Source: Verrucomicrobiota bacterium (GTDB lineage Bacteria > Verrucomicrobiota > Verrucomicrobiia > Chthoniobacterales > UBA10450). From it: 46,234 nt of DNA. Below are positions 1-46,234 of this stretch, piece by piece. The translations under genes and the position numbers were made by a program. The DNA is taken from positions 1-46,234 of the forward strand of contig QHQA01000044.1 of assembly GCA_003219695.1 (NCBI GenBank). The letters run 5' to 3'. Position 1 is the stretch's first letter. The number at the start of each line of letters is the position of its first letter. The notes beneath the pieces were generated by a model. That model saw only the letters and a list, made by a program, of their open reading frames with translations, was not told the DNA's origin and did no database searches.

Positions 1-1
1 G

Positions 2-97
2 CGCGACATCAACAGTGTGGATCTTGCCGTTCACGCCACCGAAATTACGAAAGCGCTGAAGAGTTACGGCAAACCAGAGCTTGCACTCACAGGATGA
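2..97 (+). CDS. C-terminal end of an upstream ABC-importer operon gene (partial)
   Basis: An open frame enters from the left edge and ends at the TGA at 95-97, giving about 31 C-terminal residues that finish KPELALTG. Its stop overlaps the ATG of the next gene in an ATGA arrangement, so the two are very probably translationally coupled. In SsuABC/TauABC-like operons the gene before the permease is normally the substrate-binding protein or the ATPase. The fragment is too short and carries no diagnostic motif, so I cannot say which. That it is a coding tail is fairly sure from the overlap; its function is inferred from context only. Confidence 0.6.
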   Translation, partial: RDINSVDLAVHATEITKALKSYGKPELALTG

Positions 98-861
98 AGC
101 GATTTTTTTTAGCGGTTGGATTTTTCGTTGTGCTTCTGCTGATTTGGGAGGTGCTGTTTCGAGCCAGAATTTGGTCGCCTGTTCTTTTGCCGTCACCCTG
201 GGAAGTCGCGAGCTATTTGAAGAGTGCAGCTACCGACGGAACTCTGGAGAAAGCAACCCTCATCACCATGCGGCGGTTGCTCGTCGGTTACTTCATTGGA
301 CTTGTGGTGGGACTTCCGCTCGGGCTCTTGACGGCGCGCTGGAAATTATTTGCCGATACCATCGGCACGATGGCGCTTGGCCTGCAAACGCTCCCCAGTG
401 TTTGCTGGGTGCCGCTCGCGCTCTTGTGGTTTGGTCAAACAGAAGCCGCCATGCTTTTTGTAGTGATAATGGGAACGCTCTGGTCGGTGGTCATCGCTAC
501 CGAGACTGGTGTACGCAATGTTCCCCCGATTTATCGTCGCGCGGCATTAACCATGGGCTCGAAGCGATTTCACATCTGGTTCAGGGTAATCTTGCCCTCG
601 GCGCTTCCGTTCATCGTTAGCGGAATGAAGCAAGGCTGGGCATTTGCCTGGCGTTCATTGATGGCTGCGGAAATCTTCGTTACGATCCTGACCGGTTTTG
701 GCCTCGGGCAGCTTCTACACTATGGTCGTGAATTAAACGCCATGGAACAGGTCATTGGCATCATGATTGTCATCGTTGTGATCGGTTTACTCGCGGACAA
801 AATTTTCTTCTCCCCGATTGAAAAGTTTTTGCACCGCCGTTGGGGAACAAGTCAGGCATGA
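94..861 (+). CDS. ABC transporter permease, SsuC/TauC-like
   Basis: A 255-residue inner-membrane protein with about six hydrophobic segments. It begins with a strong transmembrane stretch right after MKRFFLAVGF. The cytoplasmic coupling loop (EAA-type motif) is seen as RRAALTMGSKRFHIWFRVIL, followed by the usual LPSALPFI. This is the binding-protein-dependent permease fold used by nitrate, sulfonate, taurine and pyrimidine-precursor importers, and the length is normal for the family. The substrate cannot be read from the sequence. The start overlaps the stop of the preceding gene (ATGA), and its own stop overlaps the start of the HPr-like gene, so three genes are tightly coupled. Confidence 0.88.
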   Translation: MKRFFLAVGFFVVLLLIWEVLFRARIWSPVLLPSPWEVASYLKSAATDGTLEKATLITMRRLLVGYFIGLVVGLPLGLLTARWKLFADTIGTMALGLQTLPSVCWVPLALLWFGQTEAAMLFVVIMGTLWSVVIATETGVRNVPPIYRRAALTMGSKRFHIWFRVILPSALPFIVSGMKQGWAFAWRSLMAAEIFVTILTGFGLGQLLHYGRELNAMEQVIGIMIVIVVIGLLADKIFFSPIEKFLHRRWGTSQA

Positions 862-1160
862 TGTTTCGCGAAAAGCGAGCACCGGTGTCCGCGCAGCGGG
901 AGGTGCGCATTACCAATAGGCTGGGATTGCACGCACGCCCTGCCGCTCACTTTGTAAAACACGTCAGGACCTTTCGGTCGGAAATCTGGTTCGTCACAGC
1001 TGGCGGTCGATATACTGCTTCAAGTTTGATCGAAGTGCTCCGCGCCAATCTCGATTACGGAGCTACGGCAACACTCAAAGCTCACGGTGTGGATGCTGAG
1101 GAGGCCGTCGAACGACTAAAACAATTGCTCCGCGAATTGCACAGGTTCGACGAACCCTAA
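858..1160 (+). CDS. HPr-family phosphocarrier protein
   Basis: A protein of about 100 residues with the full HPr signature: the phosphorylatable histidine lies in GLHARPA (His25 from the start used here) and a serine at the Ser46-equivalent place (Ser56, in ASSLIEVL) is kept, 31 residues later as in classical HPr. HPr relays phosphate from PTS enzyme I; the serine is the target of HPr kinase in many lineages. I placed the start at the ATG at 858, which overlaps the permease stop; ATG 861 and an upstream ATG at 840 are possible. The N-terminus is about 10 residues longer than usual. No enzyme I, EIIA or HPr kinase gene is in the window. Its place inside an ABC-importer operon is unusual and suggests a regulatory role, which is inference. 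Confidence 0.85.
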   Translation: MMFREKRAPVSAQREVRITNRLGLHARPAAHFVKHVRTFRSEIWFVTAGGRYTASSLIEVLRANLDYGATATLKAHGVDAEEAVERLKQLLRELHRFDEP

Positions 1161-1320
1161 CGCAGAGGCTGGGCGACCAGAATTCCGCTGTTCGAGCGGT
1201 AGCGATACACGTACTTCGAGAGCTGGTCGTCCATAACAACTTTGCCGTAGTTACGCGACGAGGAAGCGTGCATGAAATGCAAAACACCATCACTCGTGCG
1301 CGGTTCCAGGCCAACATGCG
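1157..1320 (-). pseudogene. Truncated duplicate of a DUF1460 C-terminus
   Basis: Read on the minus strand, this stretch closely parallels the last about 55 codons of the intact DUF1460 gene at 1908-2804. Shared features include HFMHAS, the pattern around SKYxYRY, and an ending VAQPLR-stop against VARPLR-stop in the intact copy. Similarity stops near 1320, where kinase-derived sequence begins on the other strand. The stop of this fragment overlaps the end of the HPr-like gene. It has no start or N-terminal two-thirds, so it is a relic of a tandem duplication or of an insertion and deletion event. Confidence 0.75.
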
Positions 1321-1857
1321 CAGTACATCGATGACCTGCTCGATTTCACCCGTCTTAGGCGCGGCAAATTGCAATTGCAACTTCGCAGCGCAGATGTGCA
1401 CGAACTACTGTGGCACGCCATCGAGATTGTGCGGCCCGAGATCGATAATCGAGACCTCAAGGTTGCAGTTGCTCTCGAGGCGTCTTCGCATACTCTGCGC
1501 GTGGATGCCCAACGGTTGCAACAGGTATTCTGGAACGTGCTGCGCAATGCCTGCGAATTCACTCCGGAGCATGGCGCGATTTCGGTGCTCATACACCCAA
1601 TCCCAATTCGCTTTGCCTCGAGATCAGCGACAGCGGCATTGGAATTGCCCCCAAGTTTATCGGCAAGATCTTCGATCCCTTTGAGCAAATTGACCCGCGC
1701 CGCGAAGGCCTCGGTCTCGGGCTTGACATTAGCAAAAGTCATTGTCGAGATGCACGGTGGCGTGATTTCTGCACGCGGCGACGGGCCTGGCAAAGGAGCC
1801 ACTTTCGGTATTACGTTGCCGCTTGTATCGGACAGTGCGCACGCATCGGCCAGTTGA
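1321..1857 (+). pseudogene. Degenerate sensor histidine kinase (end of HisKA plus HATPase)
   Basis: The stretch begins in the middle of a dimerisation/phosphoacceptor helix (QYIDDLLDFTRLRRGKL), runs through the N-box (FWNVLRNACEFTPEHG), then loses frame near 1590. The G1 box (LEISDSGIGIAP), F-box (KIFDPFEQ) and G2 start (GLGLDISK) lie in another frame at about 1584-1737. An extra A in the AAAA run at 1734-1737 returns the frame to VIVEMHGG and GKGATFGITLPL. Sensor domain, phosphoacceptor histidine and start codon are absent. Two frameshifts plus 5' truncation make this a clear pseudogene unless the sequence itself is wrong. The order of boxes is that of a normal HATPase_c domain. Confidence 0.85.
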
Positions 1858-1907
1858 CCGCACCGCAGCGACTACTGTCCCGGATTCTCAGCAGAGAGCA
1901 CCACTGG

Positions 1908-2804
1908 CTAGCGCAGCGGACGCGCGACCAGGATCCCGCTGTCTGAGTGATAGCGATACAGATATTTTGAGAGCTCCTGGTCCACAATGACCTGGCCGTA
2001 GTTGCTCGGAGAGGAGGCGTGCATGAAATGTAAAACGCCGTCTCTGGTGCGCAATGCGAGCCCAACGTGTGCGGTCGAGTAAAGTCCGCTTCGGTCGCGC
2101 GAAATGATTCCAATAATGTCGCCGCTGCGCAGTTTCGGTTCAATTTTGGCGACCCGACTTTTTGGAATTTCATAGAGCGGACGCGAGGAGACATTCGCTT
2201 CCATTCGCGCCAGCGGACCGAGCAGCGAACGATTCGAGGCGAGGTAACGGTAATGTCGCCAGCCAACGCTCATCTCGCGCGCGGAATGCGGGACGCTGCG
2301 TCCGCCAAGGTCGCGCGTGAGATCCTCAACCAAACCGCGGCGATCATTATCGTAAAGCCAGTCTTCCAAATAATGCAGACGCGAAAGGTAATCGCCGGTG
2401 CACTGCCCGCCGCGGTATCGGTCGAGTTCGATGTAATACAGCAAACGCTCCGGCGTCCAATTCGATTCCGGCTCGTTCAACATCCGGGCGAAACCGAGGG
2501 CGATCTCGAAAAACGTCCAGCAATCTACTCCGTTGAAATTTATCGAGGGCGATTCAATCCGGTTGTCGATTTCAAGCGTAAAATGTTTATAGCGTGTTCC
2601 CACCAGTGCTTGCCCCACTGCTGCTGTTCGTTCCCCGATGGGCAAAGCTTTCCAATTTTCTGCCCTGGCCTTTGCGACCAGCCGATTTAACTGGTCTTGT
2701 CCCTTGAAAACGGTGCTAAACGGCAGCCGGGATTGCGACGCCAATGCGACGGAGCAAATCAAAAACAGCGGAATGAAAACCTTCCAACTTGGCATAACCG
2801 GCAA
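1908..2804 (-). CDS. Secreted DUF1460 (amidase-like) hydrolase
   Basis: A 298-residue protein with an N-terminal signal segment (KVFIPLFLICSVALAS) and the DUF1460 hallmark VDCWTFFE; Cys95 is the likely nucleophile. DUF1460 proteins belong to the NlpC/P60-like cysteine peptidase/amidase group acting on murein fragments. The conserved histidine region is probably STAHVGLALR near residue 240. The start is ATG at 2804 or the second ATG four codons later; both keep the signal peptide. A partial copy of its 3' end lies at 1157-1320. The substrate is inferred from the family, not shown by the sequence. Confidence 0.85.
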   Translation of the reverse strand: MPVMPSWKVFIPLFLICSVALASQSRLPFSTVFKGQDQLNRLVAKARAENWKALPIGERTAAVGQALVGTRYKHFTLEIDNRIESPSINFNGVDCWTFFEIALGFARMLNEPESNWTPERLLYYIELDRYRGGQCTGDYLSRLHYLEDWLYDNDRRGLVEDLTRDLGGRSVPHSAREMSVGWRHYRYLASNRSLLGPLARMEANVSSRPLYEIPKSRVAKIEPKLRSGDIIGIISRDRSGLYSTAHVGLALRTRDGVLHFMHASSPSNYGQVIVDQELSKYLYRYHSDSGILVARPLR

Positions 2805-2823
2805 AACTCAACGCGAAACGGAT

Positions 2824-2898
2824 AAAGTTACAAGGTTACAAGTTAAAAAATTAACAGGGCGCCCCTCGCGGCGCCTAAGCAAACTTTGTAACTTTTTT
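2824..2898. terminator. Long inverted repeat between divergent genes
   Basis: AAAGTTACAA at 2824-2833 is perfectly complementary to TTGTAACTTT at 2886-2895, which runs on into further T residues to 2898. The loop holds a smaller AT palindrome and a GC-rich stretch around 2855-2875. The element lies between the start of the DUF1460 gene (minus) and the start of the MBL gene (plus), so a terminator role for neighbouring transcripts is odd. It may instead be a dispersed hairpin repeat. Confidence 0.45.
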
Positions 2899-2939
2899 AA
2901 CTCTTTTAACTTTCTAACTGTCCCATATCCTTTAACACT

Positions 2940-3905
2940 GTGCCAATTCGTTTTCCTAAAAAGAGCAGGCGAAATATTGTCCGCGAAACGTCGCGTGATG
3001 GCGCTCCTGGCCCGCGCTTGCGACATTCGACGCGTGTCCGGCTGCGTCCGCGGTCCGACTGGCACAAGCGCAATTTTCTCACCAGCGTCTTGATCCCCTC
3101 GCTTTTCACCAAGCGCTCCGGCGGTCCCGCCGCTCCGCAATTCCCGAAAATCCGTCAGGGCGAGATATGCATCACCTGGATCGGTCACGCCTCGTTTCTC
3201 GTTCAAACTCACGAAGTGAACATTTTGATCGACCCGATCTGGTCGAAATGGCTCAAGGTGATCAAGCGATTGAAGCAGCCGGGCTTCGAAATTCATCATT
3301 TGCCTTCGATCGATTTCGTTCTGGTAACTCACGCGCATTTCGATCATCTCGACCGGCGGACCCTGCGGCGGGTGGCGGCGGATCAGCCAATCGTTGTGCC
3401 GATAGGCGTGGGAAATTTGGTGCACGATCTCGGCTTCCACATCGTGCACGAGCTGGATTACTGGCAGACAATCGAGCTCGGACCGCTGAAGATTTCACTC
3501 ACGCCGTGCCACCACTGGGGAGCGCGGTTCCTCACGGATTTGCATCGCGATTTCGGAGGATTCGTTGTCGCGGTGAATGGCCGAACAATTTTTCATTGCG
3601 GCGACACTGCCTATTTCCCGGGCTTCAAAGAAATCGGCGACCGCTTTAATGTCGAGGTGGCGTTGCTTCCCATTGGCGCATATGAGGCGCCAACTGGCCG
3701 CGAAGTTCACATGAATCCAGAAGAAGCCGTGCGAGCTTTTCTGGAACTGCGCGCCAGGACTTTGATCCCGATGCATTACGGGACCTCCCCTCTTGGGTTC
3801 GAGCCGCTCGAAGAGCCGCCGCAACGATTGCTCGCAGCTGCGCGCGCTCACGGCATCCAGGAAAAGCTCCTGGTCATGACCGAGGGGAAGCCAGTCATTC
3901 TGTGA
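2940..3905 (+). CDS. MBL-fold metal-dependent hydrolase (NAPE-PLD/UlaG-like)
   Basis: A 321-residue protein with the metallo-beta-lactamase metal motif THAHFDHLD (His131, His133, Asp135, His136), a downstream PCHHWGAR, the HCGDTAYF strand and a late MHYGT. This order fits the Lactamase_B_2 group that includes NAPE-hydrolysing phospholipase D and UlaG-type lactonases. The first about 60 residues are basic and Arg-rich with no clear signal peptide. The frame opens with GTG at 2940 and lacks a good ribosome-binding site, so the true start may be later. The stop at 3903-3905 coincides with the left edge of the four-helix-bundle element. The substrate is unknown. Confidence 0.85.
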   Translation: MPIRFPKKSRRNIVRETSRDGAPGPRLRHSTRVRLRPRSDWHKRNFLTSVLIPSLFTKRSGGPAAPQFPKIRQGEICITWIGHASFLVQTHEVNILIDPIWSKWLKVIKRLKQPGFEIHHLPSIDFVLVTHAHFDHLDRRTLRRVAADQPIVVPIGVGNLVHDLGFHIVHELDYWQTIELGPLKISLTPCHHWGARFLTDLHRDFGGFVVAVNGRTIFHCGDTAYFPGFKEIGDRFNVEVALLPIGAYEAPTGREVHMNPEEAVRAFLELRARTLIPMHYGTSPLGFEPLEEPPQRLLAAARAHGIQEKLLVMTEGKPVIL

Positions 3906-4417
3906 AGAAGAAAACGCCGAACGCCGAACGTGCGGTAGACCTCGTTCAATGGATACCCAACGGCATTGTGCGCGAAGATGCGCCGGTTTACGGCGCGCTA
4001 GAAAAGACCGATTCAACTTCCAACGCCCAACGCTCAACGCCCAACGCTCAACAAGCAAGTAGGCCGCGCTTCGACCTAGAAGATCAATTGCTCGAATTCA
4101 GCGCGCGGATCGTCCGATTCGTTGACGCGTTGCCAAATACGAGAGCCGCAAATCATCTCACAGGCCAGCTCCTTCGCTGCGGGACTTCACCATACGGCAA
4201 CCATGGTGAAGTTGAAGCCGCCGAATCACGCAAAGATTTCGTTCACAAATTAAAGATTTGCCTGAAGGAACTGAAAGAGACCCGACGCTGGTTACGACTG
4301 GCTTGCAGATCGTCGATTGTGTCGGCGCCGAAAACGGCTGCGATCCTCAACGAGACCGAAGAATTGATTAGGATTTTCTTCTCCAGTATCCGAACGGCGG
4401 ATAAGAACGCGAGATGA
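3902..4417 (+). CDS. Four-helix-bundle protein (S23 / 23S rRNA intervening-sequence family)
   Basis: The C-terminal about 115 residues, from FDLEDQLLEFSARIVRF, match the S23/TIGR02436 four-helix-bundle family: LPNTRAANHLTGQLLRCGTS, then AAESRKDFVHKLKICLKELK and ETRRWL. Members are found in 23S rRNA intervening sequences and as free-standing genes, and are related to the Avd accessory protein of diversity-generating retroelements. The frame opens with GTG at 3902, overlapping the MBL stop; GTG at 3968 is the other in-frame option. Either start translates through the AACGCCCAACGCTC repeats, so the first about 55 residues look like translated repeat rather than a domain. The family biochemical role is not settled. 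Confidence 0.8.
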   Translation: MKKKTPNAERAVDLVQWIPNGIVREDAPVYGALEKTDSTSNAQRSTPNAQQASRPRFDLEDQLLEFSARIVRFVDALPNTRAANHLTGQLLRCGTSPYGNHGEVEAAESRKDFVHKLKICLKELKETRRWLRLACRSSIVSAPKTAAILNETEELIRIFFSSIRTADKNAR

Positions 4418-4461
4418 GGCAGCGAGTCTCCGAGTTGAGCGTTGGGCGTTTTCTCTTCTAG
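3903..4461. mobile_element. Inverted-repeat-bounded element carrying a four-helix-bundle gene
   Basis: The left edge (3906-3930) and the reverse complement of the right edge (4434-4461) match over about 25 positions with a one-base gap and a few mismatches, sharing exact GAAAACGCC. Inside, AACGCCCAACGCTCAAC occurs at 4022-4038 and 4036-4052 as overlapping direct copies and, exactly inverted, at 4434-4450. The S23-type gene fills the space between. A related end recurs at 16045-16073. No transposase is encoded apart from the four-helix-bundle protein. The element abuts the stop of the MBL gene and ends two bases before the next ATG. Mobility is inference. Confidence 0.6.
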
Positions 4462-4462
4462 A

Positions 4463-6676
4463 ATGTCCGCTCCGCGCTCCACGCGTTCGGAAATTCTTGG
4501 CGCGTTATCAGCCGGTTTACTCGTTGTCTTCTTCTGTTTCATTCTGCTCTGGCACGATCCGCTCCTCTTTTGGAATGACGATTATGAATTGTCGGTGCTG
4601 CCGGTATTCGCCGATGTGGCGCGCAGTTGGTCGGAAGGAAATTGGCCAATCCTCAGCCCGTATTCCTGGGTCTGCGGAAATCTGGCCGGCGAATTTCAGT
4701 ACGGCACATTCTCGATTTTCGTGAATGCGGTCGTTGTTCTGATCTGGAAATTTTCCCTGACGTTTCCACAACAGGCAGCGGCTCTTGCCATCACACATCT
4801 TTTCGTTCTGGCGACGGGCGCGTTTTTGCTCGCGCGTGATCGCCGATTTTCAGTTCCGTTGTCGATCTTTGTCGCCCTGGTCGCTTCGCTAAACGGCTGG
4901 ATCATTTGTTGGGGCGCCACCGATTGGTTCGGCGCGCTCGGCGCATTTACGTGGCTGCCATGGGCATGGCGGGGCGCCGAGCGCGCGCTAGATCAACAGA
5001 GAACCAAATGGCGATTTCTCTGGCCGGCGCCGTTTGTTTATCTACTGGTGACCGGCGGGTTTCCCTACACGGTTCTCATGTTGCTGCTCTTGATCGCGTG
5101 GCTGTCCGTCAAGTCGTTAGTCGAAACGCGCAACATTTTCTCGGTTTTGCCGATGCTCTTTGGCGTCGCGCTCGGCTTCGGATTATCCGCGCCCGCATGG
5201 CTGGCAATCCTCGATTTGGTTCAGGGTTCAGCGCGCGAGTTGCAGCCGGCAGCCGCGCACTGGCAATGGCGCGTTCCACCTGCGGCGCTGCCGGGGTTAA
5301 TCCTTCCCTCATGGACAGTGAACTGGACCGATTTCTCCTCGCGCTTAATGCCGCGCACGGCGACCGAGCTGGCGTGCGGCTTGGTTGCTCCAGCAGCGCT
5401 CATTGCTGGATTCATCTGGCGCGGGCGCATGCTCGTTAGGCAAATTAAATGGGAGTTGCTCCTGTTGTTCGTCGTGCTGTTGTTCTCAATGCTTCCTACA
5501 GCTGGACTTTTTCGATGGAGTTTTCGCTGGCTGCCATTTTTCCATTTGGTTCTCGCGATTTGTGCCGCAGAGACGCTGCGCTTCCGGCCGGGATTACCGA
5601 TCCCGGCTACAGCGGCCGTTGTTCTCACCTCATTGACAGCAATTGCAATGTTAATCTTGCATGCAACCGGCTCTTACGCTTTCCCGCTGACATGGATTTT
5701 TCTCGGGCTAGCGGCGATTTGGTTGCTGTTAGCGCTTTCGTCGCGCGATTCTAAATTTAACGAATGCGCACCTGTAGCGATTACATTTGCGGCGTTTCTT
5801 GCGACATATTTCTGCCTTCCGACGAACTGTGGCGTGCCGAGATACAATTTTTCTCAGGACCTGCTTAAGCCCTCGCCGCTGGATCCGGAGCGTCTTTATC
5901 TGAGCGTCTATCCATGGGCAGAGCTGACCTATGCCACCTCAAATAAACCCCAAAGAGTCGGTCAAACTCTGCGCCCCGGCAGCACATCGATGTGGGCGGC
6001 ATTGCATTTCATCAATGGCTACAGCCCAATCCGGGCCGCCGGCGTGGCGCGCGAATTCGCAGCGAGCATTCACGGCGAGATTAATCCGGATGCGGGCACC
6101 TATTTGCTCAGTCAACAAGCTGGCAAGAATGGCGAACTGGCTTTGCTAGGCGTGGACGGAATTGTTGTTGCACGCGAATTGGATCTTACCCCTCAGCCGA
6201 GTTCTGAGTGGGAGCTGGTGGTTTCAACGGATGAAGGGCGAGTCTTCCATCGGCTCGGCGCTCCGTTGACGCGAGTGCGTTCAGTCACGTCAATCAATTC
6301 GCGGCCTAACGAACAATTCGCTTCTGCAACGATTTCGGAAATTAAGAATTTGCGAAATTGGGTGGAAGCGGATGTCGATGTGCCGAATGGCGACCGTCCC
6401 GCGTTGCTGATGTTTTCGCGGCCGTACTTTCGCGGATATGAAGCGCGCTTGGGCAATCAAAAACTCGCCGTCACTTCCTATCGCGGATTATTTCCCATGG
6501 TGGAAGTCCCGGGAGGCACGAATGGGCGGCTCACTCTAGCCTATCGGCCCTATTGGCTTATCTGGGGAAGCGGCGCTGCCGTAGTCTGCGCGTTAACCGT
6601 TGCATTGAATCTTGTCGCCGCGATTCCGCGAAGATGTCGAACTCTGAGGATTTGGTTCGATTTTATCCAATCGTGA
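4463..6676 (+). CDS. Large polytopic membrane protein, YfhO-like
   Basis: About 737 residues with roughly a dozen hydrophobic segments through residue 490 and a mostly soluble C-terminal region, closing with one more transmembrane helix near the end. The early extracytoplasmic acidic pair (FWNDDYELSV) followed by NWPILSPYSWVCGN resembles YfhO/GT-C-fold membrane proteins, which in Gram-positives help glycosylate lipoteichoic acid. I chose ATG 4463 because the upstream in-frame codons lie in the right end of the four-helix-bundle element. The last codons overlap the GTG of the next gene. The glycosyltransferase role is a family-level inference; an uncharacterised polytopic protein is the safe reading. 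Confidence 0.7.
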   Translation: MSAPRSTRSEILGALSAGLLVVFFCFILLWHDPLLFWNDDYELSVLPVFADVARSWSEGNWPILSPYSWVCGNLAGEFQYGTFSIFVNAVVVLIWKFSLTFPQQAAALAITHLFVLATGAFLLARDRRFSVPLSIFVALVASLNGWIICWGATDWFGALGAFTWLPWAWRGAERALDQQRTKWRFLWPAPFVYLLVTGGFPYTVLMLLLLIAWLSVKSLVETRNIFSVLPMLFGVALGFGLSAPAWLAILDLVQGSARELQPAAAHWQWRVPPAALPGLILPSWTVNWTDFSSRLMPRTATELACGLVAPAALIAGFIWRGRMLVRQIKWELLLLFVVLLFSMLPTAGLFRWSFRWLPFFHLVLAICAAETLRFRPGLPIPATAAVVLTSLTAIAMLILHATGSYAFPLTWIFLGLAAIWLLLALSSRDSKFNECAPVAITFAAFLATYFCLPTNCGVPRYNFSQDLLKPSPLDPERLYLSVYPWAELTYATSNKPQRVGQTLRPGSTSMWAALHFINGYSPIRAAGVAREFAASIHGEINPDAGTYLLSQQAGKNGELALLGVDGIVVARELDLTPQPSSEWELVVSTDEGRVFHRLGAPLTRVRSVTSINSRPNEQFASATISEIKNLRNWVEADVDVPNGDRPALLMFSRPYFRGYEARLGNQKLAVTSYRGLFPMVEVPGGTNGRLTLAYRPYWLIWGSGAAVVCALTVALNLVAAIPRRCRTLRIWFDFIQS

Positions 6677-7113
6677 AAAGCTTATCCGTCGCGCTCGCTC
6701 TATTTTTCTCAGCCGTCACTGCGACGCTCGGCGATCTCAGGCCTGTCGATTCGAACGCTCCCGTTCTGCAATATTTCGCTCCTGTTCAAATCGCTGCCCG
6801 TCCCGGGCATACAGACGCGCCGAACTTTACTTTCGATAAGCAGAAGCCGTTGCTCACAATAACATCTGTCCGCCAATTATTCGTTCATCGAAACGGAAGA
6901 GGCGTTACTATCGTTCTAAACGAAAGAGACAGACGGCGCTACGCGGAGCTGACGCGCCGATTTACAGGCCGGCTGCTAATTTGCGTCGGTGCAGGTGACC
7001 TCGTCAGTATCGTCCAAATTACTGCGCCGATGGAGAACGGGATGATTGAGTTCAGTGACGCCAGCGGTACGGGCGATATCGCAAAATATCTTCGTCGTCG
7101 ATTTGGCATGTAG
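6673..7113 (+). CDS. Small secreted protein with a SecD head-like domain
   Basis: From GTG 6673 (overlapping the previous stop as GTGA) the product is 146 residues with a clean signal peptide (SLSVALALFFSAVTATLG). An upstream in-frame ATG at 6634 would bury that signal, so GTG is preferred. The C-terminal half, VTIVLNERDRRRYAELT followed by TGRLLICVGAGDLVS and a closing YLRRRFG, follows the pattern of the SecD/SecDF periplasmic P1 head (a beta strand, a helix with ...ELTRR..G, then a xxVxVGxxxVS strand). A free-standing, secreted copy without the transmembrane domain is uncommon. The function is unknown; a substrate-binding or chaperone-like role would be speculation. Confidence 0.65.
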   Translation: MKSLSVALALFFSAVTATLGDLRPVDSNAPVLQYFAPVQIAARPGHTDAPNFTFDKQKPLLTITSVRQLFVHRNGRGVTIVLNERDRRRYAELTRRFTGRLLICVGAGDLVSIVQITAPMENGMIEFSDASGTGDIAKYLRRRFGM

Positions 7114-7147
7114 CGTGGCGAAATCCTGAAAGCAGCCGCCAACGCCT

Positions 7148-8371
7148 CTACAATTTTTTCGGTTCCTCTAGTAACTCGATCACGCGTTTGAGCAAACGGC
7201 CGGCGCCACCGCCGTCGATGCTGCGATGATCGAAGCTCAGCGTGATTTGCGCTTCGGTTTTGGGAACGAATTCATTTTTTGATTCGTCCCACGACGGAAC
7301 TTTTTTGCCGGCGCCGAGACCGAGCAACAACGTTTGGTCGGGCAGAGGAATCGGCGTGCCCCATTCCATTCCGAATATGCCGAAGTTTGAAACGGTGGCG
7401 ATGCCGCCGGCTTGCATGTCGGGTGAAATCCGCCGTTGCCGCGCCAGATCGACGAGTTCCTTGTATTTCGTCGTGAGATCGGCAAGCGAGGTTTTGTCCG
7501 CGCCACGAATGATCGGCACCATGATTCCGTCCTCCGCTTCAACTGCAATGCCGACGTCAATAGTCTTTGATTGCACAACGCGATTGCCGATCAGTTTTGC
7601 GGCTGCGCCCGGATTCTCCGCAAGCGCAAGCGCGAGCGCGCGCAGCGCATAAAGACCGGGCCCGGGCTTTGGACCGCGCGATTGCCGGTCTTTCAATACT
7701 GGATCGAGATTCACGGACGAGCCGATGGTCGAAAGCGGACGCATCCAACTCCGTCGCATCGCATCGGCCACGCCGGCGCGGATAGCTGAAGCTTCGTGCG
7801 CGCTTTGCTTCTCAACCTTCTGCAGGAAATTTTCGAGATCTTTAATGGTTACGCGGTTGCCTGTGCCAGTCCCCGTGATGCCGGCGAGATCGGCCGTTGT
7901 TAATTGCAATTCGGCCATGCGCGCGCGCACGCGCGGGGACATGAAAGTTGCACCTTTGGTAACCACAGGAACCGGCAGGCCGCCGACGCGTGTGCCTTCG
8001 CCATCGCGCGCGCCAATTTTTTTCTCGCGCGCCGGCGCGATTTCCTGATCTGCGCGCGCGGGAATTTCCTCAGCGACTTCCCGCTGCGGAGGAGGCGGGG
8101 CATGTTTGGCGAATCGCGCCGCGTCTTCTTCGCTCGCTTCCACGTAGCCGAGCACCGCACCTACGGGATACGTTTCCTTCAATTGCACTGTGATCTTGTC
8201 GATCTTGCCTTTGCACGGCGTCGTCACACCCATGACAGCCTTGTTCGTCTCGACGTCAAGGATTTCCTGGTCATCGACGACCTCGTCGCCCGGTTTGACC
8301 TTGATATCGACGATCGTGGCTTCGGCGATCGATTCGCCCAACTGCGGCATGATGATTGGAACTTGCGGCAT
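7148..8371 (-). CDS. 2-oxoacid dehydrogenase E2 (dihydrolipoamide acyltransferase)
   Basis: A 407-residue E2 with the three expected parts. A lipoyl domain spans residues 1-80 with the lipoylated Lys44 in DVETNKAVM. An Ala/Pro/charged linker leads to a peripheral-subunit-binding domain at about 144-183 (MSPRVRARMAEL...GNRVTIKDL). The acyltransferase core ends with the catalytic FDHRSIDGG (His382, Asp386). It transfers acyl groups from E1-bound TPP intermediate to CoA in the multienzyme complex. The ATG at 8371 lies five bases after the E1beta stop; the longer upstream frame is rejected because the lipoyl domain starts at MPQVPIIMPQ. No E3 gene is present here. Acetyl versus branched-chain specificity is not decided by sequence. 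Confidence 0.92.
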   Translation of the reverse strand: MPQVPIIMPQLGESIAEATIVDIKVKPGDEVVDDQEILDVETNKAVMGVTTPCKGKIDKITVQLKETYPVGAVLGYVEASEEDAARFAKHAPPPPQREVAEEIPARADQEIAPAREKKIGARDGEGTRVGGLPVPVVTKGATFMSPRVRARMAELQLTTADLAGITGTGTGNRVTIKDLENFLQKVEKQSAHEASAIRAGVADAMRRSWMRPLSTIGSSVNLDPVLKDRQSRGPKPGPGLYALRALALALAENPGAAAKLIGNRVVQSKTIDVGIAVEAEDGIMVPIIRGADKTSLADLTTKYKELVDLARQRRISPDMQAGGIATVSNFGIFGMEWGTPIPLPDQTLLLGLGAGKKVPSWDESKNEFVPKTEAQITLSFDHRSIDGGGAGRLLKRVIELLEEPKKL

Positions 8372-8376
8372 AAAGT

Positions 8377-9345
8377 TTATTCTCGGAGCAGTTGCCTCGC
8401 CTTCGCGACAATGTTTTTCGTGTTTGGCCGATGCGCGCTCCAAAGATTTGGATGATAAGGAATCGGCGTGTCTTTCGCGTTGATCCGCTGCGGGGCCGCA
8501 TCGAGCAGATGAAAGCCCTGGTTTGTAACACGTGCGATCACTTCGGCCGTCGCGCCGCCCCAGGGAAATGATTCGCCCACGCAAAGCAAACGCCCGGTCC
8601 GGGCGACAGACGCCAGCACGGTGTCAGTATCGAGCGGTTTGACTGTGCGCAAATCGACCACTTCGAGTTCGAATCCTTCGCGTGCCAGCTCCTCCGCCGC
8701 GGCGAGCGATTCCTGCACCATGGCGCTATAGCTCACAACCGTGAGATCGCGTCCCTCCCGCGCGACACGCGCGTGACCAGTAGGCAAACCTTTGCCCGGC
8801 AGTTTGTCCGCCTTGAGATGGTAATAAAGGTACTTGTGTTCGCAGTAGATGACCGGATCGTCGATCGCCACCGCTTCAATCAACATCGTGTAAGCGTCCT
8901 CGACCGTGGCGGGCGTCATCACAGTCAGCCCCGGATAATGCGCGTAAATCGATTCCATCGATTGACTGTGGAATGGGCCGCTGCCTTTCGTCCCGCCCGA
9001 GGGCAAGCGGACGGTGATCGGCACCGGCACGCCGGTTCGCCAGTAATGTGTGCCGGCGTTATTCAGGATTTGATTGAGCGCCAGGCTGGAAAAATCTGCG
9101 AACTGCATTTCGACAATCGGCCGCATTCCCTGAATCGCGGCGCCAATCGCAGTGCCCACGATCGCGTCCTCGCTGATCGGCGTGTTCAGGACGCGCCCCG
9201 GAAATTCCTTTGCCAGACCTTTTGTTGCTTTAAACGCGCCGCCAAACGTCCCTCCGACGTCCTGGCCGTAGATGAAAACGCGCTCGTCGTCGCGCAGCAA
9301 TTTTGCCTGCGCTTCGCGGATCGCTTCCAGATAGGTGATGCTCAT
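8377..9345 (-). CDS. 2-oxoacid dehydrogenase E1 beta subunit
   Basis: A 322-residue transketolase-type subunit. It has the PDH-beta signatures YGQDVGGTFGGAF and NTPISEDAIVGTAIGAA near the N-terminus, the Glu that activates TPP in the ISE segment, VRLPSGGTKGSGPFHSQSME in the middle, and the C-terminal transketolase_C region (VVDLRTVKPLDTDT). It forms the alpha2beta2 E1 decarboxylase with the gene at 9519-10559 and feeds the E2 that follows five bases later. Length and motifs are complete. Pyruvate is the commonest substrate of this subfamily, but branched-chain 2-oxoacids are not excluded. Confidence 0.92.
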   Translation of the reverse strand: MSITYLEAIREAQAKLLRDDERVFIYGQDVGGTFGGAFKATKGLAKEFPGRVLNTPISEDAIVGTAIGAAIQGMRPIVEMQFADFSSLALNQILNNAGTHYWRTGVPVPITVRLPSGGTKGSGPFHSQSMESIYAHYPGLTVMTPATVEDAYTMLIEAVAIDDPVIYCEHKYLYYHLKADKLPGKGLPTGHARVAREGRDLTVVSYSAMVQESLAAAEELAREGFELEVVDLRTVKPLDTDTVLASVARTGRLLCVGESFPWGGATAEVIARVTNQGFHLLDAAPQRINAKDTPIPYHPNLWSAHRPNTKNIVAKARQLLRE

Positions 9346-9420
9346 GGCTTCGCGATGTTAAGTCGCTGAACCGTTGAAGCGCCCCGCTCGCGAAGGCTTT
9401 CGGAGTTGAAGCGTTAGAGT

Positions 9421-9451
9421 GAAAAGCGGCGTCAAGCCGCCGCACTCCAAA
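9421..9451. repeat. AAAGCGGC...CTCCAAA dispersed repeat end
   Basis: A small hairpin (GCGGCGTCAAGCCGCC) followed by GCACTCCAAA, in the 173-bp gap between E1alpha and E1beta. The same half-site pattern occurs twice, in inverted orientation, in the element at 42126-42224. It separates two genes whose products act in one complex, so the transcript must read through or restart here. Confidence 0.5.
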
Positions 9452-9518
9452 GCGCGCTGCGCACGCGAAGAATTCGCGCCGTCGCCGATTCGCCGGTTCG
9501 CCGTTTCTTGGTTAGTCG

Positions 9519-10559
9519 TCATTCGTCATTGATTTGATCGGCCAGCTCGCGCGTGGAGATGGCGGACCAATCTTCCTTGCCGCCTTCGGGCGCGGCTTCT
9601 TTTTGCGCAGTGGCAATCGCTTCGTCCACCTGCGTGGCTGCCTCTTTGCGCCACGCAGCCAGCGTCTCAGCGTCTAACAGATTCAGATCGATGATTGTCT
9701 GCTCGGCGACTTTCAGACAGTCGCGAGCGAACGGCTGGCGCTTAACCTCCTCCGGAACATAGCTGGCGTCATCGTGCTCCCCGTGACCCGAAAGGCGCAG
9801 CACCTCCGCAACGACTAACTGCGGCGGGCGCCCGGCGCGGGCGCGTTTCACCGCACCGCCGATCACGTCCAGGCACGCGGAGAGATCCGTTCCGTCGAGA
9901 CTGTAGCCCTCAAAACCATAACCGATGGCGCGGTCAACCAGGTCATCACACGCGAACTCGCGATCGTTAGGCGTGGAGTAAGCGTAATGATTGTTCGTGG
10001 CGACGACCACCAGCGGCACTTGCTCGACGGCAGCGATGTTCATGCCTTCGTGGAACGCACCGGCCTGCATACCGCCTTCGCCGATGCAAGCGAGGCCGAC
10101 GAAGTTTTTCTCGCCTCGAAATCGTTTCGCCATTAACGCGCCGACTGTGACTGAAACCATCGCGCCCAGGTGACTGATCATGGCGAGCTGATTGTCGCGG
10201 GGCCGCCCTCGGTGAATGTTACCGTCGCGTCCGCGCATTGGCCCCAGGCGAGAGCCAAGGTAGGTGCGCGTCACGTCGACCAGCGGTTCGCCGAAGGCGA
10301 ATCGGCCTGCCTGGTCACGAATCAGCGGCGCAAAGATGTCGTTTTTCTGCAAAAACAGACCGCACGCCACGCTGACCGCCTCCTGGCCTTTGCCGATATA
10401 AACGCCGCCGGTGATCAATCCGCCGCGATACAGACTGACCAGTTTTTCCTCAACCGTGCGCGCCAGCAGCATCCAGCGAAACGCCTCGAGGAAACGCTCA
10501 TGTGGCGGCGTAGCCTTTTTCGTTTTTGGTTTTCCGGTGCGCTGCGCCGTTTGAAGCAT
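9519..10559 (-). CDS. 2-oxoacid dehydrogenase E1 alpha subunit
   Basis: A 346-residue TPP-dependent subunit. The TPP/Mg motif runs from GEGG at 160-163 to NN at 189-190 with the standard spacing; the usual GDG is GEG here. Typical flanks are seen: GVYIGKGQEAVSV, PLIRDQAGRF, the phosphorylation-loop-like GHGEHDDASYVP, and a Lys-rich N-terminal tail (KPKTKKATPPHERF). It catalyses decarboxylation of the 2-oxoacid and passes the acyl group to E2 lipoate. It heads the E1alpha-E1beta-E2 run, 146 bp downstream of the SMC stop on the same strand. The GHGEHDD loop fits either PDH or branched-chain enzymes. Confidence 0.9.
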   Translation of the reverse strand: MLQTAQRTGKPKTKKATPPHERFLEAFRWMLLARTVEEKLVSLYRGGLITGGVYIGKGQEAVSVACGLFLQKNDIFAPLIRDQAGRFAFGEPLVDVTRTYLGSRLGPMRGRDGNIHRGRPRDNQLAMISHLGAMVSVTVGALMAKRFRGEKNFVGLACIGEGGMQAGAFHEGMNIAAVEQVPLVVVATNNHYAYSTPNDREFACDDLVDRAIGYGFEGYSLDGTDLSACLDVIGGAVKRARAGRPPQLVVAEVLRLSGHGEHDDASYVPEEVKRQPFARDCLKVAEQTIIDLNLLDAETLAAWRKEAATQVDEAIATAQKEAAPEGGKEDWSAISTRELADQINDE

Positions 10560-10705
10560 CGAGCAATTTTAGCCAAGATCGATGAGCGTGCGCAAAAAAA
10601 TTTTGCGTGGTCGAATTACACAGGTGGAACGCGTTGTCCTCAACGCGTTGACACAAAAACCCGTCTGCACCGCGTGATTTGTCGTCTTCGGAGAAGCCGA
10701 TCCAT

Positions 10706-13700
10706 CTACCGCGACGCGAACGCCAGGCGACCTTGTCTCCGGTTCTGTTCGCCGCCGTTAGATCTCGGTTCGGCGGAAACTCGCGGCGGGGCGGTCAGCT
10801 TCATTCCAACCAGCCTGCTCACGCCGCGCTCTTCCATGGTCACGCCGTAAAGAACATCCGCTTTGGCAATCGTGCGTTTGTTATGGGTGATGATGATGAA
10901 CTGGCTCTGCTTTACGAAGCGTTCAAGCACACGGATGAAACAGTTAATGTTGTTTTCGTCCATTGCCGCATCCACTTCATCGAGGATGCAGAACGGGCTC
11001 GGCCGTACCATGTAGATGGCGAATAGCAACGCCACTGCGACCATGGAGCGTTCGCCTCCGCTCAGCAGCGAAACGCTCTGCAATTGTTTGCCAGGCGGCT
11101 TGGCGGTGATCTCGATGCCGCAGTTGAGCGGATCGTTCTCGTCGAGCAACGACAAAGCGGCGCGGCCGCCGCCGAAAAGCTCGACAAACATTTCGCGAAA
11201 ATTCGCGCAGACTTGCTCGAAAGTTTCGGCGAACAATTTCCTTGTCGTCGAATTGATTCGAGCAATGACGTCGAGCAATTCGCGTTGCGAATTTGTGAGA
11301 TCGGTGTTTTGCGTTTCGAGAAATTTGTGTCGCTCCTCGAGCTCGTCGTACTCCTGGACGGCATCGAGGTTCACCGGGCCCATGTTGTCGAGCTGCATCC
11401 GAAGATCGGCGATAAGCTTTTCAAGATTTGGAGGGGCGAGCTCTGGCGAACCCGGCGTCGCAGAGCCTGTCCTGAGCCCGTCGAAGGAAGCTCCGCCCTC
11501 CATTTTCTCATTGCGCTTCAATTGTGCGCGCAAAGTCTTTTCGAATGCCGCTTCGTCGGGCGCGAACGCGCGAAGATCGACGTGGTAGCTGCGCGAAATG
11601 TGCTCGACCAGATTGTCGATCTTCATCTGCAATTGCGACTCGCGCACCTGCTGCTGGGCGCGGCGGTCCTGCGATTTGCCCAGCGAATCGCGCAAATGCC
11701 GCAGTTCAATTTCGCGATCGGAAATCGTGGCCAGGCGTTGGGCGCGTTGGTCGCCGATTTTCACAGCGTTCGCTTCGGCCTCCTCACGTTGCGCCATTTG
11801 AGTCTTAATTAAGGCTTCCGATTCACGCGATTCTTCAGTCTGTTTCGCCAATTTTTCTTCGTACATCGCAATGTCAGTCTGCCGCGCAGCGATCAGCTCG
11901 GCCAACTCAGTGTCGCGAGCGTTCATCGGTTCGCGCTGCGCGATCAAATTTTCATGGCGCTGACGCTCGGTCGCGACGACCACGCGCAGTTGATTCATCT
12001 TCTCGGTCAACTCTTCTTCGCGCAGCGTGGTCGTTTTCTGCGCCGCTTCGAATGCGGACAGTTCCGTCTGCGCTTTCGCCAGATGCTGGCGCATGGTTTG
12101 AAGTTCGCCCTCCAATTGCGCAATCCGTTGGTCGGCCGCTGCGATCTGACGCTCCAGCGCATTTTTCTCCGATCGCAAATTGTCGGTCCTGCGTTCGGCC
12201 TCGCTGAATTCGCGCTGGAGCTGTGAAGCAATTTCGAGCGCGGCCTTCGCTTCGTCGCGTTTTGCCAAAACTGAATCTCGCTCCCCAGCCAGCGCGGCTT
12301 CTTCTTTAGCGAGATCGGCGATTTGGGCCTTGCGTTCCAACATGGAACTCGCACGGGCTTCGCTGCTGCCGCCGAACACGATCCCTTCTGCCGAAATGAA
12401 TTCACCGGCGAGCGTTGCCATCGCCAGCGCGGGTTCATGCTTTTTGCACTGGAGCGCCTGTTGCAAGTCGGAGAAAATGGCAACGTTGCCCAGTAATTGC
12501 CTAACGAGCGGTTCGAGCGCTGGCGGTGCGGCCAGTTTGTCGGTGGCCCAGGCGAGGCCGCCGGCCGGCAGATCTTTTGGTGCCGGATCCTGCGATGGCC
12601 GCGCCAACTGTGGCATGAGCAGCGCAGCCTGACCAAGTTTCTTCTTCTTGAGTCGCGCGATGATTTCGGCCGCAGCCTCCTCATCCTTTAGAACAACGGC
12701 GTGCAGATTCCGGCCCAGAGCGGCTTCAATCGCTGGAATAAATTTGGGGTCGACGTCGAGTTGCACAACAAGGGAACCGGCAATCGCATCGCGGAACTTT
12801 TTGGGATCGTCAACACCTTTAAGAACTGCCTGCGAACCTTGCGCGAGACCTTCGCCCTCTTTGTTGAGCTGGCGCAGCACGTCAAGGCGCGACCGCTTTT
12901 CCGCGAGCGTGCGCTCGACATCGGCAAGCTCTTGTTCCAGTTGGGAGAGCTCTTTCTGTTTCTCCCGCAGACTTGCTTCGATATCGATTTGGTTACGACG
13001 CCTCGTCTTAACTGGAGCAGCGAGTTGGCTGACGAGTTTCTCCCGCGTTTCGCCTAACGATTGGATTTCGTTAGCGAGTTGCTCGACCTGTTTGCGTGTC
13101 AATTCGCTGCGCGCTTTCGTTCCGGAGAGTTCCTCCTCAAGCGCCGAAATTCGGCTTTCGCATTTGGAAGACGCAAGTTGCAGTTCCTGCAACCGCGCAC
13201 CGCGCTCAACGCGATTTTTCTGAATTTCGCCGGTGAAGCTGGTGAGCTTGGTGAGCTCGGCGTCTTTGTCTTTCAGGTGTCGCTCGATTTCTGCGATCGA
13301 GTTGTTGATTTGCTCGATGTCGGCGGCGTGCTGTTCGCGCTTCGTTTCAGCATCGGCGATGTCGCGCTGCGCTCGCTCGATCAGCTCGGCAAGCTCTTCT
13401 GCGCGCTGGCGATTGAACTCGATGCGACTGCGGTGCGCGGCAATTTCGCTTTCCAGCCGCTGCATTTCGGCACGCGACTCGGCGATCTCGCTGTCAATCT
13501 TATCCAGCGCGCGGCGTTCTTCGGTGAGGGCGTTTTCGCCGTTGGTGATCTTGATCCGTGTAGCGTCCTCCGAACCGGTGAGCCGCTCAATTTCTTCGCG
13601 AGAGATTGCCAGTTCGCGCTCGAGCGACTCGAACTGTCTGCGCGCGTGATGAGTTTCGAGCACGCGAAGGTCTGCGTGCAATGCTTGGTAGCGCCGCGCT

Positions 13701-14332
13701 TTGCCGGCCTGTCGCTGAAGCGAGCCGATTTGCCGTTTCACTTCTTTGATCACGTCGCCGATGCGCAACAGATTTGCTTCGGTCGCTTCGAGCTTGCGCA
13801 GCGCCTCGCGTTTTTGCGCTTTATATTTCGTGATTCCGGCCGCTTCTTCGAACACCGCGCGGCGATCTTCCGGACGCGAACTCAGGATCATGTCGATCCT
13901 GCCCTGTTCCATCATCGAGTACGCTGTCCGCGCAACGCCGGTATCGGCGAAGAGACTTTGAATGTCGCGAAGCCGGCAGGCCGTTTTGTTCAGGAAATAT
14001 TCGGAGTTGCCATCGCGATAAACCCGGCGGGTCACCTGCACGTCATGCCAGTCGATCCCGAGCTCTGCGGCGCAATCGGTAAAGGTGAGTGAAACCTCCG
14101 CAAACCCGACGGGCTTGCGTTTCTCGCTGCCGCTGAAAATCACGTCCGCCATCTCTTCGCCGCGGAGCGACTTGGCAGATTGTTCACCGAGCGTCCAACG
14201 CACGGCGTCCAGCACATTGGATTTTCCGCATCCGTTCGGCCCGACGATAGCGGTGACACCCTCGTGGAAATTAAAGACAGTTTTATCGGCAAACGATTTG
14301 AAGCCGAATAGTTCGAGCGATTGTAAACGCAT
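10706..14332 (-). CDS. smc: Chromosome segregation ATPase SMC
   Basis: A 1208-residue condensin subunit. The N-terminal head has FGFKSFADKT and Walker A GPNGCGKSN (31-39). Long coiled coils flank a central hinge (about residues 505-670, with AALGRNLHAVV and GGSSEARASSML). The C-terminal head has the signature LSGGERSMVAVALL and Walker B FCILDEVDAAMD. SMC with ScpA/ScpB compacts and segregates the chromosome. An extra in-frame insert, residues about 944-967 (SFDGLRTGSATPGSPELAPP), lies just before LIADLRMQLDNMGPVNLDAV and is translated from a dispersed inverted repeat. The last 20 or so residues, after LVGMKLTAPP, look unconserved. Long plus-strand open frames across this gene are shadows. Confidence 0.95.
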   Translation of the reverse strand: MRLQSLELFGFKSFADKTVFNFHEGVTAIVGPNGCGKSNVLDAVRWTLGEQSAKSLRGEEMADVIFSGSEKRKPVGFAEVSLTFTDCAAELGIDWHDVQVTRRVYRDGNSEYFLNKTACRLRDIQSLFADTGVARTAYSMMEQGRIDMILSSRPEDRRAVFEEAAGITKYKAQKREALRKLEATEANLLRIGDVIKEVKRQIGSLQRQAGKARRYQALHADLRVLETHHARRQFESLERELAISREEIERLTGSEDATRIKITNGENALTEERRALDKIDSEIAESRAEMQRLESEIAAHRSRIEFNRQRAEELAELIERAQRDIADAETKREQHAADIEQINNSIAEIERHLKDKDAELTKLTSFTGEIQKNRVERGARLQELQLASSKCESRISALEEELSGTKARSELTRKQVEQLANEIQSLGETREKLVSQLAAPVKTRRRNQIDIEASLREKQKELSQLEQELADVERTLAEKRSRLDVLRQLNKEGEGLAQGSQAVLKGVDDPKKFRDAIAGSLVVQLDVDPKFIPAIEAALGRNLHAVVLKDEEAAAEIIARLKKKKLGQAALLMPQLARPSQDPAPKDLPAGGLAWATDKLAAPPALEPLVRQLLGNVAIFSDLQQALQCKKHEPALAMATLAGEFISAEGIVFGGSSEARASSMLERKAQIADLAKEEAALAGERDSVLAKRDEAKAALEIASQLQREFSEAERRTDNLRSEKNALERQIAAADQRIAQLEGELQTMRQHLAKAQTELSAFEAAQKTTTLREEELTEKMNQLRVVVATERQRHENLIAQREPMNARDTELAELIAARQTDIAMYEEKLAKQTEESRESEALIKTQMAQREEAEANAVKIGDQRAQRLATISDREIELRHLRDSLGKSQDRRAQQQVRESQLQMKIDNLVEHISRSYHVDLRAFAPDEAAFEKTLRAQLKRNEKMEGGASFDGLRTGSATPGSPELAPPNLEKLIADLRMQLDNMGPVNLDAVQEYDELEERHKFLETQNTDLTNSQRELLDVIARINSTTRKLFAETFEQVCANFREMFVELFGGGRAALSLLDENDPLNCGIEITAKPPGKQLQSVSLLSGGERSMVAVALLFAIYMVRPSPFCILDEVDAAMDENNINCFIRVLERFVKQSQFIIITHNKRTIAKADVLYGVTMEERGVSRLVGMKLTAPPRVSAEPRSNGGEQNRRQGRLAFASR
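11430..11501. repeat. Dispersed inverted repeat inside smc
   Basis: The edges GGAGGGGCGAGCTC (11430-11443) and GAAGCTCCGCCCTCC (11487-11501) are near-perfect inverted copies. Between them lies GAGCCTGTCCTGAGC, also found in the repeats at 17481-17535 and 22417-22471. The 72 bp are a multiple of three and keep the smc frame open. Confidence 0.8.
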
Positions 14333-14605
14333 TTTGGGTCAAACCCGGGCCTCGGCAGCCTCAATACAGCGATCCTAGGGTGGTTACAAGCGCAAAATCA
14401 CACAATTTGAAGGGGTTCTGAAGGCAACCAGCCACAGGATATTGTGTCTTCGGTCGGCCCGGCGTTTGGCCTTTGCCTCTCTGCGCTCTGCCCTTTGCTA
14501 ACAACTTCGACGCGACCATTTCCTTCCATTCGAAAGCACGACCCTTGGCCGGGAACCTTACCGCACACTCTTGTCTTAAACAACTGAATCACTCAGGATG
14601 CAGCG

Positions 14606-15985
14606 ATGGCGGGTGAATCAACGGCGCAGATCCGACAGGCCGAGCGTGTCGATCATCAGTTGATTCGTGGCATCGGCATCCCGGCGCTGACCGCCAACAT
14701 CATTAGCTCCACTATCGGGGCCGGCATTTTTGTTTTGCCCGCAGCTGTCGCGGGAACACTCGGGCCGGCGGCGCCTCTGGCGTTCATCTGTTGCGCGATC
14801 GCCATGGTGTTGTTTGTCACCTGTTTCGCAATCGCAGGCAGTCGCGTATCGCTGACCGGCGGGCTTTACGCCTACGTGGAAGTCGCGTTTGGCCGTTACA
14901 TTGGATTTCTCGCGGGGGTGCTTTACGGGCTCACGGCGCTAGGCGCGGTCGCGGGCGTGGTAAATGTTCTGGTAAATTCAATCGTCATTGCCGTGCCGTT
15001 TCTCAGCGGCGGGATAACGCGGATCATCCTCATGATTCTCGTTTACGGTTCGCTGGTTGCGATCAACGTGCGTGGGGTGCGCGGAGGCGCGGGCGCGGTG
15101 ACCGTCGTCACGTTCGCGAAACTCCTCCCACTGCTCGTGTTCGTCTGCGTGGGAATCTTTTTCATTCATCCGGCGAATCTCATCTGGCAGGCGTGGCCGA
15201 ACAGTAAGTCGTTAGGCGACGCAGTGATTCTCTTGATCTTCGCCTTTGTTGGGATCGAGGTCGCGTTGATGCCGAGCGGCGAAGTAAAGAACCCTGCGCG
15301 CACTATTCCGCGGTCGATTTATCTGGCGCTCGTTATCACCACGATTACCTACATGATGATCCAACTCGTCGCGCAGGGAACGCTAGGCGCCAATCTGGCA
15401 AACTACAAGGACGCGCCGCTGGCTGAAGCGGCTGCGAAATTTCTCGGCAACACGGGCCGCACCCTGCTGCTCGTAGGCGCGGCGATCTCCGCCTTCGGAT
15501 TCGTCACCAGCGACATTCTGAGTTCGCCGCGGATCATTTTCGCTTTCGGCCGCGACGGGGTGTTGCCGCGATGGTTCGCGCACGTCCATCCGCGTTACCG
15601 CTCGCCTGACGTGGCGATCGTCGCGTACGCCGCGATTGGCTTTGCGTTGTCAATCTCCGGAACATTTGAACGGCTGGCCGTTCTCTCCAACGTCGCCGTG
15701 CTGTTGATGTATCTGCTCTGCTGCGCCGCATGCTGGTTTTTAGTGCAACGTGACATCCGCACCAATGGCGGCGAGCGGGTGTTCAATTTTCCCGGAATGA
15801 AAATCGTCCCTGCGCTTGCGATCGCAGTGATCTTCTGGATTCTCGGCCAGGCTTCGCTTAGCGAAAGCTCTATCGGCGACGATACGCGCGCGGGTCTGCG
15901 GCTCGCAGTCGTCGTGCTCGCCATCGCGTCGGTGTTGTATTTCGTACGGAAATTCACCGCACGTTCCGAGCGCGCGAACGCGTGA
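14606..15985 (+). CDS. APC-superfamily amino acid permease
   Basis: A 459-residue secondary transporter with about 12 transmembrane helices. The unwound first helix shows the APC signature IISSTIGAGIFVLPA, followed by GGLYAYVEVAFGRYIGFLAG and, in helix 6, FAFVGIEVALMPSGEVKNP. These are typical of amino acid/polyamine/organocation antiporters and symporters. The ATG at 14606 is preceded by AGGATG about 7 bases upstream. It stands alone with a 273-bp gap before it in which I see no gene. It lies upstream of an M20 peptidase on the same strand, which might link peptide hydrolysis and amino acid movement; this is weak inference. Confidence 0.88.
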   Translation: MAGESTAQIRQAERVDHQLIRGIGIPALTANIISSTIGAGIFVLPAAVAGTLGPAAPLAFICCAIAMVLFVTCFAIAGSRVSLTGGLYAYVEVAFGRYIGFLAGVLYGLTALGAVAGVVNVLVNSIVIAVPFLSGGITRIILMILVYGSLVAINVRGVRGGAGAVTVVTFAKLLPLLVFVCVGIFFIHPANLIWQAWPNSKSLGDAVILLIFAFVGIEVALMPSGEVKNPARTIPRSIYLALVITTITYMMIQLVAQGTLGANLANYKDAPLAEAAAKFLGNTGRTLLLVGAAISAFGFVTSDILSSPRIIFAFGRDGVLPRWFAHVHPRYRSPDVAIVAYAAIGFALSISGTFERLAVLSNVAVLLMYLLCCAACWFLVQRDIRTNGGERVFNFPGMKIVPALAIAVIFWILGQASLSESSIGDDTRAGLRLAVVVLAIASVLYFVRKFTARSERANA

Positions 15986-16044
15986 TTCCGGGGAGCGCAC
16001 GCGCCTCGCGTGCTGGCGATCGCGCCCTCGCGATCGCGAACTTC
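15985..16044. repeat. Short GC-rich inverted repeats in an intergenic gap
   Basis: GCACGCG/CGCGTGC and GCGATCGCG pairs form back-to-back small hairpins right after the permease stop. The first pair resembles the ends of the element at 26861-27000 (CACGCGTCCCGCGTG). They could serve as a terminator for the permease transcript, though no T-run follows. Confidence 0.45.
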
Positions 16045-16073
16045 GTTCAGCGTTGAACGTTGAGCGTTTTTCC
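16045..16073. repeat. Solo end related to the four-helix-bundle element
   Basis: GTTGAACGTTGAGCGTTTTTCC resembles the right end of the element at 3903-4461 (GTTGAGCGTTGGGCGTTTTC) in the same orientation. Both sit just before the ATG of a plus-strand gene: 4463 there, 16089 here. No four-helix-bundle gene accompanies this copy, so it is a solo or decayed end. Confidence 0.5.
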
Positions 16074-16088
16074 GCGAGACTTCCGCCC

Positions 16089-17420
16089 ATGCCTCAAAAT
16101 TATCTCGGCGAGTTCTATTCTTTCCTGCGTTTCCCCAGTGTTTCGACTGATGACGAGTACAAGGCAAACCTGGTGGAATGCGCAGATTGGCTTGTGAATA
16201 AGCTCGGGAGCATCGGGCTGGCGACACAGCTCGTTCCCACACGCGGCCATCCCATTGTCTGGGCGCGCAACAAACATCAGCCCGGGCGCCGCACTGTTTT
16301 GATCTACGGGCATTACGATGTGCAGCCGCCGGATCCGCTGGAGCTGTGGGATTCGCCGCCGTTCGAGCCTGTGTTGAAGGACGGCTACGTTTTCGCTCGG
16401 GGCGCGACCGACAACAAAGGCCAGATCCTTTCGCACATCCTCGGCATCCAGGAAACGATAGAACAAAACGGCGATCTGCCGGTGAATGTGCACTTGGTGA
16501 TCGAAGGCGAAGAAGAAGTCGGCAGCGTGAGCCTTCCAGGTTTCCTGAACGAAAATCGCGACGCGTTGAAATGCGATGTGGCGGTTGTTTCCGACACCGG
16601 AATGATCGCGCGCCAGACGCCGACGTTGAGTTACGGGCTCCGTGGAGTCACAGCCATGGAAATCAAGGTCACCGGCCCTAAAATGGATTTGCACTCCGGT
16701 GTTTTTGGCGGCGCGGTGGCGAATCCGATTACTGCGCTTGCGCAGTTACTGGCGATACTTCACGATCGCGACGGTCGTGTGGCGATTGCCGGTTTTTACG
16801 ACCGCGTGAAGCCGTTGGAAGATTGGGAACGCGAAGCGTGGCGCAAACTTCCGGTTGATGGCGACAAACTGATTCTGGAGGAAACAGGAGTGCCTCAGCT
16901 TTTCGGCGAAGCTGGCTACAATTCGATTGAGCGCATCTGGGCGCGCCCTACTGCAGAGATTAATGGCATAGGCGGTGGCTATCAGGGAAAGGGAACGAAG
17001 ACCGTGATCGCCAGCCACGCTTTTGCAAAATTAACGTTCCGACTCGTCCCCGAACAACGAGCCGACGAAATTCTCGAATTGGCAAAAGCGCATTTACGAA
17101 AGAATCTGCCCAAAGGCGTGACGATGGAAATCACCACGGGTCATAGCGGTCCATGGTACATCACCGATCCGCACTCGCAGTTGGGCGAGGCTGCGCAACG
17201 CGCGCTGCGCAAAGCATTCGACCGCGAGGTCGCACTTATTCGCGAGGGCGGCAGCATCCCTATCGTCTCGCAGTTTCGAGAAATCCTCGGCATCGAGACG
17301 CTGCTAATGGGACTCGCGCTGCCCGATTGCCGCGCTCATTCGCCAAACGAAAATTTTCCTCTCGAAAATTTTGAAGGCGGCATCCGTCTCAACAAAGCAG
17401 TCCTTCAAGAGCTCGCGTAA
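16089..17420 (+). CDS. M20-family dipeptidase/metallopeptidase
   Basis: A 443-residue di-zinc peptidase. It shows the first metal motif IYGHYDVQP (His75, Asp77), the bridging Asp in ARGATDNKGQ (Asp108), the catalytic Glu pair in IEGEEEVGS (about 140-146), and a dimerisation domain after DLHSGVFGGAV. The C-terminal metal ligand region is probably LPDCRAHSPNENF. This is the CNDP/ArgE/DapE-like group with the extended dipeptidase layout, which hydrolyses dipeptides in the cytoplasm. ATG 16089 is preferred over the upstream TTG at 16053, because the upstream codons fall in a dispersed repeat. The length is normal. Confidence 0.9.
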   Translation: MPQNYLGEFYSFLRFPSVSTDDEYKANLVECADWLVNKLGSIGLATQLVPTRGHPIVWARNKHQPGRRTVLIYGHYDVQPPDPLELWDSPPFEPVLKDGYVFARGATDNKGQILSHILGIQETIEQNGDLPVNVHLVIEGEEEVGSVSLPGFLNENRDALKCDVAVVSDTGMIARQTPTLSYGLRGVTAMEIKVTGPKMDLHSGVFGGAVANPITALAQLLAILHDRDGRVAIAGFYDRVKPLEDWEREAWRKLPVDGDKLILEETGVPQLFGEAGYNSIERIWARPTAEINGIGGGYQGKGTKTVIASHAFAKLTFRLVPEQRADEILELAKAHLRKNLPKGVTMEITTGHSGPWYITDPHSQLGEAAQRALRKAFDREVALIREGGSIPIVSQFREILGIETLLMGLALPDCRAHSPNENFPLENFEGGIRLNKAVLQELA

Positions 17421-17535
17421 TGTCATGTCGACCGAAGTGGAGACATCTCTCGATCCTTGAACGGTCGTCAGAACAAAAATCAGAGATTCCTCGACGGAGC
17501 CTGTCCTGAGCGAAGTCGAAGGGCTCGGAATGACA
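17421..17535. repeat. GTCAT...ATGAC dispersed inverted-repeat element
   Basis: The left end TGTCATGTCGACCGAAGT and the right end ...GGGCTCGGAATGACA are inverted relatives. Positions 17481-17535 are identical over 55 bp to 22417-22471, which lies inside a coding region. The element fills the gap between the M20 peptidase stop and the NlpC/P60 start. Confidence 0.85.
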
Positions 17536-17540
17536 GCGGG

Positions 17541-18476
17541 ATGAAGTGGCTTGTGATTCTCGCGATGTTATTCGGCACAGTTTGCGTTGCCAACACGGCC
17601 GAAGAATCCCTCAGCACAAAGATTAAAAAAGTTTTTGAGCCTGAACGTACGCCGACTCCGGCGCGCAAACATCGAAAGCACGCGACGAAAAAAGAGTCGC
17701 CGACACCGTTTCCAACGCCTTCGCCAAAAACGAAGAAAAAGATTTCTCCGACTCCATCTCCCACTGCGACGCCGAAGAGCAAATCAAAGCGCAAAAAGGC
17801 AAGCCCAACGCCATCACCCGCGCCTGAAGAAACTCCGTCGCCAACTCCGGCGGAAACACCAGCGCCTTCGCCCTCACCACGCGCTGGTGCAGGAAAGAAA
17901 GTCGCGCCTAACGTCAGCCTTTCACCTGATGAAATAGCTGGTTACGAAAATTACCCGTCCAAAATGCGGCAGATTCTCGACGCCGGGCTCGCGCTGACAA
18001 AACAAAATCTTGGTTACACCTATGGCTCCGCAGATCCCAAAAACGGCGGCATGGATTGCTCCGGCTTCATTTACTACGTCCTTCAGCAAAACGGCTTCCC
18101 CGACGTGCCGCGCGATTCCAGTCAGCAATATGTCTGGGTGCGCAAGGCGGGAAATTTCAACGCGGTCCTGAGCCGCAAGGAAGATTCATTCGAGTTCGAC
18201 GCGCTCAAGCCCGGCGACCTGCTCTTTTGGCGCGGTACCTACAATATCGATCGCGATCCGCCAATCACGCACACTATGATTTATCTCGGTCGCGAGAAAC
18301 GAACGAAAAAGCGCGTCATGCTCGGATCAAGCGACGGCCGCACCTACGACGGCAAACAGCGTTGGGGCGTTAGCGTTTTCGATTTCAAATTGCCGCCCCC
18401 AGCCAGCAGCGGTGATGCCAAGCTCAGCCCGGTCTTTGTTGGCTACGGCCGAATTCCCGGTTTGAGTGGAGATTGA
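17541..18476 (+). CDS. Secreted NlpC/P60 cell-wall hydrolase with Pro/Thr/Lys-rich linker
   Basis: A 311-residue protein: signal peptide (residues 1-20), then a low-complexity basic linker of TPSP/KKK repeats (about 37-120), then an NlpC/P60 domain. The catalytic cysteine lies in GGMDCSGF (Cys173) and the histidine in ITHTMIYLG (His244). Such enzymes cleave the stem peptides of peptidoglycan. The linker resembles wall-binding or wall-spanning spacers. ATG 17541 is chosen because the signal peptide starts there; the longer frame upstream is translated from the dispersed repeat. The next segment upstream is repeat sequence, so the promoter may lie in or before the repeat. Confidence 0.9.
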   Translation: MKWLVILAMLFGTVCVANTAEESLSTKIKKVFEPERTPTPARKHRKHATKKESPTPFPTPSPKTKKKISPTPSPTATPKSKSKRKKASPTPSPAPEETPSPTPAETPAPSPSPRAGAGKKVAPNVSLSPDEIAGYENYPSKMRQILDAGLALTKQNLGYTYGSADPKNGGMDCSGFIYYVLQQNGFPDVPRDSSQQYVWVRKAGNFNAVLSRKEDSFEFDALKPGDLLFWRGTYNIDRDPPITHTMIYLGREKRTKKRVMLGSSDGRTYDGKQRWGVSVFDFKLPPPASSGDAKLSPVFVGYGRIPGLSGD

Positions 18477-18510
18477 ACTGTCAGATGTGCAGATTTGATT
18501 CCTTGTCTGC

Positions 18511-18732
18511 TCACGGCCGCTGGATCAAATCGAATAGGAAATACAATCCGGTGCCTAAGATGAGAACGCCGAGTAATCGAAGCTGCCACACGTACGAGCG
18601 GCTTTCGATGTACTTTCGTGGAGGGTACCACTTGAAGATCGGCGGCCAACGCTCACAAGAGCGGAGGTAATACCGTTGGATGCGGCGCGCAAAGAACGTG
18701 CAAGCAAAACCGATGACTATAAATCCCGACAC
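18511..18732 (-). CDS. Small membrane protein of unknown function
   Basis: A 73-residue protein with one hydrophobic segment at the N-terminus (FIVIGFACTFFA), a basic and aromatic middle (RRIQRYYLRS, FKWYPPRKY), and a second transmembrane segment near the C-terminus (LLGVLILGTGLYFLF). The composition is convincing for a real small inner-membrane protein, but I recognise no family. It stands alone between convergent and divergent neighbours. Confidence 0.5.
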   Translation of the reverse strand: MSGFIVIGFACTFFARRIQRYYLRSCERWPPIFKWYPPRKYIESRSYVWQLRLLGVLILGTGLYFLFDLIQRP

Positions 18733-18858
18733 GACAAGAAAGGAACCCTACATAGCTTCATTTACTCTCCGGTGAGCATGGGATTACACGCCGGGGAATT
18801 GTAACGCGGTAGAGCTTCTATCGACAGCCCCGAAGAAATTTGAATGGGAAGATTAAGA

Positions 18859-19050
18859 CTATTGATCATCTTCAGTTTCTGGAGGAGTTGGAGATGTCTT
18901 CGGTTTTGTCGCTGATGTTAGCTGAGCCGGATGACGATGAATGCGACGCTCGTATCCGACAAGGGCAATCGCGATCAGAACGAGCATTGCGATCAAAACG
19001 ACGCGTTGTTCGTTTTTTGAGAGATCGAAAATTCTGAACAGGCGCTTCAT
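18859..19050 (-). CDS. Small single-pass membrane protein
   Basis: A 63-residue product: a short basic/acidic N-terminus (MKRLFRIFDLSKNEQRVV), one strong transmembrane helix (LIAMLVLIAIALVGY), then a Thr/Pro-rich acidic tail (SPTPPETEDD). The shape resembles small anchors with an extracytoplasmic tail. It follows queC on the same strand, about 95 bp downstream, so it may be in the same transcript. No family is recognised. Confidence 0.5.
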   Translation of the reverse strand: MKRLFRIFDLSKNEQRVVLIAMLVLIAIALVGYERRIHRHPAQLTSATKPKTSPTPPETEDDQ

Positions 19051-19144
19051 CTGTAGTTAATTCTATCACGTTGAGCCCTTCGGCGTTGCTCAGGAGAGGC
19101 TTCGCGAAACATCTCTGGCTCCTTCGGGTGCCGCGCGGATGAGA

Positions 19145-19891
19145 TCATTCAGAGATTCCTCGACTTCGCTCGGAATGACAAAGAATACCAGGCGTTTCAT
19201 TTTTTGCGTAGCGAATCGGATCTTGTATTCCGGCTTCGCGAAAACCTTTGAGCCGCAGGAGACAGGAATCGCATTCGCCGCAGGCGAGACCTTCCGATGT
19301 TGGATCGTAACAACTGTGGGTGAGCGAGAGATTGACCCCGAGCTCGACCGCTTTGCGAATGATTTCGGCTTTCGACGATTTGATGAGCGGCATGTGAATT
19401 TGAAAGCGTCTGCCTTCGACTCCGGCTTTTGTTCCGAGGTTTGCGAGATTCTCAAACGCTTCGATGAATTCTGGTCGGCAATCGGGATAACCACTGTAAT
19501 CAATCGCGTTTACGCCGAGAAAAATGTCGTTGGCGCCAATCACTTCCGCCCAGGCAAGCGCGTACGCGAGAAAGATGGTGTTGCGCGCGGGGACGTAGGT
19601 GATTGGAATGCCGTGCGCGATTTCTTTTCCTGAACGTTGCTTCGGCACAGCAACATCATCGGTGAGCGCCGAGCCGCCGAAGACGCGCAAGTCGATCTTT
19701 GCCACGCGATGTTCTCTTGCGCCTAACGAGTCGGCGACGCGGCGGGCAGCCTGCGTTTCGATCTGGTGGCGCTGGCCGTAATCTAATGAGAGGGCGTAGG
19801 TTTCGTAGCCTTCCGCGAGCGCAATTGCCAGCGTCGTGGTCGAGTCAATTCCGCCGCTTAAAAGAACGACTGCAGGGTTCTCTTTGTTCAT
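19145..19891 (-). CDS. queC: 7-cyano-7-deazaguanine synthase
   Basis: A 248-residue ATP-dependent amidoligase-type enzyme that converts 7-carboxy-7-deazaguanine to preQ0 in queuosine synthesis. The PP-loop motif is [10 protein letters not shown] (about 11-19). The zinc-binding cysteines lie in HSCYDPTS...ACGECDSC. The partner queF lies 59 bp upstream on the same strand. The last dozen residues ([13 protein letters not shown]) are translated from a dispersed GTCAT-type repeat, which also supplies the stop codon, so the natural C-terminus has probably been replaced or extended. The core enzyme appears intact. Confidence 0.93.
19150..19180. repeat. Right end of a GTCAT...ATGAC repeat at the queC 3' end
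   Basis: AGAGATTCCTCGACTTCGCT and the following CGGAATGAC match the right ends of the elements at 17421, 28985 and 38585. The queC frame runs through it and terminates just beyond. Confidence 0.75.
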
Positions 19892-19920
19892 AACGCAAGG
19901 CGCAATGTCAGGTCATTCGC

Positions 19921-19948
19921 CGGCGCGCCCGGCGGTCGCGCCCTACCA
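19921..19948. repeat. GGTAG...CTACC repeat, one end
   Basis: Shares CGCCCGGCGGTCGCGCC plus CTACC exactly with the right end of the element at 25380-25440. It sits in the queF-queC gap. Confidence 0.65.
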
Positions 19949-19950
19949 GT

Positions 19951-20388
19951 TTACTGATCACCGCGCGTAGCTTTCTTGTCGGGATACTCGGCGCGCACGG
20001 TGAGCGCGATTCCGCCGCGGGCGGAGAATTGCGCGGTCACGATCGCTTCGCGCGGTGCGCAGGCTTTGACGAAGTCGTCCAGAATGCGGTTGGTCACCGC
20101 TTCGTTGAACGCTCGCTCGTTCCGATACGACGCGAGATAAAATTTCAGCGATTTGCTCTCGACGCAGAGACGGTCCGGCACGTAATCGATGTCAATCCTG
20201 GCGAAATCGGGCTGGCTCGTGATGGGACAAACGGAAGTGAAATCGTCCGTTTCAAAATGAATCCGATAATTTCGGCCAGGTGCGGGATTTGGAAAGGTCT
20301 CGAGACGCGCCTCCGCGGGCGAGGATGGCAACTTCGCATTGCTGCGTCCGAGCAATGTTAATTGGTCTGCACGTTGTCGTTTTGCCAT
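19951..20388 (-). CDS. queF: NADPH-dependent 7-cyano-7-deazaguanine reductase
   Basis: A 145-residue, YkvM-type (short) QueF that reduces preQ0 to preQ1. The catalytic cysteine lies in TSVCPITSQPD (Cys54, with Asp61), and the NADPH-binding motif ESKSLKFYLASYRNE follows at 77-91. Length and motif spacing are those of the unimodular subfamily. It precedes queC on the same strand, so two consecutive steps of queuosine precursor synthesis are co-located. No preQ1 riboswitch is apparent upstream by eye. Confidence 0.94.
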   Translation of the reverse strand: MAKRQRADQLTLLGRSNAKLPSSPAEARLETFPNPAPGRNYRIHFETDDFTSVCPITSQPDFARIDIDYVPDRLCVESKSLKFYLASYRNERAFNEAVTNRILDDFVKACAPREAIVTAQFSARGGIALTVRAEYPDKKATRGDQ

Positions 20389-20444
20389 CGCGGTGAAGTT
20401 AACGCGTCACTCGCACAGCGTTCAACCAGCGCTTCTGGGGAGCA

Positions 20445-20485
20445 CAGGCTGCCAGCCTGTAGTTGCCGGCAACCCTGCCGGCAAC
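20445..20485. repeat. Twin hairpins, possible terminator or dispersed repeat
   Basis: CAGGCTGCCAGCCTG (20445-20459) and GTTGCCGG...CCGGCAAC (20462-20485) form two compact GC-rich hairpins in the gap between the beta-propeller stop and the queF start. There is no clear T-run, so a dispersed repeat is as likely as a terminator. Confidence 0.5.
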
Positions 20486-20513
20486 ATCTTCGCGCACGTA
20501 ATTGGAACAGAAA

Positions 20514-21695
20514 CTATTTGGCGGCGATCCCCTGTGCGCCGAGCGGCAGTCCTCCATCGGTGTCGATCAAAGTTAAACTGCCATCCTGTTCGACCCGAAA
20601 AGAGACGACTGATTGTAAACCACCGGCAAGCACGTACAAAAACTTACTACTGACGTTCAGCGCCATATCGATCGGCGCGCTGTTGGCACCAATATCGCCA
20701 GCGACAGAATTAATCAAGGTCAGTGTTCCGTCATTGCTGGTGATGTCATAGCTGGAGATCGTACCGTTGCCAGTATTGGACACGAAAGCCGAATGCCCGT
20801 TGTTGGTGATGACCACCCAGCACGAGGCTGTTTGGGAATTTGCTACAGAGCCGCTGATCACACTCAAAACGCCGTCGTCTCCGGCGCTGTACGAAGATGC
20901 CGCTGATTGGTTTGGCGAGCCGCCAAAAGCCTCTGAAACAACCAAAAAGCCGGGGTTGTTAAAAGCGAAGCCAAATGGCGTCATGCCATTGGAAGGATTA
21001 TCTATCGGCGCGCTGGGCAGTCCGTTGCTATCGATAGTGTAAGTATCAATCCGGTTGCCCGCCTTTTCAGTCACCACCAAGAGTGTGCCGTCGTGATTGA
21101 AGCTGACCTGAGCAGGATCTGCCGCCGTGCCGCCAATCAACGGCTGAGTAGAACCCGCTAGTGGCGTCAGCGTTCCGTCGTCGCCTACGGTGAACCCAGT
21201 AATGTTAGGAGTTCCGCCTTCGTTAAGCACGTATAGCAGATTGTCGTGGACCGTCAGACTGATTGGCCGGACGCCGCCCGAATCAACGACATCAACGAGA
21301 TCGAGGCCCGATTGCGATATGTTCAGCACGGAAATCTGATTGCTGCCAGCATTGACAGCAAACAGGAATTGCTGGCTCTGATCTAAAATTAAGGCGCCTT
21401 GTGAAGCGAGCGGGTCAGTCGGCGGATCTGTGCCTTGTGGAACCGGATCTCCGGCGCCGCCAGTGGAAAATTCACCCGCAGGAGTTAGCATTCCAAAAGC
21501 ATCGCGGCTGAAAACCATCACTGCGTTGTCGGACTGATTCGTCAAAACATAAACCGCACCGGCTTGGAAGTTCCGGGGCGCCGGCGTGGGCCTCGGTCGT
21601 GGTGCTGGATTTGGCCGTTGAGCTGCTGCATTGCTAAGTGACGCCAGCATCAATAAGCTGGCAAATATTGCGATACCCTTTGCTTGCGTGTGCAT
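20514..21695 (-). CDS. Secreted beta-propeller protein (lactonase/YVTN-like)
   Basis: A 393-residue protein with a signal peptide (GIAIFASLLMLASLSNAAAQ), a short Pro/Arg-rich linker (RPNPAPRPRPTPAPR) and repeated beta-propeller blades with patterns such as YVLTNQSDNAVMVFSRD, FAVNAGSNQISVLNIS and LYVLNEGGTPNITGF. The blade pattern fits the seven-bladed lactonase (PF10282) group, whose enzymatic members include 6-phosphogluconolactonase; here export argues against a pentose-phosphate role. The ATG at 21695 has a strong AGGGAG site eight bases upstream, which decides it over the longer frame. The gene is single, with about 110 bp upstream. Confidence 0.85.
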   Translation of the reverse strand: MHTQAKGIAIFASLLMLASLSNAAAQRPNPAPRPRPTPAPRNFQAGAVYVLTNQSDNAVMVFSRDAFGMLTPAGEFSTGGAGDPVPQGTDPPTDPLASQGALILDQSQQFLFAVNAGSNQISVLNISQSGLDLVDVVDSGGVRPISLTVHDNLLYVLNEGGTPNITGFTVGDDGTLTPLAGSTQPLIGGTAADPAQVSFNHDGTLLVVTEKAGNRIDTYTIDSNGLPSAPIDNPSNGMTPFGFAFNNPGFLVVSEAFGGSPNQSAASSYSAGDDGVLSVISGSVANSQTASCWVVITNNGHSAFVSNTGNGTISSYDITSNDGTLTLINSVAGDIGANSAPIDMALNVSSKFLYVLAGGLQSVVSFRVEQDGSLTLIDTDGGLPLGAQGIAAK

Positions 21696-21847
21696 CTTTT
21701 CTCCCTGGTTGATATTTTTTAGTGGTAATCGCATCCGCTTTCGTAGTTGGCCTTAATTTTTTACGCCTTCAAATTAGCGATTTGATGGAATCGTGGCGTC
21801 TCCAGTGAGGTCGGCCGTAAGTGACGTGCCGGGTAGAGTTATGATGC

Positions 21848-22207
21848 TTAGGCCCGCGCCGGATCACTAATATCTTGCGAGCGGAAGCTTTGGCGTGAAT
21901 CGTCCGTCCGTTGTTCAAGTGCACGCAGATCTTCGGCCGCATCGGGATACCTTGCCGCCAGCGCTTTGACATCGCCGATTTCCACGTCAGCGGGTTCGAC
22001 GCCCGGCCATTCGGTGCTCGCGCCGAGGAACCAGCCCCGAAAGCTTTCGGGGATCACTCGCGCGGTGTAAAAGGTATTGCCAGAAATCAGAAGCTGGCGA
22101 GCGGTCCGGTCATGTTCGCGTCTGTTTCTCGTAACAGGAAGTAGCTTGAAAATCCGCCCGGTCTGATCAAGCTCATGGACTTCAAATCGACATCCTTCAT
22201 GGCACAT
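21848..22207 (-). CDS. Hypothetical protein, possibly a fragment
   Basis: An open frame of about 119 residues, starting near 22207 and overlapping the first codons of the divergent MmgE/PrpD gene. Its composition looks protein-like (TRQ-free acidic C-terminal half: GVEPADVEIGDVKALAARYP, then DAAEDLRALEQRTDD). I recognise no family. The overlap of its start with the neighbour's start and the Cys/His-rich first residues suggest the real start may be elsewhere or that this is a remnant. Confidence 0.35.
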   Translation of the reverse strand: MCHEGCRFEVHELDQTGRIFKLLPVTRNRREHDRTARQLLISGNTFYTARVIPESFRGWFLGASTEWPGVEPADVEIGDVKALAARYPDAAEDLRALEQRTDDSRQSFRSQDISDPARA

Positions 22208-23722
22208 CAATCTACCCGATCAAAACGGCTCCTGTCGCACACGATTGCCGAATGGGCTTGCTCGCTAAAGTACGAACATCTTTCGCCCGAAGCGATTCAA
22301 GCGGCGAAATTGTTTTGGTTCGATTCCTTCGCCTGCGCGCTCGGCGGTAGTCAGCAAGAAGACGCGAAAATTCTGCTGAAGCATTACCGGGCGATGTCCG
22401 GCATCCAAGCGACTTCCAGAGATTCCTCGACGGAGCCTGTCCTGAGCGAAGTCGAAGGGCTCGGAATGACAAACAAACACCACCACGCGACGAGCAACGG
22501 TCGAGCCACTGTGTTTGTATCCGGCTTTAAAACGAATCCGGTCGATGTCGCATTTTTGAATGGGCATATGATCCGCGCGATGGATTACAACGACATCTAT
22601 TGGAAAGCTGATCCATGTCATCCGAGCGATCTCATCGCTGCGCCGCTGGCGCTTTGCGAAAGTGAAGGTTTGAGCGGCAAAGATTTGATTCTCGCCACCG
22701 TCATTGCGTACGAAATTGAAATGCGCCTTTGCGAAATCGGACGCCCGGGTGTACGCGAATACGGCTGGCATCACGCGACATTGAGTGCTTTCGCAGCGCC
22801 GGTCGCCGCGGCTCGCGTGCTGAATCTCACACCTGAGCAAATGGTTTCGGCGATGGGCATTAGCGCGTCGCGAACGTTTTGCCCCGGCGCAGTGACAGCG
22901 GGGAAATTGACGAACATGAAGATCACCGTCGATCCGTGGGCTGGACGGATGGGCGCCGAGAGCGCGCTGCTCGCGCGCGAAGGATTTTCCGGGCCAGAGC
23001 ACATAATCGATGGGAAAGAAGGTTTGTTCGCCGTGTTCAGTCATGTGGAATACAAAGGACAGCCGGCAACGTTCGACGGCGAAGGATTAGTCAAAGATCT
23101 GCCGGCCTCGCCGAAGTCGCACTATCGCATTCTCGATTGCGGGATGAAGAGTTTTCCGATTGAAGCACTAAGTCACTCGCCACTCACCGCGATGATGAAG
23201 ACGGTGAAGGAAAACAACATCAAGGCCAATGAGGTGAACGAAATCAAAGTGGAAGTGATCGCGCGCGCCGCCGACATCCTTGGCGATCCACACAAATATC
23301 GGCCCACCTCGAAGGAGACTGCCGATCATTCGCTGCCCTACTGCATGGCTGTCGGACTCGTCGATGGCATGGTGACCCCGCTGCAATTCCGCGAAGAACG
23401 CGTGCGCGATCAGTCGCTGATTCCGATCATGGACAAAGTAAAAGTGGTCGCCAACGACGAGTTCGAAGCGCTATTCCCGAAATTCCAGCCGAGCCGCGTG
23501 ACCATCACCACAAACGACGGCAAATCACATTCTACGCGGGTCGATGTTCCCAAGGGCGATCCGCGTGATCCGATGACCGAGGAGGAAATCGCGGTCAAAT
23601 TCAACGCACTCGGCGGTGATGTGATCGGAAAGGATCAGTGCAAGAAGTTGCGGAAGTTCGTGATGAATTTGGATAGCGCTAAGAAGCTTGACGAGCTTCT
23701 GGATCTGACAATCGCACGCTGA
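22199..23722 (+). CDS. MmgE/PrpD-family dehydratase-like protein
   Basis: A 507-residue member of the MmgE/PrpD (2-methylcitrate dehydratase-like) superfamily. Its segments include AKLFWFDSFACALGG, FLNGHMIRAMDYND, GWHHATLSAFAAPVAAARVL, GISASRTFCPGAV and the C-terminal HSLPYCMAVGLVDG. Enzymes of this family dehydrate methylcitrate or isomerise related acids; the exact substrate is not evident and no methylcitrate synthase or lyase is nearby. ATG 22199 is preferred over 22175. Residues about 74-91 (DSSTEPVLSEVEGLGMT) are translated from a 55-bp dispersed repeat inserted in frame, making the protein longer than most family members at a surface-loop position. Confidence 0.88.
   Translation: MAHQSTRSKRLLSHTIAEWACSLKYEHLSPEAIQAAKLFWFDSFACALGGSQQEDAKILLKHYRAMSGIQATSRDSSTEPVLSEVEGLGMTNKHHHATSNGRATVFVSGFKTNPVDVAFLNGHMIRAMDYNDIYWKADPCHPSDLIAAPLALCESEGLSGKDLILATVIAYEIEMRLCEIGRPGVREYGWHHATLSAFAAPVAAARVLNLTPEQMVSAMGISASRTFCPGAVTAGKLTNMKITVDPWAGRMGAESALLAREGFSGPEHIIDGKEGLFAVFSHVEYKGQPATFDGEGLVKDLPASPKSHYRILDCGMKSFPIEALSHSPLTAMMKTVKENNIKANEVNEIKVEVIARAADILGDPHKYRPTSKETADHSLPYCMAVGLVDGMVTPLQFREERVRDQSLIPIMDKVKVVANDEFEALFPKFQPSRVTITTNDGKSHSTRVDVPKGDPRDPMTEEEIAVKFNALGGDVIGKDQCKKLRKFVMNLDSAKKLDELLDLTIAR
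22417..22471. repeat. GTCAT-family repeat inserted in frame in the MmgE/PrpD gene
   Basis: Identical over 55 bp to the intergenic copy at 17481-17535. It has the internal inverted pair GAGCCTGTCCTGAGCGAAGT and the right end GGAATGAC. The frame stays open through it. Confidence 0.9.
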
Positions 23723-23731
23723 ATTCGCACC

Positions 23732-23826
23732 GTCATCCCGAGCGAAGTCGAGGGAGCCCGTTGCAATCCTCAACGGTAACGCCGAGGGGTCCTTCGACTC
23801 CGCTACGCTCCGCTCAGGATGACAAC
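23732..23826. repeat. GTCAT...ATGAC element between convergent genes
   Basis: Left end GTCATCCCGAGCGAAGTCGA and right end CGCTCCGCTCAGGATGAC are inverted relatives about 95 bp apart. It fills the gap between the convergent MmgE/PrpD and aldehyde dehydrogenase genes and may act as a bidirectional terminator. Confidence 0.8.
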
Positions 23827-23834
23827 GCGAATTG

Positions 23835-25370
23835 TTACGCCGTCCCGCTCCCCTCGCCTGCGCCAAACTGAATTCCCTGCGCCAGTGGCAGCTCGCTGGA
23901 GAAATTGATCGTGTTCGTTTGCCGCCGCATGTAGCTCTTCCAGCAATCGCTGCCACTCTCCCGACCGCCGCCGGTGTTTTTCTCGCCGCCAAACGCGCCG
24001 CCGATCTCCGCGCCGCTCGTGCCGGTGTTTACGTTTGCGATCCCGCAATCGCTTCCCACGGCGCTCAGGAATTTCTCCGCCTCACGCACGTCATTCGTGA
24101 AAATCGCACTTGTTAGGCCTTGCGGCACATTGTTGTGGATGGCGATTGCTTCATCGAAATCGCGATACGTCATCAAATAAAGCAACGGCCCAAATGTTTC
24201 ATGCTTCACGATTTCGAAATCTGGCTTTGCGGTTGCCAGACACGGTTTCATGTAGCACTCGCCGGGAACTGTGAGTCGCTCGCCGCCATAGAGCACCTCG
24301 CCACCTTCATCTTTCAATCGCTGGATCGAATGCTGGACCATATCGACGGCGTTCTTGTCGATCAGCGGCCCCATCACTGTTTTCCGATCCAGCGGATTTC
24401 CAATCGACAGGCTCTTGTAAGCAGCCAGAAGTTTATTGCGAACCTTTGACGCAACCGATTCATGCATAATCACGCGCCGTGTGGAGGTGCAGCGTTGACC
24501 GGCAGTGCCGACTGCGCCGAAGAAGACCGATTGCGCTGCCATGTCGAGATCGGCGCTCGGCGCAACGATGAGCGCGTTGTTGCCGCCGAGTTCCATGATC
24601 GTTTTGCCCAGGCGACCGTGCACTGTTCTCGCGACGTTCAGACCCATGGCTACAGAGCCAGTGGCCGAGACCAACGGAATCCGGGGATCGTCGGCTAATT
24701 TTTGTCCAACCGTTTTTCGATCGCCGACCAGCAGAGTAAAAATCGCCGGATCGGCGCCCGTGTCGCGACACACCCGCTCGCAAATTTTCGTAACTGCAAT
24801 CGCGGTGAGTGGTGTTTTCTCTGACGGTTTCCAAACCGTAGCGTCGCCGCATACTGCGGCCAACGCCGCGTTCCATGACCAAACCGCAACGGGAAAATTA
24901 AACGCGCTAATTACAGCGACGACGCCCAACGGATGCCATTGTTCCATCAGTCGGTGACTCGGTCGTTCCGATTGAATCGTCAGGCCATAGAGCATGCGCG
25001 ATTGGCCGACGGCGAAATCGCAGATGTCGATCATCTCCTGCACTTCGCCTTCGCCTTCGGCGATGATCTTGCCGGTCTCGAGTGTGACCAACTGGCCAAG
25101 CTCGTGTTTTAGCTCACGCAGTGCGTTACCAAGCCGCCGCACGGTCTCGCCGCGCACCGGCCCGGGCGTGCCGCGCCATTTCAAAAACGCTTCCTGCGCT
25201 CGCGCGATCGCTTTGTTGTAATCATCAGCGGAGGCCGTGTGCACGCCAGCGAGTCGCCGGCCATCTATCGGCGAAATTTTGTCGATTTTGGCACCGCCTC
25301 CGCGCCATTCGCCGTCAAAGACGCCGGGATTTTCGTCCGTGATACCGAGTTTATCGAGTACTGTTTCCAT
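23835..25370 (-). CDS. ALDH7-type aldehyde dehydrogenase (aminoadipate semialdehyde dehydrogenase)
   Basis: A 511-residue NAD-dependent dehydrogenase. Catalytic residues are visible: Asn158 in SAFNFP, Glu260 in MELGGNNA and Cys294 in GTAGQRCTSTRR. The N-terminal NPGVFDGEW and GQSRMLYGLTIQSERPSHRL, and the C-terminal GTSGAEIGGAFGGEKNTGGG and SWK/CWKSYMRRQTNTINFS, are characteristic of ALDH7 (antiquitin). That enzyme oxidises 2-aminoadipate 6-semialdehyde to 2-aminoadipate. The gene directly follows lysine 6-aminotransferase on the same strand, which makes that substrate likely. ATG 25370 is chosen because the upstream in-frame codons lie in the GGTAG repeat and the previous gene. Confidence 0.92.
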   Translation of the reverse strand: METVLDKLGITDENPGVFDGEWRGGGAKIDKISPIDGRRLAGVHTASADDYNKAIARAQEAFLKWRGTPGPVRGETVRRLGNALRELKHELGQLVTLETGKIIAEGEGEVQEMIDICDFAVGQSRMLYGLTIQSERPSHRLMEQWHPLGVVAVISAFNFPVAVWSWNAALAAVCGDATVWKPSEKTPLTAIAVTKICERVCRDTGADPAIFTLLVGDRKTVGQKLADDPRIPLVSATGSVAMGLNVARTVHGRLGKTIMELGGNNALIVAPSADLDMAAQSVFFGAVGTAGQRCTSTRRVIMHESVASKVRNKLLAAYKSLSIGNPLDRKTVMGPLIDKNAVDMVQHSIQRLKDEGGEVLYGGERLTVPGECYMKPCLATAKPDFEIVKHETFGPLLYLMTYRDFDEAIAIHNNVPQGLTSAIFTNDVREAEKFLSAVGSDCGIANVNTGTSGAEIGGAFGGEKNTGGGRESGSDCWKSYMRRQTNTINFSSELPLAQGIQFGAGEGSGTA

Positions 25371-25379
25371 AATTGAAAT

Positions 25380-25440
25380 GGTAGGACGGACCGCCGGGCC
25401 GTCCGTCGCGTTGCGGCACGCCCGGCGGTCGCGCCCTACC
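25380..25440. repeat. GGTAG...CTACC inverted-repeat element
   Basis: Left end GGTAGGACGGACCGCCGGGC and right end CGCCCGGCGGTCGCGCC-CTACC are inverted copies around a short loop. It lies between lysine aminotransferase and the aldehyde dehydrogenase; the TAG inside its right end is the aminotransferase stop codon (25436-25438). Confidence 0.85.
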
Positions 25441-26824
25441 GCCGCTGCTGCCTGCAAAATTTTCGCATCAACTCCATCGCTTCATCAATCACCTCCGCCG
25501 TAATGTCGAGCGCCGGACGAAACCGAATCGAATTCTCGCCGGAGCGAAGCGTAAGAACCCCGAGGTCGAAGAAGCCGTGCCAAAATTCTTCGCGAGTTTT
25601 CGCATCCGGCAGGTCGAAGGCGAGAAACAATCCGCGGCCGCGCGCGGCTGAAATCAGCAGCTCTTCGCGCTGCAAGTCGCACAGTTGATCCAGGAAATAT
25701 GCGCCCACTTTTCCAGCGTTCTCCACTAGATGTTCCTCTTCGATGATGCGCAGAAAATGCGTCGAGCGCACCATGTCGGTAAAATTCCCGCCCCAAGTCG
25801 AATTCAACCGGCTGGGCAGCCGGAAGGCGTTATCTGCGACTTCGTCGATGCGCGGACCAGCCATGACGCCGCAAACCTGCGCTTTTTTTCCAAACGCCAG
25901 CAGGTCCGGCATCACATCGAAATGTTCGCAACACCAGTTCCGGCCGGTCACGCCCATGCCGCACTGCACTTCATCGAAAATCAGAAGGATATCGTTTTCG
26001 TCGCAAATTGTGCGGAGCTTTTGCAGCCATTCACCGCGGAAATGATTATCGCCGCCTTCGCCCTGGATCGGCTCGATGATGATCGAGCAGATGTCGATGC
26101 TACGCTGATCGACGAATTCGCAAATCTCGCGCTCGGCTATCTGTTCCCGCTCAATCACGTCCGCCTCGCGCTTCGATTCAGGCAACGAAAAATCGATGCA
26201 CGGACACGACACGCGCGGCCAATCGAACTTCGCGAACAAATCCGTCTTGCGCGGATCGGTGTTCGTCAGGCTCATGGTGTAACCGCTTCGTCCGTGAAAA
26301 GCGCGACGAAAATGTAAGACCTGTGTGCCGTGCTCGCCATGACCTGTGGCCATGTTTTTTCGCACCTTCCAGTCCATCGCCGCCTTCAAACAATTTTCGA
26401 CGGCAAGCGCGCCGCCCTCCATAAAAATATAGCGTTCGAGGGGCGGCAACCCCATCACGTGCTCGAACGTCGCTACAAATTCGGCGTAGCCTTCTGAATA
26501 AACATCCGAGTTGGCGATCTTGACTTTCGCCGCGCGCAATAGATCGCGTCGCACTTGCGGATCGTCGAAGTATGGATGGTTAAACCCGACCGGCATTGAT
26601 CCGAAGAAACCGTAAAGATCGATCAACCGCCGATTATCAACAGCGTTGTATAAATGAGAGCCGCGGCTTTTGTCGAGATCCACGACGATCTTGAAACCGT
26701 CGAGCAACACGTGTTGCTCGATCGTTTCAAGAACTTTCGACGACGCGATTTGTTTTTGTTTGTCGCTCTTTGCGGTTCGGTTCCTAGGTGAAACTGCTCC
26801 CTCGAGCACGGGTGGGATACTCAT
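25436..26824 (-). CDS. lat: L-lysine 6-aminotransferase
   Basis: A 462-residue class-III PLP aminotransferase of the Lat type, which moves the epsilon-amino group of lysine to 2-oxoglutarate and yields aminoadipate semialdehyde. Landmarks: GFFGSMPVGFNHP, MEGGALAVENCLKAA, FRRAFHGRSGYTMSLTNTD, EPIQGEGGDNHFR, the PLP-ring Asp in LIFDEVQCGMG (Asp284) and the Schiff-base lysine in LAFGKKAQVCGVMAG (Lys313 or 314). These strings are diagnostic for Lat rather than for ornithine or GABA transaminases. Together with the next gene it would convert lysine to 2-aminoadipate. The stop codon comes from the flanking repeat, so the C-terminal residues (QQRR) may be altered. Confidence 0.92.
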   Translation of the reverse strand: MSIPPVLEGAVSPRNRTAKSDKQKQIASSKVLETIEQHVLLDGFKIVVDLDKSRGSHLYNAVDNRRLIDLYGFFGSMPVGFNHPYFDDPQVRRDLLRAAKVKIANSDVYSEGYAEFVATFEHVMGLPPLERYIFMEGGALAVENCLKAAMDWKVRKNMATGHGEHGTQVLHFRRAFHGRSGYTMSLTNTDPRKTDLFAKFDWPRVSCPCIDFSLPESKREADVIEREQIAEREICEFVDQRSIDICSIIIEPIQGEGGDNHFRGEWLQKLRTICDENDILLIFDEVQCGMGVTGRNWCCEHFDVMPDLLAFGKKAQVCGVMAGPRIDEVADNAFRLPSRLNSTWGGNFTDMVRSTHFLRIIEEEHLVENAGKVGAYFLDQLCDLQREELLISAARGRGLFLAFDLPDAKTREEFWHGFFDLGVLTLRSGENSIRFRPALDITAEVIDEAMELMRKFCRQQRR

Positions 26825-26860
26825 TGTTGATCGTAATCTGTGGCGTGAGCGCGGTCAATG

Positions 26861-27000
26861 GGTAGCGCACGCGTCCCGCGTGTTGGTTGCGGTGTCTCGC
26901 CGCAACAATCTTCTTCGAGCCGCCGCGAGGTGGTGGTAGCTTTAAGAAAGTTCGTGATGGCGGGACACCATCGCCAGCACGCGAGACGCGCGCGCTACCC
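26861..27000. repeat. 140-bp GGTAGCGC element with terminal inverted repeats
   Basis: The left end (GGTAGCGCACGCGTCCCGCG, continuing TGTTGG) and the reverse complement of the right end (GGTAGCGCGCGCGTCTCGCG, continuing TGCTGG) match over about 26 bp with four differences. The interior has a further hairpin (TTGCGGTG...CGCCGCAA). It occupies nearly the whole gap between lat and the acyl-CoA dehydrogenase gene, adjoining the latter's TAG. Confidence 0.85.
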
Positions 27001-28973
27001 TACACAATCCCATCGTGCAATAGCGCGTGTTTTCCGGCCAGCAAATCTTGTACGAGAGCGTAGCCGCGCTTGTCCACGTTGCGCGTTGTGCCAGCGAAGT
27101 GATGATCGATACGCATCCGGGCCGAGCGGCAGAAATAATCCGCGACGGAAAGAACTTCGTCAGCCGGTTTACCTTGGCCAATTAGCCATTGAGCATAAGA
27201 ACATGTCGCGCTGATCGCAAATAACTCGGTCGCGATCCCAACAAATCTCGAGAGGAGCAATTGCTCCCGATCCAGTTTCGGACCGAACCGCGCCATGGCA
27301 TGAAATAAACCGCGGGCGAGTCGTTTGCTCGTGCGCGCGGCGTAATTGACGTGGCCACGGAGTGTTTCGTGCAGATTGTCGATTTTGCCCGCGCCGTTCA
27401 GCAGCCACTGGCGCGGATACCAACCGGCATAAAATTTTCCGGAACTTAAAACGGCCTTCGCTCGCTCGGACATGGGCAGTTGCGTGTTGAAAATCGCGCC
27501 GCCCACTTTTAAATGCGGATCGAGCGCTTCCCGCGCAATGAACAGCCGCATGATTTCGCTCGACCCTTCGAAAATCATGTTGATGCGGCAATCACGCAGG
27601 AACCGTTCTACCGGCACCGGCTCCTCGCCGCGCCCGGCGAGTGATTGCGCAGTTTCGTAGCCGCGCCCACCGCGCACCTGCATGGCCTCGTCGGCGATGC
27701 GCCAGGTGGTTTCCGTGGCCCACATTTTGCACATGGCGGTTTCGATACGCAGGTCGCCTGCTTTGCGATCGACCAGCGCCGATGTGAGAAACGTCATCGC
27801 TTCCATGGCGAATACGTTGCCGGCCATCTCCGCGATTTTTCCCGCAATCGCCGCGTGTTTGCCGATCGGGACACCCCATTGAATCCGTTCGCCCGCCCAT
27901 TTCCGGCAAATCTCGAGCAAGCGCTTGGATAAGCCCGTGCACGCAGCGGGAAGCGTAAGTCGCCCGGTGTTGAGGGTCGTGAGCGCGACCTTCAAGCCCT
28001 GGCCTTCCTTGGCGATCATGTTCTCGCACGGCACGCGGACGTTCGTGAATTTCACGATGCCGTTGTAAAGCGCGCGCAACCCCATGAAGTGACAGCGATA
28101 CGTAATATCGAGTCCGGGTGAATCGACATCGACAATGAACGCGGTGATCTGTTTGCGCTCGCGGCCGCCGACCATTTTCGACGGCGTGCGCGCCATCACC
28201 ACAAGCACGCCGGCTTTGATCAGGTTTGTGCACCACAGTTTTTCGCCGTTGAGGATGAACGCTGAGCCGTCTTCGGTCGGCTCCGCGCGCAGGCTCATGT
28301 TCGCCGGATCCGAGCCGGCGTTCCATTCCGTTAGCGCGAACGCAGAAATCTCATGGCGCGCGACGCGCGGGAGATACTTTTTCTTTTGTTCCTCCGTCCC
28401 GAAAAGGAGCAACGGTTGCGGCACACCGATCGATTGGTGCGCGGAGACCAGCGCAGTGACGTTTGCGTCCCAGCTTCCAAGCAACATCGCCGCGCGTCCG
28501 TAATTGACCTGTGATAAACCGAGGCCGCCGTACTGCTTCGGGATTTTCACCCCAAACGCGCCCATCGCGAAAAGATCGTCAATGTTCTTTTGCGGTATTT
28601 CGCCCGTCCGATCGATTTCGTCGGCATCGACACTTTCGCGCAAATATTTTTGCAGGCTGGCAAGGAATTCCCCGCCCGCCGCGCGATCCTCGACCGGTTG
28701 CGTTGGATAAGGATGGATCCGCGAAAAATCGTAGCGGCCGATAAAAAGATTACTGGCGAAACTGCCGCGGTCTTCGAGCGGATCGCGCGCGGCCTCGGCC
28801 AGCTCAAGTGCTTCGCGCTGGCCTTTGGCCATCTTCGATGTATCGATGACCGTGGCGGGCGGAGGCCTTTGCCGCTCGCCACCGGACGAGTCCGCCCGAC
28901 TGGCGGACTTCGCGCTGGTTTCCTCAGTCCCGCGACTGCGGGATTTTTCCGGCGCTTCCAGTGGCGATTTCAT
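27000..28973 (-). CDS. Acyl-CoA dehydrogenase (long form)
   Basis: A 657-residue FAD-dependent dehydrogenase, longer than the usual 380-400 because of an N-terminal extension and a C-terminal helical domain as in very-long-chain and bacterial FadE-type enzymes. Family strings: FAMGAFGVKIPKQYGGLGL, FALTEWNAGSDPANM, LNGEKLWCTN, VRGGRGYETAQSLA and NMIFEGSSEIMRLFIAREAL. It introduces the 2,3-double bond in acyl-CoA. ATG 28973 is used; a GTG three codons upstream is possible. The first about 45 residues (Arg/Ser/Pro-rich) are encoded by two small hairpins (28890-28940) and look like translated repeat. It is followed on the operon's upstream side by the bifunctional FadB-type gene. Confidence 0.9.
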   Translation of the reverse strand: MKSPLEAPEKSRSRGTEETSAKSASRADSSGGERQRPPPATVIDTSKMAKGQREALELAEAARDPLEDRGSFASNLFIGRYDFSRIHPYPTQPVEDRAAGGEFLASLQKYLRESVDADEIDRTGEIPQKNIDDLFAMGAFGVKIPKQYGGLGLSQVNYGRAAMLLGSWDANVTALVSAHQSIGVPQPLLLFGTEEQKKKYLPRVARHEISAFALTEWNAGSDPANMSLRAEPTEDGSAFILNGEKLWCTNLIKAGVLVVMARTPSKMVGGRERKQITAFIVDVDSPGLDITYRCHFMGLRALYNGIVKFTNVRVPCENMIAKEGQGLKVALTTLNTGRLTLPAACTGLSKRLLEICRKWAGERIQWGVPIGKHAAIAGKIAEMAGNVFAMEAMTFLTSALVDRKAGDLRIETAMCKMWATETTWRIADEAMQVRGGRGYETAQSLAGRGEEPVPVERFLRDCRINMIFEGSSEIMRLFIAREALDPHLKVGGAIFNTQLPMSERAKAVLSSGKFYAGWYPRQWLLNGAGKIDNLHETLRGHVNYAARTSKRLARGLFHAMARFGPKLDREQLLLSRFVGIATELFAISATCSYAQWLIGQGKPADEVLSVADYFCRSARMRIDHHFAGTTRNVDKRGYALVQDLLAGKHALLHDGIV

Positions 28974-28984
28974 ATCAAACACCC

Positions 28985-29065
28985 GTCATGTCGAGCGAAG
29001 TCGAGACATCCCGTTGCGAAACCTGGCGTGATTCCACGGGATTCCTCGACTTCGCTCGGAATGAC
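28985..29065. repeat. GTCAT...ATGAC element between two beta-oxidation genes
   Basis: Left end GTCATGTCGAGCGAAGTCGA and right end CCTCGACTTCGCTCGGAATG are inverted copies. It takes up most of the gap between the FadB-type stop and the acyl-CoA dehydrogenase start. Confidence 0.85.
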
Positions 29066-29071
29066 GAAGCA

Positions 29072-31198
29072 TTAGTCTTCATAAAATTTCGATCCGTCTC
29101 TGGCGTGCTTCTTCAAAATCTCGCAGGGCGAAAATTTCTCTTCGGTTTGCGCCACTCGTTCCAAATGTTCGGCGATCTTCTTCAGTCCAAAATGTTCAGC
29201 GAAACGCAACGGTCCGCCGCGGAACGGCGCGAAACCTGTTCCTAAAATCATTCCGTAATCTGCGTCCTCCGGCGAATCGATCACTTTTTCTTCCACGCAG
29301 CGCGCAGCTTCATTGACCATTAGAAGAACAAGCCGGTGCGCCAGTTCATTTTCTGTAGCTGGCGGCGGTGACACCGGCTGGGTTGTTGCGTTACCGGGGT
29401 CACCGCCCCCGGCTACAACGTGCGCGTGCCGCCATTCCACCAGCGACTCGTTAGGCGTCTGCGTCTTTCCTTCGTACTTGCGAAAACCCGCGCCCGCTTT
29501 GCGGCCCAGCATCTGCTGATCGCGCAACCAAAACAGAACAGCGGGAACGTGATCCCGCTGGCCGTAGGCTTTCTCGAGTGTGTTGCCGATATCAATTGTG
29601 ATGTCCACGCCGATTTCATCGATCAATCGCAACGGCCCCATCGGCATTCCCCACTCCACCAGTGCATGGTCAATCTTGTTCGCGTCCAAGCCGCTTTCGA
29701 AAAGCTCGGCAGCATCGAGCAGATACGGAAACAAAACCCGGTTCACTAGGAAGCCCGGGCTGTCGCGCACGATCACTGGCAATTTTCCGATCTGTCGGAC
29801 AAAGGCGAGACTTCGGTCGCGCGCTTCCTCAGATGTTTCCTTCGCGACGACGACTTCCACTAGTTTCATCCGGCTCACCGGATTGAAAAAATGCAGACCG
29901 ATGACGTGCTCGGGCGAGACCGTCACTTCGGCCAATTCGCTGACCGGAAGCGCTGACGTGTTTGTGGCGATGATGGTTTTCGGGCCAGCTTCCATCGCTA
30001 GCTCGCGGAACACTTGTGTCTTGATGTCCATCTTCTCCGACGTCGCTTCGATCACAAACTGCACATCGCGCAATTCCATCGGGGCCATTGAGGCCACAAT
30101 GCGTGCGCGACCTTCTTTTGCTTTTTCCTCCGTGATCAATCCGCGCTTCACCGCGTCGCCGTAAATTCTTTCGATCGTCGCCAAACCGCGATCGATCTGT
30201 TCGCGCGCGATGTCGCGCAGGATCACAGTCACGCCGCGAGAGCTGAGCCATTGCGCGATGCCCGAGCCCATCACGCCCGCTCCAATCACAGCGGCGTGCA
30301 CTACTTTTTCGGGCGGCGTTCGCGAAGGTCCTTTCTTGTATTTTTCGGCGAGGAAGAAATTGCGGATCAGGTTTTGTGTCGATTCGGTTTTGCCCAGTTC
30401 AACAATCGCTTCCAGTTCCATTCGCAATGATTGATCGGCCGAAATTGAGAGAGTTTTGCTGACGATTTCACCCGCACGTGCTGGCGCAGGATTGCCGACT
30501 TGCCGTGGAGGGCGGAGCTCCTGCGACGCCGGGCTCGCGGGAGTCCGCTCCTGCATTTCGCGTTTTCCGTCGCGCAATTTGTTGCGTGCCTGATCGATCA
30601 ACTGATCGCGCGGCGCGAGTTCATCCACCAGTCCCAGCTTCAAAGCTTCCTGCGCAAAATGAAGTTTGCCTTTCAAAATCACCTGCGTGGCTTTCTCAGC
30701 GCCGATGAGGCGCGGGAGGCGGGTGCACCCGCCCCACGCCGGTATCAACCCGAGCGTGGTTTCGGGAAGGCCAATCCGCGTCGCGGGATCATCCGAAGCG
30801 ACGCGATAATCGCACGCCAGCGCGACTTCGTACCCTCCGCCGGCGGACGCGCCGTGGATCGCAGCAACGGCCGGAATTTTTAGATCGGCAAGCCGCGTAA
30901 AGATCTGCTGGCCTTTGGCAATGAATGCGCGCATGTCGCCGGACTGCGCCTGTTGCAACAATGTCTTCAAGTCCGCGCCAGCAATGAAGATCGATTTTTT
31001 CGCCGAGGCGAGAATCAATCCGCTCAACGAGGCTTCCTGCTCAATGAAATCGAGATGTTCATTTAGTTCATCCAGCGTGGCGGCATCGAAAATATTCGCG
31101 CCCGAATCCGGGCGGTCGAAGGTCAGTACACAGATGTGGTCCTGGCCAATCTCGCGCCGAATCATTGGTGCTGTAGCAACTGAGGGCATCACATTCAT
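29072..31198 (-). CDS. Bifunctional enoyl-CoA hydratase / 3-hydroxyacyl-CoA dehydrogenase (FadB/FadJ-like)
   Basis: A 708-residue beta-oxidation enzyme. Residues 1-200 form a crotonase domain (oxyanion-hole FIAGADLK, then GGGYEVALACDYRVAS and GLPETTLGLIPAWGG). From about 305 a Rossmann domain begins with AAVIGAGVMGSGIAQWL, and the dehydrogenase catalytic region has GLHFFNPVSRMKLVEVV and RDSPGFLVNRVLFPYL. It hydrates enoyl-CoA and oxidises the 3-hydroxyacyl-CoA with NAD. Two extra in-frame stretches are translated dispersed repeats: about residues 215-231 (TPASPASQELRPPRQVG) and 594-614 (VVAGGGDPGNATTQPVSPPP). Both fall in inter-domain linkers. The gene heads a run with the acyl-CoA dehydrogenase. 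Confidence 0.92.
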   Translation of the reverse strand: MNVMPSVATAPMIRREIGQDHICVLTFDRPDSGANIFDAATLDELNEHLDFIEQEASLSGLILASAKKSIFIAGADLKTLLQQAQSGDMRAFIAKGQQIFTRLADLKIPAVAAIHGASAGGGYEVALACDYRVASDDPATRIGLPETTLGLIPAWGGCTRLPRLIGAEKATQVILKGKLHFAQEALKLGLVDELAPRDQLIDQARNKLRDGKREMQERTPASPASQELRPPRQVGNPAPARAGEIVSKTLSISADQSLRMELEAIVELGKTESTQNLIRNFFLAEKYKKGPSRTPPEKVVHAAVIGAGVMGSGIAQWLSSRGVTVILRDIAREQIDRGLATIERIYGDAVKRGLITEEKAKEGRARIVASMAPMELRDVQFVIEATSEKMDIKTQVFRELAMEAGPKTIIATNTSALPVSELAEVTVSPEHVIGLHFFNPVSRMKLVEVVVAKETSEEARDRSLAFVRQIGKLPVIVRDSPGFLVNRVLFPYLLDAAELFESGLDANKIDHALVEWGMPMGPLRLIDEIGVDITIDIGNTLEKAYGQRDHVPAVLFWLRDQQMLGRKAGAGFRKYEGKTQTPNESLVEWRHAHVVAGGGDPGNATTQPVSPPPATENELAHRLVLLMVNEAARCVEEKVIDSPEDADYGMILGTGFAPFRGGPLRFAEHFGLKKIAEHLERVAQTEEKFSPCEILKKHARDGSKFYED
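29355..29416. repeat. GTAGC...GGCTAC inverted repeat inside the FadB-type gene
   Basis: GTAGCTGGCGGCGGTGACACC and GGGGTCACCGCC-CCCGGCTAC are inverted arms about 20 bp long. Relatives occur at 35357-35380 and, more weakly, at 32727-32780. The gene frame stays open through it. Confidence 0.8.
30507..30554. repeat. GGAGGGCGGAGC repeat inside the FadB-type gene
   Basis: Begins with GGAGGGCGGAGCTCCTGCGA and ends with GTCCGCTCCTGC. It belongs to the same family as the repeat inside smc at 11430-11501 and, like it, keeps the host frame open. Confidence 0.75.
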
Positions 31199-31231
31199 TT
31201 TGGCTACTTTCTAGCAAATTCCAAGCGGAGA

Positions 31232-31293
31232 GGTAGGGACGCCGCGCTGTTCCGAAAGCTCTCGGGAGTCATCACAGGCGCGACGAGCCTACC
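31232..31293. repeat. GGTAG...CTACC repeat upstream of mgtE
   Basis: GGTAGGGACGCCGCGC at the left and GCGCGACGAGCCTACC at the right are inverted relatives, with a CGAAAGCTCTCG-type hairpin between. It lies in the divergent gap between the FadB-type and MgtE genes, where promoters would be expected. Confidence 0.6.
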
Positions 31294-31329
31294 ATTGCGT
31301 CTCTCCAACGCGAATGTTACAAACGCGGC

Positions 31330-32727
31330 GTGGTCGGCAAGATTCTGGAACCCGAGATCAGAAGCATGATCGACGCCCGAAATTTCGGCGCGTTGCGTGA
31401 GCTGTTTCGCGAGTGGCCGCCAGCCGACGTGGCTGAAGTTATCCTTGATCTGCCGGAAAACGAACAAGTCATCATTTTCCGGATTCTGCCACATGCTCTG
31501 GCAGCGGACGTCTTTGAATACCTCGATTTTGATGCGCAACAGAAGTTGTTGCATGCCATGGCCCACGAACAGGTGGTTGGCATCCTGAACGAGATGTCGC
31601 CGGATGATCGGACGGCGCTGCTCGAGGAAATGCCAAGCGCAGCGGCCCGGCAGTTGATTCGATTGCTCTCGCCGGAGGAGCGCCGCGTGGCCACGGCGCT
31701 GCTCGGTTACCCCGAAGACAGCGTGGGCCGTTTGATGACGCCGGACTTCATCGCGGTGAAAGAAGATTGGACCGTGCAACAAGTGCTCGATTACGTTCGC
31801 GAGCACGGCCGGGACAGCGAGACGCTCAACGTGGTCTATGTCGTCGACGATCGCGGCAAGCTCATCGATGACCTGCGGATCCGCGAATTTCTTCTGCGGC
31901 CGCTCGACGCGAAGGTAAGCGATTTCCGCGATCACACTTTCGTGGCGTTGAACGTGACCGAATCCCAGCAGGACGCGCTGAATATGTTTCGCAAATACGA
32001 TCGCACCGCGCTGCCGGTGGTTGATTCCAGCGGCGTGCTAGTTGGGATCGTCACCATCGATGACATGCTCGACGTCGCCGAACAAGAAGCCACCGAGGAC
32101 ATCCAGAAATTTGGCGGCATGGAGGCGCTGGACGAGCCCTACATGCGCATCTCTCTCTGGAAAATGATTCGGAAACGCGCCGGCTGGCTGGTGATTTTGT
32201 TTCTAGGCGAAATGCTGACCGCGACCGCGATGGCGAATTTTCAAGATGAAATCGCGCGCGCCGTGGTGCTGGCCTTGTTTTTGCCGTTGATCATTTCCAG
32301 CGGCGGCAATTCCGGCTCGCAGGCATCGACGTTAATTGTGCGCGCGATGGCGCTGGGAGAAGTGACGCTGCGCGATTGGTGGCGCGTGGCGGCGCGCGAG
32401 ATTCAGGCTGGTCTCTCGTTAGGCGTAATCCTCGGCGCGATCGGCATCTTGCGCGTCGCGCTGTGGTCAATCGTTGGCGAGAAATATTTTCACCGCAGTT
32501 TGTACGGTCCGCACTGGCCACTGGTCGCCTTAACTGTCGGGTTTGCGCTTGTCGGCGTGGTGCTTTGGGGCTCGTTCTCCGGCTCGATGCTGCCATTTGT
32601 CCTGCGCCGCGTCGGCGCGGATCCGGCGACTTCGTCTGCGCCATTTGTCGCAACACTGGTCGATGTCACCGGGCTGGTCATTTATTTCAGCATCGCGTTG
32701 GTCATTATGCGTGGTGTAATGCTGTAA
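31330..32727 (+). CDS. mgtE: Magnesium transporter MgtE
   Basis: A 465-residue MgtE: an N-terminal alpha-superhelical domain of about 125 residues ([35 protein letters not shown]), a pair of CBS domains (about 130-255, with [20 protein letters not shown]), the plug helix, and a five-helix membrane domain with the signature [22 protein letters not shown]. The family forms Mg2+-gated channels in the inner membrane, and the acidic N and CBS domains sense cytoplasmic Mg2+. The frame opens with GTG at 31330, and there is no ATG nearby that keeps the N-terminus, so the exact start is uncertain. The phosphate-uptake pair follows on the same strand. Confidence 0.93.
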
Positions 32728-32789
32728 CCCTGCCGAAAACCAATGGCATTGCCGAGGTCAACGCCCTCGGCTACAACTGAGGAGGAATC

Positions 32790-33428
32790 ATGTTCTCGAT
32801 CCAAAAAATCCTCGGGCACGAGGAAAAGTTTTATGACTTGCTCGAGGCAAGCGCGCAGCAGGCGGACGCGAGCGTGCATCATCTCGTGGCGCTCTTGGAA
32901 AAACTTCAGCAACATGGGACGCCGGAGAGTTTGGAGGACTTCGCCCACAGCCGGCGTGAGGACAAACGGATCACCCAGGAATTGACCGAGCAGCTTTCCA
33001 AAACCTTTGTCACGCCTCTTGAACGGGAAGACATCCAGGAATTGGCGGCTGCTCTCTATAAAATTCCGAAGACTGTCGAGAAAATCGGCGAGCGCATTTT
33101 AATCTGCCCCGAGGACTTGCGCGGACATAGTTTTCAAAAACAGATGGAGCTGCTAGATCAGGCGGCCGAGACAGTCCTCGCAATGGTCAAACAATTGCGC
33201 AAGGGAATTGACGCTCGCAGGGCGCGCGAAATGAATGCAAAACTACAGGCGATCGAAGGGGAGGCCGACAAACTGGAGCTGGACCGGCTGCGCGATCTTT
33301 TCCAGGGCAATTACGAGCCGAAGCAGATCATTTTTCTGCGCGATCTTTACGGGTTACTGGAAAAAGTGATCGACGGCTGCCGGGACGCCGGAAACATCAT
33401 TCTTCAGGTGGCGCTCAAGTATTCGTAG
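32790..33428 (+). CDS. DUF47 (PhoU-like) family protein
   Basis: A 212-residue all-helical protein of the DUF47/PhoU-like group. It opens with MFSIQKILGHEEKFYDLLEASAQ and has the acidic helix pairs typical of metal-binding PhoU folds (SRREDKRITQEL, YKIPKTVEKIGERI, RDLYGLLEKVIDGCRDAGN). It is 14 bases upstream of a PiT-type phosphate transporter, the classic pairing in which the DUF47 protein is thought to modulate the transporter. A strong GAGGAGG site precedes ATG 32790. The 62-bp gap after mgtE carries a GTAAC...GGCTAC repeat relative. Confidence 0.92.
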   Translation: MFSIQKILGHEEKFYDLLEASAQQADASVHHLVALLEKLQQHGTPESLEDFAHSRREDKRITQELTEQLSKTFVTPLEREDIQELAAALYKIPKTVEKIGERILICPEDLRGHSFQKQMELLDQAAETVLAMVKQLRKGIDARRAREMNAKLQAIEGEADKLELDRLRDLFQGNYEPKQIIFLRDLYGLLEKVIDGCRDAGNIILQVALKYS

Positions 33429-33441
33429 GCAAGCTCATCGC

Positions 33442-34476
33442 GTGCTCACGTTCATTTCCGTCGTTATCGCGGCGATCATCTTCGAGTTCAGCAACGGCTT
33501 TCACGACGCCGCGAACGCGATTGCCACGGTGGTTTCGACGCGAGTTCTGACGCCGCGAAAGGCGATCGCAATGGCGGCATTCTTCAATCTCACCGGCGCA
33601 TTATTTGGCGCCGCAGTGGCGGCCACAATCGGCAAAGGACTGGTGGACACCAACATCGTCACACTGGCGACAGTCCTTAGCGCGGTGATCGCCGCGTTCG
33701 CCTGGAACATCATCACGTGGTGGTGCGGTTTGCCCTCCAGTTCGAGTCACGCGCTCATTGGCGGCCTGTGCGGTGCTGCACTCGCTGCCGCGCGCGGCGA
33801 CTGGTCGGTGATCAAATGGAATGCCGGCGTTTGGCCAAAAGTAGTCGTGCCCATGATCACTTCGCCATTCGCCGGCTTTATTTGCGGCGGCTTGATCATG
33901 TTTTTGCTTTTTGTCGCGCTCCATCGGTTGACGCCGCACTTCGTTCATTCATTGTTCGGCAAACTGCAAATCCTTAGCGCGGCCTGGATGGCGCACAGTC
34001 ACGGCACAAACGACGCGCAGAAAACCATGGGCATCATCACGCTCGCGCTGTTCACAGGAACCAAAGCCGGAAACTTTGATCATCTACCGGCGTGGCTGGA
34101 GTTTCTCAAAACGCCAGAATTCATTCTGCCCAAATGGGTCATCGGCCTTTGCGCGCTGACGATGTCGATAGGAACAGCTGCAGGCGGCTGGCGCATCATT
34201 CGCACACTCGGCCATCGCATGGTGAAATTGCAACCGGTGCACGGCTTCGCCGCGGAAACGACAGCCGCATTGATCATTCAAGGCGCGAGCTACTACGGCA
34301 TCCCGCTCTCTACTACACACGTGATCACATCGTCGATCATGGGAGTCGGTGCCGTGAAACGCCTCGGCGGAATGAAATGGACGGTCGTCGAGCGAATCGT
34401 TTGGGCCTGGATTTTCACGCTGCCGGCCAGCGGGCTGATCGGTTACGCACTCGCACGCATCACGGTGTCTCTCTGA
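33442..34476 (+). CDS. PiT-family inorganic phosphate transporter
   Basis: A 344-residue membrane protein with the two inverted PiT signatures: FEFSNGFHDAANAIATVVST in the first half and AHSHGTNDAQKTMGIITLAL in the second, plus WWCGLPSSSSHALIGGLCG and its counterpart GIPLSTTHVITSSIMGVG. PiT proteins import phosphate, usually as a metal-phosphate complex, driven by proton or sodium gradient. The start is GTG at 33442, 13 bases after the DUF47 stop. The length is at the short end for bacterial PiT. Confidence 0.93.
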   Translation: MLTFISVVIAAIIFEFSNGFHDAANAIATVVSTRVLTPRKAIAMAAFFNLTGALFGAAVAATIGKGLVDTNIVTLATVLSAVIAAFAWNIITWWCGLPSSSSHALIGGLCGAALAAARGDWSVIKWNAGVWPKVVVPMITSPFAGFICGGLIMFLLFVALHRLTPHFVHSLFGKLQILSAAWMAHSHGTNDAQKTMGIITLALFTGTKAGNFDHLPAWLEFLKTPEFILPKWVIGLCALTMSIGTAAGGWRIIRTLGHRMVKLQPVHGFAAETTAALIIQGASYYGIPLSTTHVITSSIMGVGAVKRLGGMKWTVVERIVWAWIFTLPASGLIGYALARITVSL

Positions 34477-34522
34477 CTAATGGCCTAACGAGAGAGAGCT
34501 AAGGCACGACCGCCGAGAGCGT

Positions 34523-34882
34523 TCATGGGTTAGAGCCTCTGCTGTGCCAATATCCGGCGCCTCGGAGACGGTGCCACTGACGGAAGAAGTACGTAAACGG
34601 AGGAACTGCCCCGAGAATCCCGAAGCTGATCGCGAGCGCGTACGCTGCGTTAGTGAGAGGGAACGAGGCACCAATGACCCCTAGCGCAAAGAAGGGGAAA
34701 AACATCGGTGCTGACAGAGTGAAGGCGAAGACGAAGTGCACGGGCAACAACAGCAAGATTCGCCACGTTTGAAACACTTTCGGGCCGATACGACGAATGC
34801 CGGCGATATAAAGGTACGCGGCAGTGAACGAAAATGCGCTGCCGATGAGCGCACCGAGAAAGACGGCAGTAACGTGTCCCAT
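34523..34882 (-). CDS. Four-helix membrane protein of unknown function
   Basis: A 119-residue, strongly hydrophobic protein with about four transmembrane segments: VFLGALIGSAFSFTAAYLYI, ILLLLPVHFVFAFTLS, FFPFFALGVIGASFPL and AISFGILGAVPPFTYFF. Nothing in it identifies a family. It stands alone, convergent with the PiT gene. The hydrophobic pattern makes a real gene likely. Confidence 0.55.
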   Translation of the reverse strand: MGHVTAVFLGALIGSAFSFTAAYLYIAGIRRIGPKVFQTWRILLLLPVHFVFAFTLSAPMFFPFFALGVIGASFPLTNAAYALAISFGILGAVPPFTYFFRQWHRLRGAGYWHSRGSNP

Positions 34883-34925
34883 ACATTAGGGTCTAACGGG
34901 AATTATACTGAATTATTCGACCTAT

Positions 34926-35213
34926 TCAGATTGTAAACCGGATGGCAATAACTTGCTTTTCAATCCTGCCAGCGCGCGAATCGCGAACTGTCATTGCAAA
35001 CACGTCCATCGAAATCGTCTTAATTGGCTGCCCCTCTCCGTGCACAAGCCGGCGAACGCGTTCGGTGGTTTCTCGCGACAAAGTCACCTCCCCACAATGC
35101 TCGCACGCGAGGGCAGGAATGCGCTCCACCAGCACGCGGCGACCATCCAGATTAAAAACCTCGCTAACGAGTTCGGGTTTCGCGACGGTATGCCCACAGA
35201 CATGGCACTTCAA
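34926..35213 (-). CDS. YgiT/MqsA-type zinc-finger protein
   Basis: A 95-residue protein with two CxxC knuckles, MKCHVCGH and ALACEHCGEV, as in YgiT-type antitoxin-like proteins. An HTH-like basic stretch follows (TTERVRRLVHGE), but a full MqsA-type HTH is not evident. The start is TTG at 35211-35213, which overlaps the TGA of the upstream fragment (TTGA), the arrangement expected for a toxin-antitoxin or DUF4258/YgiT pair. The upstream partner is truncated, so this is likely an orphan. Its DNA-binding role is family inference. Confidence 0.7.
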   Translation of the reverse strand: MKCHVCGHTVAKPELVSEVFNLDGRRVLVERIPALACEHCGEVTLSRETTERVRRLVHGEGQPIKTISMDVFAMTVRDSRAGRIEKQVIAIRFTI

Positions 35214-35350
35214 ACGTCACGTTGTCTTCGTTTCCGGTATTCGATCCATTCGTCCGGGTCGGACCCATAAATAGTGATGATCCTAGCTACCTGCGATTCC
35301 ATCAAGGATATTTGAAAATGCAACGCACGTTTTGAGACAGCGATTTCATT
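35210..35350 (-). pseudogene. Truncated partner gene upstream of the zinc-finger protein (DUF4258-like tail)
   Basis: An open frame of about 46 codons with no start at a sensible place. It ends ARIITIYGSDPDEWIEYRKR plus RQRDV, the form of DUF4258-type C-termini (an ITxY.PD..EW pattern) that often precede YgiT-type proteins. Its 5' part is cut off at about 35350, next to the GTAGC...GGCTAC repeat at 35357-35380. An internal ATG would leave only about 31 residues. The family assignment is tentative; the truncation next to a repeat is directly visible. Confidence 0.5.
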
Positions 35351-35356
35351 TCCAGT

Positions 35357-35380
35357 GCCGGGGTCACCGACCCCGGCTAC
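35357..35380. repeat. GCCGGGGTC...GACCCCGGC hairpin, GGCTAC family
   Basis: A perfect 9-bp stem with a three-base loop, followed by TAC. It contains the TAG stop codon of the M28 peptidase (35377-35379) and abuts the truncated DUF4258-like fragment. It could also act as a terminator. Confidence 0.7.
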
Positions 35381-36402
35381 AGTTTATTCAGATCTTCGAT
35401 CACTTTCTCGATGCCGCTGACCACCAGCGTGAAGCGATCGTAATCGAGCTTGTCGGGCGTGTCGCTCGATGAGTGGTAGTGCGGATAACGAAATGGCGCG
35501 GTGTCGGTGACCATGATGCCGGGGTAACCGTGTCGCCAGAATGACCGTTGATCGGACCAGCTGACACCGGGAATAAACGCGGGAAGGGCCGCACCCTCGG
35601 ATGGAATCTTTGCGTGTTTGCGAAAGAGCGCGACGACGCGACGCAGCAACCCCCGCGAGTGAACGTTGCTCACGAATCCGATGAAATTGCCGACTTTGGG
35701 ATAAAAGATGCCCAGGCCTGGTGCTGGATACGTTTGCGAATGCGGCGCATCGGAAAAATAGCCGATCGTTTCCAGGCTGATCATCGCGTCGATTTGATCG
35801 CCGCGCGCTTTGCATCTGCCGGCGTAAATAAAGCTTCCCATTTCATCCGATAAAAAATACGGCGGTTCCTCGTTCACGAACGCGACGAAACGCAGAGTGT
35901 GTTGTGGCTTTTTGCCAGCAAAGCGTCGCGCCAGGGCGAGCATTGCAGCCACGCCAGTGCCGTTATCGTTCGCGCCAGGCGAGCCAAAGACAGAATCGTA
36001 GTGTGCGCCGATCAGGATGATCGGCAGATGCGACGGCTGGGAAGCCGTCGCTTCTTGAGGCGCGGCAGATATTTCTACTTCGATGTTGTGACAGGCCTGG
36101 CCGCGCAGCTCGTAAGTGTCTCGTCGCGGGTGAAGGCCAGCGCGCACGAAAGAATCTTCGATGAAATCGGCGGCGGCATTGAGTTGTGCATAATGCCACA
36201 TGTTGCGCTCGCCGATTTCGCCGGCCAGCTTTTGCACATCGGTGCGGAGCTCTTCGCGCAACGCGATTTCATCAGGCGAAAGCGGCGCTGCGTGTGAAAC
36301 GTTTTTGCCAGGCATTCTCACTCCAAACCACCAGAGTAACGCCAAAACCGCGGCGACCGCGATGCTAATGCGCAGGACGCTGAAAAGAATTCGCCAGAGC
36401 AC
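35377..36402 (-). CDS. M28-family metallopeptidase, membrane-anchored
   Basis: A 341-residue zinc peptidase with an N-terminal signal anchor (ISIAVAAVLALLWWFGV). Metal ligands fit IGAHYDSVFGSPGANDNGTG (His and Asp), the catalytic Glu pair in FVNEEPPYF, the Asp/Glu of ISLETIGYF, and the late His in PHYHSSSDTPDKLDYD. Family members are aminopeptidases or glutaminyl cyclase relatives; this one likely acts in the periplasm. It begins with GTG at 36402 (no ATG is available), and its stop lies in a dispersed repeat. Confidence 0.88.
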   Translation of the reverse strand: MLWRILFSVLRISIAVAAVLALLWWFGVRMPGKNVSHAAPLSPDEIALREELRTDVQKLAGEIGERNMWHYAQLNAAADFIEDSFVRAGLHPRRDTYELRGQACHNIEVEISAAPQEATASQPSHLPIILIGAHYDSVFGSPGANDNGTGVAAMLALARRFAGKKPQHTLRFVAFVNEEPPYFLSDEMGSFIYAGRCKARGDQIDAMISLETIGYFSDAPHSQTYPAPGLGIFYPKVGNFIGFVSNVHSRGLLRRVVALFRKHAKIPSEGAALPAFIPGVSWSDQRSFWRHGYPGIMVTDTAPFRYPHYHSSSDTPDKLDYDRFTLVVSGIEKVIEDLNKL

Positions 36403-36409
36403 TCACAAT

Positions 36410-36488
36410 GGTAGGGACGGATCGCCGAGCCGTCCATCTGCTCCGGCGCGCCCTCGCCGCGGCGAGCAGGCTGTGGTCGCGCCCTACC
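36410..36488. repeat. GGTAG...CTACC element
   Basis: GGTAGGGACGGATCGCCGAG at the left and GGTCGCGCCCTACC at the right, with a CTCGCCGCGGCGAG hairpin inside. It separates the M28 peptidase start from the ABC-2 permease stop. Confidence 0.75.
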
Positions 36489-36496
36489 AAATCATG

Positions 36497-37618
36497 CTAC
36501 CCGATTTTCTTGCTGAAGCGCACCGCGCAAAGGGAAAACAAGGCGGCGCCCATGCCGGCCAGGATTAGGATCGACGACCAGAAATCGGTGAGACTTGCGC
36601 CGCGTAGCACGATCGCGCGCATCAGCTCGATGAAATAGGTGGCGGGCATGAGCGCGCCGATGGCATAGAAAATCCACGGCATCGTTTCCCGCGGAAAAAT
36701 GAAGCCGGAGAAAAAGATTCCCGGCAGCAGGAAAACAAGTGCAAGCTGAAATGCTTCCATCTGCGTTTGCGCCTTGGTCGAGATCAGCAAGCCCAGGGCG
36801 AGCAGCGTAAAAATGTAGAGGAACGCCGAGACGAAAAGCGCCACAACGCTGCCATGAATCGGCACAAAAAAAATCCAGCGCAGAATCGCGAAGAGCAGCG
36901 CGGCCATCGCCATAGTGATGCACAAATACGGCACGATTTTTCCCAGCATTAATCCCCATCGTGAGAGCGGACTTACCAGCAGTTGCTCGAGCGTGCCTCT
37001 CTCGCGTTCGCGGACGATCGAAAGCGCCGTGGCGAACACCGTCGCCAATTGCAGCGCCGTGCCGATCACGCCGGGCACAAAAAAATTCGGGCTCTTCAGC
37101 GCGGGATTGTAAAGCACCTGAGGCCGCACTTCGACCGGGATGCCGGTGCGTCCGGATTCCTTGACCAACCGCGTCAGCGAATCGTTGAACGTCACGCCGA
37201 TGGCTGTGTTCAACGCTTGCAGCCCGGTCGTGGAGCTGGATCCATCGATTAACACCTGCACGTAGGCGGTGTGGCGCGCGCGCAAGTTGCGCGCGAAATC
37301 GGGCGGAATCTCGATGCCCAGATACGCTTCGCCGCGGCGGATCGTCGCCGCAAGCTCGTCGGCGCTGCCCACCACCTTGACGATGCGAAATGTCCCCGTG
37401 TTCACAAATTCATCGACCAGCCGGCGGCTGTCCAAACTCCGGTCCTGATTCAGCAACGCCGTCGGCATATGCTTCACATCCAGATCCAGCGCGAAACCGA
37501 ACGCGATGATCTGCAAAAGTGGCGGGAAAAACATGAAAAACAGCGCCGTGCGATCGCGAAATACCACGATGAATTCCTTGTAAAGAATCGCGTTGAATCC
37601 CCGGAAAAATTTTTTCAC
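36497..37618 (-). CDS. ABC-2 type transporter permease (YbhR/YbhS-like)
   Basis: A 373-residue efflux permease: one N-terminal transmembrane helix (TALFFMFFPPLLQIIAFGFAL), a periplasmic domain of about 140 residues, then five helices. The ABC-2 signature region is RERERGTLEQLLVSPLSRWG, followed by LPGIFFSGFIFPRETMPWIF. It shares four bases (ATGA-type overlap) with the stop of the ATPase gene, so the two form one transporter. Related E. coli operons (ybhGFSR) carry two permeases; only one is seen here, so it may act as a homodimer. The substrate is unknown; drug or lipid export is typical. Confidence 0.92.
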   Translation of the reverse strand: MKKFFRGFNAILYKEFIVVFRDRTALFFMFFPPLLQIIAFGFALDLDVKHMPTALLNQDRSLDSRRLVDEFVNTGTFRIVKVVGSADELAATIRRGEAYLGIEIPPDFARNLRARHTAYVQVLIDGSSSTTGLQALNTAIGVTFNDSLTRLVKESGRTGIPVEVRPQVLYNPALKSPNFFVPGVIGTALQLATVFATALSIVRERERGTLEQLLVSPLSRWGLMLGKIVPYLCITMAMAALLFAILRWIFFVPIHGSVVALFVSAFLYIFTLLALGLLISTKAQTQMEAFQLALVFLLPGIFFSGFIFPRETMPWIFYAIGALMPATYFIELMRAIVLRGASLTDFWSSILILAGMGAALFSLCAVRFSKKIG

Positions 37619-38580
37619 GCCGCCTCCTTTTCTGCTGCGCCCCTTGCATGTTTCGCGCTCAAGGTCACAAATACGTCTTCCAGCGACGGCCCGATCTCGT
37701 GAATCTCGCTTTGGCTGATCCCGACGCCGCGCAGTTTTTCCTCGATCTGTGAGCGCCGCACGTTTTCATCAACAAGCAGGTGCATCGATTGACCAAACAC
37801 GGTGGCGCTGCGCACACCGCGCATTTGATGCACGGCCTGCAATGCCGTGGTGACATGATCGCAGGTCACATCGAGCCGCCGCGTTCCCGACGGATTCACT
37901 TCCGGCATTTTTTTCAATTCATCCGGCTCGCCGCACACGATTAACTTCGACATGTAAATGTAACCCACGTGGTCGCACCGTTCCGCTTCGTCCATGTAAT
38001 GTGTGGTGACAAACAGCGTCATGCCGCCCGCGGCAAATTCAAAGAGCAAATCCCAAAGCTCGCGACGCGCCACCGGGTCGATGCCGGCGGTCGGCTCATC
38101 CAGGAACAACACCGTGGGTTTGTGCATGAGGGAGCACGCCATGGCCAGACGCTGCCGGATGCCGCCGGAAAGGTGCGAGGCGCGTCTGCCGATGTACGGT
38201 TCCAGATGCGTGGTGGCGATCATTTCGTCCCGCCGCTGATTCAATTCGCGGCCGTTCAGGCCATAGAGTTTTCCAGCAAAGATCAGGTTCTCGTTTACGG
38301 TGAGTTCGTCGTACAGCGAGAATTGTTGCGACATATAGCCGATCATTTCTTTGATTGGCTCCAAATCTCGCACGATGTCATGCCCGCCGATGCGAGCTGT
38401 GCCGTCGCTGGGTTCCAAGATTCCGCACAGCATTCGAATCACGGTTGTTTTTCCCGACCCGTTCGGCCCGAGAAAGCCAAAGATCGATCCCTTGCCGACG
38501 GAAAACGAAACATGATCGACAGCCGTGAACGTGCCGAAACGTTTCGTCAGCCCTTCGATTTCGATCATCGGTGCACTCAT
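37615..38580 (-). CDS. ABC transporter ATP-binding protein (YbhF-like)
   Basis: A 321-residue ATPase: Walker A FLGPNGSGKTTVIRM (near residue 40), Q-loop MSQQFSLYDELTV, signature LSGGIRQRLAMACSL, Walker B TVLFLDEPTAGIDP and H-loop FVTTHYMDEAERC. After about residue 220 comes the DUF4162-like C-terminal domain common in ABC-2 drug exporters. E. coli YbhF has two such ATPase modules; this one has one. It overlaps the permease gene and follows the HlyD-like gene on the same strand. Confidence 0.94.
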   Translation of the reverse strand: MSAPMIEIEGLTKRFGTFTAVDHVSFSVGKGSIFGFLGPNGSGKTTVIRMLCGILEPSDGTARIGGHDIVRDLEPIKEMIGYMSQQFSLYDELTVNENLIFAGKLYGLNGRELNQRRDEMIATTHLEPYIGRRASHLSGGIRQRLAMACSLMHKPTVLFLDEPTAGIDPVARRELWDLLFEFAAGGMTLFVTTHYMDEAERCDHVGYIYMSKLIVCGEPDELKKMPEVNPSGTRRLDVTCDHVTTALQAVHQMRGVRSATVFGQSMHLLVDENVRRSQIEEKLRGVGISQSEIHEIGPSLEDVFVTLSAKHARGAAEKEAA

Positions 38581-38584
38581 TGCT

Positions 38585-38690
38585 TGTCATCTTGAGCGGA
38601 GCGAAACGAAGTACAGCGCAGTCGAAAGATCTCTAGTTGCTGCCCGCCCATTGTAAAAACAGAGATTCCTCGATTTCGCTCGGAATGACA
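38585..38690. repeat. GTCAT...ATGAC element inside the efflux operon
   Basis: TGTCATCTTGAGCGGAGCGA at the left, ATTCCTCGATTTCGCTCGGA then ATGACA at the right. It fills the gap between the ATPase start and the HlyD-like stop and could weaken or split co-transcription of the operon. Confidence 0.8.
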
Positions 38691-38711
38691 GACGCGTTTT
38701 GTGCGGCGAAA

Positions 38712-38749
38712 ATTCGTGTCCATTCGTGTCCATTCGTGTCCATTCGTGG
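38712..38749. repeat. Short tandem repeat, ATTCGTGTCC units
   Basis: Three exact tandem copies of ATTCGTGTCC followed by a partial ATTCGTGG, directly downstream of the HlyD-like stop. The run resembles a common intergenic phrase; a weaker relative (CCACGGATT...ATTACACCG) is seen at about 45373-45400. Confidence 0.75.
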
Positions 38750-38757
38750 TTGTTAGC

Positions 38758-39693
38758 TCATTTCACATTGGGAAAATAAACGTCGGCAGCCATGCCTGCC
38801 CGCAGACGGTGGTCGTTTGCCGGGAGGCGGACTTTGACGCCGAAAACCTGTTTAATGCGATCTCCTACGGTCTGCACGTTGCGCGGAGTGAATTCCGCCT
38901 GGCGACTGATCTGCTCGACCACGCCCGGGAAATCGACATGCGGAAATGAATCCACGCGCGCCCGCACCTGTTCGCCATCCTTGATGAAGCCCAGCCACGT
39001 TTCCGGCACATACACGCGCACCCAGAGATGTTGCGTCAAAAGCACGGTGGCGACTTCCTGGTTAAATGGCGGCACCAAAATGTCGCCCACCTTCACACTC
39101 AATGTTTCCAACACGCATTCCGCCGGCGCGACCACCTGCATCTCGGCCAGTTGCGCTTCGATGTCGGCAAGCTGCGCGCGCATCTGCATCACCTGCATCC
39201 GCGCGGCCTCGACATTTTTTTCCTGCGATTTCGCGGAGCTGTCAGCCTGCTGGGCTTCGTTGGGCGAAACGACTTTACGCTGGAGCAATTCTTTCTCGCG
39301 TTGCGCGTTCGACCGCAAAAATTCCAACTGCGCCGCTTGCGCGTCGGCGTTGTGAATGGCGGTGTCGATTTGCGCCTTGGCCAGATCGCGCCGGGCGCGA
39401 AGCTCGTCCGCCTCCAGTTGCACGATCAATTGGCCCTGGTTCAAATGGTCGCCTTCCTGCGCAAATATTTTTTCTACGCGTCCGCCCGAGCGCGGGCCCA
39501 CATGCGCCTCGTCCACTTCGATCGTTCCCGAGACCGCCTTGCCACGGCCGCCGCAACCGGTCAGCAAGAGAAGTAATGTCAAAGCTCCCGCTACGGCGAG
39601 GTAGGGTCGTCGCGCTGCGGCGACCGGACGGCGCAGCGCGCCGTCCCCGCCGTCCCTACCCTGCTGATCTTGCCTGGCGAGCAAAGCGTTCAC
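38758..39693 (-). CDS. HlyD/MFP-type periplasmic adaptor, lipoprotein
   Basis: A 311-residue membrane-fusion protein (YbhG-like) that links an inner-membrane exporter to the outer membrane. It has the barrel-sandwich parts (HVGPRSGGRVEKIFAQEGD, QLIVQLEADELRARRDLAKA), a long hairpin coiled coil (about 85-170) and a beta-barrel end (VRVYVPETWLGFIKDG). The signal peptide ends with a lipobox (LLLLLTGC), so it is likely acylated. It starts with GTG at 39693, overlapping the TetR stop (GTGA). About 22 residues between the start and the signal core (QQGRDGGDGALRRPVAAARR) are translated from a GGTAG repeat, giving an unusually long, basic leader. Confidence 0.9.
   Translation of the reverse strand: MNALLARQDQQGRDGGDGALRRPVAAARRPYLAVAGALTLLLLLTGCGGRGKAVSGTIEVDEAHVGPRSGGRVEKIFAQEGDHLNQGQLIVQLEADELRARRDLAKAQIDTAIHNADAQAAQLEFLRSNAQREKELLQRKVVSPNEAQQADSSAKSQEKNVEAARMQVMQMRAQLADIEAQLAEMQVVAPAECVLETLSVKVGDILVPPFNQEVATVLLTQHLWVRVYVPETWLGFIKDGEQVRARVDSFPHVDFPGVVEQISRQAEFTPRNVQTVGDRIKQVFGVKVRLPANDHRLRAGMAADVYFPNVK
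39600..39660. repeat. GGTAG...CTACC element inside the HlyD leader
   Basis: Inverted arms GGTAGGGTCGTCGCGC and GCCGTCCCTACC surround GCGGCGACCGG/GACGGCGCAGCGC hairpins. The 61-bp block lies between the start codon and the lipoprotein signal of the adaptor, with the frame open. Confidence 0.8.
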
Positions 39694-40316
39694 GCTTTCC
39701 GTCCCTTTGCTGTCACCGCGCCTTCGAGAATAATCTTAAGAATCCCGGTGAACCCTTCTTTCGGCAGCATGCCAAGCTCCTCCATCTTCGGCGGATTCAT
39801 GATCGATTGAACCATGGTCAGCAAAATTTCGATGATCAATTTGGCCGGAACATCCTTGCGCACCATTCCCGCCCGTTGGCCCTCGACGAAAAACCTTCCG
39901 AAGTAGCGCTGGATTAACGCGGCCCGACGGCGTTCGACGAGCTTGAAGACATCCGGCGCTTTCTGGCGCATCTCACGCACGAACGGCGGTTTAATCTCAT
40001 CCAATTCGCGTTGCGTACCGGCCAACAATTCGCGCAAAGCCGCTGGGAAATCGTGCGGGTGCGCACGGGTAACTTTCTTCAGCATCCCTTCGACGCCTGC
40101 GAATTTATCGGCCAGCACGGCCTCAAGCAGATCGAACTTGCCAGGAAAATGCGCGTAGAGCGTTTTCTTGCTGATGCCCAGCTCCTCCGCGAGATCATCC
40201 ATCGTCACACTGCGGAATCCGTGACTAAAAAAGTGGACTCGCGCGGCATCGACAATGCGCTGCCGGTTCGGATCGCGCTTTCGGCTTCGCGGCCACGGTT
40301 TCGGTGCGCGTTTCAT
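39690..40316 (-). CDS. TetR/AcrR-family regulator (CecR-like)
   Basis: A 208-residue repressor with the N-terminal helix-turn-helix of the family: RIVDAARVHFFSHGFRSVTM then DDLAEELGISKKTLYAHFPG and KFDLLEAVLADKF. The remaining helices form the ligand-binding/dimerisation domain; a TetR_C-like end (VQSIMNPPKMEELG) is seen. It is the first gene of the efflux operon and overlaps the adaptor gene by four bases, so it most likely controls its own operon through the palindrome at 40344-40371. The ligand is unknown. Confidence 0.92.
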   Translation of the reverse strand: MKRAPKPWPRSRKRDPNRQRIVDAARVHFFSHGFRSVTMDDLAEELGISKKTLYAHFPGKFDLLEAVLADKFAGVEGMLKKVTRAHPHDFPAALRELLAGTQRELDEIKPPFVREMRQKAPDVFKLVERRRAALIQRYFGRFFVEGQRAGMVRKDVPAKLIIEILLTMVQSIMNPPKMEELGMLPKEGFTGILKIILEGAVTAKGRKA

Positions 40317-40343
40317 CTATGCATAGGAGTCTTATCACAATAC

Positions 40344-40371
40344 GGAAACTAATCCAGTGTATTTAGTTTCC
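40344..40371. promoter_or_regulatory. Perfect inverted repeat, candidate TetR operator
   Basis: GGAAACTAA (40344-40352) and TTAGTTTCC (40363-40371) are perfect 9-bp arms around a 10-base spacer, 28 bases upstream of the regulator start at 40316. The size and symmetry fit a TetR-dimer site overlapping the operon promoter. The site is not part of the dispersed repeats. Binding is inferred. Confidence 0.75.
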
Positions 40372-40488
40372 ACGGTCCAGCTGAGCAAATGATGTTTGAC
40401 TTCGAGGACATTTCGGAATGAACCGCCTCGGTATTAGACGAAAAATACTCGCCTTTAAATACGAACTCGCATAATTCTCGTTACGTCT

Positions 40489-40830
40489 ATGCGTCGCGCT
40501 TGGATACGAGCTCTCGTCTCGTTCCTTTGCGGGTTTGTCCTCGTCGGAGTGCTCTACCGCACCCAGAGTGAGTTGTCGCTGCGCGCTTCTTCCCGTTTTT
40601 TCGTGAGCCTTAGTGACACGATTTGGACGTTGCTCGATTGGCCTCCTTCGGCGTTCTACACTTGGGTTCCACACGAGCGCAGCATGGGTCCCGGCACTGC
40701 TGTCATCATCGGCCCAGTCATCACCAACATTGTAGTTGCTAGCATCCTGTTTTACGTAGGGTTTACTTTATGGACGAAGCGCCGGCGCAAGCGTCTGGCC
40801 GGTGCGTTTGAAACGCAAAAGCTCGACTGA
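40489..40830 (+). CDS. Small two-helix membrane protein
   Basis: A 113-residue protein with an N-terminal transmembrane helix (IRALVSFLCGFVLVGVLY), a soluble loop of about 50 residues and a C-terminal helix (VIIGPVITNIVVASILFYVGFTL) ending in a basic tail (KRRRKRL). I recognise no family. Its 3' 63 bases overlap the 3' end of the convergent glycosyltransferase gene; both frames remain open. The basic tail after the last helix argues for a real membrane protein. Confidence 0.55.
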   Translation: MRRAWIRALVSFLCGFVLVGVLYRTQSELSLRASSRFFVSLSDTIWTLLDWPPSAFYTWVPHERSMGPGTAVIIGPVITNIVVASILFYVGFTLWTKRRRKRLAGAFETQKLD

Positions 40831-42123
40831 CAGTCCAATGAATAAAAGGAGCGTGGCTAAAAAAGTGTTCCCGTAAAGTTGCGCGCCGCGCGGGAAGATC
40901 AAGCCGAGAGCGAGCAACGCGATCGTCGGCAAGCCCCACCACAAAATGGTGGAGCCTTTTCCAGTGAGCAGTTGCTGCGTTGGAATCGCAAATGGCAGCA
41001 TGAGCCAGGAAAAAAAGTAACCGAATGACAGCGGCGTGATCATCAGCATCAGCAACAGAAGCAGAGCGAATTCGATTGCATCACTCTCTGCGGTTCGCAT
41101 ATCGCGCGCAGGCATCACCGCGATAAACAAGATGCCCAGTATCAGTGCGCCCCCGACGACGATAGCATTGACGACGGGGAACCTTAGGTCGGCAAAGTTT
41201 ACGTGGATCGGCGTGTGGGGAGCGGAAGCAGCGTCTGCATCGACATGACGAAGCAAACGGTTACCGACGCTAACGAGCGATTGATTTTTCCACGTGTAAC
41301 TGCGCATGGGGCGCTGCCCCACGCTGGTTGCGGTGTATTTGAACATTCCGGAGCTCCATTTCTCGAGGTCGCGCCACGCGCGTTGGAACCCTCGGAACGG
41401 CGTCGGCAGAACGAGAATTAAGAATGCCAGCGTCACGATGAGACTGGCTGCCGCCGTCCAGTAGCGTCGGTAAAGCAGATAAACGATCGCCAGGACTGGG
41501 AAAGCCTTGATCGCGGCGGCAACTGCAATCAAACCACCGGCGAGAATCTCGTGATTTGCCCGCAGCTCAACGAACGCGCCCAGTATCAGCGCAAGCAAAA
41601 CAAGGTTCGGCTGGCCGAGATGGTAACTCGACCAGATATAGACGATCACCAGCAAACTTGGAACCGTACATAGCCAAACATTTTTCGCGCCGCGTTCGCC
41701 GCCGGCGAGAATCGCGCTGAGCCGAGCGCTGTAAAACCAGGCCACAGAGTTGATCGCGACCAGTAGAAGAATCAATCCTCCCTGGCCAAGCAGGCTGGCC
41801 CCCGCGAGAAAAATGGCGCAGGGCGGCGGGTACATGAAGTCGTACTTCCCGGAGCGGAAGAAATAAATTTCATGGCCCGCCAGCACATGTCTGCCAGTGT
41901 CGTACCAAAGCTTGTAATCCATGAGAGTACGGCCACGGAGGCAGCGGAGCACCGGTAGAGAAGAAAACACGATCGCCGTCGCAATAAAGATCAGCAGCAG
42001 GACGCGCATTCCCAGCGCGCTGTCGAATCGGCGCTTCAAAGCTGACCGATCAGCTTGCCCGACAATTCGCGGAAATGGACTGCGGTTTTTCAAAAGACCT
42101 GCGTGGAAGTCGCGTCTAGCCAT
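40768..42123 (-). CDS. GT87-like polyprenol-linked mannosyltransferase family membrane protein
   Basis: About 451 residues with some ten transmembrane segments. The early extracytoplasmic motif DYKLWYDTGRHVLAGHEIY and KYDFMYPPPCAIFLAG is characteristic of DUF2029/GT87 enzymes, which use polyprenyl-phosphate sugars. GGLIAVAAAIKAFPVLAIVYLL is another family segment. I use ATG 42123, because the codons further upstream lie in the repeat element at 42126-42224; ATG 42009 (MRVLLLIFIATAIVFS) is a good alternative. A short stretch near SVGQRPMRSY may derive from a CACGC-type repeat (41305-41335). The sugar and acceptor are unknown. Confidence 0.8.
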   Translation of the reverse strand: MARRDFHAGLLKNRSPFPRIVGQADRSALKRRFDSALGMRVLLLIFIATAIVFSSLPVLRCLRGRTLMDYKLWYDTGRHVLAGHEIYFFRSGKYDFMYPPPCAIFLAGASLLGQGGLILLLVAINSVAWFYSARLSAILAGGERGAKNVWLCTVPSLLVIVYIWSSYHLGQPNLVLLALILGAFVELRANHEILAGGLIAVAAAIKAFPVLAIVYLLYRRYWTAAASLIVTLAFLILVLPTPFRGFQRAWRDLEKWSSGMFKYTATSVGQRPMRSYTWKNQSLVSVGNRLLRHVDADAASAPHTPIHVNFADLRFPVVNAIVVGGALILGILFIAVMPARDMRTAESDAIEFALLLLLMLMITPLSFGYFFSWLMLPFAIPTQQLLTGKGSTILWWGLPTIALLALGLIFPRGAQLYGNTFLATLLLFIGLSVELLRFKRTGQTLAPALRP

Positions 42124-42125
42124 CC

Positions 42126-42224
42126 AAAAGCGGCACAGAAGTGCCGCACTCCAAAACGTGGCCATCGTTGCCAGCGTGCGGTACGCGCTTGCGTTTTGGA
42201 GTGCGACCGTGCTCCGCCGCTTTT
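42126..42224. mobile_element. MITE-like element with AAAAGCGG terminal inverted repeats
   Basis: The left end (AAAAGCGGCACAGAAGTGCC, then GCACTCCAAAACG) and the reverse complement of the right end (AAAAGCGGCGGAGCACGGTC, then GCACTCCAAAACG) match along about 32 bases, with an exact 13-base inner block. It is 99 bp long and lies immediately upstream of the glycosyltransferase start, likely in its promoter region. A single related end is at 9421-9451. It encodes no protein. Confidence 0.75.
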
Positions 42225-42277
42225 CGAGCAACTCGCGCGAGACGTGGCACTGTCCGACATGATGAGGGGTAAGACAT

Positions 42278-43753
42278 CTACTCTAGGGTAGTCGAGGCGA
42301 TCGGCGGGCGCGCTTTGTGCCAATCTGTGCTTTGCTCGTAGGCGTGCGCGATTTGCAGGACGCGCGCTTCATCAAGTGCTTTGCCTAACAACTGCAATCC
42401 GATCGGCAGCCGATGCCCATCTACTTCGGCAAAACCGCACGGCACGCTGATTCCGCAGATTCCGGCCAGGTTCGCTGCGATGGTGAAAATATCGGCGAGA
42501 TACATTTGCAACGGATCGGCGGCGCGTTCGCCTAATTTGAACGCCGGCACCGGCGAGGTCGGTGAGATCAGAGCATCGACTTTCTCGAACACCATCGCGA
42601 AATCCCGGCGGATCAGCTCGCGCACTTTTTGCGCGCGCAAATAATAGGCGTCGTAGTAGCCGGAACTCAAAACGTAAGTGCTAAGAATGATGCGGCGTTT
42701 CACTTCCGGGCCGAAACCTTCCTCGCGCGTCCGACCGTAAAGATCGAGCATGTCCCTGGGATTTTCCGCGCGATATCCGTAACGCACACCATCAAAGCGG
42801 GCGAGGTTGGCCGAAGCCTCCGCCGTTGCAAGAATGTAATAGACCGCGATGGCATATTCCGTAGTGGGCAATGAGACTTCGATAATCTCCGCGCCTAACG
42901 AGTTCAGATGTTTGACTGCGGTTTTGATTGCGGTTTTCACCTCTGAGTCGATCCCTTCGATCATGTATTGCTTCGGCAGGCCTAACCGGATTCCGCGCAA
43001 ATCGTTTCCCAGTTTTGCGGTGTAATCCGGCACCGGTTCGTTGAGCGCTGTGGAGTCCTGCGGATCATGACCTGCAATCGCGTTCATGATCATGGCCGCG
43101 TCCCGGACGTTTTTGGTTAACGGCCCAATTTGATCGAGCGACGAAGCAAAGGCGACCAGACCGAACCGCGAGACCCGTCCGTAGGTTGGTTTTAAGCCGA
43201 CAACGCCGCAAAGCGCAGCCGGTTGCCGAATCGAGCCGCCCGTATCGGAACCCAGCGCGCCAAATGCTTCATCCGCGGCGACTGCTGCTGCTGAGCCGCC
43301 GCTCGATCCGCCCGGCACGCGCGCCAAGTCCCACGGATTGCGCGTCAATTTCGCGGCGGAATTTTCCGTGGACGAACCCATGGCGAACTCGTCCAGGTTG
43401 GTTTTGCCAAATGGAATCGCGCCCGCTGCGCGCAATTTTCGAATCACCGTGGCGTCGTAGGTAGCCCGATAACTCTGCAAAATCTTCGACGCGCACGTGC
43501 ACGGCTGACCGATCACACTGACGATATCTTTGATTGCAATCGGCACGCCGCCCAGCGGAAGATCCACGTTCGCTTTCTCCGCCTCATTGGCGGCGGATTC
43601 CATGTCCAGCGAGAGATAAGCGCCGATTTCTTGATCGACTAGTTCGATGCGCGCTCGCAACGCATCAATGACTTCGCGCGGCGAGACTTCGCGGTGACGC
43701 AGCAGCAACTGCAGATCGGCAATGCTTAGTGCCGGCAGATCTTGCTGCGTCAT
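42278..43753 (-). CDS. gatA: Asp-tRNA(Asn)/Glu-tRNA(Gln) amidotransferase subunit A
   Basis: A 491-residue amidase-signature enzyme that releases ammonia from glutamine for the GatCAB complex. The Ser-cisSer-Lys triad is visible: Lys75 in GVPIAIKDI, Ser150 in VPGGSSGGSAAAV and Ser174 in GSDTGGSIRQPAALCG, close to the positions in characterised GatA. The length is normal and the C-terminal region has PTSPVPAFKLGE. It overlaps gatC by four bases. gatB is not in the window. Confidence 0.95.
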   Translation of the reverse strand: MTQQDLPALSIADLQLLLRHREVSPREVIDALRARIELVDQEIGAYLSLDMESAANEAEKANVDLPLGGVPIAIKDIVSVIGQPCTCASKILQSYRATYDATVIRKLRAAGAIPFGKTNLDEFAMGSSTENSAAKLTRNPWDLARVPGGSSGGSAAAVAADEAFGALGSDTGGSIRQPAALCGVVGLKPTYGRVSRFGLVAFASSLDQIGPLTKNVRDAAMIMNAIAGHDPQDSTALNEPVPDYTAKLGNDLRGIRLGLPKQYMIEGIDSEVKTAIKTAVKHLNSLGAEIIEVSLPTTEYAIAVYYILATAEASANLARFDGVRYGYRAENPRDMLDLYGRTREEGFGPEVKRRIILSTYVLSSGYYDAYYLRAQKVRELIRRDFAMVFEKVDALISPTSPVPAFKLGERAADPLQMYLADIFTIAANLAGICGISVPCGFAEVDGHRLPIGLQLLGKALDEARVLQIAHAYEQSTDWHKARPPIASTTLE

Positions 43754-44040
43754 TCCACCACTTTCGGGACGATGAAAAGACCGTTCGCCTTTCGGGGCGC
43801 ATTACTCAGCGCTTGTTCCGCTGTGAACCAGTCGCGCGGTGCGTCCTCGCGAAAAACGTTGAAATTTGGGAGGGCATGGGCGGCTGGTTCCACATCAGTC
43901 ACGTCCGCCCGGCGGAGTTTTTCAACGTACTCAAGCACGTCGTCCAGTTGCTTCTGAAAGAGCTCCACCTCGGCTTTAGTCAGATTGATCCGAGCCAGCC
44001 GCGCAACGTACGTGACATCGAGCCCTGAAGTCTTGGCCAT
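43750..44040 (-). CDS. gatC: Asp-tRNA(Asn)/Glu-tRNA(Gln) amidotransferase subunit C
   Basis: A 96-residue GatC: DVTYVARLARINLTKAEVELFQKQ at the N-terminus, then VLEYVEKLRRADVTDVEPA and the closing REDAPRDWFTAEQALSNAPRK and NGLFIVPKVVE. It wraps GatA and GatB and stabilises the complex. Its stop overlaps the gatA start (ATGA). The start is ATG 44040, 16 bases after the upstream small coiled-coil gene. Confidence 0.94.
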   Translation of the reverse strand: MAKTSGLDVTYVARLARINLTKAEVELFQKQLDDVLEYVEKLRRADVTDVEPAAHALPNFNVFREDAPRDWFTAEQALSNAPRKANGLFIVPKVVE

Positions 44041-44056
44041 GGCAAGTGCTTTGATT

Positions 44057-44428
44057 TTAAGGATGCACGTGGCTGATGAGCCACATCACTGCGGCCGCAA
44101 GCGCGGTCAGGAGAAAAAGAAAAATGATCTGGCCTTCCCGGCGCTGTTTGCGCAGCGAACGCGGCCGTCTGGCACTCCGCCGTGTGTCGAGCGGAGGAGG
44201 GCCTTCCAGCGCGAGAGAGACTTCGAATCGCTTCTTGGTCTTGTTGCCTTTTGCGCCTTGTAGCGCCGCTTGTGCTGGAGATCTCTCCGGCGCAGCCTGC
44301 CGCTCTTTTGTCATCATGCGCTCGAGTTTTTCGAGCTTCTCACGCAGTTGCGCTTCTTGTTTTGCAATCTCTTGTTGCTTGCGCCGAAGCGGCGGGGCCG
44401 ATTTGCGCGAACGACGAAACATCGCCAT
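44057..44428 (-). CDS. Tail-anchored coiled-coil protein, smaller of a pair
   Basis: A 123-residue protein. After a basic start (MAMFRRSRKSAPPLRRKQQE) comes a charged coiled coil (QEIAKQEAQLREKLEKLERM, about residues 18-45), then a Pro/Arg-rich basic stretch and a C-terminal transmembrane helix (GQIIFLFLLTALAAAVMWLI) with a very short tail. The start ATG 44428 shares a base with the TGA of the preceding gene (TGATG), so it is coupled to it; the longer frame upstream is a shadow inside that gene. It resembles no family I know and lies just before gatC. Confidence 0.65.
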   Translation of the reverse strand: MAMFRRSRKSAPPLRRKQQEIAKQEAQLREKLEKLERMMTKERQAAPERSPAQAALQGAKGNKTKKRFEVSLALEGPPPLDTRRSARRPRSLRKQRREGQIIFLFLLTALAAAVMWLISHVHP

Positions 44429-45048
44429 CACCGGCTGGCCATCCAGATGAAAATGGCGAGCGCAACAGCGCCAAAGATCATCAGCGGCAAACTCAGCGCG
44501 ACGCCGATCTGCAACCACTCAGCAAATGAACGGCCATCGCCGTTTTCGTACGGGTTCATCGCCGGGTCGGGAAGGGGCGCCTCTCCGGCGGTTCCGCCAG
44601 CGGCTTGCAATCGGCTGTGTTGCTCGGTGTAATCGCTGCGCGCATCGTCCACCGTGCTCAAGGCCCGGCTCAGTTCCTTATGCAGATCCGCCGGGTTCCA
44701 ACTCCTGGGATCGATCGCTTCAATCAATTCCAAGTGTTGCGCGAAACTTTCCCGAGCCGCCCGGATTTGCTCCGCTCGATTTTGCGCATTGTACCCTTCG
44801 CGCTCGAGCACCACCAGCGCGCGCGTGAGCTTGTCGCTCATTTCCGCCCGGCCCCGTTCCAATTCCTCTTGGCGACGACTTAGTTCTTCCAACTCGCGTT
44901 TTTGCTTTTCGATCTGCTCTTGCTGACGCTTGAGTTGCAACAGTTGCTCCTGCGCCTTTTGCACTTGGGAGTCCAGATGTTCGGCCGAGAGCGCTTCGTC
45001 GTCACTCAACTCGAGCATTTGTTCAAGCGGTCGATTCTTTTCTGGCAT
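44428..45048 (-). CDS. Tail-anchored coiled-coil protein, larger of a pair
   Basis: A 206-residue protein: an acidic start (LEQMLELSDDEALSAEHL), a long Gln/Glu/Lys/Arg-rich coiled coil (about residues 27-75, e.g. LLQLKRQQEQIEKQKRELEE), a second helical region (HLELIEAIDPRSWNPADLHK), a Gly/Pro/Asn-rich hinge, and a C-terminal transmembrane helix (SLPLMIFGAVALAIFIWMAS). Both this and the next gene would sit on the cytoplasmic face with the membrane anchor at the end, so they may form a heteromeric coiled coil. The pair starts the gatC-gatA run. No family is recognised. Confidence 0.7.
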   Translation of the reverse strand: MPEKNRPLEQMLELSDDEALSAEHLDSQVQKAQEQLLQLKRQQEQIEKQKRELEELSRRQEELERGRAEMSDKLTRALVVLEREGYNAQNRAEQIRAARESFAQHLELIEAIDPRSWNPADLHKELSRALSTVDDARSDYTEQHSRLQAAGGTAGEAPLPDPAMNPYENGDGRSFAEWLQIGVALSLPLMIFGAVALAIFIWMASR

Positions 45049-45438
45049 GCGAAATCGCGACGCTATCCAGGGTCGCCGTAGCGGATATTAGGTGCGCCGT
45101 TTAAGAATTCCAGATATTTCCGTCGATGAACCGCGAAAATTTTTCCTGACCAACTCGCTAATTACCAAATTCCAACTTTCAACTTTCAGAGAAGATTCAA
45201 TCAATCCGGACTGAGGAGCGAATCTTGTTTTCATAGGTGCAATGCGTGATTTCGTGTGAAGGATCAGGCTTCGCAATCCTATGGCGGACGAGAAGCTTCG
45301 GCGTGGGAGCCGAGTCCCGTTTTACTTGGTAGCGCGGTTGCATTTCAAGCGCTTCGCGATTTTCTTGTGAGCCACGGATTGGCCTGATTACACCGATGAA
45401 TCTCGGAAGCCGTCTCTTGAATAGATGACATTTCACTG
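45049..45438. other. Intergenic region without a supported gene
   Basis: About 390 bp between the coiled-coil gene start and the methyltransferase stop, both on the minus strand. It holds an AACTTTCAACTTTCAG run (45173-45190) and a CCACGGATT...ACACCG phrase (about 45373-45400) of dispersed-repeat type. A minus-strand open frame at 45197-45436 opens with GTG three bases after the methyltransferase stop but includes repeat-like sequence and has no recognisable domain. The promoter for the coiled-coil/gat run probably lies near 45060-45150. Confidence 0.5.
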
Positions 45439-46234
45439 TCAGCGTCCCGGCATCATCTCCAGAAGAAAGCCCCTGAAATATTCTGTTTCAGGAATTGCGG
45501 GCAAAACCGGATGATCAGGAGCCTGTTCGAAGCGGTGCACGCGTCGCGCAGAGCGCCGTGCATCCACGAGGGCGTCCTTGATTGTTTCTGAGAATGCAGC
45601 GTCGCTCACGTGGTGTGAGCATGAAAAGGCGGCCAGCAGGCCATCTTTCGATAGGAGCTTGAACGCGCGCATGTGCAATTCGCGATAACCGCGCAACGCG
45701 TCGCGCAGTCCGCTCTTGGTCCTCGTAAACGAGGGCGGATCGAGAATTATCAAGTCGTACTGCGCCCCCGCTCTCTCAGCTGCGCGCAAAAATTGAAAGA
45801 CATCCTGTTCAAACCACGAGGCGTTTAGTTCATTGCGCGTCGCATTTCGTTTCGCGGCAGCAATGTTCTCGGGACTTTCTTCAACGCCGATCACAGTCGC
45901 TGCGCCCGCGAGCGCGCACGTCAAGGCAAATGCTCCCTGGTTCGCGAAGCAATCCAACACGCGTCGGTTGTGAGCGTATCCCGCAACGATTCTGTAGTTG
46001 TGTTTTTGGTCGAGATAAAAACCGGTCTTTTGACCATGCAACAGATCGAGTTCGAGCTTTACGCCTTCGAGTTCAATCGCGATTTGCGAAGGAGTTCCGC
46101 GCAAAACGCCGCTGCGCAATTCCAATCCTTCTGCCTTGCGAACCAGCGCATCGTTTCGTTCGATGATGGTGACATCGCCGAAGAGATCGATCATCGCAGT
46201 CACGATCGAATCCTTTCGTCCGTCCATCGCGCGC
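45439..46234 (-). CDS. Class I SAM-dependent rRNA methyltransferase, RlmI-like (partial)
   Basis: The C-terminal 264 or so residues of an RlmI/YccW-type methyltransferase; the 5' part with the PUA domain lies beyond the right edge. Seen here: VRKAEGLELRSGVLRG, LLHGQKTGFYLDQKHNYR, the SAM-binding motif VLDCFANQGAFALTCALAGA, VIGVEESPENIAAAKRN (acidic loop) and the catalytic LIILDPPSFTRTKSG. The late FSCSHHVSD and FRGFLLEMMPG complete the fold. The E. coli relative methylates C1962 of 23S rRNA; this is the likely role. The ATG near 46227 is only an internal methionine. Confidence 0.9.
   Translation of the reverse strand, partial: RAMDGRKDSIVTAMIDLFGDVTIIERNDALVRKAEGLELRSGVLRGTPSQIAIELEGVKLELDLLHGQKTGFYLDQKHNYRIVAGYAHNRRVLDCFANQGAFALTCALAGAATVIGVEESPENIAAAKRNATRNELNASWFEQDVFQFLRAAERAGAQYDLIILDPPSFTRTKSGLRDALRGYRELHMRAFKLLSKDGLLAAFSCSHHVSDAAFSETIKDALVDARRSARRVHRFEQAPDHPVLPAIPETEYFRGFLLEMMPGR

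Follow-up and report, generated by a model that had tools for sequence, protein, structure and literature searches.

Why does one nine-letter word, TCGTTAGGC (referred to as word A), recur on both strands and in several reading frames of a DNA stretch from a Verrucomicrobiota soil MAG of the order Chthoniobacterales? The preliminary description of this stretch (the window, 46,234 nt in full length) had listed 11 copies divided six to five between the strands, and all 11 were found at their positions, five on the plus strand and six on the minus strand. The gene at 4463..6676 (+) contains a plus-strand copy at 5433..5441, read as Leu-Val-Arg, and a minus-strand copy at 6304..6312, read as Pro-Asn-Glu. 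A plus-strand copy at 9964..9972 is read as Pro-Asn-Asp in the gene at 9519..10559 (-). The smc gene (10706..14332, minus strand; domains SMC_N and SMC_hinge matched) holds two minus-strand copies, 12499..12507 as Leu-Val-Arg and 13052..13060 as Ser-Leu-Gly. The Ser-Leu-Gly frame is also used at 15209..15217 (+) in the amino acid permease gene 14606..15985 (+), at 19721..19729 (-) in the gene 19145..19891 (-), at 32416..32424 (+) in the gene 31330..32727 (+), and at 42893..42901 (-) in the amidase gene 42278..43753 (-). The copy at 29448..29456 (+) lies in the 3-hydroxyacyl-CoA dehydrogenase/enoyl-CoA hydratase gene 29072..31198 (-) and is read as Pro-Asn-Glu. The last copy, 34483..34491 (-), is intergenic, between convergent neighbours, one ending at 34476 (+) and one starting at 34523 (-). 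Independent gene calls thus agree with the earlier assignment of ten genic copies in three phases (Ser-Leu-Gly 5, Leu-Val-Arg 2, Pro-Asn-Asp/Glu 3) and one copy between genes; four strand-and-frame placements are free of an in-frame stop, and the copies use three of them. A second word, AAGATCGACA (word B), is sparse in the window, with minus-strand copies at 4860..4869, 8197..8206 and, inside the smc gene, 11614..11623.

The strong over-representation claimed for word A is borne out. In 100 dinucleotide shuffles of the window, the mean was 0.32 copies and the maximum 3, against 11 seen, and in 1000 within-gene synonymous-codon shuffles of its coding sequences, which hold 10 copies, the mean was 0.23 and the count never rose above 3. 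Scored with an order-3 Markov model, word A is the top over-represented 9-mer in the window, and likewise in 246 kb sampled from its own genome with the window included. The whole genome (G000; 3.14 Mb, 224 contigs) carries 90 + 96 = 186 copies, compared with 24 + 21 of the reversed control. The window is denser in word A than the rest of the genome (11 vs 2.6 expected, P = 9e-5 for one of about 68 such windows), so the initial signal was partly local. Codon-preserving shuffles covering the window and samples of three genomes likewise fall short of the counts, with 246 copies of word A against 5.3 in G044, 115 against 3.4 in G058 and 26 against 1.4 in G000, and 558 copies of word B against 38.7 in G044. 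Together with conservation at orthologous sites, these shuffles support the earlier suggestion that the DNA word is selected rather than the protein. Neither of the two outcomes named beforehand as counter-evidence was found: counts lie far above the codon-preserving model instead of near expectation, and three frames on both strands are used in the window instead of a single codon context.

Comparison with related genomes revealed that words A and B are limited to one family, as judged from genomes of the order and a draw of 288 genomes from the phylum. Within this family, word A reaches 4605 copies per genome, about one per kb, and ranges from 18 to 1071 per Mb among 61 genomes, with 1071 in G058 and 440-740 in G043, G052 and G035; no more than 30 copies were counted in any of the 37 genomes from other families of this order. 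Word B attains up to 4653 copies per genome in a younger clade of the family. G044, with 1604 copies of word B per Mb, is the one genome in which both words occur in bulk. The densities of the two words anticorrelate (rho -0.43 in 61 genomes, -0.49 in the 35 genomes of the window's own genus), and the genus g4 contains little of either. In the tree, the A-rich clade splits off first, and the B-bearing genomes included there form one clade with G044 (99/99). Word A has been replaced by word B in the younger clade, and the two (9 and 10 letters) share no evident common core.

The profile of both words is that of DNA uptake sequences (DUS/USS), uptake itself being putative. Our preferred reading, which we hold with somewhat better than even confidence, is that word A is the ancestral member of a DNA-uptake-sequence-like word pair in this Chthoniobacterales family, with a putative role in uptake. 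Among the roles offered in the preliminary description, an uptake sequence fits best, by profile, and a Chi/KOPS-like polarity signal is not supported. Under the preferred reading, the type IV pilus would carry a surface receptor, probably one of the minor pilins, that favours word-bearing DNA; the DNA of relatives would thereby be taken up, through ComEC, and recombined into the chromosome, so that word copies would spread and be maintained by molecular drive, whereas DNA of phage or plasmid type would remain word-poor. A shift of receptor specificity to word B would let word A erode and word B accumulate, and G044 may have been caught with both words during such a switch. In the genome of the window, where both words are sparse, word A is probably mostly a remnant; its copies would mostly be inherited from an A-using ancestor and perhaps are still lightly maintained.

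We further speculate, with slightly less than even confidence, that this is a third, independently evolved uptake-sequence system, in uncultured soil bacteria of a phylum far from the Proteobacteria, in which an unrelated word, not a drifted dialect, fully took the place of word A, with G044 standing between both and its tandem B pairs, spaced by 1.5 helical turns, acting as a stronger signal. If true, a third case in Verrucomicrobiota would mean that self-specific DNA uptake evolves repeatedly, and would imply frequent transformation within a family of soil bacteria whose genomes, as used here, are all metagenome assemblies. The family would also provide a natural series for a change of uptake specificity: A only, A eroding plus B, B only, and little of either. 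Should they not serve uptake, A and B would still stand as two very abundant and conserved genome words that lack an explanation.

The sampled genomes encode parts of a pilus and competence machinery. Type IV pilus genes are present, and DprA, PilM and T2SSE-type ATPases were found in 8 of 8 tested genomes. HHH_3 (ComEA-type) matches occur in 4 of 8, and in the four strong matches examined the HHH terminates a larger protein; the single one tested with Pfam, from G044, is an SNase-HHH protein. These matches do not establish a canonical ComEA. ComEC is present in 58 of 61 family genomes. As a predictor of the word it was rejected, for 92 of 98 genomes overall carry it whatever their word density; since it is equally found in outgroups and in the word-poor g4, the uptake machinery does not predict the word. 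On the receptor side, a search for pilin N-termini (PF07963) in six genomes gave 71 matches, 66 of them in the examined DNA. The sampled genomes encode T2SS pseudopilins, and most also encode PilA-like pilins and minor-pilin-like genes. Among the 68 pilin-like sequences grouped from these six genomes, no group tracks the words, and we therefore name no receptor candidate. The pilin adjoining genes that by eye resemble glgB/xseA is not the same in the A-only genomes G058 and G035 as in the pair G044/G037; the B genome G046, however, has a pilin resembling that of the A-only genomes, so this pilin does not track the word.

How far the words are maintained can be read from their near-matches and orthologous sites. 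The one-mismatch excess per perfect copy is 0.37 for word A in G058 and -0.03 for word B in G044, indicating a strong consensus, and rises to 0.97 for word A in G044 and 1.37 for word B in G046, an eroded state. Three A-rich genomes, about 73% identical to one another, have the exact word in 55 of 110 comparisons of A sites, whereas 8-10.5% of background 9-mers are exact. Across genera the picture is mixed: A sites of G044 are exact in 0 of 11 cases in G046, 2 of 3 in G058 and 1 of 2 in G035, and 2 of 7 A sites of G058 are exact in G044. For the genome of the window, we give an even chance to the idea that its A copies are only left over from an ancestral word, eroding and without a function today. 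Its density of 59 per Mb is 18 times below that of G058 and does not reach about one per kb, ComEC does not track word density, and at the smc site 12499..12507, where the distant A-rich relative L014 has the exact word in the same codons, six closer relatives are off by one to three letters. On the other hand, in a 214-kb sample of its coding sequences 26 perfect copies (0.8 expected) are accompanied by 39 one-letter variants (33 expected), little excess, unlike word A in G044, and when A sites are compared with 11 relatives, 17 of 42 cases are exact, the background being 6-15%; numbers are small in both cases.

We notice that neither word has a strand preference. In A-rich genomes the two strands carry nearly the same number of copies (for example 2299/2306 for word A), and orientation z lies between -0.1 and -2.1 in six whole-genome counts from five genomes. 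In 420 kb of G044, word orientation is unrelated to gene strand (111/139 for word A, 260/299 for word B) or to GC skew, which is weak there, so that the replication strand is only roughly known. Chi and KOPS are short over-represented words with polarity, and the Chi/KOPS-like polarity proposed earlier is not supported by these counts. Both words occur in several reading frames, with many copies genic, and are denser between genes than within them on contig 4 of G044 (1.03 vs 0.65 per kb for word A, 3.94 vs 1.46 for word B); their flanks show weak bias and no clear AT-rich tracts. Pairs of word A closer than 100 bp are depleted in G044 (7 vs 19 expected), and those within 60 bp in G058 are not (13 vs about 10 by hand arithmetic). 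In larger bins word A is Poisson-like, and word B is uneven at 20 kb (variance/mean 1.37). In G044, word B forms head-to-tail pairs with a spacing of 15-16 bp, close to 1.5 helical turns: 27 + 14 in 420 kb and 9 + 2 in 200 kb of other contigs. Around eight mobile integrases, chosen among 41 PF00589 matches in four genomes, word A is found 9 times against 30.8 expected (P = 4e-6), and at two XerC-type control loci 20 times against 9.8. In a prophage-like island of G044, word B is scarce (3 vs about 34 expected) and word A not clearly so (8 vs about 14).

The words could also be binding sites for a protein that is abundant and organises the chromosome or takes part in recombination, as with a nucleoid protein or a non-polar Chi-like hotspot, and their swap would have followed its change of specificity. 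Strand-neutral, genome-wide, conserved sites that are rare near mobile integrases would suit any vertically inherited chromosomal site, and the tandem B pairs of G044 resemble the contact geometry of a bound protein. We consider this unlikely, because the words, unlike Chi and KOPS, are not oriented by gene strand or GC skew, and because a swap between unrelated words in one family, at 18-1071 copies of word A per Mb, would be odd for an essential protein.

The known systems help to place the preferred uptake-like reading. According to the excerpts of a 2025 paper, uptake-sequence specificity is known only from Neisseriaceae and Pasteurellaceae, and dialects keep a common core within each family but not between the two (PMC12616744). 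Partial accounts of USS and DUS describe about one copy per kb, neutral orientation, a non-coding preference and a strong consensus (PMC1626085). By the excerpts of the same source, the Pasteurellaceae USS (Hin-USS AAGTGCGGT) resembles word A in being an asymmetric 9-letter word at about one per kb in the richest genome, and resembles both words in lacking orientation bias, in intergenic excess, in strong consensus and in having two types per family (PMC1626085). Words A and B differ from it in coming from another phylum, with other letters, no common core and no clear AT-rich tracts. Neisseriaceae DUS share with them thousands of copies, family-limited types and, in the available passages, an atypical distribution in mobile elements (PMC7371117). 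The eight DUS dialects, by these partial sources, lie a few letters apart around a CTG core (PMC3630211, PMC12616744), whereas A and B are unrelated to each other; the DUS pairs described for S. muelleri in the excerpted text are overlapping dyads (PMC3630211), unlike the B pairs. Among the matches listed, a literature search by word letters gave no relevant title, Udaeobacter with natural transformation gave no match, and Verrucomicrobia with DNA uptake sequence gave a review only, most subscription papers and bioRxiv lying outside the scope of all three.

HIP1 of cyanobacteria (GCGATCGC) is likewise a very abundant short word of unsettled function; a model of methylation-dependent repair is put forward for it in the excerpt available (PMC4390886). 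By analogy, A and B might owe their origin and persistence to DNA methylation and repair, or to another mutational drive, instead of uptake, and word B does contain GATC. This we regard as rather improbable: HIP1 is a palindrome tied to methyltransferases and their sites, whereas TCGTTAGGC and AAGATCGACA, read directly, are not palindromes, and exact A sites in half of the comparisons between divergent A-rich genomes speak against it. A non-palindromic 9-mer would be an unusual methylation site. Finally, that word A is accidental, or follows from codon usage or from a recurring protein motif, as its Ser-Leu-Gly reading in 5 of 11 window copies might suggest, is already refuted by the protein- and codon-keeping shuffles, its use of three frames and of both strands within the window, the excess between genes in G044 and the near absence from other families of the order.

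A dispersed word was not seen in samples of up to 20 kb, a weak test, from eight genomes that belong to other families of the order (nine were sampled, and the G061 sample read only as Ns). Apparent local repeats were noticed in two of these outgroup samples, G065 and G093. Two viral contigs matched the tandem B pattern, both at 67-68% GC and without word A: L258 carries five copies of word B in 13 kb together with a related repeated word, above chance, and L259 carries three copies of word B.

The preliminary description had placed an over-represented 9-mer, TCGTTAGGC (word A), at 11 places of the window, and all 11 hold it, five on the plus strand and six on the minus strand. The claimed over-representation stands at 11 copies versus a mean of 0.32 in dinucleotide shuffles, and an order-3 Markov estimate gives 0.24. 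The codon frames assigned to the copies agree with the window gene calls, and the window coding sequences contain 10 copies versus 0.23 (maximum 3) in 1000 within-gene synonymous shuffles. The own genome of the window carries 186 copies (90 and 96 by strand) versus 45 of a control with the letters reversed. The word is locally dense in the window, with 11 copies versus 2.6 expected from the own genome. We notice that this density is four times that of the rest of the genome (P = 9e-5 for one window). At 17508-17534, 19160-19179, 22444-22470, 23740-23751, 28993-29065 and 38678-38689, the window also carries palindromic, REP-like repeats that include GTCATTCCGAGC and GAGCGAAGTCGA and show no relation to word A.

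The nearest relatives of the window smc gene are Verrucomicrobia MAGs, some in records titled Chthoniobacterales; we take these records to be of soil origin and to belong to the GTDB group around Candidatus Udaeobacter. We compared 98 genomes, in whose numbering f1 is the own family and g1 the own genus. Across the 61 f1 genomes, word A occurs at 18 to 1071 copies per Mb. The richest is G058 (4605 copies in 4.3 Mb), followed by G052 (2754), G035 (2147), G043 (1980) and G044 (1802). In the 37 genomes of the order's other families the count never exceeds 30 (median 4), and in every one of them word A is rarer than the reversed control. Outside f1, a draw of 288 genomes from the phylum gave at most 29 copies, bar three genomes. 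Word A is a family trait. The three genomes, G279, G282 and G291, all come from a single genus of a different family within the class and hold 75, 133 and 61 copies in about 6 Mb, slightly above their reversed controls of 48 to 66.

Word counts in G044 revealed a second, unrelated 10-letter word, AAGATCGACA (word B), with 306 copies in 200 kb versus 2.4 Markov-expected; the same 200 kb contain 128 copies of word A. Genome-wide, word B reaches 4653 copies in G044, 1070 in G041, 760 in G046 and 715 in G045, and by genus 996 to 1509 in g5, 147 to 1016 in g14 and 74 to 755 in g1. The remaining f1 genera hold 11 to 85 copies and the order's other families at most 29, counts that cover the 98 genomes only, the phylum draw covering word A. 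The densities of the two words are anticorrelated (rho -0.43 over the 61 genomes, -0.49 over the 35 genomes of g1), and the own genome lies at the weak end of the family, with 59 A and 55 B per Mb. Separately, AACGTCGAAC is over-represented in G036 (16 in 80 kb; stretches L092 and L150-L152) and probably belongs to a family of repeats in genus g3.

Word A is a bare 9-mer with weak flank bias. Word B has the form (C)AAGATCGACA(A/T), and at 16 to 18 letters from the start of the word T is weakly favoured. In 420 kb of G044 contig 4 (L055, L072-L091), B forms head-to-tail pairs with a start-to-start distance of 15 bp (27 pairs) or 16 bp (14 pairs), and 200 kb of other G044 contigs add 9 and 2. 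The stretches sampled from the other B genomes, with only 2 to 53 copies of B per genome, contained no such pairs. Apart from those pairs, pairs less than 100 bp apart are rarer than random in G044; close A pairs are not depleted in G058.

Synonymous shuffling within genes of three genomes supports selection on the word itself. In 385 kb of G044 coding sequence, A occurs 246 times versus 5.3 and B 558 times versus 38.7. The G058 sample holds 115 A versus 3.4, and the own-genome sample, including the window, 26 versus 1.4, its density biased upward by drawing on contigs known to hold word A. In G044 both words are denser between genes than within, and both orientations relative to genes are used (A 111/139, B 260/299). 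Word A takes all four stop-avoiding strand-and-frame placements there; for word B five are common and the sixth was seen once.

Erosion was measured in genes as the excess of one-letter variants per perfect copy, against 8 synonymous shuffles each. For word A, the ratio is 0.37 in G058, 0.55 in G043, 0.64 in G035 and 0.97 in G044; for word B, it is -0.03 in G044 and 1.37 in G046. With 0.97 for A versus -0.03 for B, B looks fresh and A eroding in G044. In the own genome (A 0.24, 26 copies; B 2.6, 14 copies), B erodes and A perhaps does not, the numbers being small. Samples with few perfect A copies gave -0.05 in g6 (13), 0.92 in g3 (5) and 1.07 in g7 (4), and the g4 sample held no perfect word A.

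Among G058, G043 and G035, orthologous alignments around smc gave 110 comparisons of A sites, 55 of them exact, versus 8 to 10.5% of background 9-mers; most inexact sites carry 2 to 7 changes. When the A sites of the window were set against 11 relatives, 17 of 42 comparisons were exact (background 6 to 15%). For word B, 13 directed pairs provided 116 comparisons; 58 are exact, backgrounds range from 6 to 64% by pair, and conservation is lowest within g14 (1/8 and 2/9). G044 A sites are exact in 0/11 with G046, 2/3 with G058 and 1/2 with G035, and G058 A sites in 2/7 with G044. These pairs overlap and are not independent. The smc site at 12499-12507 is exact in L014 (the same SMC as in G035), which has 61% nucleotide identity to the window smc across the gene, whereas one to three letters are changed in six closer relatives. 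This pattern fits a word inherited from the A-using ancestor.

In an SMC protein tree (IQ-TREE, 39 rows, one gene, g5 absent), the A-rich g2 and g10 branch off first within the family, followed by g3, g6 and g9 with moderate A, then g7 and g4 with low A and little B. The 19 rows of B-bearing genera, including G044, group together in a single clade (99/99). On the simplest reading of this topology, A is ancestral, B arose once and A faded. Gene transfer is possible, since the tree rests on a single gene and splits g1. The g1-labelled genomes fall into two separate clades, one with g12/g13 and the other with g8/g14, which may reflect smc transfer or a composite genus.

According to PMC1626085, the uptake sequences of Neisseriaceae (DUS) and Pasteurellaceae (USS) occur about once per kb, without orientation bias, with a strong consensus and shared within the family; they are also commoner in non-coding DNA and spaced more regularly than random. 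All of these features except regular spacing are found here in at least one rich genome. Uptake recognition is judged the most likely function of the words, though a putative one. In contrast to DUS and USS, these are separate words in a separate phylum, A and B without a common core; for these reasons, and with uptake putative here, we do not file them as either.

ComEC is present in 92 of the 98 genomes (58/61 in f1), and DprA, PilM and PilB/PilT-type ATPases (PF00437) in all eight family genomes tested. HHH_3 was matched in four of those eight, as nuclease-like proteins ending in a ComEA-type helix-hairpin-helix (L224 1495-2514; L223, L225, L222). In the four strong matches inspected, the HHH is the end of a larger protein; the G044 protein, the sole one run through Pfam, is SNase-HHH. 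They are possibly DNA-handling proteins. Among the many pilins found in six sampled genomes, no receptor pilin could be singled out. The machinery makes uptake possible and does not track the words.

A 13-kb gap without word B lies in G044 contig 4, inside an island at about 54.1 to 74.4 kb (L073-L074). This prophage-like island encodes an integrase, a tape-measure-like protein and an ABC-three-component defence gene (ABC-3C component), with a weak match to a replication-associated protein. It holds 3 B versus about 34 expected and is not clearly poor in A (8 versus about 14). Around eight mobile-type integrases from four genomes, chosen by eye out of 41 matches, A occurs 9 times versus 30.8 expected (P = 4e-6); around two XerC-type control loci, 20 versus 9.8. 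We also observed similar integrase-bearing elements in G052, G058 and G044 (L250, L252, L254), with 0 or 1 word A per stretch, a large relaxase-like protein and small excisionase-like genes, the roles assigned by eye from sequence. A viral contig of high GC (L258, IMGVR_UViG_3300028590_000081) carries 5 word B in 13 kb, together with a related repeated word, CAAGATCA/CAAGATCG.
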